Positions 1 through 64,000 of a stretch of 64,000 nucleotides of DNA are shown here, in pieces. The notes below the pieces were generated by a model that searched no databases, was not told where the DNA came from, and saw nothing but the letters and a program-made list of their open reading frames with translations. Within the stretch, counting starts at the first letter, position 1. Each line of letters starts with the position of its first letter. The position numbers and the translations under genes are program-made. Source of the stretch: Arenibacter hampyeongensis (GTDB lineage Bacteria > Bacteroidota > Bacteroidia > Flavobacteriales > Flavobacteriaceae); NCBI RefSeq assembly GCF_002909255.1, contig NZ_PIOB01000008.1, positions 124,001 through 188,000 of the forward strand. Direction: 5' to 3'.

Positions 1-1055
1 TTATAATGGTCTTTAATACAGATTATGAATTGGTCTATGTGGAAGGAGAGGAAATGGACCGTATTAATATTATGAAGTCCCATTATGAAGGAATTCCAAT
101 AGATAATATTCCAATTTTTTCAAAACAGCAGCTAAAAAAATTAAAGTCGGATATAGGAAAGACATTGAGTGGGGACAATATTTCCTTGGAAATGGATATT
201 AAAGATCAATGCTATGCAGTGAATTCCACTCCTCTCTATTCCGATGAAAAAGAAATTATGTGGGCCCTTTTCGTTTATAACAATGTTTCCGAGCAGAAAG
301 AAGTACAGCATAAATTGGAAAAGACGCTGCTGGTGGAAAAGGAGCTAAATGAATTGAAATCCCGTTTCATTTCAATGGCCTCCCATGAGTTTCGCACTCC
401 GCTGAGCGCCATACTTTCATCGGCCACCCTGATAGGAAAACAGAATGAACCAGGAAAGGAGGAAAGGAGGATGAAACATGTCTCCAGGATAAGGACTAAT
501 GTGAAGGAACTTGTTGTCATACTTAACGATTTTCTTTCCCTTAGCAAGCTTGAGGAGGGTAAGGTACAGGTAAAACCACAGGTTTTTGAGTTGATACAAT
601 TTATAAAATTGTTGGTCGATGAGATGGAACCCAACAAAAAAGAGGGACAGAACATTGTTTTAGAGCATTCCCGGCCTACAATATCGGTTTTTTTGGATCC
701 CAAGTTATTGAATCATATTCTTATCAATCTACTTTCGAATGCCATTAAGTATTCCAATGAGCAACAAATGATCCGCATCAAAATTTCAATAAAAGGGAAA
801 AGCCTATTCATTGATATTCAGGATGAAGGGATTGGTATTCCTATAGGGGAGCATAAAAATCTATTTAATCGATTCTTTCGCGCAGAAAATTCCACGAACA
901 TACAGGGAACAGGTCTTGGACTTCATATTGTAAAGCAGTATACGGAGCTATTGGGAGGCAAGGTAGGTTTTAAAAGCAAATTGGGAGAAGGAAGTACCTT
1001 CGGCATAAAACTCCCTGTTAATATAAACGAGAATGAAAAGAATACTGTTAATTGA
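1..1055 (+). CDS. PAS-type sensor histidine kinase, 5' end cut by window edge
   Basis: Sensor kinase that should phosphorylate the response regulator encoded directly after it. A PAS-like stretch fills roughly residues 1-100 counted from the ATG at 6. The dimerisation/phospho-acceptor helix has the H box SHEFRTPLS (His about 127). The ATPase domain shows the N box NHILINLLSNAIKYS, the G1 box DEGIGIP and the G2 box GTGLGLHIV. No transmembrane segment is visible in this part. The frame is open to the left edge with no stop, so more sensor domain may lie upstream; the ATG at 6 may be internal. Its 3' end overlaps the next gene by 23 bp, which implies translational coupling. The signal sensed cannot be read from this sequence. 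Confidence 0.9.
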   Translation, partial: IMVFNTDYELVYVEGEEMDRINIMKSHYEGIPIDNIPIFSKQQLKKLKSDIGKTLSGDNISLEMDIKDQCYAVNSTPLYSDEKEIMWALFVYNNVSEQKEVQHKLEKTLLVEKELNELKSRFISMASHEFRTPLSAILSSATLIGKQNEPGKEERRMKHVSRIRTNVKELVVILNDFLSLSKLEEGKVQVKPQVFELIQFIKLLVDEMEPNKKEGQNIVLEHSRPTISVFLDPKLLNHILINLLSNAIKYSNEQQMIRIKISIKGKSLFIDIQDEGIGIPIGEHKNLFNRFFRAENSTNIQGTGLGLHIVKQYTELLGGKVGFKSKLGEGSTFGIKLPVNINENEKNTVN

Positions 1056-2100
1056 GGACAACAAGGATGTAAGGGAAAATACCGCCGATATATTGGAATT
1101 GTCCAATTACGAGGTAGTTACGGCCGAGAATGGAAAAACAGGGGTTGAGCTTGCCGAAAAGTTTAGGCCAGACGTGATTATCTGCGATATTATGATGCCG
1201 GAACTGGACGGATATGGGGTATTGGAATCGCTAGGTAAAAACAGTGCAACTTCCAGTATACCCTTTATATTTTTGACGGCAAAAACCGATAGGGCAGAGG
1301 TGAGGTTGGGAATGAATTTGGGGGCAGACGATTATTTGACAAAACCCTTTGAGGAAAAGGAACTGTTGGAAGCCATTGCTTCGCGCCTTCGAAAGAGCGA
1401 CTTCCTTAAAAAGGAGATAGCCAAAAATATGGAGGGGCTCAATAAATTTTTGGATGAGGCGTCACAATACAGCGATCTTAAAAGTCTCTCCAAGAACTAT
1501 TCCCTTAAAAAATATAATAAAAAGGATATAATCTTTTGGGAAGGGGACAATGCACATTCGCTATATTTTATAGAAAAAGGGAGTATAAAGACGTATAAAG
1601 GCACTGAATCCGGAAAAGAATTTGTAACGGGAATTTATGGGCCGGGAGATTTTATTGGACAGCTTTCCCTTTTAAACTCCAAAACAGTTTATGTTGAAAA
1701 TGCCATGGCATTGGAGGATGCGGAAATGTGTCCCATTCCTAGAGAGGATTTCACGAAATTGCTTTATGGCAATTCCGCAGTTTCGCAAAAATTTATTGGA
1801 ATGATTTCCAATAATCTGATGCACATGCAGGAACAATTGGTAGATATGGCATTTGCTTCTGTAAGACAGAGGGCTGCAAAAGCGCTATTGGAACTATACG
1901 ATAAGCATGTTATTCAGGATAAACCCAATGGTGGATTAGGAATCCCCCGAGAGGATTTTGCCGGAATGATCGGTACGGCCACGGAAACGGCCATCCGCAC
2001 TTTATCAGATTTTAAGGATGAAGGTTTAATTACCACCGATCAAGGAAGAAGGATTATAATTCTAAACGAAAAGGGCCTGAGAACGGTAGCGGATTTTTAA
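1033..2100 (+). CDS. Response regulator: receiver domain fused to CRP/FNR-type DNA-binding protein
   Basis: A 355-residue transcription factor. A CheY-like receiver occupies residues 1-120 (acidic pair E8/D9, phospho-acceptor D52 in ICDIMMPELDG, Lys in LTKPF). A cyclic-nucleotide-binding-type beta roll spans about 160-270 and a Crp winged helix about 280-350. The recognition helix GTATETAIRTLS keeps Glu318 and Arg322, spaced as the E and R that read the TGA core in FNR/CRP proteins. No FNR-type iron-sulfur cysteine cluster is seen, so control probably comes through phosphorylation by the overlapping kinase. Inference: this protein binds the repeated TGA-N6-TCA operators found across the window. 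Most Crp-family proteins lack a receiver, so the fusion is notable. Confidence 0.93.
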   Translation: MKRILLIEDNKDVRENTADILELSNYEVVTAENGKTGVELAEKFRPDVIICDIMMPELDGYGVLESLGKNSATSSIPFIFLTAKTDRAEVRLGMNLGADDYLTKPFEEKELLEAIASRLRKSDFLKKEIAKNMEGLNKFLDEASQYSDLKSLSKNYSLKKYNKKDIIFWEGDNAHSLYFIEKGSIKTYKGTESGKEFVTGIYGPGDFIGQLSLLNSKTVYVENAMALEDAEMCPIPREDFTKLLYGNSAVSQKFIGMISNNLMHMQEQLVDMAFASVRQRAAKALLELYDKHVIQDKPNGGLGIPREDFAGMIGTATETAIRTLSDFKDEGLITTDQGRRIIILNEKGLRTVADF

Positions 2101-2118
2101 AATAACATTGGATTTATT

Positions 2119-2352
2119 TCAAGCCTCGGGCTGTCGCCTCCTATTGAAAATTCCCCTAAGCTTCTTTATGGTGTAGACCAATAAGATTTGCTGAATGCTT
2201 CCCTTAAGGCTTCCCGCCAATTGCAGAGGTCGGAGATTTGCCTTGGCTTGATTTAAGTTCAATTTTAGGCTTTCCATTTCAATTTTACGCTGTAGATTTA
2301 AGACCATTAGTCTGTCATCAATTTCCTTAAATGAGTTGTACAGTTTTCCCAT
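2119..2352 (-). CDS. Small helical protein downstream of holin-like gene (possibly DUF6327)
   Basis: A 77-residue protein starting MGKLYNSFKEIDDRL, with a charged amphipathic helix, a hydrophobic patch near residues 54-64 and a very basic tail (KKLRGIFNRRRQ). I chose the ATG at 2352 because it lies just past the stop of the preceding gene (2357); a longer reading frame to 2436 would overlap that gene deeply. It is third in the YtxH - holin-like - this gene operon. I recall small DUF6327 proteins in this position in flavobacteria, but the name is from memory and unproven. Function unknown; an envelope-associated stress role is inferred from context. Confidence 0.7.
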   Translation of the reverse strand: MGKLYNSFKEIDDRLMVLNLQRKIEMESLKLNLNQAKANLRPLQLAGSLKGSIQQILLVYTIKKLRGIFNRRRQPEA

Positions 2353-2356
2353 AGCT

Positions 2357-2701
2357 TCAATCAAAATAATGTTTGGAAAATTTGCGAAGTAAGGGAGCAT
2401 TGATTTTTTCTCTGAAAAAATAACAAATAACAGCAATAAGGATATAGCCCATACCTATATACAAAAAACCAAGATAGGTGCTTTCCAAGACTACGTTCAG
2501 TGCATTGGATGCCGCCCAGGATAATAAAAACAAGGCCAACAAGGCCAAAGCACCTATTAAAAGAGTTTGCGCAAAGGTGATTACAAGCTCCATAAGTACT
2601 TTAAATATTTTTAGCTTGGCATACTCCTCGCTATTTGCCAGATAAGACCTTACATCGGCTTCTGCCTCTGCAAGGTCTTTCTTAAGTTCGGTCAAGGCCA
2701 T
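2357..2701 (-). CDS. Holin-like (Phage_holin_3_6-type) membrane protein
   Basis: A 114-residue protein with an N-terminal charged helix (about 1-35), two transmembrane helices (about 38-62 and 75-95) and a basic C-terminus. This is the layout of the chromosomal 'putative actinobacterial holin-X / phage_holin_3_6' family, which is not a phage lysis gene here because no phage gene is near. It sits second in an operon, 6 bp after the YtxH gene. The operon promoter carries the TGA-N6-TCA operator, so expression under stress is inferred. The exact function of the family is not known. Confidence 0.8.
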   Translation of the reverse strand: MALTELKKDLAEAEADVRSYLANSEEYAKLKIFKVLMELVITFAQTLLIGALALLALFLLSWAASNALNVVLESTYLGFLYIGMGYILIAVICYFFREKINAPLLRKFSKHYFD

Positions 2702-2707
2702 ACTACC

Positions 2708-3037
2708 TTATTTTTGAAATTGTGCGTTTTTCTTTTTAAGGTCTTCCAATTTTCGCTCCAGGGTAGCAATAATGTCATCTGCCTTATAGCTCATTGTGGA
2801 GATAGCTTCGTCCAATTTACGGTCAAATGCATCCTTTTTTTCGTTTGCAGTCTTGGTAAGCTCCTCTTTGGCATGTGAGATTCTTTCTGTTATGTCATGG
2901 GTAGTTTCCCCAACCTTGCGCTTTATTTTGTGCCTGGTTTCTATGCCTTTGTCAGGAGCATATAAAATCCCAATTCCTGCACCTATGGCAGCTCCTGTCA
3001 ATAAAGCCAAAAGAATATTTCCGTCTTTGTTTGTCAT
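2708..3037 (-). CDS. YtxH-domain (gas-vesicle/general-stress-like) protein
   Basis: A 109-residue protein. Residues 8-28 form a glycine-rich membrane helix (ALLTGAAIGAGIGILYAPDKG, ending in the APDKG hallmark of YtxH proteins). The rest is a long charged amphipathic coiled coil. YtxH-family proteins are general-stress or desiccation-type proteins of unclear mechanism. It is the first gene of a three-gene minus-strand operon. Its promoter is well defined: a perfect -7 box (TAACTTTG on the minus strand, 3081-3088) and an operator at 3111-3124 shared with the divergent gene at 3201. Confidence 0.85.
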   Translation of the reverse strand: MTNKDGNILLALLTGAAIGAGIGILYAPDKGIETRHKIKRKVGETTHDITERISHAKEELTKTANEKKDAFDRKLDEAISTMSYKADDIIATLERKLEDLKKKNAQFQK

Positions 3038-3110
3038 GATTTTTTATTTTTAGATTACTATGATGTTTTACAATACTTCTCAAAGTTAACGCTATCAAAT
3101 TCTTTTTGAA

Positions 3111-3124
3111 ATGATTTATATCAT
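3111..3124. promoter_or_regulatory. Operator A, divergent promoter of YtxH operon and 3201 gene
   Basis: ATGATTTATATCAT is a TGA-N6-TCA palindrome midway between the divergent starts at 3037 and 3201. The centre (3117.5) is exactly 29.5 bp from a perfect -7 box on each side: TAAATTTG at 3147-3154 (plus) and TAACTTTG at 3081-3088 (minus). The geometry predicts an operator near -41, as in class II activation by CRP/FNR-type proteins. Confidence 0.82.
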
Positions 3125-3200
3125 GTCGTAAATCTGTATGTGTACTTAAATTTGGGGTGTGTAAATACACCGACCTTGCCATTTCATAATTGTCAAAATA

Positions 3201-3695
3201 ATGAAATCTAAGGTCAACATTTTAGTAAGGAGGATTTTTGTAATAAAGGATTTTCAACATTTATGGATGTTGGGAAAAGCTATTGAAATAGTGCTTGCCA
3301 AAACGGAGATTAGGCCGCAATTGTCGGTCTTGGGAAAAATCGATAATGGCAATATTTCACTTAAGAAAATGAAGGCTGACTATGGGAAGGTATTTAAATC
3401 CCAATTGAACAGAATTTTAAAGGCCAAATCCGATTTTGGAGTTTTTGCCAACACCGAGTTTGGAATTCTCTTTATTGCGGGCAACTTGGCCCCTTTATTT
3501 CTAAATGACATATATGGGAAGCCATTAGGTACAATGTCTGCAGGTCCCTATGGTATTTTAAGGGGATTGGGCATTACCGAGGAGAAGGTAAATCATTACC
3601 TTAAATTATTGAAAGATGGGCATTACTTACTTATTGTTCGGGATTATCCACAGCATTTAAAAATGATTCAGGAACAATTGGAAACATTAAGGTAG
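3201..3695 (+). CDS. Unknown protein, possibly related to general stress protein YflT/DUF1269
   Basis: A 164-residue soluble-looking protein with no signal peptide. The C-terminal third (residues about 105-155) reads PLGTMSAGPYGILRGLGI, then a helix, then GHYLLIVRD. A Gly-rich stretch, a GLGI turn, a helix ending in a Gly and a terminal strand resemble the C-terminal part of YflT/general-stress-17M-like proteins, but the match is by eye and weak. The promoter is strong evidence of regulation: a perfect -7 box at 3147-3154 and operator A. It is therefore inferred to be co-induced with the divergent YtxH operon. Confidence 0.75.
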   Translation: MKSKVNILVRRIFVIKDFQHLWMLGKAIEIVLAKTEIRPQLSVLGKIDNGNISLKKMKADYGKVFKSQLNRILKAKSDFGVFANTEFGILFIAGNLAPLFLNDIYGKPLGTMSAGPYGILRGLGITEEKVNHYLKLLKDGHYLLIVRDYPQHLKMIQEQLETLR

Positions 3696-4128
3696 GGCAA
3701 TATAAAAACCTTAATTCATCCTTTGTCGGAGGGCATGCTACCGGGTCGACTTTGTACAAATGAAATATATTGTTTTTTGGAGTGAGGAAGTCTGTTGTTT
3801 TAAAGTAGTGAATTACACAAAATATTAAGGCACGAAAGAAATTGTAATTGCTTATCAGAGGCAAATGGAATTTCACTTAATTTTAGTTGGTATTTTTTTA
3901 GAGCTATCATAACTTAGTACGGAGGGTGTTAGGTGGATTACCGATGTCCAGGTATAGGCTATATAAACTTTTTAACGGACAGCAGTTTAGCAAGCGGAAA
4001 TTGCCAAAATACGTAACATTACCATTAAAAAGGTTCAATCAATTCTGGTTGACGCTAGAAAGAATTTGTGCCATGGCTTTTTAAAAAGATATATAGGTTA
4101 ATCAAGGTATAATTTAAAATCTAAACTA
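3696..4128. other. Intergenic stretch with a degenerate helix-turn-helix-like remnant
   Basis: There is no intact gene in these 433 bases. A short open stretch at 3991-4101 resembles the end of a sigma-region-4 or LuxR-type helix-turn-helix (separate entry). I found no TGA-N6-TCA operator and no clear -7 box for the gene at 4129. Confidence 0.5.
3949..4101 (+). pseudogene. Possible remnant of sigma-factor region 4 / LuxR-type HTH
   Basis: From 3991 to the stop at 4099-4101 one frame reads QAEIAKIRNITIKKVQSILV, then a charged helix. This is the pattern of a sigma-70 region 4 or LuxR HTH (EIA..L.I...TV). Just upstream, in a neighbouring frame, YKLFNGQQFS would align with the preceding helix if one frameshift near 3990 is allowed. 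Stops close both frames upstream and no start is seen. It may be a decayed ECF sigma-factor C-terminus, or chance; I hold it lightly. Confidence 0.22.
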
Positions 4129-4527
4129 ATGAATGCCAAATCATCAGGTTCAAATAAGTCAAAAATATTGGTTGAAGCATTGGACGTGCTACACCAAGAA
4201 AGCAGGGAGTGGATGAACACCATTGCCTTTTGGAAGGATGAGTCCAAATTTTTCACTGATTTGCTGGACAGGGAGCAAATAAATGCTTCTGAATACGGTC
4301 AGATGCTCCAATATCTGGATAAAATCCACGAAACTTTATTTGATTATTTGGCTGAAGATATTGTTGCACATGAAAAAGAGTTGTCACATTTGTTAAGTGC
4401 TGAGAAAGGAGAATCCGATAAGGCCTACCGAGAAAAACATGCTACCCTTAAGGAACAAATGGATTTATTTACCAACGACTTTAGGGAATTTAAAAAAATG
4501 GTATTTGGGTACGCCAAGAAATTGTGA
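4129..4527 (+). CDS. Unknown helical protein, paralogue of the 7465-7851 product
   Basis: A 132-residue, highly charged, all-helical protein without signal peptide or membrane helix. Residues 28-50 (WMNTIAFWKDESKFFTDLLDR) align with IWRRELFFWRDELIFFNNRL in the protein encoded at 7465-7851, and a later HETLFDYLAEDIVAHEKEL region aligns with its counterpart, so the two appear to be paralogues of similar length. The repeated aromatic pair FW-[KR]-DE is the most recognisable signature. Function unknown. The surrounding stress genes suggest a stress role. I could not define its promoter. Confidence 0.8.
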   Translation: MNAKSSGSNKSKILVEALDVLHQESREWMNTIAFWKDESKFFTDLLDREQINASEYGQMLQYLDKIHETLFDYLAEDIVAHEKELSHLLSAEKGESDKAYREKHATLKEQMDLFTNDFREFKKMVFGYAKKL

Positions 4528-4844
4528 CCATAGTGATTATGGTTGTAACGCAGCTAGTTACATGACAATAAATTAAGAAATATGTACCAACAGATTTAAA
4601 TCAGAATTTACAATAGCCTTAATGTCCCATCGAACGCAACTGAACGGCAATTATTTTTATAAATAGAAATAAAATAATGTCTGGACTCCCCTCAATCGGA
4701 GACTCAATAGAGCCAATAATTTTTGTCAACGACTAAAGTGACACGAGCTATATTCATATGAAGGCTATTCAATTCTTGACTGGTATTCGGAGATAAAAGG
4801 CCATGTAAAATTGTGTATCCAAGGATAAAGGGCCATTGTACCTC
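4528..4844. other. Intergenic, nothing recognised
   Basis: About 317 bases between convergent genes. No gene, hairpin terminator or RNA signature was recognised. A degenerate palindrome at 4592-4603 lacks the TGA half-site and any correctly spaced -7 box. Confidence 0.5.
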
Positions 4845-5609
4845 TTAGAGTTCCAATTCCAAAGCAATAGGGCAGTGGTCCGATCCAAAATAATCCGACA
4901 GGATTACAACAGATTTTATACGGTCTACCAAAGATTTGCTTACCAAAAAATAATCTATACGCCAACCGGTGTTTCTTTCCCTGGATTTAAAGCGATAACT
5001 CCAGTAGGTATAGGCCACCAAATCCGGATTAAAATGTCTAAATGAATCTACAAATCCGGCTTTGATAAAATTATCCATGCCATCAATTTCAATTTGGGTG
5101 TATCCGGCCGTTTTGTTGTAATTGCTCTTATCGTTCTTTAGGTCAATAGGTCTATGGGCTACGTTAAAATCTCCACAAGCAATTACGGGTTTTGTCTTTT
5201 CTAGATTTTTCAGGTATTTTAAAAAATCGGCATCCCATTGCTTACGGTATTCCAAACGGTCCAATTGCTGGCCCGAATTGGGTACATAAACGTTCACCAA
5301 AAAGAAGTCATCGTACTCTGCACATTGTATACGTCCTTCTGCATCATGTTCGGAAATATTCATATCCTTGGAAAGACCAAGAGGGGCTGTTTTACTCAAA
5401 ATTGCAGTACCGGAATATCCTTTTTTATCGGCCGAATTATAATTTCTTTTGTAATGTTTCAATACGGATAGTGTCTCCTCCACTTCGCTGTCCTGTGCCT
5501 TGGTTTCTTGAAGGCAAAGAATATCCGGGGCCATATTTTCCACAGTTTCAAAAAAGTCTTTTTTTGCAATGGCCCTAATGCCGTTGACGTTCCATGAAAT
5601 AATTTTCAT
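4845..5609 (-). CDS. xth: Exodeoxyribonuclease III (AP endonuclease)
   Basis: A 254-residue EEP-fold nuclease that cleaves 5' to abasic sites in base-excision repair. Motifs in order: KIISWNVNGIRA (Asn metal ligand), LCLQETKA (catalytic Glu), VNVYVPNSGQ, ACGDFNVAH (Asp/Asn), WRIDYFLVS, and the terminal GSDHCPIALEL (Asp-His). Length and motif set are those of the Xth/ExoA family. It stands alone, reading toward the plus-strand gene at 4129. Its upstream region (5610-5776) shows no stress operator, so it may be only a neighbour of the stress genes. Confidence 0.95.
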   Translation of the reverse strand: MKIISWNVNGIRAIAKKDFFETVENMAPDILCLQETKAQDSEVEETLSVLKHYKRNYNSADKKGYSGTAILSKTAPLGLSKDMNISEHDAEGRIQCAEYDDFFLVNVYVPNSGQQLDRLEYRKQWDADFLKYLKNLEKTKPVIACGDFNVAHRPIDLKNDKSNYNKTAGYTQIEIDGMDNFIKAGFVDSFRHFNPDLVAYTYWSYRFKSRERNTGWRIDYFLVSKSLVDRIKSVVILSDYFGSDHCPIALELEL

Positions 5610-5776
5610 CGCTTCAATTTTAATTTGGCCGTTAAATAGTGCCGGGAATAAAGATAATAATTAGGTTCTGTTTAAAGAAAAATGACAATTGAAAATTATT
5701 TAAATCTGTAATAAACCAAAGCAAGGAATATGTTACGGTTTATTGTTCTGGACAATGCAAAATTAAATTTGGCGGA

Positions 5777-7459
5777 TCATTCTTCCTTATTCCTGTAAAT
5801 GGAAATCAAGATAACCAATCCAATAATTGCGGAAAGTATAAAACCTATAGCACCCAACACCGGTATTCCACTAATCTTTGGAGGCATATCTGCCATTACC
5901 AAAAGGGCAGAACCTATAGATAATGCTGCAATAATTACGGCATAGACCAATCGGTTAAAGGCTGTCTTAAGGGTTATTCTAAAATCGTTGAGGCCTTTAT
6001 GCTCGTGAACAATGACCAATTTTCCGTCTTTTATCTTTTCTACAATTTCATTTATGTCGGCAGGCAATTTGTCCAGCATCACATTGTAATCTTGAAATCG
6101 ATTTAGATTCCTTTGAAAAAGTCGTTTTAAGCCAAACCGTTTTCGGGTTATTTTGGTCATAAAAGGTTTTAGATTATCCGTAATGTTGAATTCGGGATCG
6201 AGTTTTAGGCCTACCCCTTCAATAATGACCAAGGCCCTAATAAGTATATACAAGTAGTGGGGTATGGTAATCCTGTTCTCGTAAAGAATATTTTTAAATT
6301 GTTCCAAAGTTCTTCCCAACTTAATATTTCCAATGGCTGTATTGCTAATTCCTTCCACTAATTCATATAAATCATATTCCAGCTTTTTTTCATCAGGGAT
6401 ATCGGTTACTATTGCAATTTTTTTAAGAATTGGAATTATTTTCTTTACATCTTTTTTTAAAAAACAAAAGAGAAGTTCCATTAAGGATTCCTTGTCATTG
6501 GGCATTATGGTTCCCATCATCCCAAAATCTATAAAACAGATTTTTTGGACCTCAGGGAGTACAAATATATTTCCCGGATGCGGATCGGCATGAAAAAAGC
6601 CATGTTCCAAAACCTGTTCCAAATACAAGTCCACCCCAACTTTTGCCACTGCACTTGAATCTATATTTTGCTCTCGTAGTTTTTCCAGTTCGGATACCTT
6701 AATTGCGTCAACCCAGTCCATACATATAATCTGGTCTGTACTTAGTTCGCGATATGCCTTGGGAACATATATAGCATGGTTACCTTCAAAATTTTTGGCA
6801 AAACGTTCCAAATTATCCATTTCCCTTAAAAAACTAAGTTCTTCAGTGATGCTTTTTTCAAAGGATTCCACCAACTTCAGGGGCTGAAAGGCTTTTACCT
6901 GGGCACTATATTTTTCCAAGGCCGTGGCCACTTCTTTCATAATGGAAAAATAGGAAGCAATAACTTCCGATATATTTGGTCGCTGTATTTTTAGCACAAC
7001 ACAGGTGCCGTTGAGTAGTTGTGCCTTATGAACCTGTGCCAAAGAGGCGGCTGCAAGGGGTGTGGATTCAATTGAAAGGAAATATTGTGAACAGTCGATA
7101 CCCAGTTCTTCCGAGATTATTTTTTCCACTTCAAAATTCTGCAAAGATGGTGCCTGATCTTGTAGTTTTTCAAGCTCCTTAATGAGACCTAGAGGTAACA
7201 TATCGTCACGGTTGCTCAAAATCTGACCTATTTTTACATAGGAAGGGCCTAGTTCTTCCATTACCATTCGGATTCTCTCAAAAGTAGATAAGGATAACAG
7301 TTTTTCGGTCTGCGGATGTTTAGCGAGGTAATTCTTTGGGATAAACTTTCTGGCCTTACTGCTGGCCATAACATCCTCAAAACCATATTTCGTAAGAACC
7401 CTAAATAGAGTGTTGTATCTTTTGAGGTTTTGTTTCTTGGGAAGTTTTATTCCAAACAT
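5777..7459 (-). CDS. ABC1/AarF/UbiB-family atypical kinase, membrane-anchored
   Basis: A 560-residue UbiB-type protein kinase-like fold. It has the family motif PSYVKIGQILSNR (KxGQ), the Ala-rich loop PLAAASLAQVH, the ATP Lys in VVLKIQRP, HGFFHADPHPGN (catalytic Asp/Asn) and CFIDFGMMG. Two transmembrane helices close the C-terminus (about 505-525 and 533-555). UbiB-family ATPases support quinone-lipid biosynthesis or extraction; in a menaquinone-only flavobacterium the substrate is uncertain. It follows the 7465-7851 gene by 5 bp and so falls under operator B. That links it to the stress/low-energy regulon. Confidence 0.9.
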   Translation of the reverse strand: MFGIKLPKKQNLKRYNTLFRVLTKYGFEDVMASSKARKFIPKNYLAKHPQTEKLLSLSTFERIRMVMEELGPSYVKIGQILSNRDDMLPLGLIKELEKLQDQAPSLQNFEVEKIISEELGIDCSQYFLSIESTPLAAASLAQVHKAQLLNGTCVVLKIQRPNISEVIASYFSIMKEVATALEKYSAQVKAFQPLKLVESFEKSITEELSFLREMDNLERFAKNFEGNHAIYVPKAYRELSTDQIICMDWVDAIKVSELEKLREQNIDSSAVAKVGVDLYLEQVLEHGFFHADPHPGNIFVLPEVQKICFIDFGMMGTIMPNDKESLMELLFCFLKKDVKKIIPILKKIAIVTDIPDEKKLEYDLYELVEGISNTAIGNIKLGRTLEQFKNILYENRITIPHYLYILIRALVIIEGVGLKLDPEFNITDNLKPFMTKITRKRFGLKRLFQRNLNRFQDYNVMLDKLPADINEIVEKIKDGKLVIVHEHKGLNDFRITLKTAFNRLVYAVIIAALSIGSALLVMADMPPKISGIPVLGAIGFILSAIIGLVILISIYRNKEE

Positions 7460-7464
7460 ATAAA

Positions 7465-7851
7465 TTATAGATATTTCGTCAAAAATCGGAAGAAGTCTTT
7501 TTTAAGATCGGCATAAATCTGTTCTTGTGCCTCCATTTTTCCTCTAAACTGAATGTGTTTCTTTACCATTGCCGTGTCCATAGCTTCATTTGACTCTAAA
7601 TCTTGTCCAGCTAGGCGGGTTTCGTGGATTTCAATTGCTTCCAATAAATCCTCTATGACCCCACCATGTAGGATAAATTCGTTTTGAAAGTGCTCCAATT
7701 GAACGAGAAACTCCTTTTTAGTCCATCTTGTAACCATTTCGCTAAGCCTATTATTGAAAAAAATTAGTTCATCCCTCCAAAAGAAGAGTTCCCGTCTCCA
7801 TATTTCGTGTTCAAAATGCAAGTTTGAATTATATATAATTTCCTTTTCCAT
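7465..7851 (-). CDS. Unknown helical protein, paralogue of the 4129-4527 product
   Basis: A 128-residue charged helical protein. Residues 17-38 (IWRRELFFWRDELIFFNNRL) match the FW-[KR]-DE signature of its paralogue at 4129. There is no signal peptide. It is the first gene of an operon with the UbiB-like kinase (5 bp gap). Its promoter is textbook for the regulon: -7 box TAAATTTG (minus strand, 7885-7892) with operator B centred 29.5 bp upstream. Function unknown; the pairing with UbiB may mean a partner or regulator of that ATPase, which is inference only. Confidence 0.82.
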   Translation of the reverse strand: MEKEIIYNSNLHFEHEIWRRELFFWRDELIFFNNRLSEMVTRWTKKEFLVQLEHFQNEFILHGGVIEDLLEAIEIHETRLAGQDLESNEAMDTAMVKKHIQFRGKMEAQEQIYADLKKDFFRFLTKYL

Positions 7852-7914
7852 GATAATTTAAATTTTGTACAATAAGGTAGATTCCAAATTTATTTAAACC
7901 TAATATCCTTTGAA

Positions 7915-7928
7915 ATGATATATGTCAT
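7915..7928. promoter_or_regulatory. Operator B, divergent promoter of 7851 operon and DUF2892 gene
   Basis: ATGATATATGTCAT is the best-conserved copy of the operator. The minus-strand -7 box TAAATTTG (7885-7892) and the plus-strand box TTACTTTG (7951-7958, one mismatch) both sit 29.5 bp from its centre (7921.5). The plus transcript would have a leader of about 170 nt before the gene at 8137. Confidence 0.82.
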
Positions 7929-8136
7929 TTCAGGACGTATTTTTATCCCATTACTTTGAACTGTTGTATTGAATCTTGGCAAGATTGGAAAGGTGTTGGA
8001 ACATTGGTCTAGAAGTAAAGGCCTATATCTAGCCAAATTAAGTATCCAAAATTGAATCAACTGCTAAAGAAGCTTCCGAATTTATATAAAGTTGGTCGTA
8101 GGCTCTATATTTATTGTCTAACTTAAATTTATTATT

Positions 8137-8346
8137 ATGAAGAAAAACATGGGTAATTTAGACCGAATCTTCCGTTTTGTGATTGCTGCAACTTTGATTG
8201 GGCTTTATTATAACGGTACTATCCCAGGAGTCCTAGGCATTGTCCTGGTGGTTCTGGCCATTGTCTTTTTCCTGACCAGTTTTATGGGTTTTTGTCCTTT
8301 GTACCTTCCGTTTGGAATTAAAACTTGTAAGGCTAAAAAAGAATAG
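8137..8346 (+). CDS. DUF2892-type small inner-membrane protein
   Basis: A 69-residue protein: N-terminal NLDRIFRFVIA, two membrane helices (about 10-30 and 32-52), then a Cys-containing turn (GFCPLYLPFGIKTCK). This is the pattern of DUF2892 proteins, also found as the membrane tail of YgaP-type rhodanese proteins. Function unknown; the two cysteines C-terminal to the membrane helices are typical of the family. Operator B with a near-consensus -7 box at 7951-7958 lies upstream, so it is inferred to belong to the same regulon. Confidence 0.85.
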   Translation: MKKNMGNLDRIFRFVIAATLIGLYYNGTIPGVLGIVLVVLAIVFFLTSFMGFCPLYLPFGIKTCKAKKE

Positions 8347-8449
8347 GCTTAGTCCTGTAAAGGTATATTTTGCTTATTTCGGATATTAAACAATTATTGT
8401 GAATAATAGGTTTTTTCCGATTAGGGACTTGGAACCTATGGTATACAAA

Positions 8450-9640
8450 TCATTGATTTTGTGATAAACTATATGCCTGTTTCGCTATCTCCAATTCCTC
8501 GTTGGTAGGTACAACCAAAATTTTAACCTTGGCCTTGACGTTGCTAATTACCCGAATGTCGGATGATTTCAAGTCGTTTTTACTGGCATCCAGGACTATG
8601 CCATAATACTCCATTTCGGAACACACAAGTTTCCGAAGTGTACTTGAATTCTCGCCGATACCTGCCGTAAAGACTAGTGCATCCAAACCGTTCATGGCAG
8701 CAGCATAGGCACCGATATATTTCTTTATGCGGTAAGCATTCATTTCCAAAGCCAGTATACATTCCGGATTTCCTGATTTGGCTTTGGTTTCTATATCCCT
8801 TAAATCACTGTGGCCAGTAAGCCCAAGCATACCACTTTTTTTTGTAAGAAGTGTGTTTACATTTTCCAAGCTATATCCCAAACTATTTACCAAATAGAAA
8901 ATTAGCGCATGATCTATATCCCCACTTCTAGAGCCCATGATTAGCCCGTTTGAAGGAGTGAAACCCATAGAATGATCAACACTTATACCATCTCTTACTG
9001 CAGTCATACTGCATCCATGGCCCAAGTGTATGGTAATTATTTTGGATTTATTCAATTGTAAATAGGAATTGGCCTTTTCGGACACATATTTATGACTGGT
9101 GCCATGAAAACCATATGCTTGGATACGGCGATCGGTATAAAGTTCATTGGGTAACGCATATTTCTTTGCCTTAATAGGCATTGTTTGATGAAAAGCGGTA
9201 TCAAAAATGGCAATTTGTTTGGCAGTGGGAAAAATTTCTTCGGACAATACAATTCCTTCCAAGTTGTGCGGATTGTGCAATGGGGCCAGGACCGACAATT
9301 CTTGGATTTTATCTTTTACTTCTTGGGTAATCAAGGTTGTTTTTGAAAAGGTATTTCCACCATGTACCACCCTATGGCCCACAATTCCAATATCGTTGAC
9401 ATTTTTAATAACCCCTTTCTTGGGGTCCATCAATAGCTTGGCCATTTTTAAGAACCCTACATTGTGATTGGGTATTTCCTCTATTTCCTCAGAATCCACA
9501 GTATTGGTTTTATACTTCACTGTTGAGTTTTTTGAGCCAATACGTTCAATCACACCTTTACAGATCAATAGTTCCGTAGGCATTTTAATCAATTGATATT
9601 TAATGGAAGAACTGCCTGCATTGATTATCAGTATGTTCAT
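8450..9640 (-). CDS. ackA: Acetate kinase
   Basis: A 396-residue ASKHA-fold kinase that converts acetyl phosphate + ADP to acetate + ATP, an oxygen-independent ATP source. It has INAGSSSIKYQL at the N-terminus, HRVVHGG, IAIFDTAFHQTMP, YGFHGTSHKYV, ITIHLGHGCSMTAV and FTAGIGENS near the C-terminus. The length is normal for the family. It lies 24 bp after pta and is clearly co-transcribed with it. Their shared promoter region holds operator C, so acetate overflow or fermentation appears tied to the stress regulon. Confidence 0.96.
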   Translation of the reverse strand: MNILIINAGSSSIKYQLIKMPTELLICKGVIERIGSKNSTVKYKTNTVDSEEIEEIPNHNVGFLKMAKLLMDPKKGVIKNVNDIGIVGHRVVHGGNTFSKTTLITQEVKDKIQELSVLAPLHNPHNLEGIVLSEEIFPTAKQIAIFDTAFHQTMPIKAKKYALPNELYTDRRIQAYGFHGTSHKYVSEKANSYLQLNKSKIITIHLGHGCSMTAVRDGISVDHSMGFTPSNGLIMGSRSGDIDHALIFYLVNSLGYSLENVNTLLTKKSGMLGLTGHSDLRDIETKAKSGNPECILALEMNAYRIKKYIGAYAAAMNGLDALVFTAGIGENSSTLRKLVCSEMEYYGIVLDASKNDLKSSDIRVISNVKAKVKILVVPTNEELEIAKQAYSLSQNQ

Positions 9641-9664
9641 AGTTATGGATTTATCTTTTTAAAG

Positions 9665-11758
9665 TTAAAGGCCTTGGGCCTGTATGGCAGTTATTACAAC
9701 AGTATTAAATATATCATCTACTGTACAGCCACGGCTTAGGTCGTTTACAGGCTTGTTTAGACCTTGCAGCATTGGACCAATGGCCAAGGCACCTGTTTCC
9801 CTTTGCACGGCCTTATAGGTGTTGTTTCCAGTATTGAGGTCCGGAAAAATAAAAACACTGGCCTGACCGGCTACTTCAGAATCAGGAAGTTTACTTTTGC
9901 CCACATTCATATCCACTGCCGCATCGTATTGAATGGGCCCTTCCACTTTTAGATCGGGCCGTTTCATTTTTATAATTTCCGTAGCCTTGCGCACTCTATC
10001 CACATCTTCTCCAACCCCGGAGGCCCCAGAGGAATAGGAAAGCATGGCTATCTTGGGTTCAATGCCAAAAGCGGTACTGCTAGCTGCCGAAGAAATAGCA
10101 ATTTCGGCCAATTGTTCAGCTGTAGGATTTGGATTGATCGCGCAGTCGCCGAATATGGTAACACGGTTTGGTAGGCACATAAAGAACACCGAGGAAACTA
10201 TGGAGACTTCAGGCCTGGTCTTAATAAATTGCAATGCCGGCCTTATGGTATGTTGGGTAGTATGCACTGCTCCAGAGACCATTCCATCGGCATGGCCTTT
10301 ATAGACCATCATGGTTCCAAAATAGGAAACATCCTCCATAAGGTCCTTCGCCATAGCAAGATTAACATTTTTATTCTTGCGCAGTTCGTAAAGGGTATTG
10401 GCATAATCCAAGAAATTGGAGGATGACTTGGGGTCTATGATGTTAATACTGCTGGAATCCAAGTTAAGATCCAACTCCGCAATTTTTGTTTTTATTTGCT
10501 CAGGATCTCCCAGCAATGTAATTGTAACAGCATTGGTATCTATTAGTTTTTTGGTAGCCAATAGGATCCGTTCGTCCGCTCCCTCTGGAAGAACAATATG
10601 TTTTTTAGCCGATTTTGCCCGTTTTAGAAGATTGTACTGGAACATCCGAGGGGTAATCCCCTCGGCCTTAAAGGTAATTAGGCGTTCGGCCAATTCATTA
10701 ATTGGCACATATTTTTCGAATTCTTGTATAGAGGTTGTTATTTTTTCTTTGTTTTCCGCATATATTCTGGGTTTTATGGTACCTATACGATTGGTTACTG
10801 AAAAAGTGCCGTCTGCTACAGAAATTATTGGAATAATATCGGATAGCCCTTCAATTAGTTTAATGATGGATTCCTCTGGCAACAGCCCCCCCGTTAGTAC
10901 TATGCCCGAAAGATTGGGATAATTGCTGGAGATGTTGGCCTGTAGTGCACCAAGAATTATATCTGCCCGATCCCCAGGAGTTATCACCAAGCTATCCTTT
11001 TTTAAATGTGTGAGATAATTTCTGAGTTGCATGGCTCCCACACTAAACTCACCAGCTTGGTTGTTTATAAAATCCTCACCAAACAAAATTTTGCCCGAAA
11101 GTTTCTGAGCAATTTCCTTTACAGTTGGATTTCCCAAAATTGGGTTCAAGGGAATGGCTGCTACCAAAACTTTTTCAGGTAGTTTTTTCTTGAGTCCGGA
11201 AACCACTAGGTCAACGTTCTCTGGCTGGACTTTATTGGCTACCGTTAACAGTACTTCCACACCTTTTTCCCTAAAGGAATCATAGGCCATGTATATATTT
11301 CCGACCAGCTCTTGAAGGGTCTTGCCCTTTCCGTTGGCGATGATGACAGCGGGAATACCCAAGTTTTTTGCAATAAGTACATTGATGTCCCATTCTATAA
11401 TGGCACCTTCCCCTGAAAAATCGGTCCCTTCCACCAAGACAATATCAAACCGATCTTCAATAGCCTTGTATTTATTGATGATTTTACCTATGATTTCATC
11501 ATCCTTGTCCAAATTTTTGAGTTGTACTACCTGACTTCGAGTATACGCATAGGCATCCTCGAATTTCTGGTCCACCTCAAAATGCTTTAAAATTGTATCT
11601 ATATGGTCGTCTACATTGTTCTTTTCAAAGTCATCGATGATAGGCCTGAAATAACCTACTTTGGCCGTTTTTCCCAATAATAGTTGCATAAGGCCCAAGG
11701 ATACGATCGATTTTCCACTATTGGGCTCTGTGGTAGCTATATATATGGCTTTACTCAT
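9665..11758 (-). CDS. pta: Phosphate acetyltransferase, long three-domain form
   Basis: A 697-residue enzyme making acetyl phosphate from acetyl-CoA. It is the long form: an N-terminal P-loop/BioD-like domain (TTEPNSGKSIVSLGL), a DRTGG-type middle domain (about 215-330), and the C-terminal PTA_PTB catalytic domain from about 370 (HIVLPEGADERIL, SYSSGASGVGEDVDRV, GPIQYDAA). It comes first in the pta-ackA operon. The upstream sequence has operator C (11841-11854) with only a weak -7 box (GATCTTCG, 11811-11818) at the standard spacing. Long-form Pta is usually allosterically regulated through the N-terminal domains. Confidence 0.96.
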   Translation of the reverse strand: MSKAIYIATTEPNSGKSIVSLGLMQLLLGKTAKVGYFRPIIDDFEKNNVDDHIDTILKHFEVDQKFEDAYAYTRSQVVQLKNLDKDDEIIGKIINKYKAIEDRFDIVLVEGTDFSGEGAIIEWDINVLIAKNLGIPAVIIANGKGKTLQELVGNIYMAYDSFREKGVEVLLTVANKVQPENVDLVVSGLKKKLPEKVLVAAIPLNPILGNPTVKEIAQKLSGKILFGEDFINNQAGEFSVGAMQLRNYLTHLKKDSLVITPGDRADIILGALQANISSNYPNLSGIVLTGGLLPEESIIKLIEGLSDIIPIISVADGTFSVTNRIGTIKPRIYAENKEKITTSIQEFEKYVPINELAERLITFKAEGITPRMFQYNLLKRAKSAKKHIVLPEGADERILLATKKLIDTNAVTITLLGDPEQIKTKIAELDLNLDSSSINIIDPKSSSNFLDYANTLYELRKNKNVNLAMAKDLMEDVSYFGTMMVYKGHADGMVSGAVHTTQHTIRPALQFIKTRPEVSIVSSVFFMCLPNRVTIFGDCAINPNPTAEQLAEIAISSAASSTAFGIEPKIAMLSYSSGASGVGEDVDRVRKATEIIKMKRPDLKVEGPIQYDAAVDMNVGKSKLPDSEVAGQASVFIFPDLNTGNNTYKAVQRETGALAIGPMLQGLNKPVNDLSRGCTVDDIFNTVVITAIQAQGL

Positions 11759-11840
11759 AAATCAGTTAGATTTCTTAAACTTTTTATTCAAACGAATCAT
11801 TTTCCGAACGCGAAGATCGGGCTTAGAAAGATTACCTTAT

Positions 11841-11854
11841 ATGATAGATGTCAT
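11841..11854. promoter_or_regulatory. Operator C, between pta-ackA and usp
   Basis: ATGATAGATGTCAT. On the plus side, TAAATTTA (11877-11884, one mismatch to TAnnTTTG) starts 29.5 bp from the centre (11847.5) and would serve the Usp gene at 12009. On the minus side the octamer at the same distance (11811-11818) reads GATCTTCG, a 4-of-6 match, so pta may depend more strongly on the activator. Confidence 0.78.
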
Positions 11855-12008
11855 TTATTGATCCAACATAAGGCTCTAAATTTATTGGACAAACATTATC
11901 CCACTTTTAAATTTGCTGTTGGAATATACCATATAATTCGGGATAAGTTGTATTAGCACTAGAATTGGCCAGCAAGTTTATTCCTTAATATTTCAATACA
12001 ACTCAAAA

Positions 12009-12872
12009 ATGAAAACACTGCTTTATGCCACGGATTATTCAGAAAACTCAGTCTCTGCTTTGAAATTTGCACATGCGTTGAGTCTAAAACTCGGCGCACG
12101 TCTGGTTATTACCCATATATTTGAATTCCCCAGTATTTTAGGGGCCGAAGCACTAGATAATCCCCTTCCCCACATACAGGAAGTTGCTTTTAAAACCAAC
12201 CGTTCCAAGTTGGAAGAATTATGTAGGGAACATCTTGGTGGCCATTGGGATAACCCTAATATAAGATTGGAGGCAGCAGAAAACAGTTCTGTCATAAAAG
12301 GAATAATTTCCAAGGCAGAAGAGTGGCATGCCCAAATGATTGTGGTTGGCACAAAGGGAGGAAGCGGTTTGGAGGAATTGATTTTAGGCAGTACCACCAA
12401 GAAGCTAATTGAGAAGGCACCATGTCCCGTATTGGCCATTCCCAAGGATGTGGGTCGTATGAATATCCGTACCATAGTCTATGCCACAGATTTTGAGGAG
12501 GAAGATATTCATGCCATCCAAAAACTTACTGAAATTGCCGAACCATTAAAGGCTAAGATCAAGGTGGTGCATATTTCCACAAATGAAGAATATGCGGGCG
12601 ACTTGCAGATGGAGTGGTTCAAAGAATTGCTCAAAAGCAAGGTAGATTATCCTGAGATTGAATTTGAGCTATTGTTTTCAGCTGATGTTTTTGATACACT
12701 GAGAGTATATCTTGGAGTAGTAAATGCGGATATTGTTGTTATGTTGGAAAGGGAAAAGAAGGGATTTCTTAAAAAATGGTTCCATAAGGACCTAGTTAAA
12801 AAAATGGAGGACTACGGCAAGGTAAGCTTGATGAGTTTTAATGAACAAAACCACCAGACCCTGCATTTTTAA
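12009..12872 (+). CDS. Universal stress protein, tandem Usp domains
   Basis: A 287-residue protein with two UspA folds (about 1-148 and 154-285). The first domain keeps the ATP-binding pattern G-x2-G-x9-G-S/T (GTKGGSGLEELILGSTT) and the closing CPVLAIP strand. The second domain has lost this motif, as is common in tandem Usps. The role is probably nucleotide-sensing stress adaptation in the cytoplasm. It is divergent from pta-ackA and shares operator C with it, with its own near-consensus -7 box at 11877-11884. A second tandem Usp of the same type lies at 59070. Confidence 0.94.
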   Translation: MKTLLYATDYSENSVSALKFAHALSLKLGARLVITHIFEFPSILGAEALDNPLPHIQEVAFKTNRSKLEELCREHLGGHWDNPNIRLEAAENSSVIKGIISKAEEWHAQMIVVGTKGGSGLEELILGSTTKKLIEKAPCPVLAIPKDVGRMNIRTIVYATDFEEEDIHAIQKLTEIAEPLKAKIKVVHISTNEEYAGDLQMEWFKELLKSKVDYPEIEFELLFSADVFDTLRVYLGVVNADIVVMLEREKKGFLKKWFHKDLVKKMEDYGKVSLMSFNEQNHQTLHF

Positions 12873-12939
12873 ATTTTTACTTAATACCGTTTCTTTAGTG
12901 CTAAATCAATATTTGGTTGCTTCAAAATTTGAATAAGCC

Positions 12940-14016
12940 CTAAGACTGGCTAAGTGCCATGGCACCATAATAGGCAGCTCCAAGAAGTGGTGTTTTTTCA
13001 TTGAGGATTACTTTGACGGGTACCATTTCCAAGAGAAAGTCTAAACGCCCGGATTGAACAAAGTTGTTATGAAAAACTTCCCGTTTAACTCCTGTAATGA
13101 TCTTTGGCAAGATACCCCCACCTATATAGATACCCCCGGTAGCCTTAAATTTTAGAGCTAGTTGTGCCGCTTCTACGGCCAAGAACCGTATAAAAAGGTC
13201 CAAAGTTTCTTCACAAACGGAATCCTTTGCTTCCAAGGCTATCTTGGTAATGGTGGCGGAAGGATTTTCCTGCGACATTTGATCAGTCAACCATTGCGGT
13301 TCCTGTATACCACTAATTGCCCGTAAGAACATATATAGATCCAATATTCCGGGACCGGATAACAATCTCTCCCAGCTAACATGCCCGTACTTTTGTTGGA
13401 AGTGTTGTAAAATTTTTATATCCAATTCATTGCGAGGGCTAAAATCGCAATGGCCACCCTCACAGGCGAACGGATGGTAGTGAGATCCATCCCAGAACAT
13501 CCCTGCCTCCCCAAGGCCTGTGCCTGGAGATATGAGAGCAGCATTACCTGGTATTTTGGGGCCATATTTCAATGTTTCAAAATCCTTTTCTTGGAGTGAC
13601 GCCAGTCCATAGGCATTGGCCTTCATATCATTGATCAAGGAAACGGAACGAATATGTAGTTCCCGACTAATTTCCTCACTGTCTATGGCCCAGGAAAAAT
13701 TAGTTCCATATACCTTGCCTTGGGTTACAGGGCCGGCAACCCCTAAGCAAACCCCATTTATCCTGGGTAACTCTTTGGTATGAAAGGCAGCCACTATCTC
13801 CATAAAGGATTTATATTTTTTAGTGCGAAACGATTTTTCCTTTAAAGGAACCAGATTGCCGGCCTGGACTTTAAAAAGCGCCAAATTTGTTTTTGTACCG
13901 CCAACATCAGCTGCCAGAATCACCCCTTTATCATGGGGTGCGTTGGTGTTCATAAATGCCAACGGAATCTCCCCTTCATGAAGGGCAGGTAACGCGAATT
14001 TTTGAATATTTTCCAT
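12940..14016 (-). CDS. glk: Glucokinase (PF02685 type)
   Basis: A 358-residue ASKHA-fold glucokinase that phosphorylates glucose with ATP. Motifs: LAADVGGTKTNLALF (phosphate 1), GVAGPVTQGKVYGTN, INDMKANAYG (catalytic Asp region), SPGTGLGEAG, and EGGHCDFSPRNELD (glucose-binding Glu-His). It sits 89 bp after pfkB on the same strand, so the pair feeds glucose into lower glycolysis. A glycogen-debranching module lies at 25-30 kb, which would supply glucose units. No stress operator was found directly upstream. Confidence 0.94.
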   Translation of the reverse strand: MENIQKFALPALHEGEIPLAFMNTNAPHDKGVILAADVGGTKTNLALFKVQAGNLVPLKEKSFRTKKYKSFMEIVAAFHTKELPRINGVCLGVAGPVTQGKVYGTNFSWAIDSEEISRELHIRSVSLINDMKANAYGLASLQEKDFETLKYGPKIPGNAALISPGTGLGEAGMFWDGSHYHPFACEGGHCDFSPRNELDIKILQHFQQKYGHVSWERLLSGPGILDLYMFLRAISGIQEPQWLTDQMSQENPSATITKIALEAKDSVCEETLDLFIRFLAVEAAQLALKFKATGGIYIGGGILPKIITGVKREVFHNNFVQSGRLDFLLEMVPVKVILNEKTPLLGAAYYGAMALSQS

Positions 14017-14105
14017 AGTAGGATTCTTTTATGCAAAGGCAATGTACTTGTCCATATTAATGAGCTGAAATGGAGGAAGCAAATTATCGAATTCTTACTG
14101 GTTTA

Positions 14106-15044
14106 CTATTGTGTCTTTAGGACCCATTTGTACAAATTATCCGCATCGTTTTTATTGCACAATTGGGTACCTTCATGCATGGTGGCTGCGGTACCGCAGG
14201 CAACACCATATTTTACCATCTCACTATAGGTTTTGCCTTGAAGCAGGCTCACAATCATACCTGCCACCATACTATCACCCGCTCCAATGGTACTTTTTTG
14301 AAGGACAGTGGGTGCGGGAATATGCTCCATTAGGTTTTTAGTTGCCAATAGGGCTCCTTTTGCTCCCAAAGAGACTACTAATACCTCACAATCATGCTCA
14401 TTCAAAAACTTTTTGGCAAGTGTTTCCAGTTCCATAGCGGATATGGATTTTACCCCGCATAAGGAGCTTAGCTCGCCCAAATTGGGTTTCAGCATAAAAA
14501 CTTTGGATTTAGTGGCCTTTACCAAAGCCTCACCAGAAGTGTCCAATACAAACCTTGTCTTTTTCTTTTTGGCCACTTCGGCCACTTGTACATAAAAATC
14601 ATCGGGCATTCCAGGCGGTAATTTCCCGCTGGCCACCAAATAATCACCTTCTTCCAAATTTTTTTCCAATTGATCAAGTAAGGTTTCCCATTCTTCTTTT
14701 TCCACAATTGGCCCAGGAACCCCAAAACGGTATTGTAAATTGGTAGTGGTATCGGTAACAGCAAGATTATCTCGTGTCCATCCCTTGATGGGAATTGCCA
14801 ATTGGTCAATACCTGACTTGTCCAAAAGTTGCCTTAAATGTTCTCCTGTAGGACCGCCTGCGAGATATATGCAGAGTGAATCCATTCCCAATTTTTTAAC
14901 GGCACGTGATACATTGATGCCACCTCCTCCCGCGTCGTAAGTGGGAGCAGTACATCGGAGTTTGGTATTTGGGCTAATGCCAGCAACAGAAACGCTTTTG
15001 TCCAATACGGGATTTAAGGTAAGTGTAACTATTTTTTTGCGCAT
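14106..15044 (-). CDS. pfkB: 6-phosphofructokinase 2 / 1-phosphofructokinase family kinase
   Basis: A 312-residue PfkB/ribokinase-fold sugar-phosphate kinase. It resembles E. coli PfkB closely at several places: TLTLNPVLDKS, KLRCTAP, GGGGINVSRA, GWTRDNLAV, LPPGMPDDF, DTSGEAL, and the catalytic GAGDSMVAG. The PfkB-like LRCTAP and WTR-NL stretches favour fructose-6-phosphate over fructose-1-phosphate, but FruK activity cannot be excluded. It is followed by glk. In Mycobacterium a PfkB paralogue lies in the DosR dormancy regulon; here the gene is next to stress genes, but I see no well-spaced operator at its own promoter. Confidence 0.88.
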   Translation of the reverse strand: MRKKIVTLTLNPVLDKSVSVAGISPNTKLRCTAPTYDAGGGGINVSRAVKKLGMDSLCIYLAGGPTGEHLRQLLDKSGIDQLAIPIKGWTRDNLAVTDTTTNLQYRFGVPGPIVEKEEWETLLDQLEKNLEEGDYLVASGKLPPGMPDDFYVQVAEVAKKKKTRFVLDTSGEALVKATKSKVFMLKPNLGELSSLCGVKSISAMELETLAKKFLNEHDCEVLVVSLGAKGALLATKNLMEHIPAPTVLQKSTIGAGDSMVAGMIVSLLQGKTYSEMVKYGVACGTAATMHEGTQLCNKNDADNLYKWVLKTQ

Positions 15045-15492
15045 GTTAGTCGGAGTTTATAATTATACACGTTTCAATTAATTTGGATTTTGCAACAATT
15101 GACAAGCACTAATTCGAGGGTTTTCCATGGATCCAAATAATCGAGGACATGCATTACCTTTTCAAAATAGGATGTTCCATGTTCTGACATATGTATACCA
15201 ATTCTCATCGTTTTAAAAGGACCTCGTTTATTCAAAAAAGTCCTTTTGCAACGAAATTAAGATCGTTAATCGTTGTTTAAGCTAGATTGGATTTCGGAAC
15301 ACAATACGGTGTTCTAATTATAATTACAAAGGAAGTATTTAAGAAGCTAACGTAACATGATATTGGTCATTATGGGCATGGTAATATCAATATTATTACA
15401 GTACAGAAAGTCATGGACTATGCCTAATTATAAAGTTGCACAGGCGATAAGTGGAATATTTTTCAATTTATCCCATTGTGTTGGGAAATCTG
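15045..15492. other. Intergenic between pfkB and cupin gene
   Basis: About 448 bases upstream of the minus-strand pfkB. An imperfect palindrome TGACATATGTAT lies at 15185-15196, but no -7 box is at the regulon spacing. No RNA gene, repeat or credible ORF was seen. Confidence 0.5.
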
Positions 15493-16059
15493 TCAATCAA
15501 TTTTCAAAGGAGGTCCCACCACCTGCATTTCATTTTCCGCAAATAGTTGTTCAATTTCCTTGGGACCGGGTTCGTGATCCAAAGCGGACATGGCAACAAA
15601 AAAATTCTCAAGTTTACCTGCCGGCTGTACGATTACCATCATTTTTCCGGTTTCTGTGACCTGTGTCCAGGCATGTGGAACTTTTCTGGGTAAAAATATG
15701 CTATCGCCAACGCTTAGATTATAGGTTTGGTCCCCGACCTTAAAATAATATGCTCCCTCAAGAACATAAAATATTTCATCCTGCCCGGGGTGAATATGCA
15801 AAGGAGTTCCTTTACCCTGGGAAAGGGAAGTTTGTTCAAATATAGCTAGGTCATTGTCGGTATCACTTCCGGATATTTTTACATCCAATATATTGGAATT
15901 TACCCCCTTTAATTTAATATGGCCGTGTACTCTACCTTCCCCCGCATTAATTTTAAAGCCCTCCGTCTTTCTTTTTATTACTTTCTCCATAGACGAAAAT
16001 GACAGTAAGGGCACAGTGGCGATCGCAGATAGGGCTGCAATAAAGCTGTTTCTTTGCAT
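15493..16059 (-). CDS. Exported single-domain cupin protein
   Basis: A 188-residue protein. A short N-terminal hydrophobic segment (residues 5-22, FIAALSAIATVPLLSFSS) suggests export. The cupin core is at about 75-150: TPLHIHPGQDEIFYVLEGAY (metal ligands H-x-H, then Glu) and the second motif GDSIFLPRKVPHAWTQV with a His. The fold fits a dioxygenase, isomerase or sugar/signal binder, and the substrate is unknown. It is single-standing, with no regulon operator upstream. Confidence 0.82.
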   Translation of the reverse strand: MQRNSFIAALSAIATVPLLSFSSMEKVIKRKTEGFKINAGEGRVHGHIKLKGVNSNILDVKISGSDTDNDLAIFEQTSLSQGKGTPLHIHPGQDEIFYVLEGAYYFKVGDQTYNLSVGDSIFLPRKVPHAWTQVTETGKMMVIVQPAGKLENFFVAMSALDHEPGPKEIEQLFAENEMQVVGPPLKID

Positions 16060-16266
16060 ATGCTATAGATTAAAGATTGGAAGGGGAAGTGGGAACATAC
16101 TTTGTTGTTGCTATATCTAAGTTACGTAATATGTCGATCCAGTAAGAGAATTTTTATGGATAAAAATATTAAACGGTTTTGAGCAGGAATTAAACTCAGT
16201 TTGAAAGTATCCTCAATTGCTAAATGACTAAAAAGAACAAGGGAACCAACCTACGGGTTTTGTATT

Positions 16267-16719
16267 CTAGGTCTCTTTTCTTTTTCCTGTAATCTCCAAT
16301 ATTTTGATACGGTATACGGTTGGATTACCTCGGGAATACAATTTACTGGAGAATTCACTTATAAATTCGATTTCCCTCTGCTCCTTACGTAGGATAAGAC
16401 TTTTGACCCCTTCCGTAAATTGATGCAGTTTAAACTTGGCATCGGAACCCTTAAGTTCCTCATAGGTTCCATGGGCCAAAACGGATTGCCAATTGTTTGA
16501 TGATTTTATTTCCTCCACCAACAGGGAAACGGCATTGTTTTTTCGCATGGCATCTATCTTATGGCCATCTGCTGAGTAACTTATTAATGAATGATCTTCC
16601 TTATCATAAAAATAAGTTATAGAAAGGACATAAGGTTGGTGCTGGGATATATATCCCAAGTGACCCGTGTAATTATCCTTAAGTAATCGTATACTCTCGC
16701 TAGCGGTTAAATTTGTCAT
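16267..16719 (-). CDS. Pyridoxamine 5'-phosphate oxidase-fold (FMN-binding split barrel) protein
   Basis: A 150-residue protein of the PNPOx-like/nitroimidazole-resistance type: SIRLLKDNYTGHLGY, VLSITYFYDKEDHSLISYS, then a GHKIDAMRKN loop and LVEEIKSSNNWQSVLAHGTY. Such proteins bind FMN, F420 or heme. I place the start at the ATG 16719, with an AAAAGGA Shine-Dalgarno-like stretch just upstream, rather than an in-frame TTG at 16809: the TTG falls inside the -7 box (16807-16814) that the regulon geometry predicts. Operator D2 (16837-16850) is correctly spaced. PNPOx-fold proteins are also frequent in low-oxygen regulons such as DosR. Confidence 0.85.
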   Translation of the reverse strand: MTNLTASESIRLLKDNYTGHLGYISQHQPYVLSITYFYDKEDHSLISYSADGHKIDAMRKNNAVSLLVEEIKSSNNWQSVLAHGTYEELKGSDAKFKLHQFTEGVKSLILRKEQREIEFISEFSSKLYSRGNPTVYRIKILEITGKRKET

Positions 16720-16836
16720 ATTCCTTTTTAAATAATCTATAAACTCCCTTAGTAGCTGTTGCAAGGGAATGTTCCATAAAACATTCCTAGTCAGGCTTGA
16801 TAAGATCAAATCTAGTTCCTTCTTTTCGGGTAAAAT

Positions 16837-16850
16837 ATGATATCCGTCAG
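16837..16850 (-). promoter_or_regulatory. Operator D2 with -7 box for the PNPOx-fold gene
   Basis: ATGATATCCGTCAG (plus-strand reading) keeps TGA-N6-TCA. The -7 box TAGATTTG (minus strand, 16807-16814) is perfect and 29.5 bp from the centre (16843.5). I found this site by first locating the box and then looking where the operator should be, which supports the spacing rule. Confidence 0.78.
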
Positions 16851-16895
16851 TTGTTATTCCCCTAAGTAGGTGTTTTCTTATTTATTAATGGCAGA

Positions 16896-16909
16896 ATGAC
16901 CTAAGTCAT
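16896..16909 (+). promoter_or_regulatory. Operator D for the PepSY-like gene
   Basis: ATGACCTAAGTCAT, centre 16902.5. TAATTTTC (16932-16939, one mismatch to TAnnTTTG) lies at the standard 29.5 bp on the plus side. No box is at that distance on the minus side, which uses D2 instead. Confidence 0.75.
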
Positions 16910-16998
16910 TGTAGTGGCCTTAAAAGCGGGGTAATTTTCACCTCATGAATGGTTATACGTTCATGTGAACACTAATTATTAATCTAAAATAATTGATC

Positions 16999-17508
16999 AT
17001 GAAAAAATTGCTATTTGGTTTATTAGCTTTTGGACTAACCACCCTTGCCTATTCTCAAATTATTCCTACGGTGGAGCTATCGGAGGTAACCGTTTATGCC
17101 ACGAACTACAAGTATCTGAACAATGTAAACACCGAAGAGGTGGCCTCAATACCTGTGAAGCTTTTGCAGCAAAAGGTGGCAACCTATGATATTAAGAGTT
17201 CAGAATACTATCAAGATGATTACGACCTTTACAATATTACCTTCTTTATCCCCGAAGGTAAAATACTTGCCGCTTACGATAAGGATGGGAAGTTATTGCG
17301 CACTGCCGAAAAATTTAAGGATATAAATCTGCCCAGCACTATAAAGAGCGCAATTGCAGACCGTTTTCCTGGATGGACTATTACTAAGGATATTTATGTA
17401 GTTTCCTATATAGATCCCGTAGGTGCTAAGAAGACCTATAAACTGAAATTGGAGAACGAAGATAAAATGCTGCGGGTAAAGCTGGATGAAACAGGAAAAT
17501 TTCTATAA
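16999..17508 (+). CDS. Secreted PepSY-like (DUF2874-type) protein
   Basis: A 169-residue protein with a clear Sec signal peptide (MKKLLFGLLAFGLTTLAYSQ, cut after about residue 20). The mature part has tandem beta-alpha units of the PepSY-like fold: YNITFFIPEGKILAAYDKDG, LPSTIKSAIADRFPGWTI, KKTYKLKLENEDKMLRVKLDETGKF. Related periplasmic proteins occur in Bacteroidota, with no settled function. I start at the ATG 16999 because the in-frame TTG at 16993 would only add two residues in front of an ideal signal peptide. Operator D lies upstream with a near-consensus -7 box, so regulation with the stress genes is inferred. Confidence 0.82.
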   Translation: MKKLLFGLLAFGLTTLAYSQIIPTVELSEVTVYATNYKYLNNVNTEEVASIPVKLLQQKVATYDIKSSEYYQDDYDLYNITFFIPEGKILAAYDKDGKLLRTAEKFKDINLPSTIKSAIADRFPGWTITKDIYVVSYIDPVGAKKTYKLKLENEDKMLRVKLDETGKFL

Positions 17509-17897
17509 GCGGTAAGCACATTCACCGGCGCATATATTAAATTGGGATAAAAGTAAAAGATTTAGTTTCCAAATTAAGTTAATGGACATTTTCAAGACGG
17601 TGGGTCTGAGATTCCCGTTTTGGTAATGTCCTTTTACGTTGGGTAAGTTGTAACTTCATTTTATATGCTGTCTATTGAATGTGTCTAAATGAATTGCAGG
17701 CAATCCGCGTTGTGAAATAAGGATTGGGGTCAAGAAGTCTAAAAACTGTAATGCATTCAATTCTATGATCAAGAGCTTTATTGGAGGAAATCCAACAAAA
17801 TTATTGTGAATAACCCCAATGATTAAAACTTTATGACATTTCTCATAGTCTCCATGGTTTAATTCCCTTTATTTTGAACTAGCCTAACTTAATATCA
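17509..17897. other. Intergenic with efflux-operon promoter
   Basis: About 389 bases. The first 320 hold nothing I recognise. The last part contains operator E and the -7 box of the efflux operon. Confidence 0.6.
17833..17846 (+). promoter_or_regulatory. Operator E for ABC efflux operon
   Basis: ATGACATTTCTCAT, centre 17839.5; TTATTTTG (17869-17876, one mismatch to TAnnTTTG) follows at 29.5 bp. The start codon at 17898 is close behind, so the leader is only about 15-20 nt. Confidence 0.75.
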
Positions 17898-18980
17898 ATG
17901 AGGAATTTTTTCTGGATAAATTTTCTTTTTCTTTTCATATCCTGTGGAAGCCAACAAGAAAAGATATTCCCTGCTAAACAGCATTTAACGGAATCGGTCT
18001 ATGCTTCCGTAACCGTGCAACCAGATAGTCTTTATCAGGCCTATGCCCCCGTGGGCGGTATTTTGGACTTTAATTTATTGGAGGAAGGCGATATGGTAAT
18101 AAAGGGAACTCCAATTGTTCAGATTGTTAATAACACTCCGAAACTCAATTCTGATAATGCCCGCTTGGCACTCGAAATGGCCCAGGCAAATTATTCAGGA
18201 AGTTCAGCGGTATTGAGTTCTTTGGAAGATGAGATCCAATCGGCCACCTTAACCTTTAAAAACGACTCCATGAACTTTATAAGGCAAAGGAGGCTTTGGG
18301 ATCAAAATATTGGATCAAAATTGGAGTTCGAGAACCGAAAGTTGGCGTTTGAAATTTCAGGAAATAATTTGAAGCAGTTGAAGAACAATTATGTCCTAAC
18401 TAGGAAGGAACTGGCTACCAAAGTGCAACAGGCCAGAAACAACTATGCCAGCTCAAAGATCTCTACCCAGGATTTTACCGTAGCCAGTAAAATTAAAGGT
18501 AAGGTCTATGCCCTTTATAAAGACCCAGGGGAAATAGTAAACACTATGGAACCATTGGCGGCTGTAGGTAGTGCCTCTGATTTTATTATTGAATTGTTGA
18601 TAGATGAGGTCGATATCGTAAAATTGGATTTGGGTAAGAATGTGCTGATTACTTTGGATGCATATGGAGATCAGGTTTTTGAAGCTAAATTGAATAAAAT
18701 ATATCCCAAAAAAGATGAACGTTCACAGACCTTTAAAGCGGAGGCAATTTTTAACGATCCTCCAAAGTCCCTTTTCCCTGGTTTGGCCGGAGAGGCCAAT
18801 ATAATTATTTTCCAAAAGGAGGAGGCCTTGACCATACCCAAGGAGTATTTGATGGAAGGGAATAAAGTGAGGACCGTAGACGGATTGGTTGATGTTGTTT
18901 TGGGACTTCAAAATTTAGATCGTGTTGAAATTTTGGAGGGTATTACCGAGACCACAGAAATTCTAAAACCTGAGGAATGA
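17898..18980 (+). CDS. Periplasmic adaptor (HlyD/MacA-like) lipoprotein of ABC exporter
   Basis: A 360-residue membrane-fusion protein. The signal ends in a lipobox (FLFISCGS, Cys16). A biotinyl-lipoyl-like half (APVGGILDFNLLEEGDMV) precedes a long coiled-coil hairpin (about 85-190) and the second half-motif (SKIKGKVYALYKDPGEIV), then a beta-barrel domain (about 225-315). It would link the inner-membrane exporter to an outer-membrane channel or deliver lipids. The next gene overlaps by 4 bp (ATGA). The operon promoter has operator E. Confidence 0.9.
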   Translation: MRNFFWINFLFLFISCGSQQEKIFPAKQHLTESVYASVTVQPDSLYQAYAPVGGILDFNLLEEGDMVIKGTPIVQIVNNTPKLNSDNARLALEMAQANYSGSSAVLSSLEDEIQSATLTFKNDSMNFIRQRRLWDQNIGSKLEFENRKLAFEISGNNLKQLKNNYVLTRKELATKVQQARNNYASSKISTQDFTVASKIKGKVYALYKDPGEIVNTMEPLAAVGSASDFIIELLIDEVDIVKLDLGKNVLITLDAYGDQVFEAKLNKIYPKKDERSQTFKAEAIFNDPPKSLFPGLAGEANIIIFQKEEALTIPKEYLMEGNKVRTVDGLVDVVLGLQNLDRVEILEGITETTEILKPEE

Positions 18981-20239
18981 TCAATTGGAAAGTCATATTG
19001 AACATTGCCAAAACCCATCTGCTCACCAAGATGAAATCTACGGTTACGGCTGCGTTGGGAGTTACCTTTGGTATTGGGGCCTATATTACTTTGGTGGGTT
19101 TTATGACCGGACTTAATCAAATGTTGGACAGCCTTATTTTAAACCAAACTCCACATATCCATATCTACAATGAAATAGAACCCTCAAAAAAACAGCCTAT
19201 AGCCTTATACCAGGAATTTGAGAATGCTTTTAATGTGGTCAGTTCTGTTAAGCCCAAACAAAGTCAAAAGAAAATTCACAACGGACTCCCCATTCTAAAT
19301 TATTTAAAAAAGGACAAGAATGTATTAGGGGCCACTTCCCAACTTAGGGCACAGATTTTTTATCTCTCGGGATCCATAGAATTGGGAGGAAACTTAATAG
19401 GTGTGGATATTATGGAGGAGGCGAGACTTTCCAATATTGGGGACTATGTTGTAGAGGGCACTGCGGAAGATTTAAGAAATAGTGAAAATGGTATTCTTTT
19501 GGGTGCGGGTCTAGCAAAAAAAATGTCGCTCAAAAAAGGTGATCGGGTTCAGGTTAGTACCATAAAGGGAGATGTTTTTCCTTTAAAAATAGTGGGTATA
19601 TATCAGAGTGGCATAGCCGAAATAGATAACATTCAAAGTTATGCCAATCTCAAGACCGTGCAACGTATTCTGGGAGAAGCCCCGAACTATATCACGGATA
19701 TTAATGTGAAATTGTATAATATTGAGGAAGCTACCGCCATGGCGCAAAGTTTGGGGAAGAAGTTTCAAGTTAAGGCCACTGATATTAATGAGGCCAATGC
19801 CCAGTTTGAAACTGGTTCAAATATCCGAAATCTAATAACCTATGCCGTTTCCATAACCTTATTGATAGTGGCTGGCTTTGGAATCTATAATATCCTTAAT
19901 ATGCTTATCTATGAAAAAATGAAGGATATAGCAATTCTGAAAGCTACTGGGTTTTCGGGAACCGATGTACAACTTATATTTATGAGTCAGGCCATGATCA
20001 TTGGTGCCGTGGGGGGTATTCTTGGACTTATTCTTGGATTTGTACTTTCCAAACTAATAGATAATGTAGCATTTGAAACCGAGGCATTGCCAACTATTAC
20101 CACATACCCCATAAATTACAATATATGGTATTATATCATCGGCATTTCCTTTGCCCTTATATCTACCTTTATAGCTGGTTGGTTACCTTCCAATAAAGCA
20201 AAACGCATAGACCCGGTGCGGATTATTAGGGGAACTTAA
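18977..20239 (+). CDS. MacB/LolE-type ABC permease
   Basis: A 420-residue FtsX/MacB-family permease. Transmembrane helix 1 is at about 20-40, a large periplasmic MacB-PCD domain at about 45-270, and three helices follow at about 285-310, 335-360 and 380-400. FtsX-type features include NILNMLIYEKMKDIAILKAT and the closing SNKAKRIDPVRIIRG. It probably exports a hydrophobic compound or peptide by mechanotransmission with the ATPase encoded next. The start overlaps the stop of the adaptor gene; the ATPase gene begins 9 bp after. Confidence 0.92.
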   Translation: MINWKVILNIAKTHLLTKMKSTVTAALGVTFGIGAYITLVGFMTGLNQMLDSLILNQTPHIHIYNEIEPSKKQPIALYQEFENAFNVVSSVKPKQSQKKIHNGLPILNYLKKDKNVLGATSQLRAQIFYLSGSIELGGNLIGVDIMEEARLSNIGDYVVEGTAEDLRNSENGILLGAGLAKKMSLKKGDRVQVSTIKGDVFPLKIVGIYQSGIAEIDNIQSYANLKTVQRILGEAPNYITDINVKLYNIEEATAMAQSLGKKFQVKATDINEANAQFETGSNIRNLITYAVSITLLIVAGFGIYNILNMLIYEKMKDIAILKATGFSGTDVQLIFMSQAMIIGAVGGILGLILGFVLSKLIDNVAFETEALPTITTYPINYNIWYYIIGISFALISTFIAGWLPSNKAKRIDPVRIIRGT

Positions 20240-20248
20240 GCAATAATA

Positions 20249-20923
20249 ATGGAGCTCGTTCTAGAAACTAAAAAAATTAATAAATACTTTGATAAGCCGG
20301 TGAAATTTCATGTGCTCAAGGATATTTCCTTTGATATAAAGAAAGGCGAATTTGCTTCGATCATGGGGAAATCTGGTTCTGGGAAATCTACCCTCTTGTA
20401 TATTCTTTCTACTATGGATACCGATTATACGGGAGATCTCTACCTAAATAATACATTAATTACAGGACAGAAGCATCAAGAACTTTCCAGAATTCGCAAT
20501 AAACATATCGGCTTTGTATTCCAGTTCCATTATTTATTGTCCGAATTCAGTGTGCTTGAAAATGTTATGTTACCTGCCAAAAAATTGGCAGAGAAGTCCT
20601 TGGCCGAAATAGAACACGACGCTATGGAAAAATTAAAAATGTTGGACATAGAAAAGTTGGCCCATCAACGTGCCTCAAGGATATCGGGTGGTGAAAAACA
20701 GCGGGTGGCCATAGCCAGGGCTTTGATAAACAATCCTTCTATTCTGATGGGCGACGAACCTACCGGAAATTTGGATAGTCATAATTCTGAAAACGTCTTC
20801 AGTATTTTTAAACGGCTAAAAGAGGAGGAAGGCCTATCCCTTTTGATTGTGACCCATGATGAGGATTTTGCCAAACGTACCGATCGCATTATCCAAATGG
20901 AGGATGGGCGTATCTTGGATTAA
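20249..20923 (+). CDS. MacB/LolD-type ABC transporter ATPase
   Basis: A 224-residue ATPase. Walker A GKSGSGKSTLL (about 40-50), Q-loop FVFQFHYLL, the signature ISGGEKQRVAIARAL and Walker B ILMGDEPTGNLDS are complete, with the switch His in IVTHDEDFA. It is the last gene of the adaptor-permease-ATPase operon. The substrate is unknown. The complex probably acts in envelope stress or efflux, given operator E. Confidence 0.94.
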   Translation: MELVLETKKINKYFDKPVKFHVLKDISFDIKKGEFASIMGKSGSGKSTLLYILSTMDTDYTGDLYLNNTLITGQKHQELSRIRNKHIGFVFQFHYLLSEFSVLENVMLPAKKLAEKSLAEIEHDAMEKLKMLDIEKLAHQRASRISGGEKQRVAIARALINNPSILMGDEPTGNLDSHNSENVFSIFKRLKEEEGLSLLIVTHDEDFAKRTDRIIQMEDGRILD

Positions 20924-20961
20924 ATCTACTTGACCTGAACTTATATGGTTCTGCAAAAAGT

Positions 20962-22338
20962 CTATTTAAAATCATTGGGATGTGGATGTTTCCAAGGAGC
21001 ACGATAATCCCTTTGCAAAAGTGCCGTTGCTTCTGCATCATTGACCACTATTATGTTTTTAGGGTCATAAATTAACGGCCTACCTGTGGTCATTGCCATA
21101 TTGGCCAAAATACAGCTGGCCGTAGACACATGGCCTTCCCGAATATCGGCAATGGGCAAAGTGCCCTTATCAATTGCGGCAAGAAAATCCAACATATGTA
21201 ATCTGGTGGCAGGCGCTGCGTTTAATTCTATATCTTTTTCCGTAAGGTCCTCTGGAAATTTTTCTTTTTCATAAATAACGTCCATATGTATCTTTTCTCC
21301 ATCCCCATGCGGAACAAAGTCAGCCCTCATGGTGCTGCCGGACAAAGTTCCTTTCTCCCCATATAGTTTAAAAGACCATGGGTAATCGGGGTCTGCAGGC
21401 GTTCCCCAGCTTCTATGCTGCCATACGCAGTTCAGATCTTCATATTCAAATATTGCGGTCTGTGTATCGGCTATATTGGATTTACCGTCCTTTTGCACAT
21501 AGATTCCTCCGGTAGAACTAATTCTTTTTGGCCAATCCAGCTCCAGCATCCAACGTACGGTATCCAGCATGTGTACGCACATATCGCCCATAATGCCATT
21601 GCCGTATTCCATAAAGGTGCGCCACCAACGTCTGTGGGGAATTCCATCATAAGGTCGTAGGGGTGCGGGACCGGTCCACATTTCATAATCCAAAAAATTA
21701 GGAACACTCTCTATTGGTGGATTGCCATTGGCTCGCATATGATAGTAACAACACATTTCGACATGGGAAATTTTACCCAATAAGCCAGCATCGACTATAT
21801 TTTTTTTGGCATCAATTAGGTGGGGAGTACTTTTGCGCTGGGTTCCTACCTGAACTACCCTGTTGTATTTTCTGGCGGCAGCAACCATGGCTTCCCCTTC
21901 AAGAACATCAACACTTATTGGTTTTTGTACATAAACATGGGCGCCAGATTTTAAAGCTTCTATAGCCTGTAGTGCATGCCAATGATCAGGGGTGCCAATA
22001 AGCACAATGTCCAAATCTTTTTCTGCCAGCATATTTCTATAATCCTTGTAGGTTCTAGGAGCTTTTCCTGAGGGTTGTCTAAGTTGTATCAGGTTGGCTG
22101 CTTCCTTAAGCAAACGCTCGTCCACGTCACAAATGGAAACAACATTTACATTGGTTACTTGCATAAGCCTAAAAAGGTCACTTTTTCCATACCAGCCTGT
22201 TCCGATCAATCCAACACGTAACGGTTTATCCCGATATAGGAGTTCCATGCCATACGATCCAAAGGAGGAAAGTGCCAAGGATGCTGCAGCGCCCTTTAAA
22301 AAGTGTCTTCTATTGATATTAAAAATCTTGGTGTCCAT
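20962..22338 (-). CDS. Tat-exported Gfo/Idh/MocA oxidoreductase
   Basis: A 458-residue NAD(P)-binding oxidoreductase. I start at the ATG 22338, which gives a Tat signal (NRRHFLKGAAASLALSSFG); an upstream in-frame start to 22440 would put 34 residues before it. The Rossmann motif is LRVGLIGTGWYGKSD, followed by IVLIGTPDHWHALQAIEAL and the EKP-like VYVQKPISVDV (active-site Lys). Periplasmic Gfo/Idh/MocA proteins act on sugars or sugar acids; the substrate cannot be told. It is a single gene, convergent with the ABC operon. Confidence 0.86.
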   Translation of the reverse strand: MDTKIFNINRRHFLKGAAASLALSSFGSYGMELLYRDKPLRVGLIGTGWYGKSDLFRLMQVTNVNVVSICDVDERLLKEAANLIQLRQPSGKAPRTYKDYRNMLAEKDLDIVLIGTPDHWHALQAIEALKSGAHVYVQKPISVDVLEGEAMVAAARKYNRVVQVGTQRKSTPHLIDAKKNIVDAGLLGKISHVEMCCYYHMRANGNPPIESVPNFLDYEMWTGPAPLRPYDGIPHRRWWRTFMEYGNGIMGDMCVHMLDTVRWMLELDWPKRISSTGGIYVQKDGKSNIADTQTAIFEYEDLNCVWQHRSWGTPADPDYPWSFKLYGEKGTLSGSTMRADFVPHGDGEKIHMDVIYEKEKFPEDLTEKDIELNAAPATRLHMLDFLAAIDKGTLPIADIREGHVSTASCILANMAMTTGRPLIYDPKNIIVVNDAEATALLQRDYRAPWKHPHPNDFK

Positions 22339-22456
22339 GGTTAGGTGATTTATGGGATTGGTTGTTAATTGGTTCTCAAAAATTACAAAATAACTTTGCT
22401 TCTTTCGGTAAATTTTATAAAATATCCCAAAATAGGTCATATTTCCATATAGGTCC

Positions 22457-23167
22457 TCAGCTTTTTTGTTGTTTTTTTATTTGGTTCATGATATCTTCCA
22501 TCATCTCCACCTGTATTTGTTGAATGTTTAATAGTTCCTGTTGTTGATGAATTATAAGGTGGTCCAACTTCTCGTGTAATATTCGAATTTCCAGTTCGGC
22601 TTTTAAATTTACCATATAATCCTGCTTGGAACGTTCCCTATCCTTTTCCTCCTGTCTATTTTGGCTCATCATTATCACGGGGGCTTGCAAAGCCGCCAAA
22701 CATGATAAAATTAAATTCAAAAGGATAAAAGGGTAGGGGTCAAATCCCTTATCCATTAGGAAAATAATATTGATGACCATCCAAATAAAGATAAATACGG
22801 CAAAAAGTATTATGAATTTCCAACTTCCACCGAAGGTAGCTACTTTATCTGCCAGGCGTTGTCCAAAGGAATATTCAGTTGATTCATCCAATAATTCCCT
22901 TTGGGTCGTAATTATTTTTTCCTGCTGGATCGTCTTTAGTACATCCTCCTCCAAGTTGGACAACTCGCCTACCTCACGGATGAGGTAGTCCGAAAGGTAT
23001 TTTTGACGATATGAATTGAGTTCGGATACTGCAATGGATTTTTTCGAATTTATTTCTGGATGTTCTTTTTGGATAAGATCCATTATAGATTTTCGAATTG
23101 TTTTTACAGGAACCTGTTCGCTGGTCGGAAATTCTTTTAGGGAAATGGCGCTTGTAAAGGTCTTCAT
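22457..23167 (-). CDS. DUF1003 integral membrane protein
   Basis: A 236-residue protein: an N-terminal helical cytoplasmic region (1-105), the DUF1003 core with SFGQRLADKVATFGGSWKFI, two membrane helices (about 117-140 and 147-165) around DKGFDPYPFILLN, then SCLAALQAPVIMMSQNRQ and a long C-terminal coiled coil. DUF1003 proteins are widespread and uncharacterised. It is divergent from the APC transporter gene at 23280, with a 112 bp shared upstream region and no regulon operator. Confidence 0.9.
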   Translation of the reverse strand: MKTFTSAISLKEFPTSEQVPVKTIRKSIMDLIQKEHPEINSKKSIAVSELNSYRQKYLSDYLIREVGELSNLEEDVLKTIQQEKIITTQRELLDESTEYSFGQRLADKVATFGGSWKFIILFAVFIFIWMVINIIFLMDKGFDPYPFILLNLILSCLAALQAPVIMMSQNRQEEKDRERSKQDYMVNLKAELEIRILHEKLDHLIIHQQQELLNIQQIQVEMMEDIMNQIKKQQKS

Positions 23168-23279
23168 GGGTAGCGTATTTTGTATCTTAAATGTAACGTT
23201 TTTTCTACCTCATTTAAACAAATTGTACTTGTTTTACACCTATCTTTAGTTAAGGTTTCTTTTTTCAAATAATGATTCA

Positions 23280-25010
23280 ATGAAGAAAAAATTAAATCAA
23301 CTGGAAGCCACGGCTATATGTGGAAACGACATTAGCTCCTCTTGTTTATATGTTTCAGCATTGGCCATCGTATATTCAGGGCAGTATGCCTGGATTTCTC
23401 TTTTGGTGGTTGCTCTAGTGCTATTCCTTTTTAGAAAAATTTATGGTGAGGTGGTGGGGGCATTGCCTTTGAACGGAGGTGCCTATAATGCCCTTTTGAA
23501 TACCACCAAAAAGTCGACGGCATCACTTGCAGCCGCTTTGACCGTTCTTTCTTATATGGCAACTGCTGTGATATCGGCAAGTGAGGCTGTAAAGTATGCT
23601 AACAGCATATTGAACTTTATTCCGGTCTTGCCAGTAAGCATAATCCTGATGTTTTGTTTTATGGGCTTGGTTATCATCGGTATTGGCGAATCTTCCAAGG
23701 TGGCAATAATCATTTTCATATTTCATTTAATTTCATTGACATTATTGTGCGCCTTCTGTATTGTCTACTTTGCGGAAAATGGGTTTGAAACCCTATTCTC
23801 AAATTTTAGGACTCCGTTGGAGGGCAGTATATTTAGCGCCTTGTTTTTAGGGTTTTCGGCGGCTATGTTGGGGATTAGTGGTTTTGAAAGTTCGGCCAAT
23901 TATGTTGAGGAACAGAAGGAAGGCATATTTCCAAAGACCTTGCGCAATATGTGGGTGGTAGTAACCATTTTTAATCCATTGATCGCTTTTTTGGCCCTTG
24001 CCATAATCCCCATTAAATTTATCGAAACCAATCAAGATGCCCTACTCTCCCATATGGCAGATATTTCCGGAGGCAATTGGCTTTCCTTACTAGTGGGTAT
24101 AGACGCAGCTTTGGTTTTAAGTGGTGCCGTGCTTACTTCCTTTGTAGGTGTGGGTGGACTTATGGAACGAATGGCATTGGACCGAATTTTGCCCAAATTT
24201 TTATTGAAGAAAAATAGGGCTGGCAGCTCTTATATGATTTATACCTTGTTCTTTTTTTTATGTGTGTCCATATTATTGGTAACCCAAGGAAACCTGGCAA
24301 AATTGGCAGGGGTTTATACCATAGCCTTTTTATCGGTGATGGTATTGTTCGGAATTGGTAACATGATGCTTAAAATAAATAGGGCGAAATTACCACGTCC
24401 GGAACGATCTAGTTGGTTGGGACTTATAATAGCTATACTAGCGGTAATGGCTGCCATGGCCGGTAACATTATATTAAACCCTTCCTATTTGGGGATATTT
24501 ACAGAATATCTCATTCCCACCCTACTTGTAGTGTTTTTCATGTTGTACCGCACCTATATTTTTAGAGGATTTCTTGATATTTTAAGTTTTGTCTTTCCCG
24601 ATAGGGGCCAACTTTTTAAGACCTTGAACGTCCATACCAAAAAATTACTTGCGGCAATTAATAAGCAACAGTTTGTTTTTTTTACAAACCACGATGATGT
24701 GGCTACCTTAAATAAGGTGATGCTTTACATTAAAAATAATGAACCAACCAGGATACTTAAAATTGTAGCTGTTGTGGATGAGAATCATATTATAGCACCC
24801 AAATTGAAGGAGGATATTAAGGTGTTGGATCGTGCCTACCCCGATATTCATATTCATTTTGTTGAGGAGAAGGGAGTGTTTGGTCCAGAGAAAATTAAGG
24901 AATTGTCCAAGCGTTGGAAAATTCCCACCAACTTCATGTTTATAGGTTCACCGGGTGATAAATTTCCCTATAAAATTCAAGAATTGGGAGATGTAAGACT
25001 TATTATTTAA
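23280..25010 (+). CDS. APC-family amino acid permease with C-terminal cytosolic domain
   Basis: A 576-residue transporter with about twelve membrane helices up to residue 425. The APC helix 1 break is at AICGNDISSSCLYVSALA and a conserved GFESSANYVEEQ segment is at helix 6. A soluble C-terminal domain (about 440-576) reads FVFFTNHDDVATLNKVMLYI, then alternating strands and helices ending FMFIGSPGDKF, suggestive of a Usp/Rossmann-like regulatory domain. It imports amino acids or related amines by cation symport; the exact substrate is unknown. A likely -7 box (TATCTTTA) lies at 23241-23248. Confidence 0.88.
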   Translation: MKKKLNQLEATAICGNDISSSCLYVSALAIVYSGQYAWISLLVVALVLFLFRKIYGEVVGALPLNGGAYNALLNTTKKSTASLAAALTVLSYMATAVISASEAVKYANSILNFIPVLPVSIILMFCFMGLVIIGIGESSKVAIIIFIFHLISLTLLCAFCIVYFAENGFETLFSNFRTPLEGSIFSALFLGFSAAMLGISGFESSANYVEEQKEGIFPKTLRNMWVVVTIFNPLIAFLALAIIPIKFIETNQDALLSHMADISGGNWLSLLVGIDAALVLSGAVLTSFVGVGGLMERMALDRILPKFLLKKNRAGSSYMIYTLFFFLCVSILLVTQGNLAKLAGVYTIAFLSVMVLFGIGNMMLKINRAKLPRPERSSWLGLIIAILAVMAAMAGNIILNPSYLGIFTEYLIPTLLVVFFMLYRTYIFRGFLDILSFVFPDRGQLFKTLNVHTKKLLAAINKQQFVFFTNHDDVATLNKVMLYIKNNEPTRILKIVAVVDENHIIAPKLKEDIKVLDRAYPDIHIHFVEEKGVFGPEKIKELSKRWKIPTNFMFIGSPGDKFPYKIQELGDVRLII

Positions 25011-25164
25011 GACAATTGGATATTAGCTTTAGAAGTTATGGAAATTCTTGCCATCGTTTTTTCCTATTTTTTGTAAATTTATATAAGGTCTAGAATCGAT
25101 AAATGAGGACCGCTTTTAAAGGGTGGAGAACCTGTTTATTCTTTTTATTTAACATAAATTAATT

Positions 25165-25422
25165 ATGAGTATTATATCAGAAAATGTAATTCCCGGTAAT
25201 CACGGGAAAGTCTTTGGAACAAATGCGAAAGAAGCAAGCGACCTAAAGAGGATTGAGGATAACTTGTTAAAAATTGATGGTCTTAAAAATGTAATTTTTA
25301 GTGATAGTTATCCTGTAGAGTTTACAGTGCATACTACGAAGATGGTGGAAATAAAGGAAATTGAAAAGATGGTTAGGGGATTAGGGTTTCATGCTATTCC
25401 TAAGGGGTTGTTCTCTTTATAA
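25165..25422 (+). CDS. Small HMA-fold protein without CxxC
   Basis: An 85-residue protein whose second half has the beta-alpha-beta-beta-alpha-beta order of heavy-metal-associated domains (DLKRIEDNLLKIDGLKNVIF, then VEFTVHTTKMVEIKEIEKMV and LGFHAIP). The metal-binding CxxC is absent, so it is not a copper chaperone in the usual sense. A second small protein of this type is at 57093. Function unknown. A TAAATTTA box is at 25074-25081, but no operator at the regulon spacing was found. Confidence 0.7.
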   Translation: MSIISENVIPGNHGKVFGTNAKEASDLKRIEDNLLKIDGLKNVIFSDSYPVEFTVHTTKMVEIKEIEKMVRGLGFHAIPKGLFSL

Positions 25423-25443
25423 TGAGATAATAAAAAAAATGTT

Positions 25444-27420
25444 TTATTTCTTATTTGTGGTTTGTGTTATTTTGTCGGATGCTTTTTTTTCAATTTTGTG
25501 CAATCCATAATCCACATATAGTTTTATGATGGCAGCAACGGACCAAGCCTGGTGAATGCATCCCTTTCCTTCCGCTGGTTCCGTGCCGTTAAAAATCTCG
25601 GAAATACAGTGAATGCCATTTTGGAAATAGAAGTGCTGCTTTAATTGTTCCAATTGGGACAGGACCTTTTTTTTATTCTCCAAGGAGGTCCCATATATTT
25701 TAAAATACGCCTCAAAATATTCATAAAGTAAAAAAGGCCAAACGGTTCCTTGATGATAAGCATGGTCACGTGACCATTGATTTCCTTCGTAAAGGGGTTT
25801 GAATTCAGGGTCGTTCGGGTCCAAGGTGCGAAGTCCAAATGGGGTATAAAGCCTATGTTTCACCGCTTCAAATATGGACTTTTGTTGTTCAAGATTTAAA
25901 ACGGTGAATGGTAGGCTAAGGCAATATATTTGATTGGGACGGAAGGTGTTGTCCTGCGAAACACCAGGGATAATTACATCATATAAAGTGCCTTGGGGAT
26001 TGGTGAAATATTTCGTAAAATTGGATTCAAACCGACCAATTAAACTCAAATAACAGGCTTCAATTTCAACTTCAAGAACCCTACAGAAATTCTCATAAAT
26101 CTTAAGTGCACTATACCAAAGAGCATTGATCTCTACCGGACAGCCTATTCTTGGGGTAATAACCTTTCCTCCCACGATGGCGTCCATCCAGGTAAGTTGA
26201 ACATTGGCCTCCCCTCCATAAATAAACCCTTCTTCAGTTATATGAATATTGTAACGGGCACCGGAAATATGTTGGTCCAAAATATTTTTCAATATTGAAA
26301 TATGGCTTTTTAGGAATGGGAGGTCTTTGAATTTTTGATGGTAATCATGGCTGGCCACAAATAGCCATAAGGTTGCGTCAATAGTATTATAATCAACAGG
26401 GTCTTTGGCGTTATCGGGAAATCGGTCAGGTATCATACCCTGATCTACACTATTGAAAAAGGTATTCAATATAGAATTGGATAACGCTTTTTTGCCAGTG
26501 GCGATGGTTAATCCCCGCATAGCGATCATGGTATCCCTTCCCCAATCCGTAAACCAGTGATAGCCGGCAATGATAGACATGCCATTGGTAGATTTTCTAT
26601 GGACCAAAAACTGCTCTCCCGATGCCATAAGGTCTTTGAAAAACCCGGCCTGAAGTTTATAATTTTGTGATGTTGATTTTTTGTTGTGAATGGAAAGAAA
26701 ATCTTTAATTCCTTTTTTTACCATATCTTCTTCAACTGTAAAGTAAAGGCTAAGATCTTCTCCGGGCAGCAGCTCATGAACGAGATATCCAATCCTATAA
26801 TAGTCGCAGACAGACCCAAGGCCACGGGCTTTACCCTTTGGAAGTATAATATTATTAAACCAACAACGGTCTTCATAATACTGTCCTGCTGTCCACCCAG
26901 TAAAAACCGGATGGCTTCCATATTCGGGGAAAGTTTTTAAATGTCCTTCCTTAAACTCTGTAAAAAAGTTATAACAATTAGCTTCGTGAAAGGTAGTATG
27001 AAAGTCATTATAGGCGTAGAGTGGATGTAATTCCAAAACTATTGGTATTTTTCCATTATTGGTATATGTCACTACCGTGGTGTTGGACCCGGGTACCATT
27101 TTTACATTTTTAAGCAAATCCCATTCACTACCTGCAAATTGCCAGGTAGGAGTGGGGTTAACCTCAAAGTTCTTTAAATAGTGACAGCCATCAGGGAAAA
27201 CCACTTTGGGATATTGATTGGTTGATAAATTATGATATTGACCATCTAAAAGGACACGTTCCTCTATTTTGGCAACAAACACCATTCTATCTGTAGGTGG
27301 TTCAAGAGCAGCTACCAATAGGCCATGATATTGTCTAGTATTGGCACCGTTCACAGCCCCAGAGGCATAACCGCCCAGTCCGTTCGTAACCAACCATTCC
27401 TTGTTAAAAAGATCCTTCAA
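25444..27420 (-). CDS. Glycogen debranching enzyme / amylo-alpha-1,6-glucosidase, TTG start
   Basis: A 658-residue enzyme with the bacterial GDE N-terminal domain (EWLVTNGLGGYASG, ANTRQYHGLLVA) and a GDE-C (alpha/alpha)6-barrel from about 270 (YHWFTDWGRDTMIAMRGL, then QWSRDHAYHQGTVWPFLL). It hydrolyses alpha-1,6 branch points in glycogen-like glucans. The family N-terminus begins at once, so the TTG at 27420 (7 bp after the upstream stop) must serve as start: an in-frame TAA closes the frame upstream and the next Met is residue 46. It is translationally close to the GH63-like gene. There is no signal peptide, so it is cytoplasmic. Confidence 0.88.
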   Translation of the reverse strand: MKDLFNKEWLVTNGLGGYASGAVNGANTRQYHGLLVAALEPPTDRMVFVAKIEERVLLDGQYHNLSTNQYPKVVFPDGCHYLKNFEVNPTPTWQFAGSEWDLLKNVKMVPGSNTTVVTYTNNGKIPIVLELHPLYAYNDFHTTFHEANCYNFFTEFKEGHLKTFPEYGSHPVFTGWTAGQYYEDRCWFNNIILPKGKARGLGSVCDYYRIGYLVHELLPGEDLSLYFTVEEDMVKKGIKDFLSIHNKKSTSQNYKLQAGFFKDLMASGEQFLVHRKSTNGMSIIAGYHWFTDWGRDTMIAMRGLTIATGKKALSNSILNTFFNSVDQGMIPDRFPDNAKDPVDYNTIDATLWLFVASHDYHQKFKDLPFLKSHISILKNILDQHISGARYNIHITEEGFIYGGEANVQLTWMDAIVGGKVITPRIGCPVEINALWYSALKIYENFCRVLEVEIEACYLSLIGRFESNFTKYFTNPQGTLYDVIIPGVSQDNTFRPNQIYCLSLPFTVLNLEQQKSIFEAVKHRLYTPFGLRTLDPNDPEFKPLYEGNQWSRDHAYHQGTVWPFLLYEYFEAYFKIYGTSLENKKKVLSQLEQLKQHFYFQNGIHCISEIFNGTEPAEGKGCIHQAWSVAAIIKLYVDYGLHKIEKKASDKITQTTNKK

Positions 27421-27427
27421 ATTACTA

Positions 27428-30064
27428 TTATATTTCTTCCATTAAATTTGCTACCAAAGCGGTCCATCCGGTCTGATGTGAGGCCCCAACACCTCTACCA
27501 CTATCTCCATGAAAATACTCATAGAATAGGATAAGGTCCTTAAAATGAGGGTCTTGGTACTTTTCTTTGTGCAAAAGGTGAATGGGCCTGTTACCATCAG
27601 CGTCCTTTTCAAAGAGTTTAATCAATCTCCTTCCAATTTCATCACTAATATCTTTTAAATTCATCGTCTTGCCGTTTCCGGTCGGGTAGGTGAATTTTAA
27701 CTTGTTCCCAAAATAGCTGTCATATTCCCTTAGGGAATTAATAAATAAATAGTTCATTGGCATCCAAATTGGCCCTCGCCAGTTGGAGTTCCCACCAAAA
27801 ATCCCAGTAGTGGATTCTGCAGGTTCATAATTTATTCCGTAAGTAGTTCCATCTATGTTGATGGTATAAGGATTTTCATGTACCTTGGATAGGGAACGGA
27901 TGCCGTATTTGGAAAGAAATTCCTTTTCGTCCAAAATGCTTCCGATCAATTTCTGCAAGCGCTCTTTTGGTACCAAGGACAATAATACATCCTTGTCTTT
28001 CGAGTATTCTTCCATAACCTGATATTTAGCGTTCTCTATACGGTGTCTACGAAACCACTCCATACTTTTTCTAAATCTCGGAAGTTTATCCAGATATTCC
28101 TTTTTTATGTTCAATACCGCTGTAAGCGATAATAATCCGGAAATGGAACGCACTTTAATGGGCATGGATTCCCCATTGGGGAATATCAACTTATCATAGA
28201 AGAAACCTTCGCTTTCATCCCAAGATCCGTTATAGTCCTGACTTATATTATTCAAGGCTTCCGCGATAAAGACAAAATGGCCAAAGTACTTCATGGTCAT
28301 ATCCTCAAAAGATATGTCTTCCAATGCTATTTCAAGTGCCATCTCCAACATGTTTAGACAATATAAGGCCATCCAGGAGGTTCCGTCTACTTGTTCCAAG
28401 ACCCCACCTCCTGGAATATCATGGCTACGATCAAAGACACCTATATTATCCAGGCCTAGAAATCCTCCTTCAAAAACATTGTTTTCAAGACTATCTTCCC
28501 TGTTTACCCACCACGTAAAATTTAGGGCCAATTTGTTGAACATTCGTTTTAGGAAGGTAAGATCTCCTTTGCCTGTCCTCTTTTTTTCGATTTGATAAAC
28601 CTGAAGGGAGGCCCAGGCTTGGACTGGGGGGTTGACATCGCTGAAATTCCATTCATAGGCAGGAATCTGTCCGTTGGGTGCCATATACCATTCTTTTGTA
28701 AATAACAACAGTTGATCTTTGGCAAAACTGGAATCGACCAAAGCTAGGCTAACACAATGGAATGCGGTGTCCCAGGCTGCAAACCAAGGATATTCCCATT
28801 TGTCCGGCATGGCAAGAATATCATGGTTCCTTAATGTCTTCCAATTATTGTTTCTTCCGTTAAAACGATTCGGTGGGGGAGGCATTTCTTTATGGTCTCC
28901 GTTCAGCCACCTTTCCACTTCGTAATTGTAATATTGTTTGGACCATAAAAGTCCGGCGATAGCCTGCTTTTGTGTTTCTTTAGCTTCTTTGGAAGCCGTT
29001 TTAAAAGTGGCGTCAAGGAATTCTTGGGATTCTTGGATTCTTTTTGAAAAGGCAGTATCAAATCCTTTATCGAAGGGGTCTTCCAAAGAGGAGGCGGTCA
29101 GCCTCAATTTAATTGTTTTTGTTTCCCCACCATTAAGGTGCATCTCGTAGAGGGGAGCAAATTTGGTGCCTTGATTATTTTTGGAAATTATGGAATAATC
29201 GTTGTTCACCACGGAATTATGAAAAAGATCTTTTTTAAAGGGATGATCATTGGGTTGTGCGTAGACCTTTTCCATATTGGTCTCATTCTCGGTAAATAAC
29301 AAACGGGAAGGTTCTTCAAAATAAAGATTGTAATTGCCTACATAAATATGGTCAATAGAGACATAGGTTTGGCCATTATGACTTTGTTTTTTAATGAGGG
29401 GTTTTTTTGGCATCCCTACAAAACTCCATAAGTTCCTGGTCCAAAGGGTGGGAAGAACATGTATGGGTGCCGGTTTGGAACTCCTGTTGCTGATAGATAT
29501 CTTTATGAGAATATCTTCATTGTCCGCCTTGGCATATTCCGTAAAGACATCAAAATAGTCGTTGTTTTCGAAGATTCCGGTATCCAATAGCTCATACTCA
29601 AATTCGTTTTTTCCACGTTTTTTATTTTCCGCCACTAATTCTTTATACGGAAATGCATTCTGTGGATATTTATAAAGATGCTTCATATAGGAATGGGTAG
29701 GCGTATTCTCTAAATAGTAATACAATTCCTTCACATCCTCCCCGTGGTTACCTTGGGGCCCTGTTAAACCAAAAAGGCGCTCCTTTAAAATACCATCATT
29801 GCCATTCCACAAAGTAATACCAAAGCATATATTACAATATCTGTCGGAGATACCGGCTATACCATCTTCTCCCCATCTATAGGCTCTACTGCGGGAATCT
29901 TCGTGGGAAAAATAGTTCCAGGCATCTCCATCCGGACTGTAATCTTCCCTAACTGTCCCCCATTGCCGCTCGCTTAAATAGGGACCCCATTTATGCCAAT
30001 CCTTTACTTTCGATCGGGAATCTTCCAATCGCTTTTGTTCCTTGGTTGCTCTATTTTTAGTCAT
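27428..30064 (-). CDS. GH63-like glucosidase / MGH1-like glycoside hydrolase
   Basis: An 878-residue cytoplasmic glycoside hydrolase. Motifs: GPYLSERQWGTVREDYSPDG and YRWGEDGIAGISD at the N-terminus, then an (alpha/alpha)6 barrel with EYPWFAAWDTAFH, DGTSWMALYCLNMLEM, NWRGPIWMPMNYL and ASHQTGWTALVA at the C-terminus. It belongs to the GH63/MGH1-like group that cleaves alpha-glucosides or mannosylglycerate-like compounds; the substrate here is not certain. It is paired with the debranching enzyme, which suggests intracellular glycogen or alpha-glucoside breakdown. Confidence 0.88.
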   Translation of the reverse strand: MTKNRATKEQKRLEDSRSKVKDWHKWGPYLSERQWGTVREDYSPDGDAWNYFSHEDSRSRAYRWGEDGIAGISDRYCNICFGITLWNGNDGILKERLFGLTGPQGNHGEDVKELYYYLENTPTHSYMKHLYKYPQNAFPYKELVAENKKRGKNEFEYELLDTGIFENNDYFDVFTEYAKADNEDILIKISISNRSSKPAPIHVLPTLWTRNLWSFVGMPKKPLIKKQSHNGQTYVSIDHIYVGNYNLYFEEPSRLLFTENETNMEKVYAQPNDHPFKKDLFHNSVVNNDYSIISKNNQGTKFAPLYEMHLNGGETKTIKLRLTASSLEDPFDKGFDTAFSKRIQESQEFLDATFKTASKEAKETQKQAIAGLLWSKQYYNYEVERWLNGDHKEMPPPPNRFNGRNNNWKTLRNHDILAMPDKWEYPWFAAWDTAFHCVSLALVDSSFAKDQLLLFTKEWYMAPNGQIPAYEWNFSDVNPPVQAWASLQVYQIEKKRTGKGDLTFLKRMFNKLALNFTWWVNREDSLENNVFEGGFLGLDNIGVFDRSHDIPGGGVLEQVDGTSWMALYCLNMLEMALEIALEDISFEDMTMKYFGHFVFIAEALNNISQDYNGSWDESEGFFYDKLIFPNGESMPIKVRSISGLLSLTAVLNIKKEYLDKLPRFRKSMEWFRRHRIENAKYQVMEEYSKDKDVLLSLVPKERLQKLIGSILDEKEFLSKYGIRSLSKVHENPYTINIDGTTYGINYEPAESTTGIFGGNSNWRGPIWMPMNYLFINSLREYDSYFGNKLKFTYPTGNGKTMNLKDISDEIGRRLIKLFEKDADGNRPIHLLHKEKYQDPHFKDLILFYEYFHGDSGRGVGASHQTGWTALVANLMEEI

Positions 30065-30256
30065 TTAATTATGGCCATATATAAGTATAAGTCTGCCGAA
30101 CAATATATTGTGCATTTTGGCACCTTAAATACACAATTAAAGATAGTATATGTTTAACACATTTTTAACCTGCCAATGGTTTAATTAGCAACTTTAATGG
30201 CATTTTTTTTGTAGCTAATTATCTCAATAAAGGAAGTTTAATTAAAATTTTTAAAG

Positions 30257-30766
30257 ATGAAAAAATTTGTGTTCGCCCTATTGTTGGGCTTTTTGGTGCT
30301 TGGCTGCCAAGCACAGAACGACCAAAACAAATCTAAAGGTGATTTGGCAGAAAAAAACAGGGACAGTCTTTCTGTTGATAAACCAAAAATAAGCTGGAAG
30401 GTGGATAAAGAATATGACGAGGAGGGAAATGTTATAGGCTATGATTCCATTTATTCCTTCTCCTACGACAATCTTGGGAACTTGCACAAGGATATGAATT
30501 TGGATAGTATTATGAATTCAATGAAGTTTTTTTCCCAAGGCAATTTATCATCCTTTTTTCAAGATCACGATTTAGGTCGGTTTTTTGAAAAGGATTCCCT
30601 GATGAACGGAAACCAATATTTTGATGATTTTTTTGAAAGACAGCGAGCCAATAATTTTTCGGATATGCGGCAATTATTCCAGCAAATGGATTCCCTTCAG
30701 AATATGATGATGGAGAAACATCGGAATTTTATGCCCGATGAAACTAAAGGTAAATCCAAAATATAG
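30257..30766 (+). CDS. Unknown lipoprotein
   Basis: A 169-residue protein with a signal peptide and lipobox (VLGCQAQ, Cys17). The mature part is very acidic and Asn/Gln-rich, with repeated hydrophobic-Phe clusters (SMKFFSQGNLSSFFQDHD, then FDDFFERQ and MRQLFQQMDSLQNMMMEKH). I recognise no domain. It is a single gene between the glucosidase (divergent) and a Gfo/Idh gene. The function is unknown. Confidence 0.72.
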   Translation: MKKFVFALLLGFLVLGCQAQNDQNKSKGDLAEKNRDSLSVDKPKISWKVDKEYDEEGNVIGYDSIYSFSYDNLGNLHKDMNLDSIMNSMKFFSQGNLSSFFQDHDLGRFFEKDSLMNGNQYFDDFFERQRANNFSDMRQLFQQMDSLQNMMMEKHRNFMPDETKGKSKI

Positions 30767-31009
30767 GGAAGCTGACGTCTTAAGGGAAAGCATGTAAGTA
30801 GGCTTTTTTTTTGATGCAAAGTAAATCAATCGCTGCTATTCTACGATAATAATGAATATTTAACATAATTCATACCATTCTGTAAAAATGTACATTGTAC
30901 GTTTCCAAATTAATCTCTATCTTGACCACCCGTACTTGTCCCAATATTATGGAACAGGTCACAGCATATTTAATTATTAACTGTAAAAACTAATCAAATT
31001 AGTAAAGCC

Positions 31010-32326
31010 ATGACCAATATTAAAAATAGTAGAAGAGATTTCGTTAAAAGCACTGCCTTGGTATCGGGGGCAATAATTTTACCTACCATGCAAATGAATG
31101 CTATGGTTAATGTAGCTAACGATAAGAAATTAAAGATAGCCTTGATCGGTTGCGGTGGTCGTGGTACAGGTGCTGCCCAACATGCCTTGCAAGCAGATCC
31201 GAATGTGGAATTGGTGGCTATGGCCGATGCTTTTGAAGATAGGTTACAAGGAAGTTTAATGAACTTGCAAAAGGAATTTAAAGATACTAAGAAAGTAAAT
31301 GTGCCCAAGGCAAATCAATTCGTAGGTTTTGATGGAGCGGAAAAGGCAATAGATATGGCAGACGTAGTTATCTTGGCCACTCCTCCAGGATTTAGACCAC
31401 AGCATTTTGAATATGCCGTTAACGCTGGTAAGCATGTATTTATGGAAAAGCCAGTGGCTACAGATATACCTGGAGTAAGGAAGGTATTGGCAGCTGCACA
31501 AGTTGCAAAGGATAAAAAGTTAAATGTAGTGGTAGGTCTTCAAAGACATTATCAGGACAATTATTTAGCGGGTATACAACAAATAAAGGATAATAAGATT
31601 GGAAAAATAGTGTCTGGCCAAGTTTATTGGAACAGCGGTGGAGTTTGGGTTAGAGAGAGACAGCCAGGACAATCGGAATTGGAATACCAAATGCGCAATT
31701 GGTACTATTTTAATTGGTTGTGTGGAGATCATATTTTGGAACAGCACATTCATAACATTGATGTTGCCAATTGGTTTATTGGAGAGTATCCAATTTCTGC
31801 CCAAGGGTTTGGCGGCAGACAAGTAAGAACTGGAAAGGACCATGGTGAAATTTTTGATCATCATTTTGTAGAATACACTTACCCAAGCGGTGCGGTAATC
31901 GCCAGTCAATGTCGTCATATGCCAGAGACCATGAGCAGGGTATCAGAAACTTTTCAAGGTACTAAAGGAACTATTGAAACTTACGGGGATAATACTTTTA
32001 TAAAGAATTACGATGGAGGGGAAATATTTACCCATCGTGGTAAGGATGATCCAAACCCTTACCAAGTGGAGCACATTAAACTTTTCGAATCTATCAGGAA
32101 TAAGGGAGTTATTACTGATGCCGAGAATGGAGCAATGAGCACTATGAGTGCCATTGTTGGTAGAATGGCTACCTATTCCGGCCAAGTAATTAAATGGGAA
32201 GAGGCTATGACATCCAATATCGACCTTGCACCGGATAACTTGACTTGGGATTCACCGGCACCGGTTCAACCCAATGCGGATGGTACTTATAATATACCAA
32301 TTCCAGGAAAGACCGTAGTGATCTAA
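31010..32326 (+). CDS. Tat-exported Gfo/Idh/MocA oxidoreductase
   Basis: A 438-residue NAD(P)-dependent oxidoreductase with a twin-arginine signal (SRRDFVKSTALVSGAIILP). It has the Rossmann motif KIALIGCGGRGTGAAQHAL, VVILATPPGFRPQHFEYAV and the catalytic-loop Lys in FMEKPVATD. The central domain includes WLCGDHILEQHIHNIDVANW. Sugar-oxidoreductases of this type are frequent near carbohydrate loci. It is convergent with the PUL's last minus-strand gene, and a strong terminator separates them. The substrate is unknown. Confidence 0.88.
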   Translation: MTNIKNSRRDFVKSTALVSGAIILPTMQMNAMVNVANDKKLKIALIGCGGRGTGAAQHALQADPNVELVAMADAFEDRLQGSLMNLQKEFKDTKKVNVPKANQFVGFDGAEKAIDMADVVILATPPGFRPQHFEYAVNAGKHVFMEKPVATDIPGVRKVLAAAQVAKDKKLNVVVGLQRHYQDNYLAGIQQIKDNKIGKIVSGQVYWNSGGVWVRERQPGQSELEYQMRNWYYFNWLCGDHILEQHIHNIDVANWFIGEYPISAQGFGGRQVRTGKDHGEIFDHHFVEYTYPSGAVIASQCRHMPETMSRVSETFQGTKGTIETYGDNTFIKNYDGGEIFTHRGKDDPNPYQVEHIKLFESIRNKGVITDAENGAMSTMSAIVGRMATYSGQVIKWEEAMTSNIDLAPDNLTWDSPAPVQPNADGTYNIPIPGKTVVI

Positions 32327-32350
32327 TTAGTAGTTTCAGTTAATATAGAA

Positions 32351-32390
32351 TCCCAATTTTTCTTAAATATTTAAGAAAAATTGGGATTTT
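32351..32390. terminator. Rho-independent terminator between convergent genes
   Basis: Perfect 16-bp stem (32351-32366 with 32371-32386) closed by ATAT, followed by a T-run (TTTTTT from 32387). The AT-rich ends make it work for both strands, serving the oxidoreductase (plus) and the PhoD-like gene (minus). Confidence 0.88.
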
Positions 32391-32414
32391 TTATGAGACC
32401 CAAAGCGACATATA

Positions 32415-35033
32415 TTACATAAGGTCAATTTCCAAAACCTTTTTATTTACCGTTCTTGCCCTGATATTTTTTAAGGTCTTACTTTTATTGTTTTCCACAT
32501 CCTGGATTACAATGGTATATTTTCCTTGATAGAAGACTTTGGGGACAAAAGTGTTTGTTGCCAAGCGAATTGAATAAACTAGCTGGTCGTTTTGATCGAA
32601 AACCGAAATCACCGGCTTGAGTTTTTCTGCAACTTTTATTAAAGGTAACCAAGCCACTGCTTTACGACCATAATTGTCATCTTGTTTTATAGTGATAGGC
32701 CACCCTGGAAATTGTTCATCTTTACTGCTATTGGGGTCGGCATATCTAGGCCAACATGCTGTTGTTATGGTTCTTTCTTTTTTGTTGAAGGTTACTAAGC
32801 CATATCCTGTGGCCCTATTGTGAACTATAGCGGGCTCAATCCCCGTGTTGAAAGGATTGCCTACGGCATGGACAGATATTTTATTCCCAAATCCGTCCTC
32901 ATGATTACCCACATAGGCGGGATTTTCATAGGTGTGTTCATCACTATTAACTTCCGGCCAGAATCTACGTGGCCAAATATTGTTCAACGCCGGCCCAGCA
33001 AAAGCGTAACCACTGTCGCCATGTTGATCGATCCCGTATTGGATAAAACTTCCCAAATGCTGATCGCCCGCAATATGAAAAGCAAAACATTTTCGAATGG
33101 CATTTACTGCCTTGTCCCTTTCATTGGCAGGCCAACCATTGGAGTCCATATCTACGGTGGGGACATCTCCCAATACATATTCCCCTTTTTTGGGAATAGG
33201 CAAGGAGGGAACCACATCATCATTGAGGGCAGTATTAGGCAAGGTCGCCACGGTGGCAAAATTGGTTTGGGAAAGAACCACTTTCATCTCTACACCATTG
33301 TTCCAATCTTGGGTCCAATGATCAATAAATTGATGTTGTCTTTTTCCCAAAAGTACAGCGTCTAGATCTCGGTGTTGTTTTATATCAAATTCTTGGTTTT
33401 GTATCCATCCATTTCTGACCTGGGCATCAGGAGGCAAAACATGCTTGGGGGCCGATTTAAACTTTCTGTCCTCCAAAATGGCAAAACTAATTCCGCCGTA
33501 GTTCCAAGTCGTATAATAAACGCCGATATTCTGTTGTACGGGGGTTGGGTCGTAGGGGTCCGGTAAATGGCTGGTCTGTGTAAACTGGACCATGTTCACC
33601 CATTCTGCGGGCATTTTATATCCACCTGAATCCTGTGCCAACATTCCATGTCCTTCACTGGTATCGGCCTTTTTTCCACTCTCTCCCCATACATTTCCGT
33701 GATACACATCGTGATCATCGGGGATAATGGCGCAGGGTTTGTGCCTAAACAATTCCCGGTAAGACCAACCGAACATCATCCATTTTCGTAGGTAATCCAA
33801 GCATAGGTCGTCCAATTCTGCGTTACGCTCGGCACCAAACCCCCCGGTGGCTTCGTAAAATTGGTCTCCCAGAAAAAGAATAATATCTGGGTCTAATTTG
33901 GAAACATTTTCATGAACGTCGTTGTCTGGAAAACCATAGTGGAAATTACAGCTAAAAACAGCAGCTGAAACTGCATCCTTATCCATTGGTTCTTGGGCTA
34001 TGGTCCCTTCATAAGTGTATTGGTGGGTTTCATTTTTTAATGGAATTTCGACCAAAATGCGATACGGAATATCCGTGTTGGCAGTCCAGTTATCCACTAC
34101 TAAGTTCACAGCTCTTCCAATATGCTCCAATTTTGTGTTTATTCTGGTTTTCCAAATTCCCTGTTCTTTGAATTGAAGCATTACGGAGTGCCCCTTAATC
34201 TCTTCTAAGGGAGCCAATTGTGCGGTTAGTTTCAGCTTGTTGTTGTGGAGGGTGTACTGTGCAAAGCAAATTGGACCGTATAATTGGTCTTTGTTAGAAA
34301 CAAGTTGGTCAGAAGATATACTCCAATGGGAAAATCCCACTGAGGGCTGGGATTGGATGTTTTTTTTCGTTTTTAAATCAGCGAGCAAGGCAAAATTGCC
34401 TTCAACACTTGTACCTTCTACTGCTATGTTTTCTTGGGCATGTATTAGTTGATCCGTTATGGGATCCAGTATCAGAACCTTTAATAGGTAATTGGTTTCA
34501 TAAGGCCTTAACGCTGCCACCAATTTGTATTTATCCGGTATTTGATTAAGGTTAGTTTCGAAGGTTTGATCTCCAACCAGCAGCTTACCATTTGGGTTAA
34601 GCCCTATATCCAGCCCTTTGCCAAAAACGGCGGCGGATCTGTAATCTTCAAAGGGACCCTTACACCCTAGTCGTATACCCAAACAACCTTCATCTCCCGG
34701 TAATTTTTTTTTATTCAGTAAGCTTATTTCTACACTGGCTGTCAGTGGCGATAAATCATTCGTTTTTTGAACAGTTAGAAGTTGCAGGTTTCTATTTTCA
34801 GCCGAAATATTACAAATAACCATTCCATCCTTGAGTCTCCAATCCTGCAACCTATTTCCCCAATATTCCGGACCCACCCATTTCATATTTGGCCAGTTGT
34901 GCCAATTGCTTTTAAATTGTATTTCTTCCAGCTGTTTTTCTTGGCCCACCATTCCTAATGGGAACGCCGAAGCGGAAAAACTGGGCAACAAGCTTCCTAG
35001 GGCAATGGTCTTGATATATTTTCGTCTGTTCAT
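32415..35033 (-). CDS. PhoD-like metallophosphatase (alkaline phosphatase D family), exported
   Basis: An 872-residue exported protein (Tat-like start NRRKYIKTIALGSLLP). A large N-terminal beta-rich region (about 40-340) precedes the PhoD metallophosphatase core: PDIILFLGDQFYE, AIIPDDHDVYHGNVWGE, KVVLSQTNFA and FHIAGDQHLGS supply the Asp/His/Asn metal ligands. A C-terminal beta domain follows. It cleaves phosphodiesters or phosphomonoesters. As last gene of the minus-strand arm of the PUL, it probably removes phosphate groups from the target glycan, though it could act in phosphate acquisition. Confidence 0.88.
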   Translation of the reverse strand: MNRRKYIKTIALGSLLPSFSASAFPLGMVGQEKQLEEIQFKSNWHNWPNMKWVGPEYWGNRLQDWRLKDGMVICNISAENRNLQLLTVQKTNDLSPLTASVEISLLNKKKLPGDEGCLGIRLGCKGPFEDYRSAAVFGKGLDIGLNPNGKLLVGDQTFETNLNQIPDKYKLVAALRPYETNYLLKVLILDPITDQLIHAQENIAVEGTSVEGNFALLADLKTKKNIQSQPSVGFSHWSISSDQLVSNKDQLYGPICFAQYTLHNNKLKLTAQLAPLEEIKGHSVMLQFKEQGIWKTRINTKLEHIGRAVNLVVDNWTANTDIPYRILVEIPLKNETHQYTYEGTIAQEPMDKDAVSAAVFSCNFHYGFPDNDVHENVSKLDPDIILFLGDQFYEATGGFGAERNAELDDLCLDYLRKWMMFGWSYRELFRHKPCAIIPDDHDVYHGNVWGESGKKADTSEGHGMLAQDSGGYKMPAEWVNMVQFTQTSHLPDPYDPTPVQQNIGVYYTTWNYGGISFAILEDRKFKSAPKHVLPPDAQVRNGWIQNQEFDIKQHRDLDAVLLGKRQHQFIDHWTQDWNNGVEMKVVLSQTNFATVATLPNTALNDDVVPSLPIPKKGEYVLGDVPTVDMDSNGWPANERDKAVNAIRKCFAFHIAGDQHLGSFIQYGIDQHGDSGYAFAGPALNNIWPRRFWPEVNSDEHTYENPAYVGNHEDGFGNKISVHAVGNPFNTGIEPAIVHNRATGYGLVTFNKKERTITTACWPRYADPNSSKDEQFPGWPITIKQDDNYGRKAVAWLPLIKVAEKLKPVISVFDQNDQLVYSIRLATNTFVPKVFYQGKYTIVIQDVENNKSKTLKNIRARTVNKKVLEIDLM

Positions 35034-35167
35034 GCTTTTTTATTTAATTGGGGTAAGTGTATTATCTCGGCATCCAAGTCTAAAAATAGATAAAAAAAAT
35101 GGTTTGTATTGGGAACCAAAGTAGCACCAAAACAAACCATTTATTAACGGTATTTTACAAGTTTACC

Positions 35168-36259
35168 TTATTCCTTAATTTTAGTATATGGAATTTTCAT
35201 TTTTATCTCCCAGGTACCTGAATCGTTTATCTTAATTCCCCATCGGATATAGGCTCTATTCATTATCTCTCCAGTATCTGGGTCCAAATATGGTGTCCAG
35301 TCCTTGGGTCCGTTATCCGCTTCAAAGGCTTCGGTGTCCACAGTAAAGGCATCATCTGTGGTCAGGTAATACATTAAATAGGAGTTGGTTCCCGTTGCAT
35401 AGGTTCTTCCATACTGCGGAAACGGTGGTGCAGGTAATGAGAATGTGGAACCAGTGGCATCTATCTCCGTATCTATGGAATTATCATGATAGTTTTGCAG
35501 ATAAGTTGACCCCGAAGGATAGAAAACGACCTTTTCTGGATTTAATGGTTTGTCATAGCTATCTGCAATGATCATTTTAACCTTTACCCCCAATGCAGGT
35601 TCCTCGCTAACTTTAGTGACAGTGATGTAGGGATGGGTGCCATCCAAAACACTGGGTACGCCATTATCAAAATCGTTCATAATGGTGGACGTATAGGCAA
35701 TATCATAAGCTCCACCACCTTTTCCCAATTGCAGTCTTGAACGCATTTCCGTTGGGAATTCTACAGGTTGAAAATCTTGGAGTTTTACAATTACAAAGTC
35801 ATCCAGTTGACGTTCACCCCTCACGTTGGTGGCCTTCACGTTTACCTTGAATATATCATTGTTGGTCACGAACTTACTGGCTTGGGTGAAAGCCAACTCC
35901 CCACTTACCTCATTGATGAGTATGGTAGGAAAATCTCCTAGTTCCAACTTTTCTTCCACCAATGCCAAGGTGGTATCGGTTTCTGCATTAAAAGCAGCTT
36001 TCCAAGTTAGTAGCTCGTATTCATCGAAAAGGTCATTGGTAGAATTTCCTTGAGCATCTGTGATTCCTGTAATTTTCCATTTCAAAGGATAGGTAGATCC
36101 TTCTATGGCCGGAGCAGCACCAATTTTAAATACACCACGTGGCACTGCAATAGTGTCCTCCAAGGCATGGATGTTGTCACTGATATAGCCCACTTCCGGC
36201 GGCTGACAAGATGCTACCATTATGATAATGATCAGTATGGAATAAAATATATTTTTCAT
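35168..36259 (-). CDS. SusE/F-like or DUF5007-type surface lipoprotein of the PUL
   Basis: A 363-residue lipoprotein. The ATG 36259 starts a signal with lipobox (VASCQPP, Cys18); the longer reading frame into the preceding gene is not credible. The mature part is rich in beta strands with several Ig-like stretches (about 45-170) and a C-terminal domain (DSGTWEIKMKIPYTKI). It fits an accessory glycan-binding lipoprotein of a Sus-type complex; I think of DUF5007 but cannot confirm it. It follows the fasciclin gene and precedes the PhoD-like gene on the same strand. Confidence 0.72.
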   Translation of the reverse strand: MKNIFYSILIIIIMVASCQPPEVGYISDNIHALEDTIAVPRGVFKIGAAPAIEGSTYPLKWKITGITDAQGNSTNDLFDEYELLTWKAAFNAETDTTLALVEEKLELGDFPTILINEVSGELAFTQASKFVTNNDIFKVNVKATNVRGERQLDDFVIVKLQDFQPVEFPTEMRSRLQLGKGGGAYDIAYTSTIMNDFDNGVPSVLDGTHPYITVTKVSEEPALGVKVKMIIADSYDKPLNPEKVVFYPSGSTYLQNYHDNSIDTEIDATGSTFSLPAPPFPQYGRTYATGTNSYLMYYLTTDDAFTVDTEAFEADNGPKDWTPYLDPDTGEIMNRAYIRWGIKINDSGTWEIKMKIPYTKIKE

Positions 36260-36281
36260 CTGGTTTTTTTTATGGTTTTTA

Positions 36282-36926
36282 TTAGTCCCTTTCGTAATTG
36301 AATAGTGTGTGGTTTCCCTGTAGGACATGAATAACTCCGTTGGTAGAGATTAGATTGGATGTTTTTACCACAACTTTGTCGTCATCGTCTATATTATCCC
36401 ATTCATCCCAATCAGCACCTTGTTTAAATGTGAAGTACACATATTCAGGTTTGGAGTCCAACTCCCCATTGTATTGATCTGTTGGTTCCAAGGAAATTCT
36501 TCTATCTTCACCATTCTCGGCAGTATAGATTTTCCCTTGGTCCTTAGTCATGTTTTCCCTTCTAATTTTACCGGAAAAAATGTAACCTCCCATATACTTT
36601 GTAAGGGTATCCGTAGGAATATCGTTTACAGTATATTCGGCCAAAGGGTCTATTTCCCTCATATCGGCAAGTACAGCGTTCACATAATTCTTTATTGAAA
36701 GATTATTGGGAGCAAAGATGGTGTTGTTTCCATTCACTAAATCTGCCATTCCGGCTTTTTCAATTAAAATTGCCAAAGTGTCCAATTGACTGTGTGATTT
36801 AAAAAACTCCATGGTTGTAGTTCCTACTTCGGGACTACTGATGCCACCATCAACGAGGTAGTTTCCATCCTTATCACAGGAGTAAAGAACTACGACGGCA
36901 GTTAGTATGATTATTATTTTTTTCAT
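36282..36926 (-). CDS. Fasciclin-domain lipoprotein
   Basis: A 214-residue lipoprotein (YSCDKDG, Cys17). The body is one FAS1 fold: LDTLAILIEKAGMADLVNG, then NTIFAPNNLSIKNYV (FAS1 H1-like box), and near the end LISTNGVIHVLQGNHTLF (H2-like box). FAS1 domains mediate adhesion or carbohydrate binding. It lies in the SusC-SusD operon, where a surface glycan-binding role is likely. Confidence 0.85.
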   Translation of the reverse strand: MKKIIIILTAVVVLYSCDKDGNYLVDGGISSPEVGTTTMEFFKSHSQLDTLAILIEKAGMADLVNGNNTIFAPNNLSIKNYVNAVLADMREIDPLAEYTVNDIPTDTLTKYMGGYIFSGKIRRENMTKDQGKIYTAENGEDRRISLEPTDQYNGELDSKPEYVYFTFKQGADWDEWDNIDDDDKVVVKTSNLISTNGVIHVLQGNHTLFNYERD

Positions 36927-36956
36927 CGTTATTGTTTTTTTGTTCTTAAAATTAGC

Positions 36957-38501
36957 CTACAATTTACCTCTCCAATATTCTGTTTGAAGAATGGAAGGAT
37001 TCCTCGAGATAACAGATGGATGAACGGGCCAGAAATATCCCTTTTTGGCATTTCTTGCTTGATTTACCCATGGAACACCGTCATAAAAATCCATCCTAAT
37101 TCTGTCATAACCTGATTGCGCCTCACCAACAAATTCTATTGCGCGTTCATCAAAAATGGCTTTCATTAGGGATTCACGATCTGTTCCTCCAGTGTAATCA
37201 GGAACATTGGCCTTACTTCTTATGGTATTTAGATCTGAAATAGCAGGACCTGAAACCCCTTTACGAGCATTGGCCTCTGCTCTTAATAAGTACATATCTG
37301 CCAATCTAAAAATTAGAATATTGGATTCTGAAAATTGTGCATATGCATCTTCGGAAGCAGGATCTTGTTCAGAATGTGAATATTTCTGAAGATATGAGTA
37401 GTCTGAATTTGTCCCATACTCATAAAAGAAAAGATCTTTACGTACGTCGTTTGCCCTATCCACATCTGTAGCCATCATCTCATTACCATAGAAATCTGGA
37501 TCCATATAAGGGCTAATTCCATTGTTCACACTTTGCCAAACGGGATAATTCAAGGTAAGTCCAGTATGATTATCATCATATTGTAGTAACCTAAAGGATT
37601 CGTTCATTTCAGCGCTGATATTAATTTCGAATAAACCAGTCTTGGATTGACCAATGCACATTTCATCAAAGCCACCCTTTCCTTCATTTACGTAATCTAT
37701 TAAACTAGCACCGCCTTTGTTGATAACCGCTGTAGTGGCGTCAATGGTTTGCTGTATCATCTCTGCATTATCGTTATCCCTACTTGCATACCACAGGGTA
37801 ATATGGGCTTTTAAAGCTTCTGCACTTGCCTTGTTGGCAGTTATAGCCCAATTTGAAGCACCAGGAGTTGAGTACTGTAGTAATCCAATGGATTTGTTAA
37901 CAGCTTCAAGCGCATAATCCAAAACTTCCAATTCGTTTACCCTTGGAGTCTCAACGATATATCCATCTTCACTAATAAGTTGATCCGAGCTTTCAATGGA
38001 TTGCTCCACGACAGGTACATCTCCCCAAATACGGGCCATGTAGAAATAGGTAAGTGATCTAATGAACGCTGCCTCTCCTAAAATCCTGTCCTTTTCAGTC
38101 TTGGAATCGAACATTTCCACAGGCATTTCATTTACATACTGTTCTATGGTATAGGCCCAGTTAGCTGCCCTGTAGAAGTTCTTCCAGTTTATGGAGGCAT
38201 CTCTGTATGCCAAAACGTAATTACCGCTACCCTCAATATAGTTTACGATCCAGTTACGACTGTTCATAAAGGTCATCCCGGTCCATTCCCCCCAGTAAAG
38301 GAAATTGGATTGGGTCATAATGGCTTCCTTAAAAAGTCCGTAAGCTCCTGCCACGGCTTGCTCCGCATTGGCCTGGCTATCCCAAAATACATCGGGATGG
38401 GTAATGCTAATCGGCTCTTGGTCCAGCAAATCTGTACAACTCACAGCGCCCAGTAGGCACAAGACCATGATATATAATTTAAAACTCTTCATTTGTTTCA
38501 T
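36957..38501 (-). CDS. SusD/RagB-family outer-membrane glycan-binding lipoprotein
   Basis: A 514-residue SusD-type lipoprotein. I use the ATG 38501, just 10 bp after the SusC stop, which gives a signal with lipobox (GAVSCTDLLDQ, Cys22). SusD marks: LDQEPISITHPDVFWDSQ at the mature N-terminus, EAAFIRSLTYFYMARIWGDV in the TPR part, and LRAEANARKG followed by LNTIRSKANV near the C-terminus. It forms the lid of the SusC transporter and sets glycan specificity. Second gene of the SusCD operon. Confidence 0.93.
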   Translation of the reverse strand: MKQMKSFKLYIMVLCLLGAVSCTDLLDQEPISITHPDVFWDSQANAEQAVAGAYGLFKEAIMTQSNFLYWGEWTGMTFMNSRNWIVNYIEGSGNYVLAYRDASINWKNFYRAANWAYTIEQYVNEMPVEMFDSKTEKDRILGEAAFIRSLTYFYMARIWGDVPVVEQSIESSDQLISEDGYIVETPRVNELEVLDYALEAVNKSIGLLQYSTPGASNWAITANKASAEALKAHITLWYASRDNDNAEMIQQTIDATTAVINKGGASLIDYVNEGKGGFDEMCIGQSKTGLFEINISAEMNESFRLLQYDDNHTGLTLNYPVWQSVNNGISPYMDPDFYGNEMMATDVDRANDVRKDLFFYEYGTNSDYSYLQKYSHSEQDPASEDAYAQFSESNILIFRLADMYLLRAEANARKGVSGPAISDLNTIRSKANVPDYTGGTDRESLMKAIFDERAIEFVGEAQSGYDRIRMDFYDGVPWVNQARNAKKGYFWPVHPSVISRNPSILQTEYWRGKL

Positions 38502-38511
38502 AGTTTTATTA

Positions 38512-41500
38512 TTAAAATTTTGTGTCGATTCCAATAGTAATTGTTCTAGCCTGTGGATATCCATTTCCGTAAGTATGTCCTTTGGCATCTACCATGGAAG
38601 CGTCTACAACTTTTTTAGATCGTTGCCATTGGTAAGGGTTTAACATTGCTCCGTAGATTCTTAAACGGGATAGCCCAATGTTCTTCATGAAGTTATCGTT
38701 CTGATCAAAAGTGTATCCAATTGAAGCATTGTTAACTTTCCAGTAATCACCACTTTCAATCCAAAGGGTCTGGCTGTCTCTAAAGCCATAGAATGCACCA
38801 AGAGTTGGGCTTTGTGGATAAAGCGCAGGGAAATCAACTCCTGCAGCACCATCTCCCGGTTGTTGCCAGAAGGTATATTCACTTAGGTCGGCAAGTCCTC
38901 TTCTAGCCCAGTTGTCACCACCTCTATCGTAGCTATCCATATAACTGTTCAGTACAGTATTTTTTATATCGGCACCAAACGAGAATTGACTGTAGGCCTG
39001 AAAGTACCATTTCTTGTATTGCAGGTTAATATTGAATGAGCCTGTTATGTCGGGAATAGGAGAGTAGTCCGTGGTCAATTTAAGGTCATGCTCTTCATTA
39101 AGTAAATAATCCCCGTTCAGATCCTGCCAAATTGGAAAACCAGGTCTGATATTGGCCCAAGCGGATTTTCCTTTTAAAGGCTCACCAGTAAACGGGTTTA
39201 CAGGTAACTGATCAAGGTCATCAATGATATAATCATTAATAAACATTTTATAGAGGTTTATAGGGCGTCCCACAACATAACCGTAGTCCCCTCCAATATA
39301 ATCCTGGTTGCCATTGGGCAATTTGGAAATGTAATTTTTGTTTTGAGCAAAACCGACGGATAATTCCAATCTCAGGTCATTGGTTCGTGGGAAAACATGG
39401 TAACGAACCATGGACTCCCAACCATAGTTTAGGACCCCCGCTACGTTTGTAGGAGCCGAGTTGTACCCCGAATAGGCAGGGAAGGCAACGTCAAAAAAGA
39501 GTTTGTCGGTACTTTTATTATAGGCGTCAAACGCCAGACTTACCCTTCTATTGAACATATCCAGGTCAAAACCAATATTCCATTGTTTTGTTTCTTCCCA
39601 AGAAAGTGACGCATTGCCAATTTGGTCATAATTTGGAATTACCCCAGTTATACCTCCATAACTGGAAACACCCATTTGGTTTGCCCAATGTACATTACCA
39701 CCGTAACCTAGATTGTATTTTCCAAATCGCAGGTAATTTTCTGGAAATTGCTTTCCGTTGATACCCCAGCTTCCTCTAACCTTTAAATAATCTATAAAAC
39801 TGGAAATATGAGGTTTAAGAAAAGGTTCATCGGAAATAACCCAACCCGCATTAAAGGATGGGAATTTTGCCCAACGTACGTCTTTACCAAACCTGGAAGA
39901 ACCATCGATACTGAAGTTTCCACCCACCATATAACGATTCTTGAATTTATAACTTACACGACCAAAATAAGATACCAAGGCATTGGCACTAATATCTGTA
40001 TATCCCCCTATTTGATCCTGGGTATATCTATTGTTGATCGTTTGTATGGCATCGCTACCAAAACCAAAGGCAGTCAGGGCCATATCCTCGTATTTGTTGT
40101 AATCTATCCTATTCCCTAATACCCCCGTGACTTCATGGTCATTATTGGCACCAATGTTTTTAAATAGACTTAAATAGGTCTCAGCGGTCAAATTCTTACG
40201 ATTATATAACGCATAGCTGGCAAAACCATCTCTTTCTGTCCGAATAGTAGAAGGCTCATAGAAGTTCTTTTTATTACTATCGTAAACAAAACTTAGTTGG
40301 GAATTTAGGCTTAGCCCTTTCAACAGATCATAGGTGGCAAAGTTGGAAATAGTGAAGTTTACCGTCTTATCCTCGTTCAACTTGCCTTCCAGTTCTCCGC
40401 TTAAGGACTGTCTTCTTTCATCGGTAAGATAGAATAGAGAAGATTGAAGTCCTGCCGGATCTACAGGTAAAGAGGAGTTAAGGTTAAAACTCCCTTGATA
40501 AGGATTTCCCTGGCCTGTTTGAAGGTCGGTATGGGTAAATCTGGTAATTAATTGATTCCTAAATTTTTCTCCAGCCGTGAAATTAAGATTGGAGGAAAAA
40601 GTAACCCTATCAACCCCGGTTCCTTTTATGACACCTTCCTGGTTGTCATATCCCAAGGACATTCTGTAGTTGGTTTTTTCACTACCACCTCTAACACTAA
40701 AGTCATACTGTTGGTCAATACCTGTCTTGTAAAACAAGCCTTGATAATCCACATTATTGTTAAAGGAAGGATTTAGACTATCGGACAAGACCATTGGAGT
40801 TTGTCCGTTTTGCAATTCGTCTGTATGCCACCATCTTTGGATCATTTCCATTTTGGTACTGCGTTCAGCTCCTCCTACCAAGATGGGCACCAAGTTTGGT
40901 TTTGGCTGTAATCCTAGACTAGTGGAAAAAGAGAATTCCGGTTTGTCCAGAGCCGCGCCTTTTTTTGTTTCAATTATTATAACTCCATTCGCTCCCCTGG
41001 ATCCGTAAATAGCTGCGGCCGAAGCATCTTTTAATACATCTATACTGGCAATGTCATTGGGGTTAAGTGAGGCCAAGAAATCTACATTGGACACCCCGTA
41101 ACCAGCCAAATCCTCAAGACTTGTCTGTACCCCATCAATAACGTATAAGGGGCTACTGTAGGCCAGATCAGCATCAATATCTCCACCTATACTGGTATTA
41201 CCACGAATAATAAGGGCTCCTCTGCCTGCGGGTGCACCGGTCATATTTACACTTTGGATACCAGTTGCCTGGGTAGCGATCAATCCCGCTACGTTCATGA
41301 CCGGAATCCCCTCAATATCATCGCTCTTAATACTGGAAACAGCACTGGTAACATCTCTTTTAAATACCTTTTGGTAACCAATTAGGACTACATCGTCCAA
41401 TTGGGTAGCATCAGGTGCCAAAGTGATATTGACCTGTGTTTGGTTTCCAACGAGGATTTCCTGTGGTTTAAAGCCCAGATAGGAAACTGCTAAAATAGAT

Positions 41501-41703
41501 TCCGGGCCCTTAATGTCTATGTAAAAGTTACCATCAAAATCGGATTGCGTACCTGTAGTGGTTCCTTTTACTACCACGGAAGCACCGGGTAATGGAACTC
41601 CATTGTCGTCGAAAACGGTTCCTTGGACCGTTATATTTTGAGCCTGTGCCAAGTGCACTATGCTCAAAATTAGAGTTAATAAACAAATAAGTGGTTTTTT
41701 CAT
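38512..41703 (-). CDS. SusC/RagA TonB-dependent transporter
   Basis: A 1063-residue TonB-dependent outer-membrane transporter. Signal peptide to about residue 21; an N-terminal carboxypeptidase-regulatory-like domain (VQGTVFDDNGVPLPGASVVV, about 24-105); the plug with the SusC-type SPLYVIDGVQTS and IASIDVLKDASAAAIYGSRG; and the 22-stranded barrel to the C-terminal aromatic Phe (KF). With SusD it imports oligosaccharides. A 10-bp hairpin lies 131-154 bp upstream (41834-41857), between the GH109-type gene and susC. Confidence 0.95.
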   Translation of the reverse strand: MKKPLICLLTLILSIVHLAQAQNITVQGTVFDDNGVPLPGASVVVKGTTTGTQSDFDGNFYIDIKGPESILAVSYLGFKPQEILVGNQTQVNITLAPDATQLDDVVLIGYQKVFKRDVTSAVSSIKSDDIEGIPVMNVAGLIATQATGIQSVNMTGAPAGRGALIIRGNTSIGGDIDADLAYSSPLYVIDGVQTSLEDLAGYGVSNVDFLASLNPNDIASIDVLKDASAAAIYGSRGANGVIIIETKKGAALDKPEFSFSTSLGLQPKPNLVPILVGGAERSTKMEMIQRWWHTDELQNGQTPMVLSDSLNPSFNNNVDYQGLFYKTGIDQQYDFSVRGGSEKTNYRMSLGYDNQEGVIKGTGVDRVTFSSNLNFTAGEKFRNQLITRFTHTDLQTGQGNPYQGSFNLNSSLPVDPAGLQSSLFYLTDERRQSLSGELEGKLNEDKTVNFTISNFATYDLLKGLSLNSQLSFVYDSNKKNFYEPSTIRTERDGFASYALYNRKNLTAETYLSLFKNIGANNDHEVTGVLGNRIDYNKYEDMALTAFGFGSDAIQTINNRYTQDQIGGYTDISANALVSYFGRVSYKFKNRYMVGGNFSIDGSSRFGKDVRWAKFPSFNAGWVISDEPFLKPHISSFIDYLKVRGSWGINGKQFPENYLRFGKYNLGYGGNVHWANQMGVSSYGGITGVIPNYDQIGNASLSWEETKQWNIGFDLDMFNRRVSLAFDAYNKSTDKLFFDVAFPAYSGYNSAPTNVAGVLNYGWESMVRYHVFPRTNDLRLELSVGFAQNKNYISKLPNGNQDYIGGDYGYVVGRPINLYKMFINDYIIDDLDQLPVNPFTGEPLKGKSAWANIRPGFPIWQDLNGDYLLNEEHDLKLTTDYSPIPDITGSFNINLQYKKWYFQAYSQFSFGADIKNTVLNSYMDSYDRGGDNWARRGLADLSEYTFWQQPGDGAAGVDFPALYPQSPTLGAFYGFRDSQTLWIESGDYWKVNNASIGYTFDQNDNFMKNIGLSRLRIYGAMLNPYQWQRSKKVVDASMVDAKGHTYGNGYPQARTITIGIDTKF

Positions 41704-41833
41704 TGATCTAGTTTAAATTAGTACTCGGTTGATGTTAAAATTTGAAATATTCTTGTCGTTTTAATAATGTTTAAATGCTTTTGTTCCTATTATTTCAAGG
41801 TTAAAATTGGAGAGGAGCTGGTTACTTTTTTAA

Positions 41834-41857
41834 CCCATTCCATTTGCATGGAATGGG
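41834..41857. other. Hairpin between the GH109-type gene and susC
   Basis: Perfect 10-bp stem (CCCATTCCAT at 41834-41843 and ATGGAATGGG at 41848-41857) with a 4-nt loop. It has no T-run in the direction of transcription (minus), so it is not a classical terminator. It could stabilise or process the susC leader. Confidence 0.55.
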
Positions 41858-41917
41858 CTTTCAAAACAACTTACTCAAACAACTCAAAATGTCTTCATCT
41901 TACTTTTAGGTTAGTAT

Positions 41918-43282
41918 TTAATACGTATCCTTAATCCAGTTATATGGCTTTCTCTTGATCCAGGTGCCTCTGGTGAAATCTGGGAAATCCTGTGGTTCTC
42001 CATTATTTTCAATGGAAAGTTCGGAAAGTGGCGTGACCGCGCTCCAGGCGGCGGCATCATAGGCATCCATTGGGGGGGCTATATTTTCTTTGGCAGATTC
42101 TATAAAGGCGTTTATAACATAGAAATCTATTCCACCATGGCCTGCTTCCGTGGCGCTACTGCCAAATTTTTTCCATAAGGGATGATCGTATTTTTCCAAC
42201 CAGGTATCCATATTTTCCCATCCATGCCCTTCAGTAGTACCTTCGATATGGATTCGTTGGGTATGGTAGTCAAAATCGGTCAGCCCCTGTGCTCCCTGAA
42301 CTTTAAATCCTAAGGAATAGGGGTGGGGGTTATTTACATTGTGGGTAACAATGATAGTTTCCCCGTTGGAAGTTTCTATAGTAGATGTAATGATATCTCC
42401 CTGTTTAAACTTTAATTTGGCATTGGGGTGATTTTCACCAGCGGTATCTACGATATACTTATGCAATCCAACACCTTTTGTAGCATGTGATGAAAGTGAC
42501 AGAAAACGATTTCCTCGGTTGATATCTGCCATAACGGCTATTGGTCCCAAACCATGGGTTGGATAGACATCGGCATTTCTTAATAAAGAGTGCTGGGTCC
42601 TCCAAGCCGATTCGGAAATTCCCTTGGCTCCAAATTCGGCTCCTTTTCCATAAGCGGTTTTTCCGTCGTTAAATTTTACACCCCGTAAATCGTGCTGATA
42701 ACCGCATCTAAAATGTAATAGTTCACCAAAAACATTCTGTTTTACCATGTTCAATACGGCAAGTACATCGCGTCTATAGTTTACATTTTCCAATATCATA
42801 AGATGGGAACCAGTTTCTTCATGGGTATTTACAAGATCCCAACATTCCTCCAAAGTGTTGGCTGCCGATACCTCAAGGCCGGTATATTTACCCGCCTTCA
42901 TAGAAGCAACCGCCATTTTGGTATGCCATAGCCAAGGGGTGGCAATAACTACGGCCTCTACATCCGGAAGTGCCAATAGATTTTTATAATCGTGTTCATT
43001 CTCCCCAAAAGCCTTCGCTTTTTTTCCACCAGCTTTTAGTATATGGTCTTGGGCAATGTCAATACGGTTTGGGTCTATATCACAAATGGCAGTAATAATA
43101 ACATCATTTCTCCTTAAAAGATTGTCAAGGTGGTTTGTACCTCTTAGTCCAACACCAATTACACCAACTCTTAATTTTTGAGGGTCTTTAGTTAAATTAG
43201 TCGCCAATCCTAGGTTGGGCAATAGTGCGATACCGGCACCGGTGAGGGCTGTTTTTTTAATAAAATCTCTTCTGTGGTTCAT
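41918..43282 (-). CDS. GH109-type Gfo/Idh/MocA glycosidase (alpha-N-acetylgalactosaminidase-like)
   Basis: A 454-residue exported protein (Tat-like HRRDFIKKTALTGAG). It has the NAD-binding motif LRVGVIGVGLRGTNH. Family hallmarks of GH109 (NAD-dependent alpha-N-acetylgalactosaminidase) are clear: PWLWHTKMAVASMKAGKYTG, MILENVNYRRDVLAVLNMV, GHGGIDFYVINAF, and the C-terminal FPDFTRGTW. This suggests alpha-linked GalNAc in the target, although several GH109 relatives have other or no known activity. It is divergent from the HTCS gene and leads the minus-strand PUL operon or stands before it. Confidence 0.85.
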   Translation of the reverse strand: MNHRRDFIKKTALTGAGIALLPNLGLATNLTKDPQKLRVGVIGVGLRGTNHLDNLLRRNDVIITAICDIDPNRIDIAQDHILKAGGKKAKAFGENEHDYKNLLALPDVEAVVIATPWLWHTKMAVASMKAGKYTGLEVSAANTLEECWDLVNTHEETGSHLMILENVNYRRDVLAVLNMVKQNVFGELLHFRCGYQHDLRGVKFNDGKTAYGKGAEFGAKGISESAWRTQHSLLRNADVYPTHGLGPIAVMADINRGNRFLSLSSHATKGVGLHKYIVDTAGENHPNAKLKFKQGDIITSTIETSNGETIIVTHNVNNPHPYSLGFKVQGAQGLTDFDYHTQRIHIEGTTEGHGWENMDTWLEKYDHPLWKKFGSSATEAGHGGIDFYVINAFIESAKENIAPPMDAYDAAAWSAVTPLSELSIENNGEPQDFPDFTRGTWIKRKPYNWIKDTY

Positions 43283-43435
43283 GTTAACTTAATATTATGT
43301 TTCAATAGGTATTGTCCGCAAATATTAAAATAGTGTTAAATATAAAAGTGTAATTTTTTTGCTTTGTAGGGGTAAAATTTTGGATTTCTCTGCCATTTGT
43401 AATTTTTTTCCACCTTTTTGAAGAAAATACCTCCT

Positions 43436-43465
43436 TTTGGTTGTAGTGAATAATAGGTACATTTG
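43436..43465 (+). promoter_or_regulatory. Promoter of HTCS gene
   Basis: TTTG (43436-43439) and the -7 box TACATTTG (43458-43465) are 18 bp apart, close to the Bacteroidota -33/-7 layout. The start codon is at 43500. Confidence 0.6.
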
Positions 43466-43499
43466 TTTGGAAGAAAAATGAAGGGTTTTGCCCATTGAA

Positions 43500-46400
43500 A
43501 TGCATTTGTTGAAAAAGGAATTTAATTGGAACAAAATATTTGGCACACTTGTGTTAGGGCTGTTTTTTGGTTCTTTTTTGTTTGGTCAACATTCAACCAA
43601 TTTTATCCACCTTCCCTTTAAATTGGATAACCATAATGTTAAGGTTACCCACTCCGTACAGGACAGCCTTGGTTTTGTATGGTTGGCACACGCCGAAGGG
43701 ATTTCAAAATACGACGGGTATAATTACGAATTCACACCTAAGGAATTAATTTTTAAAGATGATACAACTTCGGATGAGGTAAAGAAGATCTTTAGGGATG
43801 CCAATGGGGTTATTTGGGCATTATCTATGAACGGACAAATTTCCTATTTGCAGAAAAACGGGAGGTTTTTGTCCATTGATAATTCCATAAAGGATTTTCA
43901 GAAAGATCACAAGGTCAATATAATACATGAGGACAATGGTTTGATTTGGTTGGCCACAAATAAGGGGTCTATTTTTTCCTACGACCACAGCCATGGTGTT
44001 GCTGATAGTATTACTACCATACCGCCTAATTCCATAGGACTAAACGAAGTTAATTCTTTGGTAGTTAGAAAATCCGATCAGCTCATTGTAAGTACTTATA
44101 AGGGCCCACACTATATTTTTTATTTGGAAACAAAACGCCTGGAGACATTGCAGGTGCCCTACGATTATACATTGGCGGACAATAATCTCCTGCTTTTGGA
44201 CAAAAAAAATAGACTATGGATTGGTTCATCTTATGCAGGCCATGGACTAATGGTTTATGATTTTAGTAAAGAATCCTTTATTCAGGATGAGATTATACAA
44301 GAACAATGGAGGGGGCAATTAAGCGAATTGTTCACTTCGATGTATTGTGATGTAAATGGAGTAGTATGGTTGGGAACTGATGGAAACGGACTTTACCGCC
44401 TGGACCCGGAAACCGGTGATTTGGGAATTTATAAACACAATGATTTAAATGGGTTTTCATTGAGCACCAATACTGTAATAGGAATAAATGAAGACTTAAA
44501 GAACAATTTATGGGTCCTCACAAATTATGGGGATATTAACATTTTAAGGAATAGGAATAGTCAGATACATTATCATTCCGGTTCAGTGCAGGGCAGGCCT
44601 GCTAGAGTGTTGTCTTCTTTTAAGGCGAAAGGTGGTACTCTATGGATAGGGACCGATGGGGACGGAATAACCAAGGTCTCTGCCAATGGTGAGGAAGAGC
44701 AATTTTTTAATAATACGCCGGAAAGCAAAGGATTTTATATCCACTCCATTAATGAGGATAGGGACAGCAATGTATGGGTAGCGACTTATAAGAACGGACT
44801 ATGGAAGTACAATGCGCTGAGCCATAAATTTTCTAAAGTTCCCCTAAGGAATTCCAAAAATAACATGGTGATGGATGTCCGATTTATTTTTAGGGATTCG
44901 CAGCATAGATTATGGGTCACAACCGACTTGGGGATATATTTATTTTCGGAACGAAACACTTTATTGGCGCATTTTGAAAATGATAATGCAGGCTTATTGG
45001 GTGGAATTTCCCAGTCTGTTGTTGAGGATTCCACTGGGACAGTGTGGCTCGCGTATAATGGGGGTGGGTTATTTAGGTTTAATGAAAATGTTGAGAATTT
45101 ATTAAAGTCAAATTTCACGAGGTATCTACATGTCGACAGCCAACTTATCTCGAATAAAAATTATCACATCTGGTCTATGGCCGCAAGTGGGGAGGAGGTT
45201 TTATGGCTGGTTTTGGTAAATGGTGATTTAATTAAATTTAGTATTTCCGATCGGGAATTTGAATCCATAAAAATAAAAGGAACTTATGAAAATACCACTT
45301 TTAGGTCCGTGCTATTGGAAAATAAGGATAATTTATGGCTGGGTTCAACCAATGGTATTTGGCATTTAAATGTAAAGGATTCAATATCAAGGGTTTTTCA
45401 AAAAAGTGACGGATTACAAGATGATTCCTTTATGCAAAGAAGTGCCCATTACGGGCCGGATGGAAATTTTTATTTTGGGGGTTTAAATGGGGTTAATTAC
45501 TTTAAACCCAATCAGATAAAAAAGGAAGAATCAGTAGCAAAATTGTTTATTGAGGATATAGACATTTTAAATCAACCTTCTATTTCGGTTATTCCGGAAC
45601 AAATTAAGGATGGGGTAGAAAGAATAGAGGAATTGAAACTGGATCATGACCAATCCTCATTTTTCTTTCGATTTTTAGCTATAGACAATGTGCTTTTTTC
45701 CAATTACAACTATGCATATCGGCTTAGAGGATTTAATGATAATTGGATTCTCTCAGAAAAGGAACGTTTGGCGACATATACAAATATACCTCCGGGGAGA
45801 TATATTTTCGAAGTTAAGGCCAGTTCAGGGAATGGGGAATGGGATATTGAACAAAAATCCGTTGCCATTACCATTCTACAGCCATTTTGGAAATCTTCAT
45901 TGGCTCAAGGTTTTTATGCCTTATTGTTCATTGGCCTGCTATACGGTATCGTGATTTGGATAAGGCTTAGAAACAGGGTAATTGCCGATGAGTTGGAGCA
46001 TAAGCATGAACGGGAATTATATGCCTTAAAAATGAACTTTTTTGCAAAAATGTCCCATGAGATCCAAACACCTTTGACCCTAATTCTTATTCCGTTGGAA
46101 AATATGCTGGACAGGGCCATAAAAAGTGGCAATGTACTTTTGCAGCAAAGGCTTCGTTTAATTTCTAATAATGCCAATAGGTTATCAAGAATCGTCTTTG
46201 AATTGACATCGTTGCGTGATAAGGAATTGGAGAAACTGGTATTACGTGCTTCAGATCACAATATTATAACCGATTTAAAGGAAATAACGAATTCTTTTGA
46301 AGAACAGGCAACTTTTAAGGGGATCAATTTTAAATGTAGCTACCCCAATGAGGAGCTTAAAATGTGGTACGACAAAGAAAAAATGGAACATGTTTTCTTT

Positions 46401-47597
46401 AATCTGTTGTCCAATGCATTCAAATTTACGCCTAAGGGAGGGGCAATAACTTTGGATGTTATAGTGGAGGATTGGGAAAGAAACGTAAAGATATCCGTAA
46501 CCGATTCGGGTCCGGGAATCCCAAAGGAGGAGTTGGAGAATATTTTTCAATTGTTTTATCAGGCCGATTCGGGTAAACAGAAAGTAGGTACGGGAATAGG
46601 CTTGGCACTTACCAAAGAACTGGTCGACTTACACAACGGTACAATCGATGTAAAATCGGATCCTGTAAAAGGTACCTGTTTTAGTGTGAGTTTTCCAATA
46701 GATGGAAATAGGACTGATAGTTTGCCAGGGGAATTATTGGTTGAGAATACTTTAATTGACATAGAAGATATTGACCATGATTTGAAGGGGAAAACCGATG
46801 GGAAATGGTATCCCAAATTGGCCAAAACTATCTTAGTGGTAGAGGATAACTATGAACTACAAATATCCCTGAAGGATATTTTTGGTGACTACTATAATGT
46901 TCTCTTGGCTGAAAATGGGGAAGAGGGCTATGCCTTGGCACTTGAGCATAACCCAGATTTGATCATTAGTGATATTATGATGCCAAAAATGGACGGTATT
47001 GAAATGAGTGGTATGCTTCAAAAAAATGAACTCACTACCCATATCCCCATTATTTTACTTACCGCCAAAAAAACATCGAAAAACAAATTATTGGGCTTAC
47101 GAACGGGTGCCCTTGAATATATTAGTAAGCCATTCAATATAAACGAGCTCGTCTTAAAGGTAAATAATATAATTACCCGTAGCGATCGGATTATATTAAA
47201 GTATAAGAACGATTTAATAACCACTCCCAAAAGTGGGTCAAATAGGTCCCAGGACGAAGTTTTCCTAGAAAAATTGGTAGGTCTAGTTGAGAATCAATTG
47301 AGTAATCCCGATTTTAAGTTGGAGGATCTGTCGCAAGATCTAAATATGAGCTATTCAGCCATTTATAGAAAATTTCAGGCCTTGACAGGAAAGAAAATAG
47401 TCGACTTTGTAAGAACTATGAGGCTGAAAAAGGCCGCTATTTTGATCGCCGACTGTAATTATTCAGTATCCGAGGCAGCATTTTTGGTGGGCTTCAACGA
47501 CCCTAAATATTTTTCAAAATGTTTTAAAAAGGAATTTGGCAAAAATCCTAGAAAATTAAAGGGGAGGGTAGATAGTATTGAAGTATCGGATTTATAG
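43500..47597 (+). CDS. Hybrid two-component sensor/regulator (HTCS) of the PUL
   Basis: A 1365-residue one-protein two-component system. N-terminal membrane/signal segment (about 10-30); periplasmic two-bladed-propeller repeats (many W-x-G/A-T repeats such as VVWLGTDGNGLYRLDP) to about 690; a Y_Y_Y domain (LRGFNDNWILSEKERLATYT); transmembrane helix near 800; kinase H box (KMSHEIQTPLTL, His about 852); HATPase GIGLALTKELV; receiver with IISDIMMPKMDG (about 1157); C-terminal AraC HTH (about 1265-1360, FLVGFNDPKYFSKCFKKEFG). I prefer ATG 43500 to the in-frame TTG 43488. It would sense a periplasmic oligosaccharide and switch on the PUL. Confidence 0.95.
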   Translation: MHLLKKEFNWNKIFGTLVLGLFFGSFLFGQHSTNFIHLPFKLDNHNVKVTHSVQDSLGFVWLAHAEGISKYDGYNYEFTPKELIFKDDTTSDEVKKIFRDANGVIWALSMNGQISYLQKNGRFLSIDNSIKDFQKDHKVNIIHEDNGLIWLATNKGSIFSYDHSHGVADSITTIPPNSIGLNEVNSLVVRKSDQLIVSTYKGPHYIFYLETKRLETLQVPYDYTLADNNLLLLDKKNRLWIGSSYAGHGLMVYDFSKESFIQDEIIQEQWRGQLSELFTSMYCDVNGVVWLGTDGNGLYRLDPETGDLGIYKHNDLNGFSLSTNTVIGINEDLKNNLWVLTNYGDINILRNRNSQIHYHSGSVQGRPARVLSSFKAKGGTLWIGTDGDGITKVSANGEEEQFFNNTPESKGFYIHSINEDRDSNVWVATYKNGLWKYNALSHKFSKVPLRNSKNNMVMDVRFIFRDSQHRLWVTTDLGIYLFSERNTLLAHFENDNAGLLGGISQSVVEDSTGTVWLAYNGGGLFRFNENVENLLKSNFTRYLHVDSQLISNKNYHIWSMAASGEEVLWLVLVNGDLIKFSISDREFESIKIKGTYENTTFRSVLLENKDNLWLGSTNGIWHLNVKDSISRVFQKSDGLQDDSFMQRSAHYGPDGNFYFGGLNGVNYFKPNQIKKEESVAKLFIEDIDILNQPSISVIPEQIKDGVERIEELKLDHDQSSFFFRFLAIDNVLFSNYNYAYRLRGFNDNWILSEKERLATYTNIPPGRYIFEVKASSGNGEWDIEQKSVAITILQPFWKSSLAQGFYALLFIGLLYGIVIWIRLRNRVIADELEHKHERELYALKMNFFAKMSHEIQTPLTLILIPLENMLDRAIKSGNVLLQQRLRLISNNANRLSRIVFELTSLRDKELEKLVLRASDHNIITDLKEITNSFEEQATFKGINFKCSYPNEELKMWYDKEKMEHVFFNLLSNAFKFTPKGGAITLDVIVEDWERNVKISVTDSGPGIPKEELENIFQLFYQADSGKQKVGTGIGLALTKELVDLHNGTIDVKSDPVKGTCFSVSFPIDGNRTDSLPGELLVENTLIDIEDIDHDLKGKTDGKWYPKLAKTILVVEDNYELQISLKDIFGDYYNVLLAENGEEGYALALEHNPDLIISDIMMPKMDGIEMSGMLQKNELTTHIPIILLTAKKTSKNKLLGLRTGALEYISKPFNINELVLKVNNIITRSDRIILKYKNDLITTPKSGSNRSQDEVFLEKLVGLVENQLSNPDFKLEDLSQDLNMSYSAIYRKFQALTGKKIVDFVRTMRLKKAAILIADCNYSVSEAAFLVGFNDPKYFSKCFKKEFGKNPRKLKGRVDSIEVSDL

Positions 47598-47642
47598 AGA
47601 TTGGATTTAGGGATATAATAATTGTAACAACGATAACAAAAA

Positions 47643-49040
47643 ATGAAGGGAAAAACGCATATTGGAACCATGATTATAAATAGATCGATCAAGATTGCTA
47701 CAGCAATTTATATTGGATACAAAAACAGTATTGGAATTATCTTGCTGCTTTGTGTATTGTCATGTACCACCTTGTCCAAACAAGATGTTCCAGAAGAAAA
47801 TATTAAGGAAAAACTAAATTTTACGGAAGCAATAAATCCTGGTGGCAATAGTTGGGTAGTAAATCAGGTGGAGGATAACAAAAACCTTATTTCCGATAAG
47901 GGGATAAGCAATTGGAATGACGGGAATACCACCATTCGAACCTATTTTAAGACCGATCAAACTGGTTCGTTGAATGTTGGTTTAAAACTTAGTGTGTCCA
48001 CTGGAAACTCTAAACTTAAAGTCTCACTGGATGGCACGGTTAAAGAGATTGAAGTATCCAATGGAGATGATCAAATAGTGGAGGTTGGAACCTTTATGAT
48101 TAGCAAACCGGGGTACCACTTCTTGGAACTGCAGGGTTCGGAAAAAACAGGAAGTACTTTTGCGGAAGTTAAAGAGGTGCTTATTGGTGGGCAAGCTGCA
48201 AATGGTAACCTTACCTACGTAAAGGAGGATTTTTATTGGGGAAGAAGGGGACCATCTGTCCATTTGTCCTATACCACTCCGGCCGCCACGGAAATTCTGT
48301 GGTTTTACAATGAAATAAGGGTACCCGAAAAGGAGGACGTCATAGGATCCTATTTTATGGCCAATGGTTTTGGTGAAGGCTATTTTGGAATGCAAGTAAA
48401 TTCGGAAACTGAAAGGAGAATCCTTTTTTCCGTGTGGAGTCCGTTCGAAACCCAAGACCCTAAAAGTATCCCGGACGATTATAAAATAATTATGTTGGGT
48501 AAGGGAGAAGGAGTAACTACGGGAGAATTTGGGAATGAAGGTTCTGGTGGTCAAAGTTATAAAGTGTTCAACTGGAAGGCGGGAAATGCATATAAGTTTT
48601 TATTAAAAGGGGAGCCTTCGGTAAATAATTCAACGGATTATACGGCGTATTTCTTTGACCCAGAAACAGGAAAATGGAATTTAATTGCCAGTTTTAGAAG
48701 GCCGCATACCAGTACCTACTTAACCAGACCACATTCTTTTCTGGAGAATTTCCGGACCGAAGTGGGCCATATATCCAGAATGGGAGAATATACCAATCAA
48801 TGGATCTACGATACCAAGGGCAATTGGCACGAACTTACCAATGCTAAATTCACGGCGGACGCCACGGCAAGAAAGGGATCAAGGGAAGATTATGCAGGGG
48901 GCGCCATTGGGAACAAATTTTTCATGAAGAACTGCGGTTTTTTTGATGAAAAAACTTTAATGGACACCTTCCATGAAAGGAAGGCCAACGGGATAGCACC
49001 GGAAATCGATTTTTCATTATTGGAAAAACCAATACAATAG
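47643..49040 (+). CDS. DUF3472/DUF5077-domain lipoprotein
   Basis: A 465-residue protein with a long N-region and a lipobox-like LLCVLSCTTLS (Cys41). Residues about 60-180 match a DUF5077-type beta-sandwich (WNDGNTTIRTYFKTDQTG, GYHFLELQGSEK), then a DUF3472 domain (WGRRGPSVHLSY, YFMANGFGEGYFGMQVNS, RPHTSTYLTRPHSFLENF). These families are common in glycan-utilization loci but have no settled enzymatic role; the second domain is jelly-roll-like. It starts 46 bp after the HTCS gene, on the same strand, at the head of the catabolic arm. Confidence 0.8.
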   Translation: MKGKTHIGTMIINRSIKIATAIYIGYKNSIGIILLLCVLSCTTLSKQDVPEENIKEKLNFTEAINPGGNSWVVNQVEDNKNLISDKGISNWNDGNTTIRTYFKTDQTGSLNVGLKLSVSTGNSKLKVSLDGTVKEIEVSNGDDQIVEVGTFMISKPGYHFLELQGSEKTGSTFAEVKEVLIGGQAANGNLTYVKEDFYWGRRGPSVHLSYTTPAATEILWFYNEIRVPEKEDVIGSYFMANGFGEGYFGMQVNSETERRILFSVWSPFETQDPKSIPDDYKIIMLGKGEGVTTGEFGNEGSGGQSYKVFNWKAGNAYKFLLKGEPSVNNSTDYTAYFFDPETGKWNLIASFRRPHTSTYLTRPHSFLENFRTEVGHISRMGEYTNQWIYDTKGNWHELTNAKFTADATARKGSREDYAGGAIGNKFFMKNCGFFDEKTLMDTFHERKANGIAPEIDFSLLEKPIQ

Positions 49041-49235
49041 AATTTTATCAATTTGAAATTGTGTTAGTTTGAAAATTGGTATATGAGCATAAAGAATGGA
49101 ACTGGGTAATTTGACGTTAAAACAATATTGCTTGCTTAGGAACCATTAGCCCTAAAAAAGAGAAAATAAAATAGAATCAAGACATTAGTTATTATATAAA
49201 GAAGGCACCTTGCCACAAATCAGAAAAGAATTGTT

Positions 49236-50825
49236 ATGAATAAATTAATTGCTCTAATTTTAATTCCATTCACCTTATTGTCCTGTAAGGATGAAGATAA
49301 AAAAGAGTCCAGTATACCTGCGGCACCAAAACCAAACATCATCTACATTTTGGCCGATGACTTGGGATATGCGGAATTGGGTGCCTATGGCCAGGAAAAA
49401 ATAGAAACTCCTAATATTGATGCCTTGGCTAAGGAAGGCATGTTATTTACTCAGCATTATACCAGTGCCCCTGTTTGTGCGCCTGCACGTTATATGTTGC
49501 TTACCGGGACACATTCTGGACATGCCTATATTCGAGGTAATGAAGAATGGGGAGAACGTGGTGAGGTATGGAATTACAAGGCAATGGCCAAAGACTCTGT
49601 CTTGGAAGGACAACGACCTATGCCAGATAGCACTGTTACAATTGCTAAAAAACTGAAAGGGGTGGGATATAGCACCGCCATATTTGGAAAATGGGGACTT
49701 GGGGCGCCTCATACCCAATCCATTCCAACAAAAATGGGCTTTGATTACTTTTTTGGATATAATTGCCAGCGACAGGCGCACACCTATTATCCTTTGCATT
49801 TGTACAAAAATGAAAACAGGGTACACTTAAATAATGATACTATTGCGCCCAACACTAAATTGGCCAAAGGAGCGGATATTAACGATCCAACTAGTTATGC
49901 CCTCTTTACCTTGAACGATTATGCCCCCGATCTTATGTTCGAGGAATTGGAAGGGTTTGTGGATAGGAACAAGGAAAATCCATTTTTTATTTATTGGGCT
50001 ACTCCAATTCCCCATGCAGCTATCCAAGCTCCTCAAAAATGGGTGGATTATTATAAGAATAAGTTTGGGGATGAAGAACCCTATTTGGGTGAAAGAGGTT
50101 ATTTTCCGCACCAAAACCCCCGTGCCGGTTACGCTGCCATGGTTTCTTATTTGGATGAAAACGTAGGTAAACTAGTGGCGAAGTTGAAAGCAGACGGTCT
50201 ATATGAGAACACCTTGATTATTTTTACCTCGGACAATGGCCCCACTTTCAATGGAGGGACCGACTCACCATGGTTTAATAGTGCCAAACCTTTTAGGAGC
50301 GAGCTGGGTCGAGGAAAGGGATTTGTCTACGAAGGCGGAATTCGGGTGCCCATGATAGCTTCATGGCCCGAACATATAAAGCCCGGAACTACAACCGATC
50401 ATATTTCCGCACACTATGATGTTATGGCCACTTTGGCTGATGTAGCAGGTTATGAAAAGCCAAGTTATACGGATGGAGTAAGTTTCCTACCTACCCTGCT
50501 TTCTAAGGAGGATCAAAAAGAGCACGACTTCCTGTATTGGGAGTTTCCAGAATATGGAGGGCAATTGGCCATCCGCATGGGTGATTGGAAAGTGGTGAAA
50601 TCCCACCTGAAGGACAAAAAAAATGAACCAAAACTGGAACTGTTCAACCTTAAGACGGATATAAAAGAAACTACAAACGTTGCTGATCAATATCCCGAGA
50701 TACTGGAAAGGGCTGCTAGAATATTGGAAAGTCAGCATACGGAACCCACTATAGAAAAGTTTAGGATTCCGGCCCTTAGTGATGGTCTATTTTCAAATGG
50801 GGCCAATAATCAACCTATTAAATAG
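49236..50825 (+). CDS. S1-family formylglycine sulfatase, lipoprotein
   Basis: A 529-residue sulfatase. Lipobox LLSCKDE (Cys17). The metal-site start is NIIYILADDLGYAELGAYG; the formylglycine motif is CAPAR (Cys81 of C-x-P/A-x-R) followed by LLTGTHSGHAYIRGN; and the later GKWGLG, TSDNGP and ELGRGKGFVYEGGIRVP motifs complete the arylsulfatase fold. By eye the THSGHAYIRGN stretch recalls the S1_16 subfamily, but that is not proven. It probably desulfates a GalNAc, GlcNAc or galactose unit. The lipoprotein maturase candidate is encoded downstream (53540). Confidence 0.92.
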   Translation: MNKLIALILIPFTLLSCKDEDKKESSIPAAPKPNIIYILADDLGYAELGAYGQEKIETPNIDALAKEGMLFTQHYTSAPVCAPARYMLLTGTHSGHAYIRGNEEWGERGEVWNYKAMAKDSVLEGQRPMPDSTVTIAKKLKGVGYSTAIFGKWGLGAPHTQSIPTKMGFDYFFGYNCQRQAHTYYPLHLYKNENRVHLNNDTIAPNTKLAKGADINDPTSYALFTLNDYAPDLMFEELEGFVDRNKENPFFIYWATPIPHAAIQAPQKWVDYYKNKFGDEEPYLGERGYFPHQNPRAGYAAMVSYLDENVGKLVAKLKADGLYENTLIIFTSDNGPTFNGGTDSPWFNSAKPFRSELGRGKGFVYEGGIRVPMIASWPEHIKPGTTTDHISAHYDVMATLADVAGYEKPSYTDGVSFLPTLLSKEDQKEHDFLYWEFPEYGGQLAIRMGDWKVVKSHLKDKKNEPKLELFNLKTDIKETTNVADQYPEILERAARILESQHTEPTIEKFRIPALSDGLFSNGANNQPIK

Positions 50826-50892
50826 TGGCAGGAAGGTATCACTTCAGTACTACTGGAAATATTAAATTATCTTATTTATCTATAAATGGATT

Positions 50893-52515
50893 ATGAAGAA
50901 CACTAGGATTATTTTACCACTCGTTTTACTATTGGCGATATTTGGCAATGGCCAGACTACGGGAATTATTCCGCAGCCATTACAGGTGGTTGCTGAAGAG
51001 GGCAAGTATACGATTACACCAAGTACAATAATTATAGCTGACAGCGCCAATAAGGAAAATGCGGACTATCTGCAAGAATTATTGAAAGTTGAGCATCAGA
51101 AAGAACTGAAAATTAAAAGGAGGGGGGGTAAGGGAATTATACTTAACCATAACCCACAATTGACCCAGAAATTAGGTGAAGAAGGTTATACCTTAATGGT
51201 AGACAACAGTTCCATATCCATTTCGGCAGGAACAACTACTGGTGTTTTTTATGGTATAATGTCACTTAGGCAGTTATTGGGGATAGATAATGTTAACAAG
51301 AAGGAGAAATTATCGATTGCAGGGATAAGTATCGAAGATAGTCCGCGATTTAAGTGGCGGGCTTTTATGCTGGATGAGGGGCGCTATTTCAAGGGAACTG
51401 AGCAGGTAAAGAAACTCTTGGATGAGATGGCACTTCTAAAGATGAACGTATTCCATTGGCATTTGACAGATGACCAAGGGTGGCGATTGGAAATAAAAAA
51501 GTATCCAAAATTGACCCAGTTGGGATCCACTAGGAGCAATTCCCAGATTGGGGGCTGGGATAGTGAGGAACGATCCAACACCCCCCATTCCGGATATTAT
51601 ACACAGGAACAGGTTAAGGAAATTATTGCTTACGCCAAAGAAAGGCAAATTACGATTATCCCAGAAATTGAAATGCCCGGGCATGCATCTGCAGCTATCG
51701 CCGCATATCCTTGGTTGGGAACTATTGGGGAACTTAAAGCGGTGCCTACCGTTTTTGGGAAGCTTCCGGATTCCTTTAATGTGTCCGATCCACGGGTGTA
51801 CGAATTTCTTGAAAACGTACTTAAAGAAGTCATGGAGTTATTTCCCAGTAATATAATCCATATTGGCGGTGATGAAGTAAAATTTGATTCCTGGAAATCT
51901 TCGGAGGAAATCCAGAATTATATGAATAAAAATGGATTGGCATCTCCGGCGGACCTGCATGTTTTCTTTACGAATAGAATTTCAAACTACCTAAATAAAA
52001 ATGGGCATCGAATGATGGGATGGAATGAAATTTTAGGGGAAAATGTTCATGAATGGCAGGACGCTTCGGATATGGAGGTCAAAGAAAATTTGGCCCAAAA
52101 TACCTTAGTTCATTTTTGGAAAGGCAATTTGGATTTGGTCTCAAAAGCAGTACAAGATGGATATGAAATAGTAAATTCTCACCATGAATATTCTTATTTG
52201 GACTATTCCTTTAAATCTATCCCCTTGGAAAAAGCCTATAGTTTCGACCCAATTCCTGAAGGATTGGCTGAAAGCTTTCAACATAAAATTATAGGAAGCG
52301 GCTGTCAAATGTGGGGGGAATGGATTCCTGAAGCAATTGATATGGACCGAATGATTTTCCCTAGGATAGCAGCTTATGCAGAGGTGGGTTGGACATCCAA
52401 AACCAGAAAAGATTATGGCGTTTTCCGTTCCAATTTGGACAGATTGTTGAGTAGATGGAGAAGTCAAGGCATAAGTTTACCAGCGAAATTTGAAAAAGTA
52501 AATTTTGAAGAATAG
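50893..52515 (+). CDS. GH20 beta-N-acetylhexosaminidase
   Basis: A 540-residue exported GH20 enzyme (signal peptide to about residue 20, LLLAIFGNGQ). A GH20b domain is at about 25-145. The catalytic barrel carries HWHLTDDQGWRLEI, EIEMPGHASAAIAAYP and HIGGDEVKF with the catalytic Asp-Glu pair at about 327-328, then MMGWNEIL. It releases terminal beta-linked GlcNAc or GalNAc. It follows the sulfatase by 67 bp and precedes the peptidase gene, so it would act after desulfation. Confidence 0.95.
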   Translation: MKNTRIILPLVLLLAIFGNGQTTGIIPQPLQVVAEEGKYTITPSTIIIADSANKENADYLQELLKVEHQKELKIKRRGGKGIILNHNPQLTQKLGEEGYTLMVDNSSISISAGTTTGVFYGIMSLRQLLGIDNVNKKEKLSIAGISIEDSPRFKWRAFMLDEGRYFKGTEQVKKLLDEMALLKMNVFHWHLTDDQGWRLEIKKYPKLTQLGSTRSNSQIGGWDSEERSNTPHSGYYTQEQVKEIIAYAKERQITIIPEIEMPGHASAAIAAYPWLGTIGELKAVPTVFGKLPDSFNVSDPRVYEFLENVLKEVMELFPSNIIHIGGDEVKFDSWKSSEEIQNYMNKNGLASPADLHVFFTNRISNYLNKNGHRMMGWNEILGENVHEWQDASDMEVKENLAQNTLVHFWKGNLDLVSKAVQDGYEIVNSHHEYSYLDYSFKSIPLEKAYSFDPIPEGLAESFQHKIIGSGCQMWGEWIPEAIDMDRMIFPRIAAYAEVGWTSKTRKDYGVFRSNLDRLLSRWRSQGISLPAKFEKVNFEE

Positions 52516-52534
52516 AAGTAAAGGACATCATTAT

Positions 52535-53494
52535 ATGAAATTAATTATTGCCATTTTCTTACTGGGTAGTTGGTTCAATATTTGCATTGGGCAGGAAGAT
52601 GTAACTACCGATGAACTTAAAGAACATATTACCTATTTAACCTCTGACAAAAATTCTGGTCGTTATCCGGGAGGAAAGGTCAATAAAAGGATTGTAAACT
52701 ATATTAAAAATGATTTTAAGAAATCCAATATTCCTTCCTATTTGAAATCCTATAAACAACCTTTTATGGCCCAATTAAGGGTGAAGAAAGGGTTGATGCC
52801 CAAAAAGGCAGTTAAAACTTGGAATGTTATAGGTGTTATTGAGGGAAATGATCCCAATTTAAAAAATGAATTTGTTGTACTTGGAGCCCATTACGACCAT
52901 TTAGGCCTGGGCGGTGGTCCCTCTACTAAATCCGAAAGGATTGGAATCCATCATGGTGCAGACGATAATGCCAGTGGCACTTCGGCCTTGTTGGAAATAG
53001 GGGAGAAATTATGGGCGCATAAGGCAGAGTTAAAAAGAAGTGTTTTATTGGTTGCCTTTGGAGCCGAGGAACAAGGGCTTTTGGGCAGTAAATATTTTGC
53101 GGATAATCCGGTTGTACCCTTATCCAACATTAAGCTTATGATAAACATGGATATGGTAGGTAGGTTAAACGAAGCCAAACAGGTTTATATGGGGGGAGCG
53201 GGAACCTTTCCAGGGGGAGTGGAATTGATGAAGGAATTGGGACCACCTTTGGGGTTGTCACCTGTAGTCCACGCGGGATCGGTGGGAGGTTCAGACCATG
53301 TCTCTTTCTATAAAAAGAATATTTCAGTTCTAGGAATCCATACGGGGGGGCATCCACAATATCACACCCCGGAAGATACGTTAGAACTTATTAATTTTGA
53401 AGGTCAGAAACAGGTCTGTGACTATATATTCAATGCGATTATGAAAGTGGCTTCTACAATTTATGATATGAAATTTATTCCACAAAGGGAATAG
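52535..53494 (+). CDS. M28-family zinc aminopeptidase, exported
   Basis: A 319-residue protein. I use the ATG 52535 (a GAAGTAAAGGA stretch lies about 10 nt upstream) rather than the in-frame TTG 52505, which overlaps the GH20 gene. The signal peptide ends near residue 20. Zn ligands of the M28 clan are all present: GAHYDHLGLGG (His), HGADDNASG (Asp), GAEEQGLLGS (catalytic and bridging Glu), NMDMVGRL (Asp) and PQYHTPEDT (His). The role is presumably trimming the peptide part of a glycopeptide or glycoprotein after sugar removal. Confidence 0.92.
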   Translation: MKLIIAIFLLGSWFNICIGQEDVTTDELKEHITYLTSDKNSGRYPGGKVNKRIVNYIKNDFKKSNIPSYLKSYKQPFMAQLRVKKGLMPKKAVKTWNVIGVIEGNDPNLKNEFVVLGAHYDHLGLGGGPSTKSERIGIHHGADDNASGTSALLEIGEKLWAHKAELKRSVLLVAFGAEEQGLLGSKYFADNPVVPLSNIKLMINMDMVGRLNEAKQVYMGGAGTFPGGVELMKELGPPLGLSPVVHAGSVGGSDHVSFYKKNISVLGIHTGGHPQYHTPEDTLELINFEGQKQVCDYIFNAIMKVASTIYDMKFIPQRE

Positions 53495-53539
53495 AATGAT
53501 TTTCGTTCTTTACATTTGCAGAATCATAAATAAATTGGA

Positions 53540-54679
53540 ATGCAATATTATAAGATATTATGTGCCCTTCTTTTGGTGGGTTTGTTAATTCAATGTAAAG
53601 AGGATAAAAAGTCAACTGACGAAAAAGAGGTTGATGCCCCTATGACAGAGGTTTTGGAATCCAAAATTGACACCACCCCTATTTTAGTGGAAAAACCAGA
53701 AAATATTGAGGTTCCGGGAGGAATGGTGTGGATTCCTGGAGGGGAATTTACACAAGGGGCAGTACCCCAGGATAAGATGGCCATGGATCATGAAAAGCCG
53801 GCACACAAGGTAAAGGTCGATGGTTTTTTTATGGATGTTACAGAGGTAACCAATGCGCAATTCGCAAAATTCGTAAAGGAAACAGGATATATTACTATTG
53901 CCGAGCGGGCCATAGATTGGGAGGAAATGAAGACGCAAGTACCTGAAGGAACCCCTAAACCGCACGATTCTATTTTACAACCTGGGTCATTGACGTTCAA
54001 GAAGACTAAGACTTCAGTTCCCAACCTATATGATTTTTCGCAATGGTGGAACTGGACCATTGGAGCAAATTGGAAGCAACCTAACGGCCCAGGAAGTTCA
54101 ATAAAGGGCAAAGATAACGACCCTGTGGTGCAAGTGGCCTATGAAGATGCCTTGGCATATTGCCAATGGGCTGGAAGAAGATTACCCACGGAGGCAGAAT
54201 GGGAAAGAGCCGCAAGGGGCAATAAGGCGGAAAGTATTTATTTCTGGGGTGATGACGATTCTGTGTTATCCCAAATGGCAAATACATGGGAAGGAGAATT
54301 TCCTGTGAACAATAGCATAGCTGACGGTTTTGAACAGCGTGCTAGGGTTAAGTCTTACCCTCCAAATGAGTTTGGACTGTATGATATGGCCGGTAATGTT
54401 TGGGAATGGACGAGTGATTGGTACAATACAAATTATTATAATGAATTAAATGCAATAAACGGTGCTGTTGTAAATCCTCAGGGGGCAACCAATCCTTATA
54501 ATCCAAATATGCCCTACGCTAGGGAGAAAGTAATGAGAGGGGGGTCTTTTCTTTGCAATGCTTCTTACTGCGCCAGTTATAGGATATCCGCCAGAATGGC
54601 TTCCAGTCTGGATTCCTCATTGGAACATCTTGGATTTAGGACCGTAGCAACGGTATCTATGCTTAAAGAAGGGAAATAA
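53540..54679 (+). CDS. Formylglycine-generating enzyme (SUMF1-type) lipoprotein
   Basis: A 379-residue protein with a lipobox (LLIQCKEDK, Cys19) and an FGE-sulfatase domain from about residue 58 (GGMVWIPGGEFTQGA). Unlike the many SUMF1-fold proteins that lost activity, it keeps both catalytic cysteines in MRGGSFLCNASYCASYR (Cys339 and Cys344), spaced as in true FGEs. It should oxidise the sulfatase Cys to formylglycine with copper and O2. As a lipoprotein it would act outside the cytoplasm, next to the sulfatase lipoprotein of the same operon. Confidence 0.9.
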   Translation: MQYYKILCALLLVGLLIQCKEDKKSTDEKEVDAPMTEVLESKIDTTPILVEKPENIEVPGGMVWIPGGEFTQGAVPQDKMAMDHEKPAHKVKVDGFFMDVTEVTNAQFAKFVKETGYITIAERAIDWEEMKTQVPEGTPKPHDSILQPGSLTFKKTKTSVPNLYDFSQWWNWTIGANWKQPNGPGSSIKGKDNDPVVQVAYEDALAYCQWAGRRLPTEAEWERAARGNKAESIYFWGDDDSVLSQMANTWEGEFPVNNSIADGFEQRARVKSYPPNEFGLYDMAGNVWEWTSDWYNTNYYNELNAINGAVVNPQGATNPYNPNMPYAREKVMRGGSFLCNASYCASYRISARMASSLDSSLEHLGFRTVATVSMLKEGK

Positions 54680-54705
54680 CACCTATTTCAATTTTTATTT
54701 ATACG

Positions 54706-54736
54706 ATCCTTCAGGCTATTCTGAGGGATTTTTTTT
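54706..54736 (+). terminator. Rho-independent terminator after FGE gene
   Basis: ATCCTTCAG (54706-54714) pairs with CTGAGGGAT (54721-54729) with one G-T wobble and a 6-nt loop, followed by eight T (54729-54736). It ends the PUL plus-strand arm before galK. Confidence 0.85.
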
Positions 54737-54779
54737 GGATTATTTTCCAATTGTGCCATGAAAGGTATGGGTTTCACCT

Positions 54780-54802
54780 ATAAATGTAAATTTTACATTT
54801 AT
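54780..54802. promoter_or_regulatory. Inverted-repeat operator of galKT
   Basis: Perfect 11-bp arms (ATAAATGTAAA and TTTACATTTAT) around one central T, centre 54791. It occupies the place where the -33 element would be, 25 bp before the -7 box TATATTTG (54816-54823). It is unlike the TGA-N6-TCA operator, so another regulator (GntR/LacI/MarR class) is likely. Confidence 0.7.
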
Positions 54803-54815
54803 AAATTATTTTTGC

Positions 54816-54823
54816 TATATTTG
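54816..54823 (+). promoter_or_regulatory. -7 box of galKT promoter
   Basis: TATATTTG fits the Bacteroidota TAnnTTTG consensus; the galK ATG follows at 54847. Confidence 0.65.
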
Positions 54824-54846
54824 TAATCTTAATAACATTTCAATTT

Positions 54847-55977
54847 ATGTCTTTTCCAGAAAAATTTATCCCAGAGCTTGTTGTTGAATCCCCAGGACGG
54901 ATCAATTTAATAGGGGAGCATACGGACTATAACCTTGGTTATGTATTGCCTACGGCCATTGAAAAAAAAATCACCTTTAAATTCAAAAAGAATAATTCAA
55001 AAACAGAATGTAATCTTTATAGTTTGGGATACAATACTGGTTTTACCCTGTCTTTGGATAAAATAGTCAAAAGCAATGTAGAATGGGAAAATTACATTCT
55101 TGGTGTATTAAATGAGATATTACAAAGGACCGATAAATTAAGAGGTTTTGACTGTACCATCGAAAGTAAATTGCCCATGGGCTCCGGACTAAGTTCTTCT
55201 GCAGCCTTGGAATGTGGACTTGCTTATGGTCTAAATGAGCTGTTTGATCTTGGTCTTTCCAAAATGGATATTGTGCTACTTTCTCAAAAAGCGGAACAAA
55301 CCTTTGTAGGAACACAATGTGGTATCATGGATCAATTTGCCTCCGTAATGAGCGAAAAAGGACACGTGATCTTGTTGGATTGCCAATCTTTGGAACATCA
55401 ACAGATTCCTATTCAAATAGATCCTTATAAAATGATAATGCTCAATACCAAAGTCTCCCATAATTTGGCATCAAGCGAATACAATACCAGGAAAAGGGAA
55501 TGCGAGGAGGGAGTTGCTATTCTACAAGGACACTATCCCGAAGTAACTTCTTTGAGGAATGCCAAATGCGAAATGCTGGAAGTCTGTAAAAGTGAAATGA
55601 GTACCACTATTTATAAAAGATGTTCATTTATCATCAATGAAAATGAAAGGGTATTGACAACCGCAAAAGCATTAAGGGATAATGATTTAAAACTATTTGG
55701 TGCGCTTTTATATGAGGCTCATGACGGAATTAGTAAATCTTACGAAGTGAGCTGCCCGGAATCGGATTTCTTGGTCGATTTTTCCAAGCAATACGAAGCT
55801 GTATTAGGGGCAAGACAAACCGGGGGTGGATTTGGAGGCTGTACCTTAAATATTGTACATGAGGACATGGTGGATGATTTTGTACAAGCAGCCACCAAGG
55901 CATACAAGGCAGCTTTTAATATAGAATTGGATGCATTTGAGGTAAAACCAAGTGCAGGAACCTACATACAAAATTAA
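54847..55977 (+). CDS. galK: Galactokinase
   Basis: A 376-residue GHMP kinase that makes galactose-1-phosphate. It has SPGRINLIGEHTDYNLGYVL (substrate motif), the phosphate-binding GSGLSSSAALE, GIMDQFAS, and the C-terminal GARQTGGGFGGCTL. Length normal. It overlaps no gene; galT starts 5 bp downstream. A separate promoter with its own palindrome (54780-54802) means galactose use is controlled apart from the PUL arm, though the location suggests that galactose released from the glycan is the source. Confidence 0.95.
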   Translation: MSFPEKFIPELVVESPGRINLIGEHTDYNLGYVLPTAIEKKITFKFKKNNSKTECNLYSLGYNTGFTLSLDKIVKSNVEWENYILGVLNEILQRTDKLRGFDCTIESKLPMGSGLSSSAALECGLAYGLNELFDLGLSKMDIVLLSQKAEQTFVGTQCGIMDQFASVMSEKGHVILLDCQSLEHQQIPIQIDPYKMIMLNTKVSHNLASSEYNTRKRECEEGVAILQGHYPEVTSLRNAKCEMLEVCKSEMSTTIYKRCSFIINENERVLTTAKALRDNDLKLFGALLYEAHDGISKSYEVSCPESDFLVDFSKQYEAVLGARQTGGGFGGCTLNIVHEDMVDDFVQAATKAYKAAFNIELDAFEVKPSAGTYIQN

Positions 55978-55982
55978 TCGCA

Positions 55983-57029
55983 ATGGCAAATAATTTTAAT
56001 AACAACCCACATAGAAGATTAAATATCCTAACAGGAGAATGGATTTTGGTATCTCCACATAGAACCAAAAGGCCCTGGCAGGGAAAGACCGAAAAAAGTG
56101 CTTCTACGGACCTGCCCGTTTACGACCCTACCTGCTATCTATGTCCGACCAACGAAAGAATGGGAGGAGAGCTTAATCCCAGTTACGAAAGGCCATATTC
56201 TTTTGTCAATGACTTTTCGGCACTACTGCCGGATGTTGCAGAAGAAACCTTCGAAAATGGTCTGCTTTATGCGGAAGCGGAATCCGGTATTTGCAAGGTC
56301 GTTTGTTTTTCTCCGAACCATGCCCTGACATTACCTTTAATGTCTTTATCGGATATTACAGATGTAATTTCCCTTTGGCAGAAGGAATATAGGGAATTGG
56401 GGACTAATGAAGCCATCAACTATGTTCAGATTTTCGAAAATAAAGGTGGTATAATGGGATGTAGTAACCCCCATCCACATGGACAAATTTGGGCACAAAA
56501 TAATATACCACAGGAGGTACAAAAGAAAATAGGTAATCTAAAGGCCTATTGGGAAAAGAACAAAAGAAGTATTTTAGAGGATTATATTGAACAGGAATTG
56601 AAGTTGGATGAACGCATAATAGTTGAAAATGAGCATTTTGTAGCGCTGATTCCTTATTGGGCGGTTTGGCCTTATGAGACTATGATCCTTCCCAAAAGAA
56701 AATTGGCACATATCGGTTTGCTTTCAGAAAGCGAAAAGCGTTCCTACGCTGAAATACTGAAACAGCTTACCATTAAGTACGATAATATATTCAACACCTC
56801 TTTTCCATATTCTGCAGGCATACATCAGGCGCCAACAGATGGAAAGGACCATCCGGAATGGCATTTTCATATGTCGTTTTATCCGCCTTTACTACGATCG
56901 GCAACTGTAAAAAAGTTTATGGTAGGTTATGAGATGTTTGCCAATCCACAACGCGACATTACTGCCGAACAAGCAGCGGAAACTATGAAGTCGTTACCTA
57001 ACGCACATTATAGTCTGTTGGAAGAATAG
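55983..57029 (+). CDS. galT: Galactose-1-phosphate uridylyltransferase
   Basis: A 348-residue GalT. The catalytic nucleotide-binding motif is NPHPHGQIWA (HPHGQ), and the zinc Cys pair is in YLCPTNER. Other family segments are HRRLNILTGEWILVSPHR, FVNDFSALLPD and EWHFHMSFYPPLLRS. It completes the Leloir step Gal-1-P to UDP-Gal. No epimerase (galE) is in the window. Convergent with the 57093 gene. Confidence 0.95.
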   Translation: MANNFNNNPHRRLNILTGEWILVSPHRTKRPWQGKTEKSASTDLPVYDPTCYLCPTNERMGGELNPSYERPYSFVNDFSALLPDVAEETFENGLLYAEAESGICKVVCFSPNHALTLPLMSLSDITDVISLWQKEYRELGTNEAINYVQIFENKGGIMGCSNPHPHGQIWAQNNIPQEVQKKIGNLKAYWEKNKRSILEDYIEQELKLDERIIVENEHFVALIPYWAVWPYETMILPKRKLAHIGLLSESEKRSYAEILKQLTIKYDNIFNTSFPYSAGIHQAPTDGKDHPEWHFHMSFYPPLLRSATVKKFMVGYEMFANPQRDITAEQAAETMKSLPNAHYSLLEE

Positions 57030-57092
57030 ATACGCGGATTAATTTTAATTTCGAAATATAGAAGAGTCTTGTTGCTTTTAGCAGGAATGGGC

Positions 57093-57308
57093 TTAGAGTA
57101 AGGGAGTGTTTTGAAGGGAATATCCAACTCGGCCAAGTTCTTTTTTGGCCTTGTCCAACACAAAGGGGTTATTATATACTAGGGAGATTGTTTTGTTAAT
57201 AATATCAATGTCCAAAATTCTTAAATCCAAAATCCGGCTAAGATTTCTTGTTATAATACTTTTATTTTCTTCAGAAATAAATTGTTCAACTTTAATCAGT
57301 GTTGTCAT
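57093..57308 (-). CDS. Small HMA-fold protein without CxxC (regulon member)
   Basis: A 71-residue protein with a ferredoxin-like beta-alpha-beta-beta-alpha-beta pattern (TLIKVEQFISEENKSIITRNL, RILDIDIINKTISLVY, VLDKAKKELGRVGYSL) but no metal-binding CxxC. It resembles the 25165 protein in fold rather than sequence. Function unknown. The promoter has a perfect -7 box TAAATTTG (minus strand, 57336-57343) and operator F at the standard distance, which argues that it is a real, regulated gene despite its size. Confidence 0.75.
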   Translation of the reverse strand: MTTLIKVEQFISEENKSIITRNLSRILDLRILDIDIINKTISLVYNNPFVLDKAKKELGRVGYSLQNTPLL

Positions 57309-57365
57309 GGCATCAGGGATTGGGATTACCTATTTCAAATTTAGGGATCCAACACATTATGTAAA

Positions 57366-57379
57366 ATGATTTAAATCAG
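57366..57379 (-). promoter_or_regulatory. Operator F upstream of HMA-fold gene
   Basis: ATGATTTAAATCAG (centre 57372.5) keeps TGA-N6-TCA. The -7 box at 57336-57343 is perfect and exactly 29.5 bp away. This site lies 40 kb from the main cluster. Confidence 0.75.
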
Positions 57380-57486
57380 TTGAGCTATTTATTTTCCAAT
57401 TCATTTTTTTGAACTCTTAGGGATTTAGGGAAATTTATATTGCGTTTGCTATCGGATTGAAACTTGCTCCATCTGTGGTCTTGGTC

Positions 57487-57774
57487 TTATTCATAAAGGT
57501 CCAGCCTGTTTTTGAGATGGGTAATTTCATCCTGCATTTTTTCAATTTTGTTAAGAAGTTGGGTAATAACGGCTATGCCTTCCAAATTGATATCCAGATC
57601 GGAATAGAGCCTAATTATTTTTTCCGCTTTGGGCAATTGTTGAATGGGGAGATAACGTACATTTTCTTTAATAATAACATCTACCAGGCCATATTCATAA
57701 AGTTCCATCACGAAATGTGTTTCAATATTATGACTTAAACAGAAGTCGGTAATTAATATATAATCCTTTTCCAT
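57487..57774 (-). CDS. cbpM: CbpM-like chaperone modulator
   Basis: A 95-residue MerR-HTH-like protein: DYILITDFCLSHNIETHFV, LYEYGLVDVI, RYLPIQQLPKAEKIIRLYSDL, LEGIAVITQLLNKIEKMQDEI. This is the CbpM pattern (modulator of the J-protein CbpA), with a coiled C-terminus. It follows cbpA by 64 bp on the same strand, as in other cbpA-cbpM pairs, and would inhibit or tune CbpA-DnaK action. Confidence 0.85.
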   Translation of the reverse strand: MEKDYILITDFCLSHNIETHFVMELYEYGLVDVIIKENVRYLPIQQLPKAEKIIRLYSDLDINLEGIAVITQLLNKIEKMQDEITHLKNRLDLYE

Positions 57775-57838
57775 GCGATTAAATTTTGGATAGGGAATAC
57801 TTAATGCCTAAGGCAAGTTTCTCTATCCGTATACATTA

Positions 57839-58732
57839 TTATTTTCTTAGCTCTGCCAGTTCCTTAAATAAATCTTTTTCCTTTTGCGTTAAATTGGTAG
57901 GGGTAACAAGGTTATAGGTAATATATAGATTTCCATAGGCATCATTTTTTTTGTACACGGGGAAGCCCTTGCCTTTTAATTTTATTTTGGTGCCGTTCTG
58001 CGTTTCTGGTTTAACTTTTAGTTTTACTTGTCCGTCAAAAGTATTCACCATTATTTCACCTCCCAATAAGGCAGTATATAAGTCTAGGTTTACAGAAGTA
58101 TACAAATCGTTACCATCCCTTTTAAAGGGAGTATCGTTTATGATTCCAAAGGTAATATATAGGTCGCCATTGGGCCCTCCTTGGTGACCAGGTCCCCCAT
58201 GTCCGCTAATTTTTATGGTTTGCCCATTTTCGATTCCCGCAGGGACCGTAATCCTGATATTCTTACCATTTACATTTAGCGTCTGCTTGTGGGTCTTAAA
58301 AACATCACTTATATGTAATTTTAATTCAGCATTTAGATCCTGACCTCGAAAACGTGCCTGACCTCTTCCGGAAAAACTACTGGAACCTCCAAACATAGAT
58401 TCGAAAAAATCCGAGAAATCCTGTTCTCCATATTTTTGTGCAGTACTTCTCCTGCCTCTACTGTAATTGGAGCCCTGTGATGATTGTGCCTTTTCAAATT
58501 CTTCTGCATGCTGCCAATCCTTGCCGTACTTATCGTATTTTTTACGCTTTTCAGGGTCGGCCAATACTTCGTTGGCTTCATTAATTTCCTTAAATTTCTT
58601 TTCAGCCTCTTTATCGTTTGGATTAACATCCGGATGGTGTTTTCGGGCCAATTTACGGTACGCTTTTTTGATGTCGCTTTGGCTGGCACCTTTGTCCAAG
58701 CCCAATATTTTGTAATAGTCTATAAAATTCAC
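57839..58732 (-). CDS. cbpA: CbpA-type DnaJ co-chaperone, GTG start
   Basis: A 297-residue J protein. The J domain (1-70) has the HPD motif in [12 protein letters not shown] Gly/Ser/Phe-rich linker follows, then two DnaJ-C peptide-binding domains (from about 128, [16 protein letters not shown]), without the zinc-finger domain, so it is of the CbpA type. The start is GTG at 58732: the frame is closed by TAA upstream and no ATG lies in between. Operator G with a perfect minus-strand -7 box (58853-58860) is upstream. Stress-regulated protein folding, with cbpM. Confidence 0.93.
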
Positions 58733-59069
58733 CTGTCCGTTATTTATACTTTACACTTAAGTGTTTGTTCAACCGATCTTATAAAAAGCATTTTCATTTG
58801 AAATGCTTACTTCTCCAATTTCGAAAATTCCAATGGGACCAGTTGCATGTGGCAAAATTATTTAAAACGATCGTTGATTCAACTGATGAAAATCATATCA
58901 CGTTCCATATTATTCCTTAAATTTAATAGAAACTTATGTAAAAGTGACAATGAATAATATCTGTATTAAGATAATCATTAATTCATTCCAAAGTGGATTT
59001 TAAGGATGTATGAATTAGAGGTTAAAACCTATATACAATTGTACTTTTTATGCACTTAAAAATATTCAA
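58733..59069. other. Divergent intergenic region cbpA / usp
   Basis: 337 bases holding operator G and candidate -7 boxes in both directions; otherwise AT-rich, with no gene seen. Confidence 0.6.
58883..58896. promoter_or_regulatory. Operator G between cbpA and usp
   Basis: CTGATGAAAATCAT, centre 58889.5. TAATTTTG (minus strand, 58853-58860) is a perfect -7 box at 29.5 bp for cbpA. On the plus side TAAATTTA (58918-58925) is 28.5 bp away, one base off, so usp control is less sure. Confidence 0.7.
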
Positions 59070-59909
59070 ATGAAAAAAATATTAATACCCACAGATTTTT
59101 CGGATAATGCCTACGGGGCAATTTCCTATGCGGTACGTTTGCTTAAGAGTGAGAATTGTACTTTTTATCTGCTGCATACCTATACACCGGCCATTTATCA
59201 GTCAGAATATTTATTACATAGTCCTGGACAATTGGGATTGGGAGACATCTACCGTACAGATTCTGAAAAAAGATTGGAGGAGTTAAAATTGAAAATCGTA
59301 GCAAGTCATAATAACCCAAAACATAATTTTATAACCTATAGTGCTTTCAGTGTACTGATGGAGGCCATAGATGAACTTGTGGAAAGAAAGGAAATAGACC
59401 TTATAATTATGGGAACCCAAGGTGCTACGGGAGCAAAGGAAATATTTTTGGGCAGTAGTACTGTACATACCATTAAAAGGGCTAAATGTCCAGTATTGGC
59501 CATTCCTTATGATTATAATTTCGAGATTCCCAAAAACATCCTATTTCCAACAGACTATGAAATTGATTATAGTTCCGCTCTACTCAAGGAAGTATTGTTT
59601 ATTTCCGCCATCCATAAATCTACCATGGATATTATGCATGTCTGTACCAGTTATGAACTTAACGAAAAGGAGGAAAGTAACAAGAGGAAATTGGCTGATT
59701 TACTTTCGGAAGCTAAACATAAGTTTCATGAACTTCCAGATCAGGGAATCATTGAGGCAATCAATAGTATTCAATCGGAACAGCATGCACAAATGCTGGT
59801 AATGGTAAAGAATAAGCATAGTTTTCTCGAAAATCTCTTTCTAAAACCGGTCATAAACCAAATTGGATTCCATACTACCATACCGTTCTTGGTATTGCCT
59901 TATCATTAA
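59070..59909 (+). CDS. Universal stress protein, tandem Usp domains
   Basis: A 279-residue paralogue in architecture of the Usp at 12009. Domain 1 (1-147) keeps the ATP motif GTQGATGAKEIFLGSST and the closing CPVLAIP strand; domain 2 (about 155-279) lacks it and ends VLPYH. Its start helix KKILIPTDFSDNAYGAISYA is typical. It is divergent from cbpA with operator G between them. Cytoplasmic stress role inferred. Confidence 0.93.
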   Translation: MKKILIPTDFSDNAYGAISYAVRLLKSENCTFYLLHTYTPAIYQSEYLLHSPGQLGLGDIYRTDSEKRLEELKLKIVASHNNPKHNFITYSAFSVLMEAIDELVERKEIDLIIMGTQGATGAKEIFLGSSTVHTIKRAKCPVLAIPYDYNFEIPKNILFPTDYEIDYSSALLKEVLFISAIHKSTMDIMHVCTSYELNEKEESNKRKLADLLSEAKHKFHELPDQGIIEAINSIQSEQHAQMLVMVKNKHSFLENLFLKPVINQIGFHTTIPFLVLPYH

Positions 59910-60037
59910 AGGGTATAGTTATATTGGTGCTTAACCCATGGGTGTTATTGTATACTCAATGGGTTTTGGCTTAATTTATTTACCGGTATAAGAAAGAAGG
60001 CCAAAATCCAATAATTTATAAAATTAGACTTTAAAAG

Positions 60038-60054
60038 TCGATGCTTTGCATCGA
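60038..60054. other. Compact hairpin TCGATGC-TTT-GCATCGA
   Basis: Perfect 7-bp stem with a 3-nt loop, without a T-run. It may be part of a small RNA or leader; nothing else supports a gene. Confidence 0.4.
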
Positions 60055-60253
60055 GACTCTGGCTTGAAAATTTGTGTACAATAATGTTGAGAGCCCGTTA
60101 TTGGATGTCCAAAGGAGTTGGGTGAAGGAAGAATTTCCATTTTTACAGCAAAAACACAACATTAAGTCAGATGGTTTAACAGTCCATAGTTTAAGCCACT
60201 TCATTTATAATAACTTTTTATAACTTTTGATGTAAGTTTTTTATTGAAAATCC

Positions 60254-60261
60254 TACTTTTG
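60254..60261 (+). promoter_or_regulatory. -7 box of trxB promoter
   Basis: TACTTTTG fits TAnnTTTG and ends 14 bp before the trxB ATG (60276). A -33-like TTTTG is slightly far (about 24 bp). Confidence 0.5.
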
Positions 60262-60275
60262 TTTTCTAATTAGTA

Positions 60276-61253
60276 ATGAAGACTTTGATTATGGCAGAAA
60301 AAATAGAACGTTTAAAAACGTTGATTATTGGTTCGGGACCTGCAGGCTATACTGCAGCAATATATGCGGCTAGGGCAGATTTAAAACCTGTTTTGTATAC
60401 AGGAATGGAACCAGGCGGACAATTGACCACTACAACGGAGGTCGATAACTTTCCGGGTTATCCAGATGGAGTGGACGGCCCCACGATGATGATTCAATTA
60501 CAAAAGCAGGCCGAAAGATTTGGTACCGAGGTACGCATTGGTATGGCTACTGCTGTGGATTTCAGTGATGAAGTAGGTGGCATCCATAAGGTTACCATAG
60601 ACGACAATAAGATTATAGAGGCAGAAACAGTAATTATTTCTACAGGTGCTACAGCAAAGTATTTGGGTATTCCCAGTGAGCAAAAATTACGTGGCGGAGG
60701 AGTATCTGCATGTGCGGTATGTGACGGATTCTTTTATAAAGGACAGGATGTAGCCATTGTTGGGGCAGGGGATACTGCCGCTGAAGAGGCGTCCTATTTG
60801 GCCAATATTTGTAAAAAGGTTACTATGTTGGTAAGAAGGGATGAAATGCGCGCTTCAAAAGCAATGCAACATAGGGTGAACAGCTTGGACAATATTGAAA
60901 TTCGTTACAATACCGAAGTGGACACCGTTTTGGGAGATCAAGTAGTAGAAGGATTAAGAATGGTCAACAATGTCACTGGAGAAAAAGAGGATATTGCCAT
61001 TACAGGACTTTTTATTGCCATTGGTCACAAACCAAATACGGATATTTTTAAGGGACAATTGGAAATGGATGAAACAGGGTATTTAATTACCCAAGGCAAA
61101 TCTACCAAAACAAGTAAGCCAGGAGTTTTTGCTAGTGGCGATGTTCAGGACAAAGAATATAGACAGGCGGTTACAGCTGCTGGTACAGGTTGTATGGCTG
61201 CCTTGGACGCTGAAAGATATTTAGCTACCATTGAAACCCATCAGGAAGCTTAG
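60276..61253 (+). CDS. trxB: Thioredoxin reductase
   Basis: A 325-residue FAD/NADPH flavoenzyme. FAD site GSGPAGYTAAIYAARADL, redox-active CAVCDG, NADPH site GAGDTAAEEASYL, and C-terminal FASGDVQDKEYRQAVTAAG. It recycles thioredoxin and supports cytoplasmic disulfide reduction. A second in-frame ATG at 60291 could also be the start. It ends at a strong bidirectional terminator (61315-61360). Confidence 0.96.
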   Translation: MKTLIMAEKIERLKTLIIGSGPAGYTAAIYAARADLKPVLYTGMEPGGQLTTTTEVDNFPGYPDGVDGPTMMIQLQKQAERFGTEVRIGMATAVDFSDEVGGIHKVTIDDNKIIEAETVIISTGATAKYLGIPSEQKLRGGGVSACAVCDGFFYKGQDVAIVGAGDTAAEEASYLANICKKVTMLVRRDEMRASKAMQHRVNSLDNIEIRYNTEVDTVLGDQVVEGLRMVNNVTGEKEDIAITGLFIAIGHKPNTDIFKGQLEMDETGYLITQGKSTKTSKPGVFASGDVQDKEYRQAVTAAGTGCMAALDAERYLATIETHQEA

Positions 61254-61314
61254 TCCAAAATCATTTATAGGGTATTTCTCAATGCTCACCTCCAAATTAG
61301 TTGAGGGGAAACAA

Positions 61315-61360
61315 AAACAATCTGTATTTGGAATTCTTATCCAGCTACAGATTGTTTTTT
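61315..61360. terminator. Terminator after trxB
   Basis: A 12-bp stem (61315-61326 with 61346-61357) with a 19-nt loop, followed by T's to 61360. It separates trxB from the convergent gene at 61416. Confidence 0.75.
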
Positions 61361-61415
61361 ATTTGGTATATACCAAATATCTAAGATCCTTTATTGAAAT
61401 AGTTGCAATACAATA

Positions 61416-61862
61416 TTAGTTTAGACGCTTATAGTTTTCTGAATTAATGCGATTTCCATCCGCATCAGTAAAGATTTGGCTGTATTTATCACCTTCCAAT
61501 TGGAGTTCCATATGCCATTCCATATTTTCATTGGCAACTTTTCTCATTGATGATGACATGTATTCCAATTTTTCTGTCAAGGTACTATCTGTTGCCACAT
61601 AGGAGCCGTACCCAAACCATTCAATAGAGTCTTTAGGAACATAACGCGTCCACATTACCTTTCCATTATAATACATTTTAATTTGACGGTAGCCATCTGT
61701 TGGCGGTATGGTTTTAACCACATCGTTACCATCGTAATTGTTAAAACTTACTAATTCCCATGTACCTTCAAGAGTATTGGGGTTTTGAATTTTTGTAGAT
61801 GCAATTTGGGTGGCGGACACCAAAAATAGCATCAAGAAAACTATTCCAAGTATTTTTTTCAT
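61416..61862 (-). CDS. Secreted lipocalin-like protein
   Basis: A 148-residue protein. The ATG 61862 gives a signal peptide (KKILGIVFLMLFLVSATQIA); the longer frame to 61922 adds an unlikely N-terminus. The mature part starts with the lipocalin-like TLEGTWELVSFNNYDG and runs through beta strands IKMYYNGKVMWTRYV, FGYGSYVATDSTLTEKLEY and MELQLEGDKYSQIF. It fits the lipocalin-like/DUF4488 type. Ligand and role are unknown. It stands alone, convergent with trxB. Confidence 0.72.
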   Translation of the reverse strand: MKKILGIVFLMLFLVSATQIASTKIQNPNTLEGTWELVSFNNYDGNDVVKTIPPTDGYRQIKMYYNGKVMWTRYVPKDSIEWFGYGSYVATDSTLTEKLEYMSSSMRKVANENMEWHMELQLEGDKYSQIFTDADGNRINSENYKRLN

Positions 61863-62206
61863 GATTATATTATTTATGAGTTTAGATACTAATAAGTTAC
61901 AACTTTTTTGGATTATTAACATCTTAAACCAAGCTTATGTTAAAAAAGAATCAAATAAAAATGATTTTGGATTCTAATTTTGTGACAAATACTTACAGAA
62001 CAGGGTGTTTTTTAAAAAATTCACATTTGGTTAGTTCGATGTTCTGTTTTTACCTGTTTTTATGAATAATTAAACCAGTGAAGAATTCATGATCAAATTG
62101 TTTTTAAATTCCTTTTCAATGTATTTAACTCATATTAAAGTAGATTGAATGTGCGAACGACCATTGTGAATTTCATGGAAAGTTGTGAAGGATGGCCGAT
62201 TCTCTT
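61863..62206. other. Intergenic upstream of lipocalin-like gene
   Basis: 344 bases, very AT-rich. A distant repeat pair AGAACA/TGTTCT lies about 50 nt apart near 61997-62046. No gene or regulon operator seen. Confidence 0.4.
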
Positions 62207-63268
62207 TTAGAAATATGAGTTTAAAAGATTGCACAATAAAAGGATATCATCCTTTGTGTGATGTGCGCTGATCACGATTCTGCTCATAAGAGTGGATTCT
62301 TCATCTGGGTATCTAAAACTGGTCACCACTATATTTTGGTCCTTCAGATATTTGGTGAGTTCCTCATCATTAAAACTAAAGGCAGGATGTTCTTCCATAA
62401 ACTTAAACTTATCCAACGCTTTTATTTTGGACCTGAATAAGCCAATATTATTTTTTAGGATATTCCTTTTTTCTTTGAAAATTTCACTGCCATCAATAAT
62501 GCTGGCCATGGCAGCAGGTGCAGCCGGACTTGCACCTCCAAAGAACGGAGTGTCCGCCAATTGTTCCATACGGATTCTAGATCCAAAAATGGCACCTGCC
62601 TGTATCCCAAAACCCTTTCCCAATGAGCAACAAACGATCAATTCCTTTGGATTTAAACCCTGTATAATGCGAAAAACACCACCCCCATTGTTACCGACAA
62701 TTCCAATTCCGTGAGAATCATCTACTACTAGAATGATATTTTCCAATGGCAGCATTTTTAATCCCTCAAAATATGGATAGTTAGATCCGGAAAAATCTAA
62801 GGCATCCAAAAACACCACTGGTGTGGTTTCTTGATCGGCTTCCAAATGACCCCTGACGGCTATATTCAAGGCGGTGAACGTTACGTAAGGTTTAAGTTTG
62901 GATATGCCAGGATTTGAGGAATAGAGTGCGGAATGGGTATTTGGGGCATAGAATAGCCTATATGCCTTGGAATCCATAGTTTGTCTCACGAGTTGTCCTG
63001 CCAAATATCCGGATGATAAGCTGATACAGGCCGGGCTTCCTACTAACCGGGATAAATGTTGTTCGGCCTCCTTATAAATAGAAATTCGGATATTGGATTT
63101 TCTGGAAGCTCCGTAATTTGTACCATATTTCCTTATATTGGATATATAGATTTCCTGAAAAGTTTCATCCGTCTGTAGTCCTAGATAGGAGGTTCCTCCA
63201 AAATACAAGTATTTCTTCTGGTCCAGCTCTATTTCCCTGCCCGGGAATCCATCGATATAAAAAGTCAT
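62207..63268 (-). CDS. PLP-dependent alpha-oxoamine-synthase-like enzyme (KBL/BioF family)
   Basis: A 353-residue fold-type I PLP enzyme. YLYFGGTSYLGLQTD and GTNYGASRKSN at the N-terminus, the VVDDSHGIGIVG (Asp/His cofactor contacts) and the Schiff-base Lys in CSLGKGFGIQAG are as in BioF/KBL/serine-palmitoyl-transferase relatives. The N-terminal arm is shorter than in true BioF (about 385). Its substrate is unclear. The start codon overlaps the stop of the epimerase gene upstream, so the two are translated together, which hints at an amino-acid or peptide-derived substrate. Confidence 0.85.
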   Translation of the reverse strand: MTFYIDGFPGREIELDQKKYLYFGGTSYLGLQTDETFQEIYISNIRKYGTNYGASRKSNIRISIYKEAEQHLSRLVGSPACISLSSGYLAGQLVRQTMDSKAYRLFYAPNTHSALYSSNPGISKLKPYVTFTALNIAVRGHLEADQETTPVVFLDALDFSGSNYPYFEGLKMLPLENIILVVDDSHGIGIVGNNGGGVFRIIQGLNPKELIVCCSLGKGFGIQAGAIFGSRIRMEQLADTPFFGGASPAAPAAMASIIDGSEIFKEKRNILKNNIGLFRSKIKALDKFKFMEEHPAFSFNDEELTKYLKDQNIVVTSFRYPDEESTLMSRIVISAHHTKDDILLLCNLLNSYF

Positions 63269-64000
63269 TATCGTAAGCTTATTCCACTTCCACCAAGTGT
63301 AGGAAAGATTACTTTTCCATTGTCCTGAATAATAACTCCGTCAGCTATATCCTCTTTTAGTAACATGGCGCCGTCCATATCCACATAATCCAATTGTGGA
63401 ATTAGTTGGGCTATGGCAGATATGCCCACCGTAGATTCCGTCATACAACCTACCATTACCTTAAGTCCCATTTCCTTGGCCTTCGCAATCATACGTCTTG
63501 CCGGGGTGAGTCCACCACATTTGGTCAATTTAATGTTGATGCCCGTAAAATGAAGGCCACATTTTTCCACATCGGATTCCACAATACAGCTTTCATCGGC
63601 TATAATGGGCAGAACACTTTCATGCACTACCTTTTCCATGCCTTCCCAATCATCGGCTTTCAGGGGCTGCTCAATAAACTCCACGCCCAATTCCTTTAAA
63701 TAAGGGGCATTTATGATGGTTTCTTCGGCTGTCCAGGCACAATTGGCATCTACCCTAAAAATAGCATCCGTATGTTTGCGCAATTCCCCTACAATTTCCA
63801 CGTCCCTGTCAGAGCCAAGTTTAATTTTGTATATGGGCCATGGCATTTCTTTTATCTTAACCACCATTTTTTCAATGGAGTCCAATCCTATGGTATAATT
63901 GGTTATTGGGTAAGAACTGTTGTCCGTATTCCATAACTCATACAGAGGCTTAGCTTGTATTTTTCCGTACAAATCATTGGCGGCAAGATCTAATGCGCAA
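63268..64000 (-). CDS. Enolase-superfamily dipeptide epimerase (L-Ala-D/L-Glu type), 5' end beyond window
   Basis: The C-terminal 244 codons are present; the frame runs on past the right edge (ALDLAANDLYGK precedes the first in-frame TTG). Muconate-lactonizing-type features: KIKLGS (catalytic K-x-K), FRVDANCAWT, FIEQPL, IADES (metal ligands), INIKLTKCGGL (second catalytic Lys) and the substrate-binding DMDGAMLL of Ala-Glu epimerases. It would epimerise L-Ala-D-Glu from peptidoglycan turnover. Overlaps the PLP-enzyme gene by one base. Confidence 0.9.
   Translation of the reverse strand, partial: CALDLAANDLYGKIQAKPLYELWNTDNSSYPITNYTIGLDSIEKMVVKIKEMPWPIYKIKLGSDRDVEIVGELRKHTDAIFRVDANCAWTAEETIINAPYLKELGVEFIEQPLKADDWEGMEKVVHESVLPIIADESCIVESDVEKCGLHFTGINIKLTKCGGLTPARRMIAKAKEMGLKVMVGCMTESTVGISAIAQLIPQLDYVDMDGAMLLKEDIADGVIIQDNGKVIFPTLGGSGISLR

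Follow-up and report, generated by a model that had tools for sequence, protein, structure and literature searches.

The closest described promoters are those of proteobacterial FNR, whose class II operators are centred at −41.5 for ccoN, uspA and others (PMC7713065). In Sphingopyxis granuli, palindromes at or near −41.5 serve FNR promoters of ccoN, hemN2, uspA and a cupin gene (PMC7713065), and fnr1 of Herbaspirillum seropedicae targets itself from a palindrome in the same place (PMC5934665). Among Bacteroidetes, comparative genomics has assigned HcpR and HcpR2 of Bacteroides and others to the Crp/Fnr family; HcpR2 differs from the present case in its motif (GTAACnnnnGTTAC), a Pro at position 181 and targets that are mainly hcp (PMC1274295). 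MalR-type homologues of Flavobacteriales, likewise Crp/Fnr proteins and obtained from a reactor with changing oxygen, were assigned to carbon sensing via a Bacteroides MalR matrix, and the accessible part of that study makes no mention of the operator-box layout described here (PMC8510549).

The window, by which we mean the entire 64-kb stretch of Arenibacter hampyeongensis DNA analysed, holds six perfect pairs of a TGA-N6-TCA operator and a TAnnTTTG-type −7 box, all at gap 23. Gap counts the bases between the operator 12-mer and the initial T of the box (gap 23 = 29.5 bp from the operator centre), and boxes are scored by matches to the six consensus bases of TAnnTTTG (perfect = 6 of 6). A sequence-only reading had placed eight operators and six perfect boxes correctly, and its fixed spacing of 29.5 bp holds for all six perfect pairs. 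Operator TGATTTATATCA (3112..3123) lies between two divergent perfect boxes. The first, TAACTTTG (3081..3088, minus strand), faces the gene of a YtxH-like protein (2708..3037, minus; Pfam YtxH) as its first downstream gene, and the second, TAAATTTG (3147..3154, plus), faces an ORF with neither a Pfam nor an NCBIfam match (3201..3695, plus); the gap-23 pair recurs in 12/12 and 9/10 orthologues, respectively. Operator TGATATATGTCA (7916..7927) also has two divergent boxes at gap 23, each kept in 11/11 orthologues. Its perfect box TAAATTTG (7885..7892, minus) precedes a small ORF of unassigned family (7465..7851, minus) with an ABC1-type kinase gene next to it (5777-7459; Pfam), and its 5-of-6 box TTACTTTG (7951..7958, plus) precedes the gene of a YgaP-like membrane protein (8137..8346, plus; Pfam). 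With boxes on both sides, a single operator could serve two divergent promoters.

At operator TGATAGATGTCA (11842..11853), a 5-of-6 box at gap 23, TAAATTTA (11877..11884, plus; 10/10 orthologues), precedes a universal stress protein gene (12009..12872, plus; Pfam Usp). The opposite direction, towards pta, has only a 4-of-6 box (GATCTTCG), and there no box of at least 5/6 stands at gap 23 in any of 10 orthologues. The sequence-only list had left out operator TGATATTGGTCA (15358..15369), whose 5-of-6 box TTCCTTTG at gap 23 (15327..15334, minus) points to a PfkB-family hexose kinase gene (14106..15044, minus; NCBIfam TIGR03168) and recurs as a gap-23 pair in 4/10 orthologues (within 300 bp). Operator TGATATCCGTCA (16838..16849) has the perfect box TAGATTTG at gap 23 (16807..16814, minus; 5/8 orthologues), which overlaps the first codons of a pyridoxamine-phosphate-oxidase-like ORF (16267..16809, minus; Pfam), so the true start of this ORF is probably further in. 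The adjacent operator TGACCTAAGTCA (16897..16908) is paired at gap 23 with the 5-of-6 box TAATTTTC (16932..16939, plus) towards ORF 16993-17508, the orthologue of which is absent from the 12 fetched regions. The degenerate operator TGACATTTCTCA (17834..17845) keeps TGA-N6-TCA but departs from the TGAYnnnnRTCA consensus under which it had been listed; its 5-of-6 box TTATTTTG at gap 23 (17869..17876, plus) faces the gene of an HlyD-family membrane-fusion protein (17898..18980, plus; Pfam), and of two orthologues one has the box at gap 23 and one at gap 24.

Two further operators lie near the other end of the window. Operator TGATTTAAATCA (57367..57378) carries the perfect box TAAATTTG at gap 23 (57336..57343, minus), directed at a 71-aa ORF (57093..57308, minus) with a weak match to the CsoZ copper chaperone (25.8 bits; cut-off 77) and no Pfam match, and in the plus direction a 4-of-6 box (CATTTTTT). 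Operator TGATGAAAATCA (58884..58895) has the perfect box TAATTTTG at gap 23 (58853..58860, minus) on the side of a DnaJ-like co-chaperone gene (57839..58732, minus), next to which a MerR_2 protein is encoded (57487-57774; Pfam); we take the two to be of CbpA and CbpM type. On its other side, before a second universal stress protein gene (59070..59909, plus; Pfam Usp), the 5-of-6 box TAAATTTA (58918..58925, plus) sits at gap 22, one base off, as had been claimed. Eleven directions had been credited with a box at the exact spacing; across the eight listed sites we count ten in which a box scoring 5/6 or better stands at gap 23, and the next-best are the two 4-of-6 directions given above.

Three checks proposed with the original claim, a genome-wide scan of the motif joined to TAnnTTTG, a promoter-versus-coding count and phylogenetic footprinting, all supported the layout. 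The window contains 14 strict operators, against a mean of 4.1 (sd 2.1) by chance. For eight of them a box scoring 5/6 or better stands at gap 23 on one side or on both; the remaining six lack one. In 300 dinucleotide shuffles of the window, the mean number of perfect pairs was 0.007 (maximum 1), and across window gaps 10 to 60 no gap besides 23 had more than one. A blind genome scan over gaps 10-36 placed 19 of 38 pairs at gap 23 and scattered the remaining 19 over 26 further gaps, with 0 to 3 per gap. Among the 30 genome matches given loci, judged by eye, 1/11 gap-23 operators overlapped an ORF of at least 100 aa, compared with 12/19 at other gaps. The single overlapping gap-23 operator falls in an over-long N-terminus. 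In the footprints, the TGA/TCA bases were 100% (3112..3123; 12 relatives) and 94% identical (7916..7927; 11 relatives), the boxes 78-95% and the spacers 59-62%.

Both the twofold-symmetric TGA-N6-TCA operator of class II promoters and their fixed distance to the core promoter are found here, the latter in the window, the genome, 40 regions around receiver-Crp genes, 80 around fnr-like genes and 197 Bacteroidia genomes. As a start-site map of F. psychrophilum, another species, puts TAnnTTTG at −12 to −5 (PMC9723704), the operator centre computes to −41.5. Together with the genome-wide enrichment at the exact gap and the footprints, this supports the earlier proposal of a regulon in which an operator at about −41 replaces the −33 element. 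That reading knew of no described counterpart in flavobacteria; in proteobacteria, the layout is of the known class II Crp/Fnr kind (PMC7713065). The searchable literature yielded no account of it as the low-oxygen survival programme that it appears to be in many Bacteroidia. The present promoters differ from proteobacterial class II FNR promoters in their Bacteroidota TAnnTTTG core, their A/C-TGAY flanks (TTGAT in the latter), the receiver-Crp fusions among their candidate regulators and the tandem operator pairs, 22 bp apart, that are common in relatives.

Across the 197 Bacteroidia genomes, the pair had 687 matches at gap 23 and 55 at the control gap 28, an approximately twelvefold excess in total matches; reversing the pattern left 16. 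At least one match occurred in 162/197 genomes at gap 23 versus 42/197 at the control gap. Tandem operators 22 bp apart were present in 75/197 genomes and absent from the present one; in relatives, genes for oxidase subunit I, metal P-ATPase, Hsp20, Usp and DnaJ lie behind them. The spacing of a −63.5/−41.5 pair would put both operators on the same helix face. Sites also co-occur with the regulator family: the 30 genomes without a regulator relative (E 1e-6) averaged 0.57 sites, the 167 with one about 4 (P 3e-11, uncorrected for genome size). Among these 30, 13 had at least one match, three had 2-3 and none had a tandem pair. Site, fixed spacing, conservation, gene content and regulator co-occurrence were all computed. 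Likely regulators, low-oxygen gene content and class-wide spread lay beyond the reach of the sequence-only reading.

A candidate regulator is encoded in the window itself, as a response regulator-Crp fusion with a receiver, a cNMP-binding fold and HTH_Crp_2 (1033..2100, plus; Pfam). Receiver residues D9, D52 and K104 and recognition-helix residues E318 and R322 are invariant in 43/43 homologues. Intact phosphorylation residues, a cNMP fold and HTH_Crp, as expected of a two-component regulator with Crp-type output, are all present. Its gene overlaps that of a partner sensor histidine kinase (917 aa), the start of which lies 1.7 kb before the window and the C-terminal part within it (1..1055, plus; reading frame 6-1055). 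PAS repeats and a LOV-like domain of this kinase fall outside the window. The LOV-like domain (residues 382-512) matched the YtvA-family blue-light model NF052652 with an E of 2.8e-41 at 141.7 bits (cut-off 250), and the kinase scored 125.1 bits against the blue-light kinase model, below the whole-protein cut-off of 450. The LOV photoreceptor signature is GxNCRFLQ, and the kinase contains GRNCRFLQ. The operon of this fusion and its kinase has a perfect pair of its own (locus L033, operator 131-142, box 166-173). Of 40 receiver-Crp gene regions from other genomes, 15 held 18 gap-23 matches and 25 held none; universal-stress-like genes occurred in 23/40, and homologues of pta, ackA, pfkB, glucokinase and the ABC1 kinase in none. 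The receiver-Crp neighbourhood is thus only loosely conserved, which counts against the explanation favoured below. Genes near the regulators encode universal stress proteins, Hsp20, PfkB, an M50/CBS protease and a cation ATPase (names partly by eye), a mix apparently similar to that of the mycobacterial DosR dormancy regulon; DosR belongs to a different regulator family.

Five proteins of the genome exceed the Pfam cut-off, and three of them, one FNR-like protein and two receiver-Crp fusions (one in the window, its kinase bearing the LOV-like domain), share a common recognition helix that matches the operator, while two lack it. The Glu and Arg equivalent to CRP E181 and R185 are invariant in 82/82 FNR-like and 43/43 receiver-Crp proteins. 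None of these proteins has an Arg where CRP has R180; Thr stands there in 80/82 and 36/43, respectively. By the helix-to-site rule for Crp/Fnr regulators (PMC1274295), such a helix predicts a TGA that lacks the additional G found in CRP sites. The fnr-like gene adjoins, divergently, a copper-type P-ATPase gene. We take the latter to be of ccoI type. Of 56 located fnr-like genes, 46 have TGA-N6-TCA in the 200 bp upstream, paired at gap 23 with a box scoring 5/6 or better, and around 80 fnr-like genes 67 strict pairs stood at gap 23, compared with 7 at any other gap (5 to 60). The protein shares its fold family and recognition-helix Glu and Arg with E. coli FNR and with the FNR structures 5E44/5CVR (presumably of Aliivibrio fischeri); a CxxC close to its N-terminus and its 'VCEIP'-strand cysteine also align with theirs. 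Cluster ligands of E. coli FNR are C20, C23, C29 and C122. Of the four invariant cysteines of the FNR-like protein, three align with these positions (CxxC, VC-IP); unlike in E. coli FNR, the equivalent of the third ligand, C29, is missing, and C73 is invariant instead (82/82). Against the NCBIfam Fnr model the protein reached 105.6 bits, below the cut-off of 228. The top PDB match of the FNR-like profile, the Crp/Fnr-family structure 2GAU (E 1.1e-29; source presumably Porphyromonas gingivalis), differs at the recognition position, where the aligned 'NMTVSNAIR' lacks the Glu.

From the site alone, the paralogues are indistinguishable. The window operators might serve only the receiver-Crp fusions with their PAS/LOV-like kinases, as a light or redox two-component regulon, with the FNR-like protein acting elsewhere. 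The fusion and kinase near the window targets, the perfect pair at their own operon and the gap-23 matches in 15/40 fusion-gene regions speak for this reading, as do site numbers within the genus (mean 19.2 in the 11 genomes with the window's regulator, the present one included; 11.9 in the seven without a close counterpart). Those seven nevertheless have many window-type sites, with one of them keeping window-like promoter sequences, 11 family members with only FNR-like frames found (E 1e-20) average 7.4, and the recognition helices are near-identical; we regard exclusive use by the fusions as unlikely, though it is the strongest competitor.

We consider it very probable that these are class II Crp/Fnr operators read by FNR-like and receiver-Crp proteins with a low-oxygen and stress output. 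Bound to TGA-N6-TCA with its centre at −41.5, a Crp/Fnr dimer would take the place of a −33 element and aid RNA polymerase at the TAnnTTTG box (−12 to −5). The ancestral reader was most likely the FNR-like protein, a candidate oxygen or redox sensor, and in the present genome two receiver-Crp fusions with PAS/LOV-like kinases would bind the same operators. Binding, activation, signal and the assignment of paralogues to promoters are inferred here from sequence, with the low-oxygen signal suggested by target gene names. The predicted output comprises nirK, hemN, cytochrome c, the fnr-like gene, universal stress proteins, the DnaJ-like co-chaperone and others. Site prediction places low-oxygen genes (hemN, nirK, cytochrome c, the divergent P-ATPase) in one regulon with the fnr-like gene itself; nirK, hemN and deoC exceed NCBIfam cut-offs and cytochrome c its Pfam cut-off. 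A dimer that mainly represses by blocking the −33 region appears improbable: an operator over that element could shut out polymerase, and repression is within the repertoire of FNR proteins (PMC7713065), but the strict class-wide spacing fits an activator touching polymerase, whereas a blocker would presumably tolerate shifts, and the FNR boxes of Sphingopyxis, which lie −41.5 or −42.5 from the start of ccoN, uspA and hemN2 transcription, are said to mark class II activated promoters (PMC7713065). Since we infer Crp/Fnr binding, an unrelated regulator family could in principle own the palindrome, with the Crp/Fnr match coincidental, but its co-occurrence with the family, its place before most located fnr-like genes and the fit of the helix rule make this very hard to credit. 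Chance pairing in AT-rich intergenic DNA is next to inconceivable with gap scans peaking at 23 in one genome and around both types of regulator gene and with the class-wide excess over gap 28, even though the spacing itself had served to find part of the originally listed sites.

New here are the wide spread of the layout over the class, the apparent sharing of its operator by receiver-Crp fusions and the tandem operators 22 bp apart. More tentatively, and with somewhat less than even confidence, the promoters may belong to a global, hitherto undescribed low-oxygen regulon of Bacteroidia, with the operator at −41.5 or in tandem at −63.5/−41.5 and FNR-like and receiver-Crp proteins as readers. 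The FNR-like sensor of such a regulon would carry rearranged cluster cysteines. Two reader types on one operator would let phosphorelays, one of them with a LOV-like domain, join oxygen at shared promoters. Few parts of transcription control are well mapped in Bacteroidota, and searching genomes for an operator and box separated by one exact distance requires no prior data. This signature points to probable regulators and predicts testable low-oxygen regulons, and it prompts two questions: by what means an FNR-like protein could sense oxygen when one of its cysteines has moved, and for what reason two-component Crp fusions joined the same operator.

The eight TGA-N6-TCA operators (at 3111, 7915, 11841, 16837, 16896, 17833, 57366 and 58883) and six perfect −7 boxes (TAnnTTTG, 6/6 consensus bases; 3081, 3147, 7885, 16807, 57336 and 58853) proposed by the sequence-only reading were all found in the window. 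When every operator was scored both ways, ten promoter directions rather than the proposed eleven had a gap of 23 bases between the last base of the operator 12-mer and the first T of the box, corresponding to 29.5 bp from the operator centre (six perfect boxes and four with 5/6 bases). The box at 58918, described as one base off, indeed lies at gap 22, while the site at 17833 lacks the RTCA half of the motif [A/C]TGAYnnnnRTCA[T/G] to which it had been assigned. We additionally identified an operator at 15358 with a 5/6 box that was absent from the earlier list. Overall, the window contains 14 strict operators (4.1 expected) and six perfect gap-23 pairs, compared to a mean of 0.007 in 300 dinucleotide shuffles. 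Four small ORFs beside or near operators (3201–3695, 4129–4527, 7465–7851 and 16993–17508) had no Pfam or NCBIfam match, and neither tRNAs nor Rfam families (gathering thresholds) were detected in the window.

A blind scan of the whole genome, which the reading had proposed as a check (operator, gap 10–36, perfect box), yielded 38 matches, of which 19 fall at gap 23 (six of them in the window) and 0–3 at each other gap; the reversed-pattern control gave six matches summed over all gaps. Outside the window, gap-23 matches lie upstream of deoC, nirK, hemN, a cytochrome c gene, an fnr-like gene, a sulfate-permease-family gene, a gene for a HYC_CC_PP family protein, a thioredoxin-reductase-like flavoprotein gene (score below the model's cut-off), three universal-stress-like genes (one of three scanned), and the kinase/receiver-Crp operon together with a divergent patatin gene. 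This operon encodes a response-regulator receiver fused to a Crp-type DNA-binding protein. Three gap-24 pairs (contig:position C22:104440, C22:291220 and C1:685674), two with an ORF close behind, are possibly tolerated one-base variants.

In footprinting of orthologous promoters, also proposed in the reading, the gap-23 pair (box ≥5/6) was sought in 12 relatives, which are close kin, so that orthologue counts are not independent. The pair was present upstream of 12/12 orthologues of the YtxH gene, 9/10 of ORF 3201, 11/11 of ORF 7465, 11/11 of YgaP, 10/10 of the universal stress protein at 12009, 5/8 of the oxidase-like gene at 16267, 1/2 of the HlyD gene and 4/10 of the PfkB gene, the last searched within 300 bp, a distance too short to reach the site in the window itself. 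Among genes for which no site was claimed, orthologues of the receiver-Crp gene (0/12), ABC1 kinase (0/10), ackA (0/10), pta (0/10), glucokinase (0/11) and the cupin gene (0/6) all lacked the pair; ORF 4129 had it in 2/11, and in one of these two relatives its neighbour, ORF 3201, was not located. In two aligned promoters, identity was 100% and 94% in TGA/TCA and 78–95% in the boxes, compared to 59 and 62% in the spacers and 59 and 42% in the remaining intergenic DNA. ORFs 3201 and 7465 are kept in relatives along with their operator. Assignment of pta-ackA as a target of the operator at 11842 is unsupported: its box has 4/6 bases, and all 10 orthologues lack a gap-23 box of at least 5/6.

Across 197 Bacteroidia genomes, the gap-23 pair produced 687 matches in 162 genomes, compared to 55 in 42 genomes for a control gap of 28 and 16 for the reversed pattern. 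By raw counts, uncorrected for genome size, the mean was about 4 in the 167 genomes encoding a protein related to the cNMP-HTH part of the regulator and 0.57 in the 30 without one (E 1e-6). Genomes were divided into receiver-Crp and other from the matches listed, down to E ~8e-31, and the 72 'other' genomes may include fusions. Around the receiver-Crp genes of 40 other genomes, gap 23 accounted for 18 matches in 15/40 regions (25/40 had no such pair), and a second peak at gap 45 for 14, all other gaps having at most three; in these 40 regions, the receiver-Crp genes are not accompanied by the metabolic genes of the window.

In all 14 gap-45 matches, another TGA-N6-TCA operator lies 22 bp closer to the box, which places it at gap 23. 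This tandem pattern occurs 163 times in 75/197 genomes (reversed control, 0) and in 0/30 genomes without the regulator family; our own genome has none, either at gap 45 or by the tandem pattern. Tandems as a mark of receiver-Crp regulators were rejected because they also occur where an FNR-like protein was the only kind found (genomes G016, G192, G116 and G167); for family members, the class with FNR-like proteins only is defined by an E 1e-20 limit. A downstream ORF was obtained at 29/30 tandem loci (30 ORFs, some perhaps spurious), and the 10/30 scanned with Pfam comprised haem-copper oxidase subunit I, oxidase subunit II, cytochrome c, metal P-ATPase, Hsp20, Usp, DnaJ, CoA-ligase-like and DoxX proteins, with one of ten giving no match. 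In relatives (loci L079–L118 and L119–L148), tandems are spaced by 22 bp (three by 23), often have a degenerate nearer operator, and precede oxidase, cytochrome c, Usp, Hsp20 and DnaJ genes. A small protein of ~122–136 aa, starting like MKITINDxRKI--IQ--F---FPYLKIEFF, recurs downstream of these operators (L093, L099, L105, L110, L117 and L128); L128, the single member scanned, matched no Pfam family.

Around 80 fnr-like genes from Flavobacteriaceae and kin, whose close kinship makes counts non-independent, 67 strict pairs lie at gap 23 versus seven at all other gaps from 5 to 60. The gene start was found by pattern in 56/80 loci (24 excluded), and 46 of these 56 have a pair ≤200 bp upstream. 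In our genome, the operator between the fnr-like gene and the adjoining P-ATPase gene, which we take to be ccoI-type, has a perfect box on the fnr side and a 5/6 box on the ATPase side, both at gap 23, matching the two-way arrangement at site 3112. The FNR-like protein (own copy L036 988–1734, 95% identical to its A. catalasegens counterpart; relatives L180–L259) has four cysteines invariant in 82/82 sequences. Three match FNR ligands, whereas the fourth lies elsewhere: the third ligand position is empty and C73 is invariant instead (82/82). With a mean pLDDT of 60 and a pTM of 0.42, an AlphaFold model of the A. catalasegens protein (L180) was too poor to judge whether these cysteines come together. 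The 95% identity to the A. catalasegens protein places our genome in or close to Arenibacter.

The window's receiver-Crp fusion (1033–2100, + strand) has an intact receiver, with D9, D52 and K104 in 43/43 sequences. Its partner sensor kinase (L033 302–3055, ending at window position 1055) carries multiple PAS domains. It also has a LOV-like domain with GRNCRFLQ, which matches blue-light models at scores below whole-protein cut-offs. A second receiver-Crp regulator and its own PAS kinase lie ~15 kb upstream of the window (L032 5485–6537 and 6545–8059), neighboured, by names assigned by eye, by seven universal-stress-like genes, Hsp20-like and cation-ATPase-like genes and an M50/CBS-like protease. 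Genus members without a close counterpart of the window fusion have fewer sites (11.9 versus 19.2), yet keep many, and the operators therefore do not distinguish the three regulators.

A study in F. psychrophilum places the TAnnTTTG box at −12 to −5 (PMC9723704). With the first T at −12, the operator centre would fall at −41.5, the FNR class II position, if the borrowed box position applies. Sphingopyxis FNR boxes lie at −41.5 for ccoN, uspA and a cupin gene and at −42.5 for hemN2 (PMC7713065), and the Herbaspirillum fnr1 promoter, requiring two Fnr proteins, is taken as class II (PMC5934665). The layout is of an already known kind. Among the matches listed, the titles and abstract openings of open-access papers described no such regulon in Bacteroidota, which is weak evidence of absence as most subscription papers fall outside this scope; with the same reservation, the layout's breadth across Bacteroidia, its putative reading by receiver-Crp proteins and the operators in tandem appear new.

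Five Crp-family proteins in our genome exceed the Pfam cut-off. Three of them share a recognition helix in which E and R occupy the equivalents of CRP E181 and R185, while position 180 holds a residue other than Arg. A published rule pairs E181 with A6 of the site and R180 with the extra G of CRP sites (PMC1274295). The candidate FNR-like and two receiver-Crp proteins are predicted to read the same operators, probably as class II activators. The names of the target genes point to a low-oxygen signal, and because a kinase with a LOV-like domain pairs with the receiver-Crp regulator, light or flavin-redox input to the regulon is also suggested.
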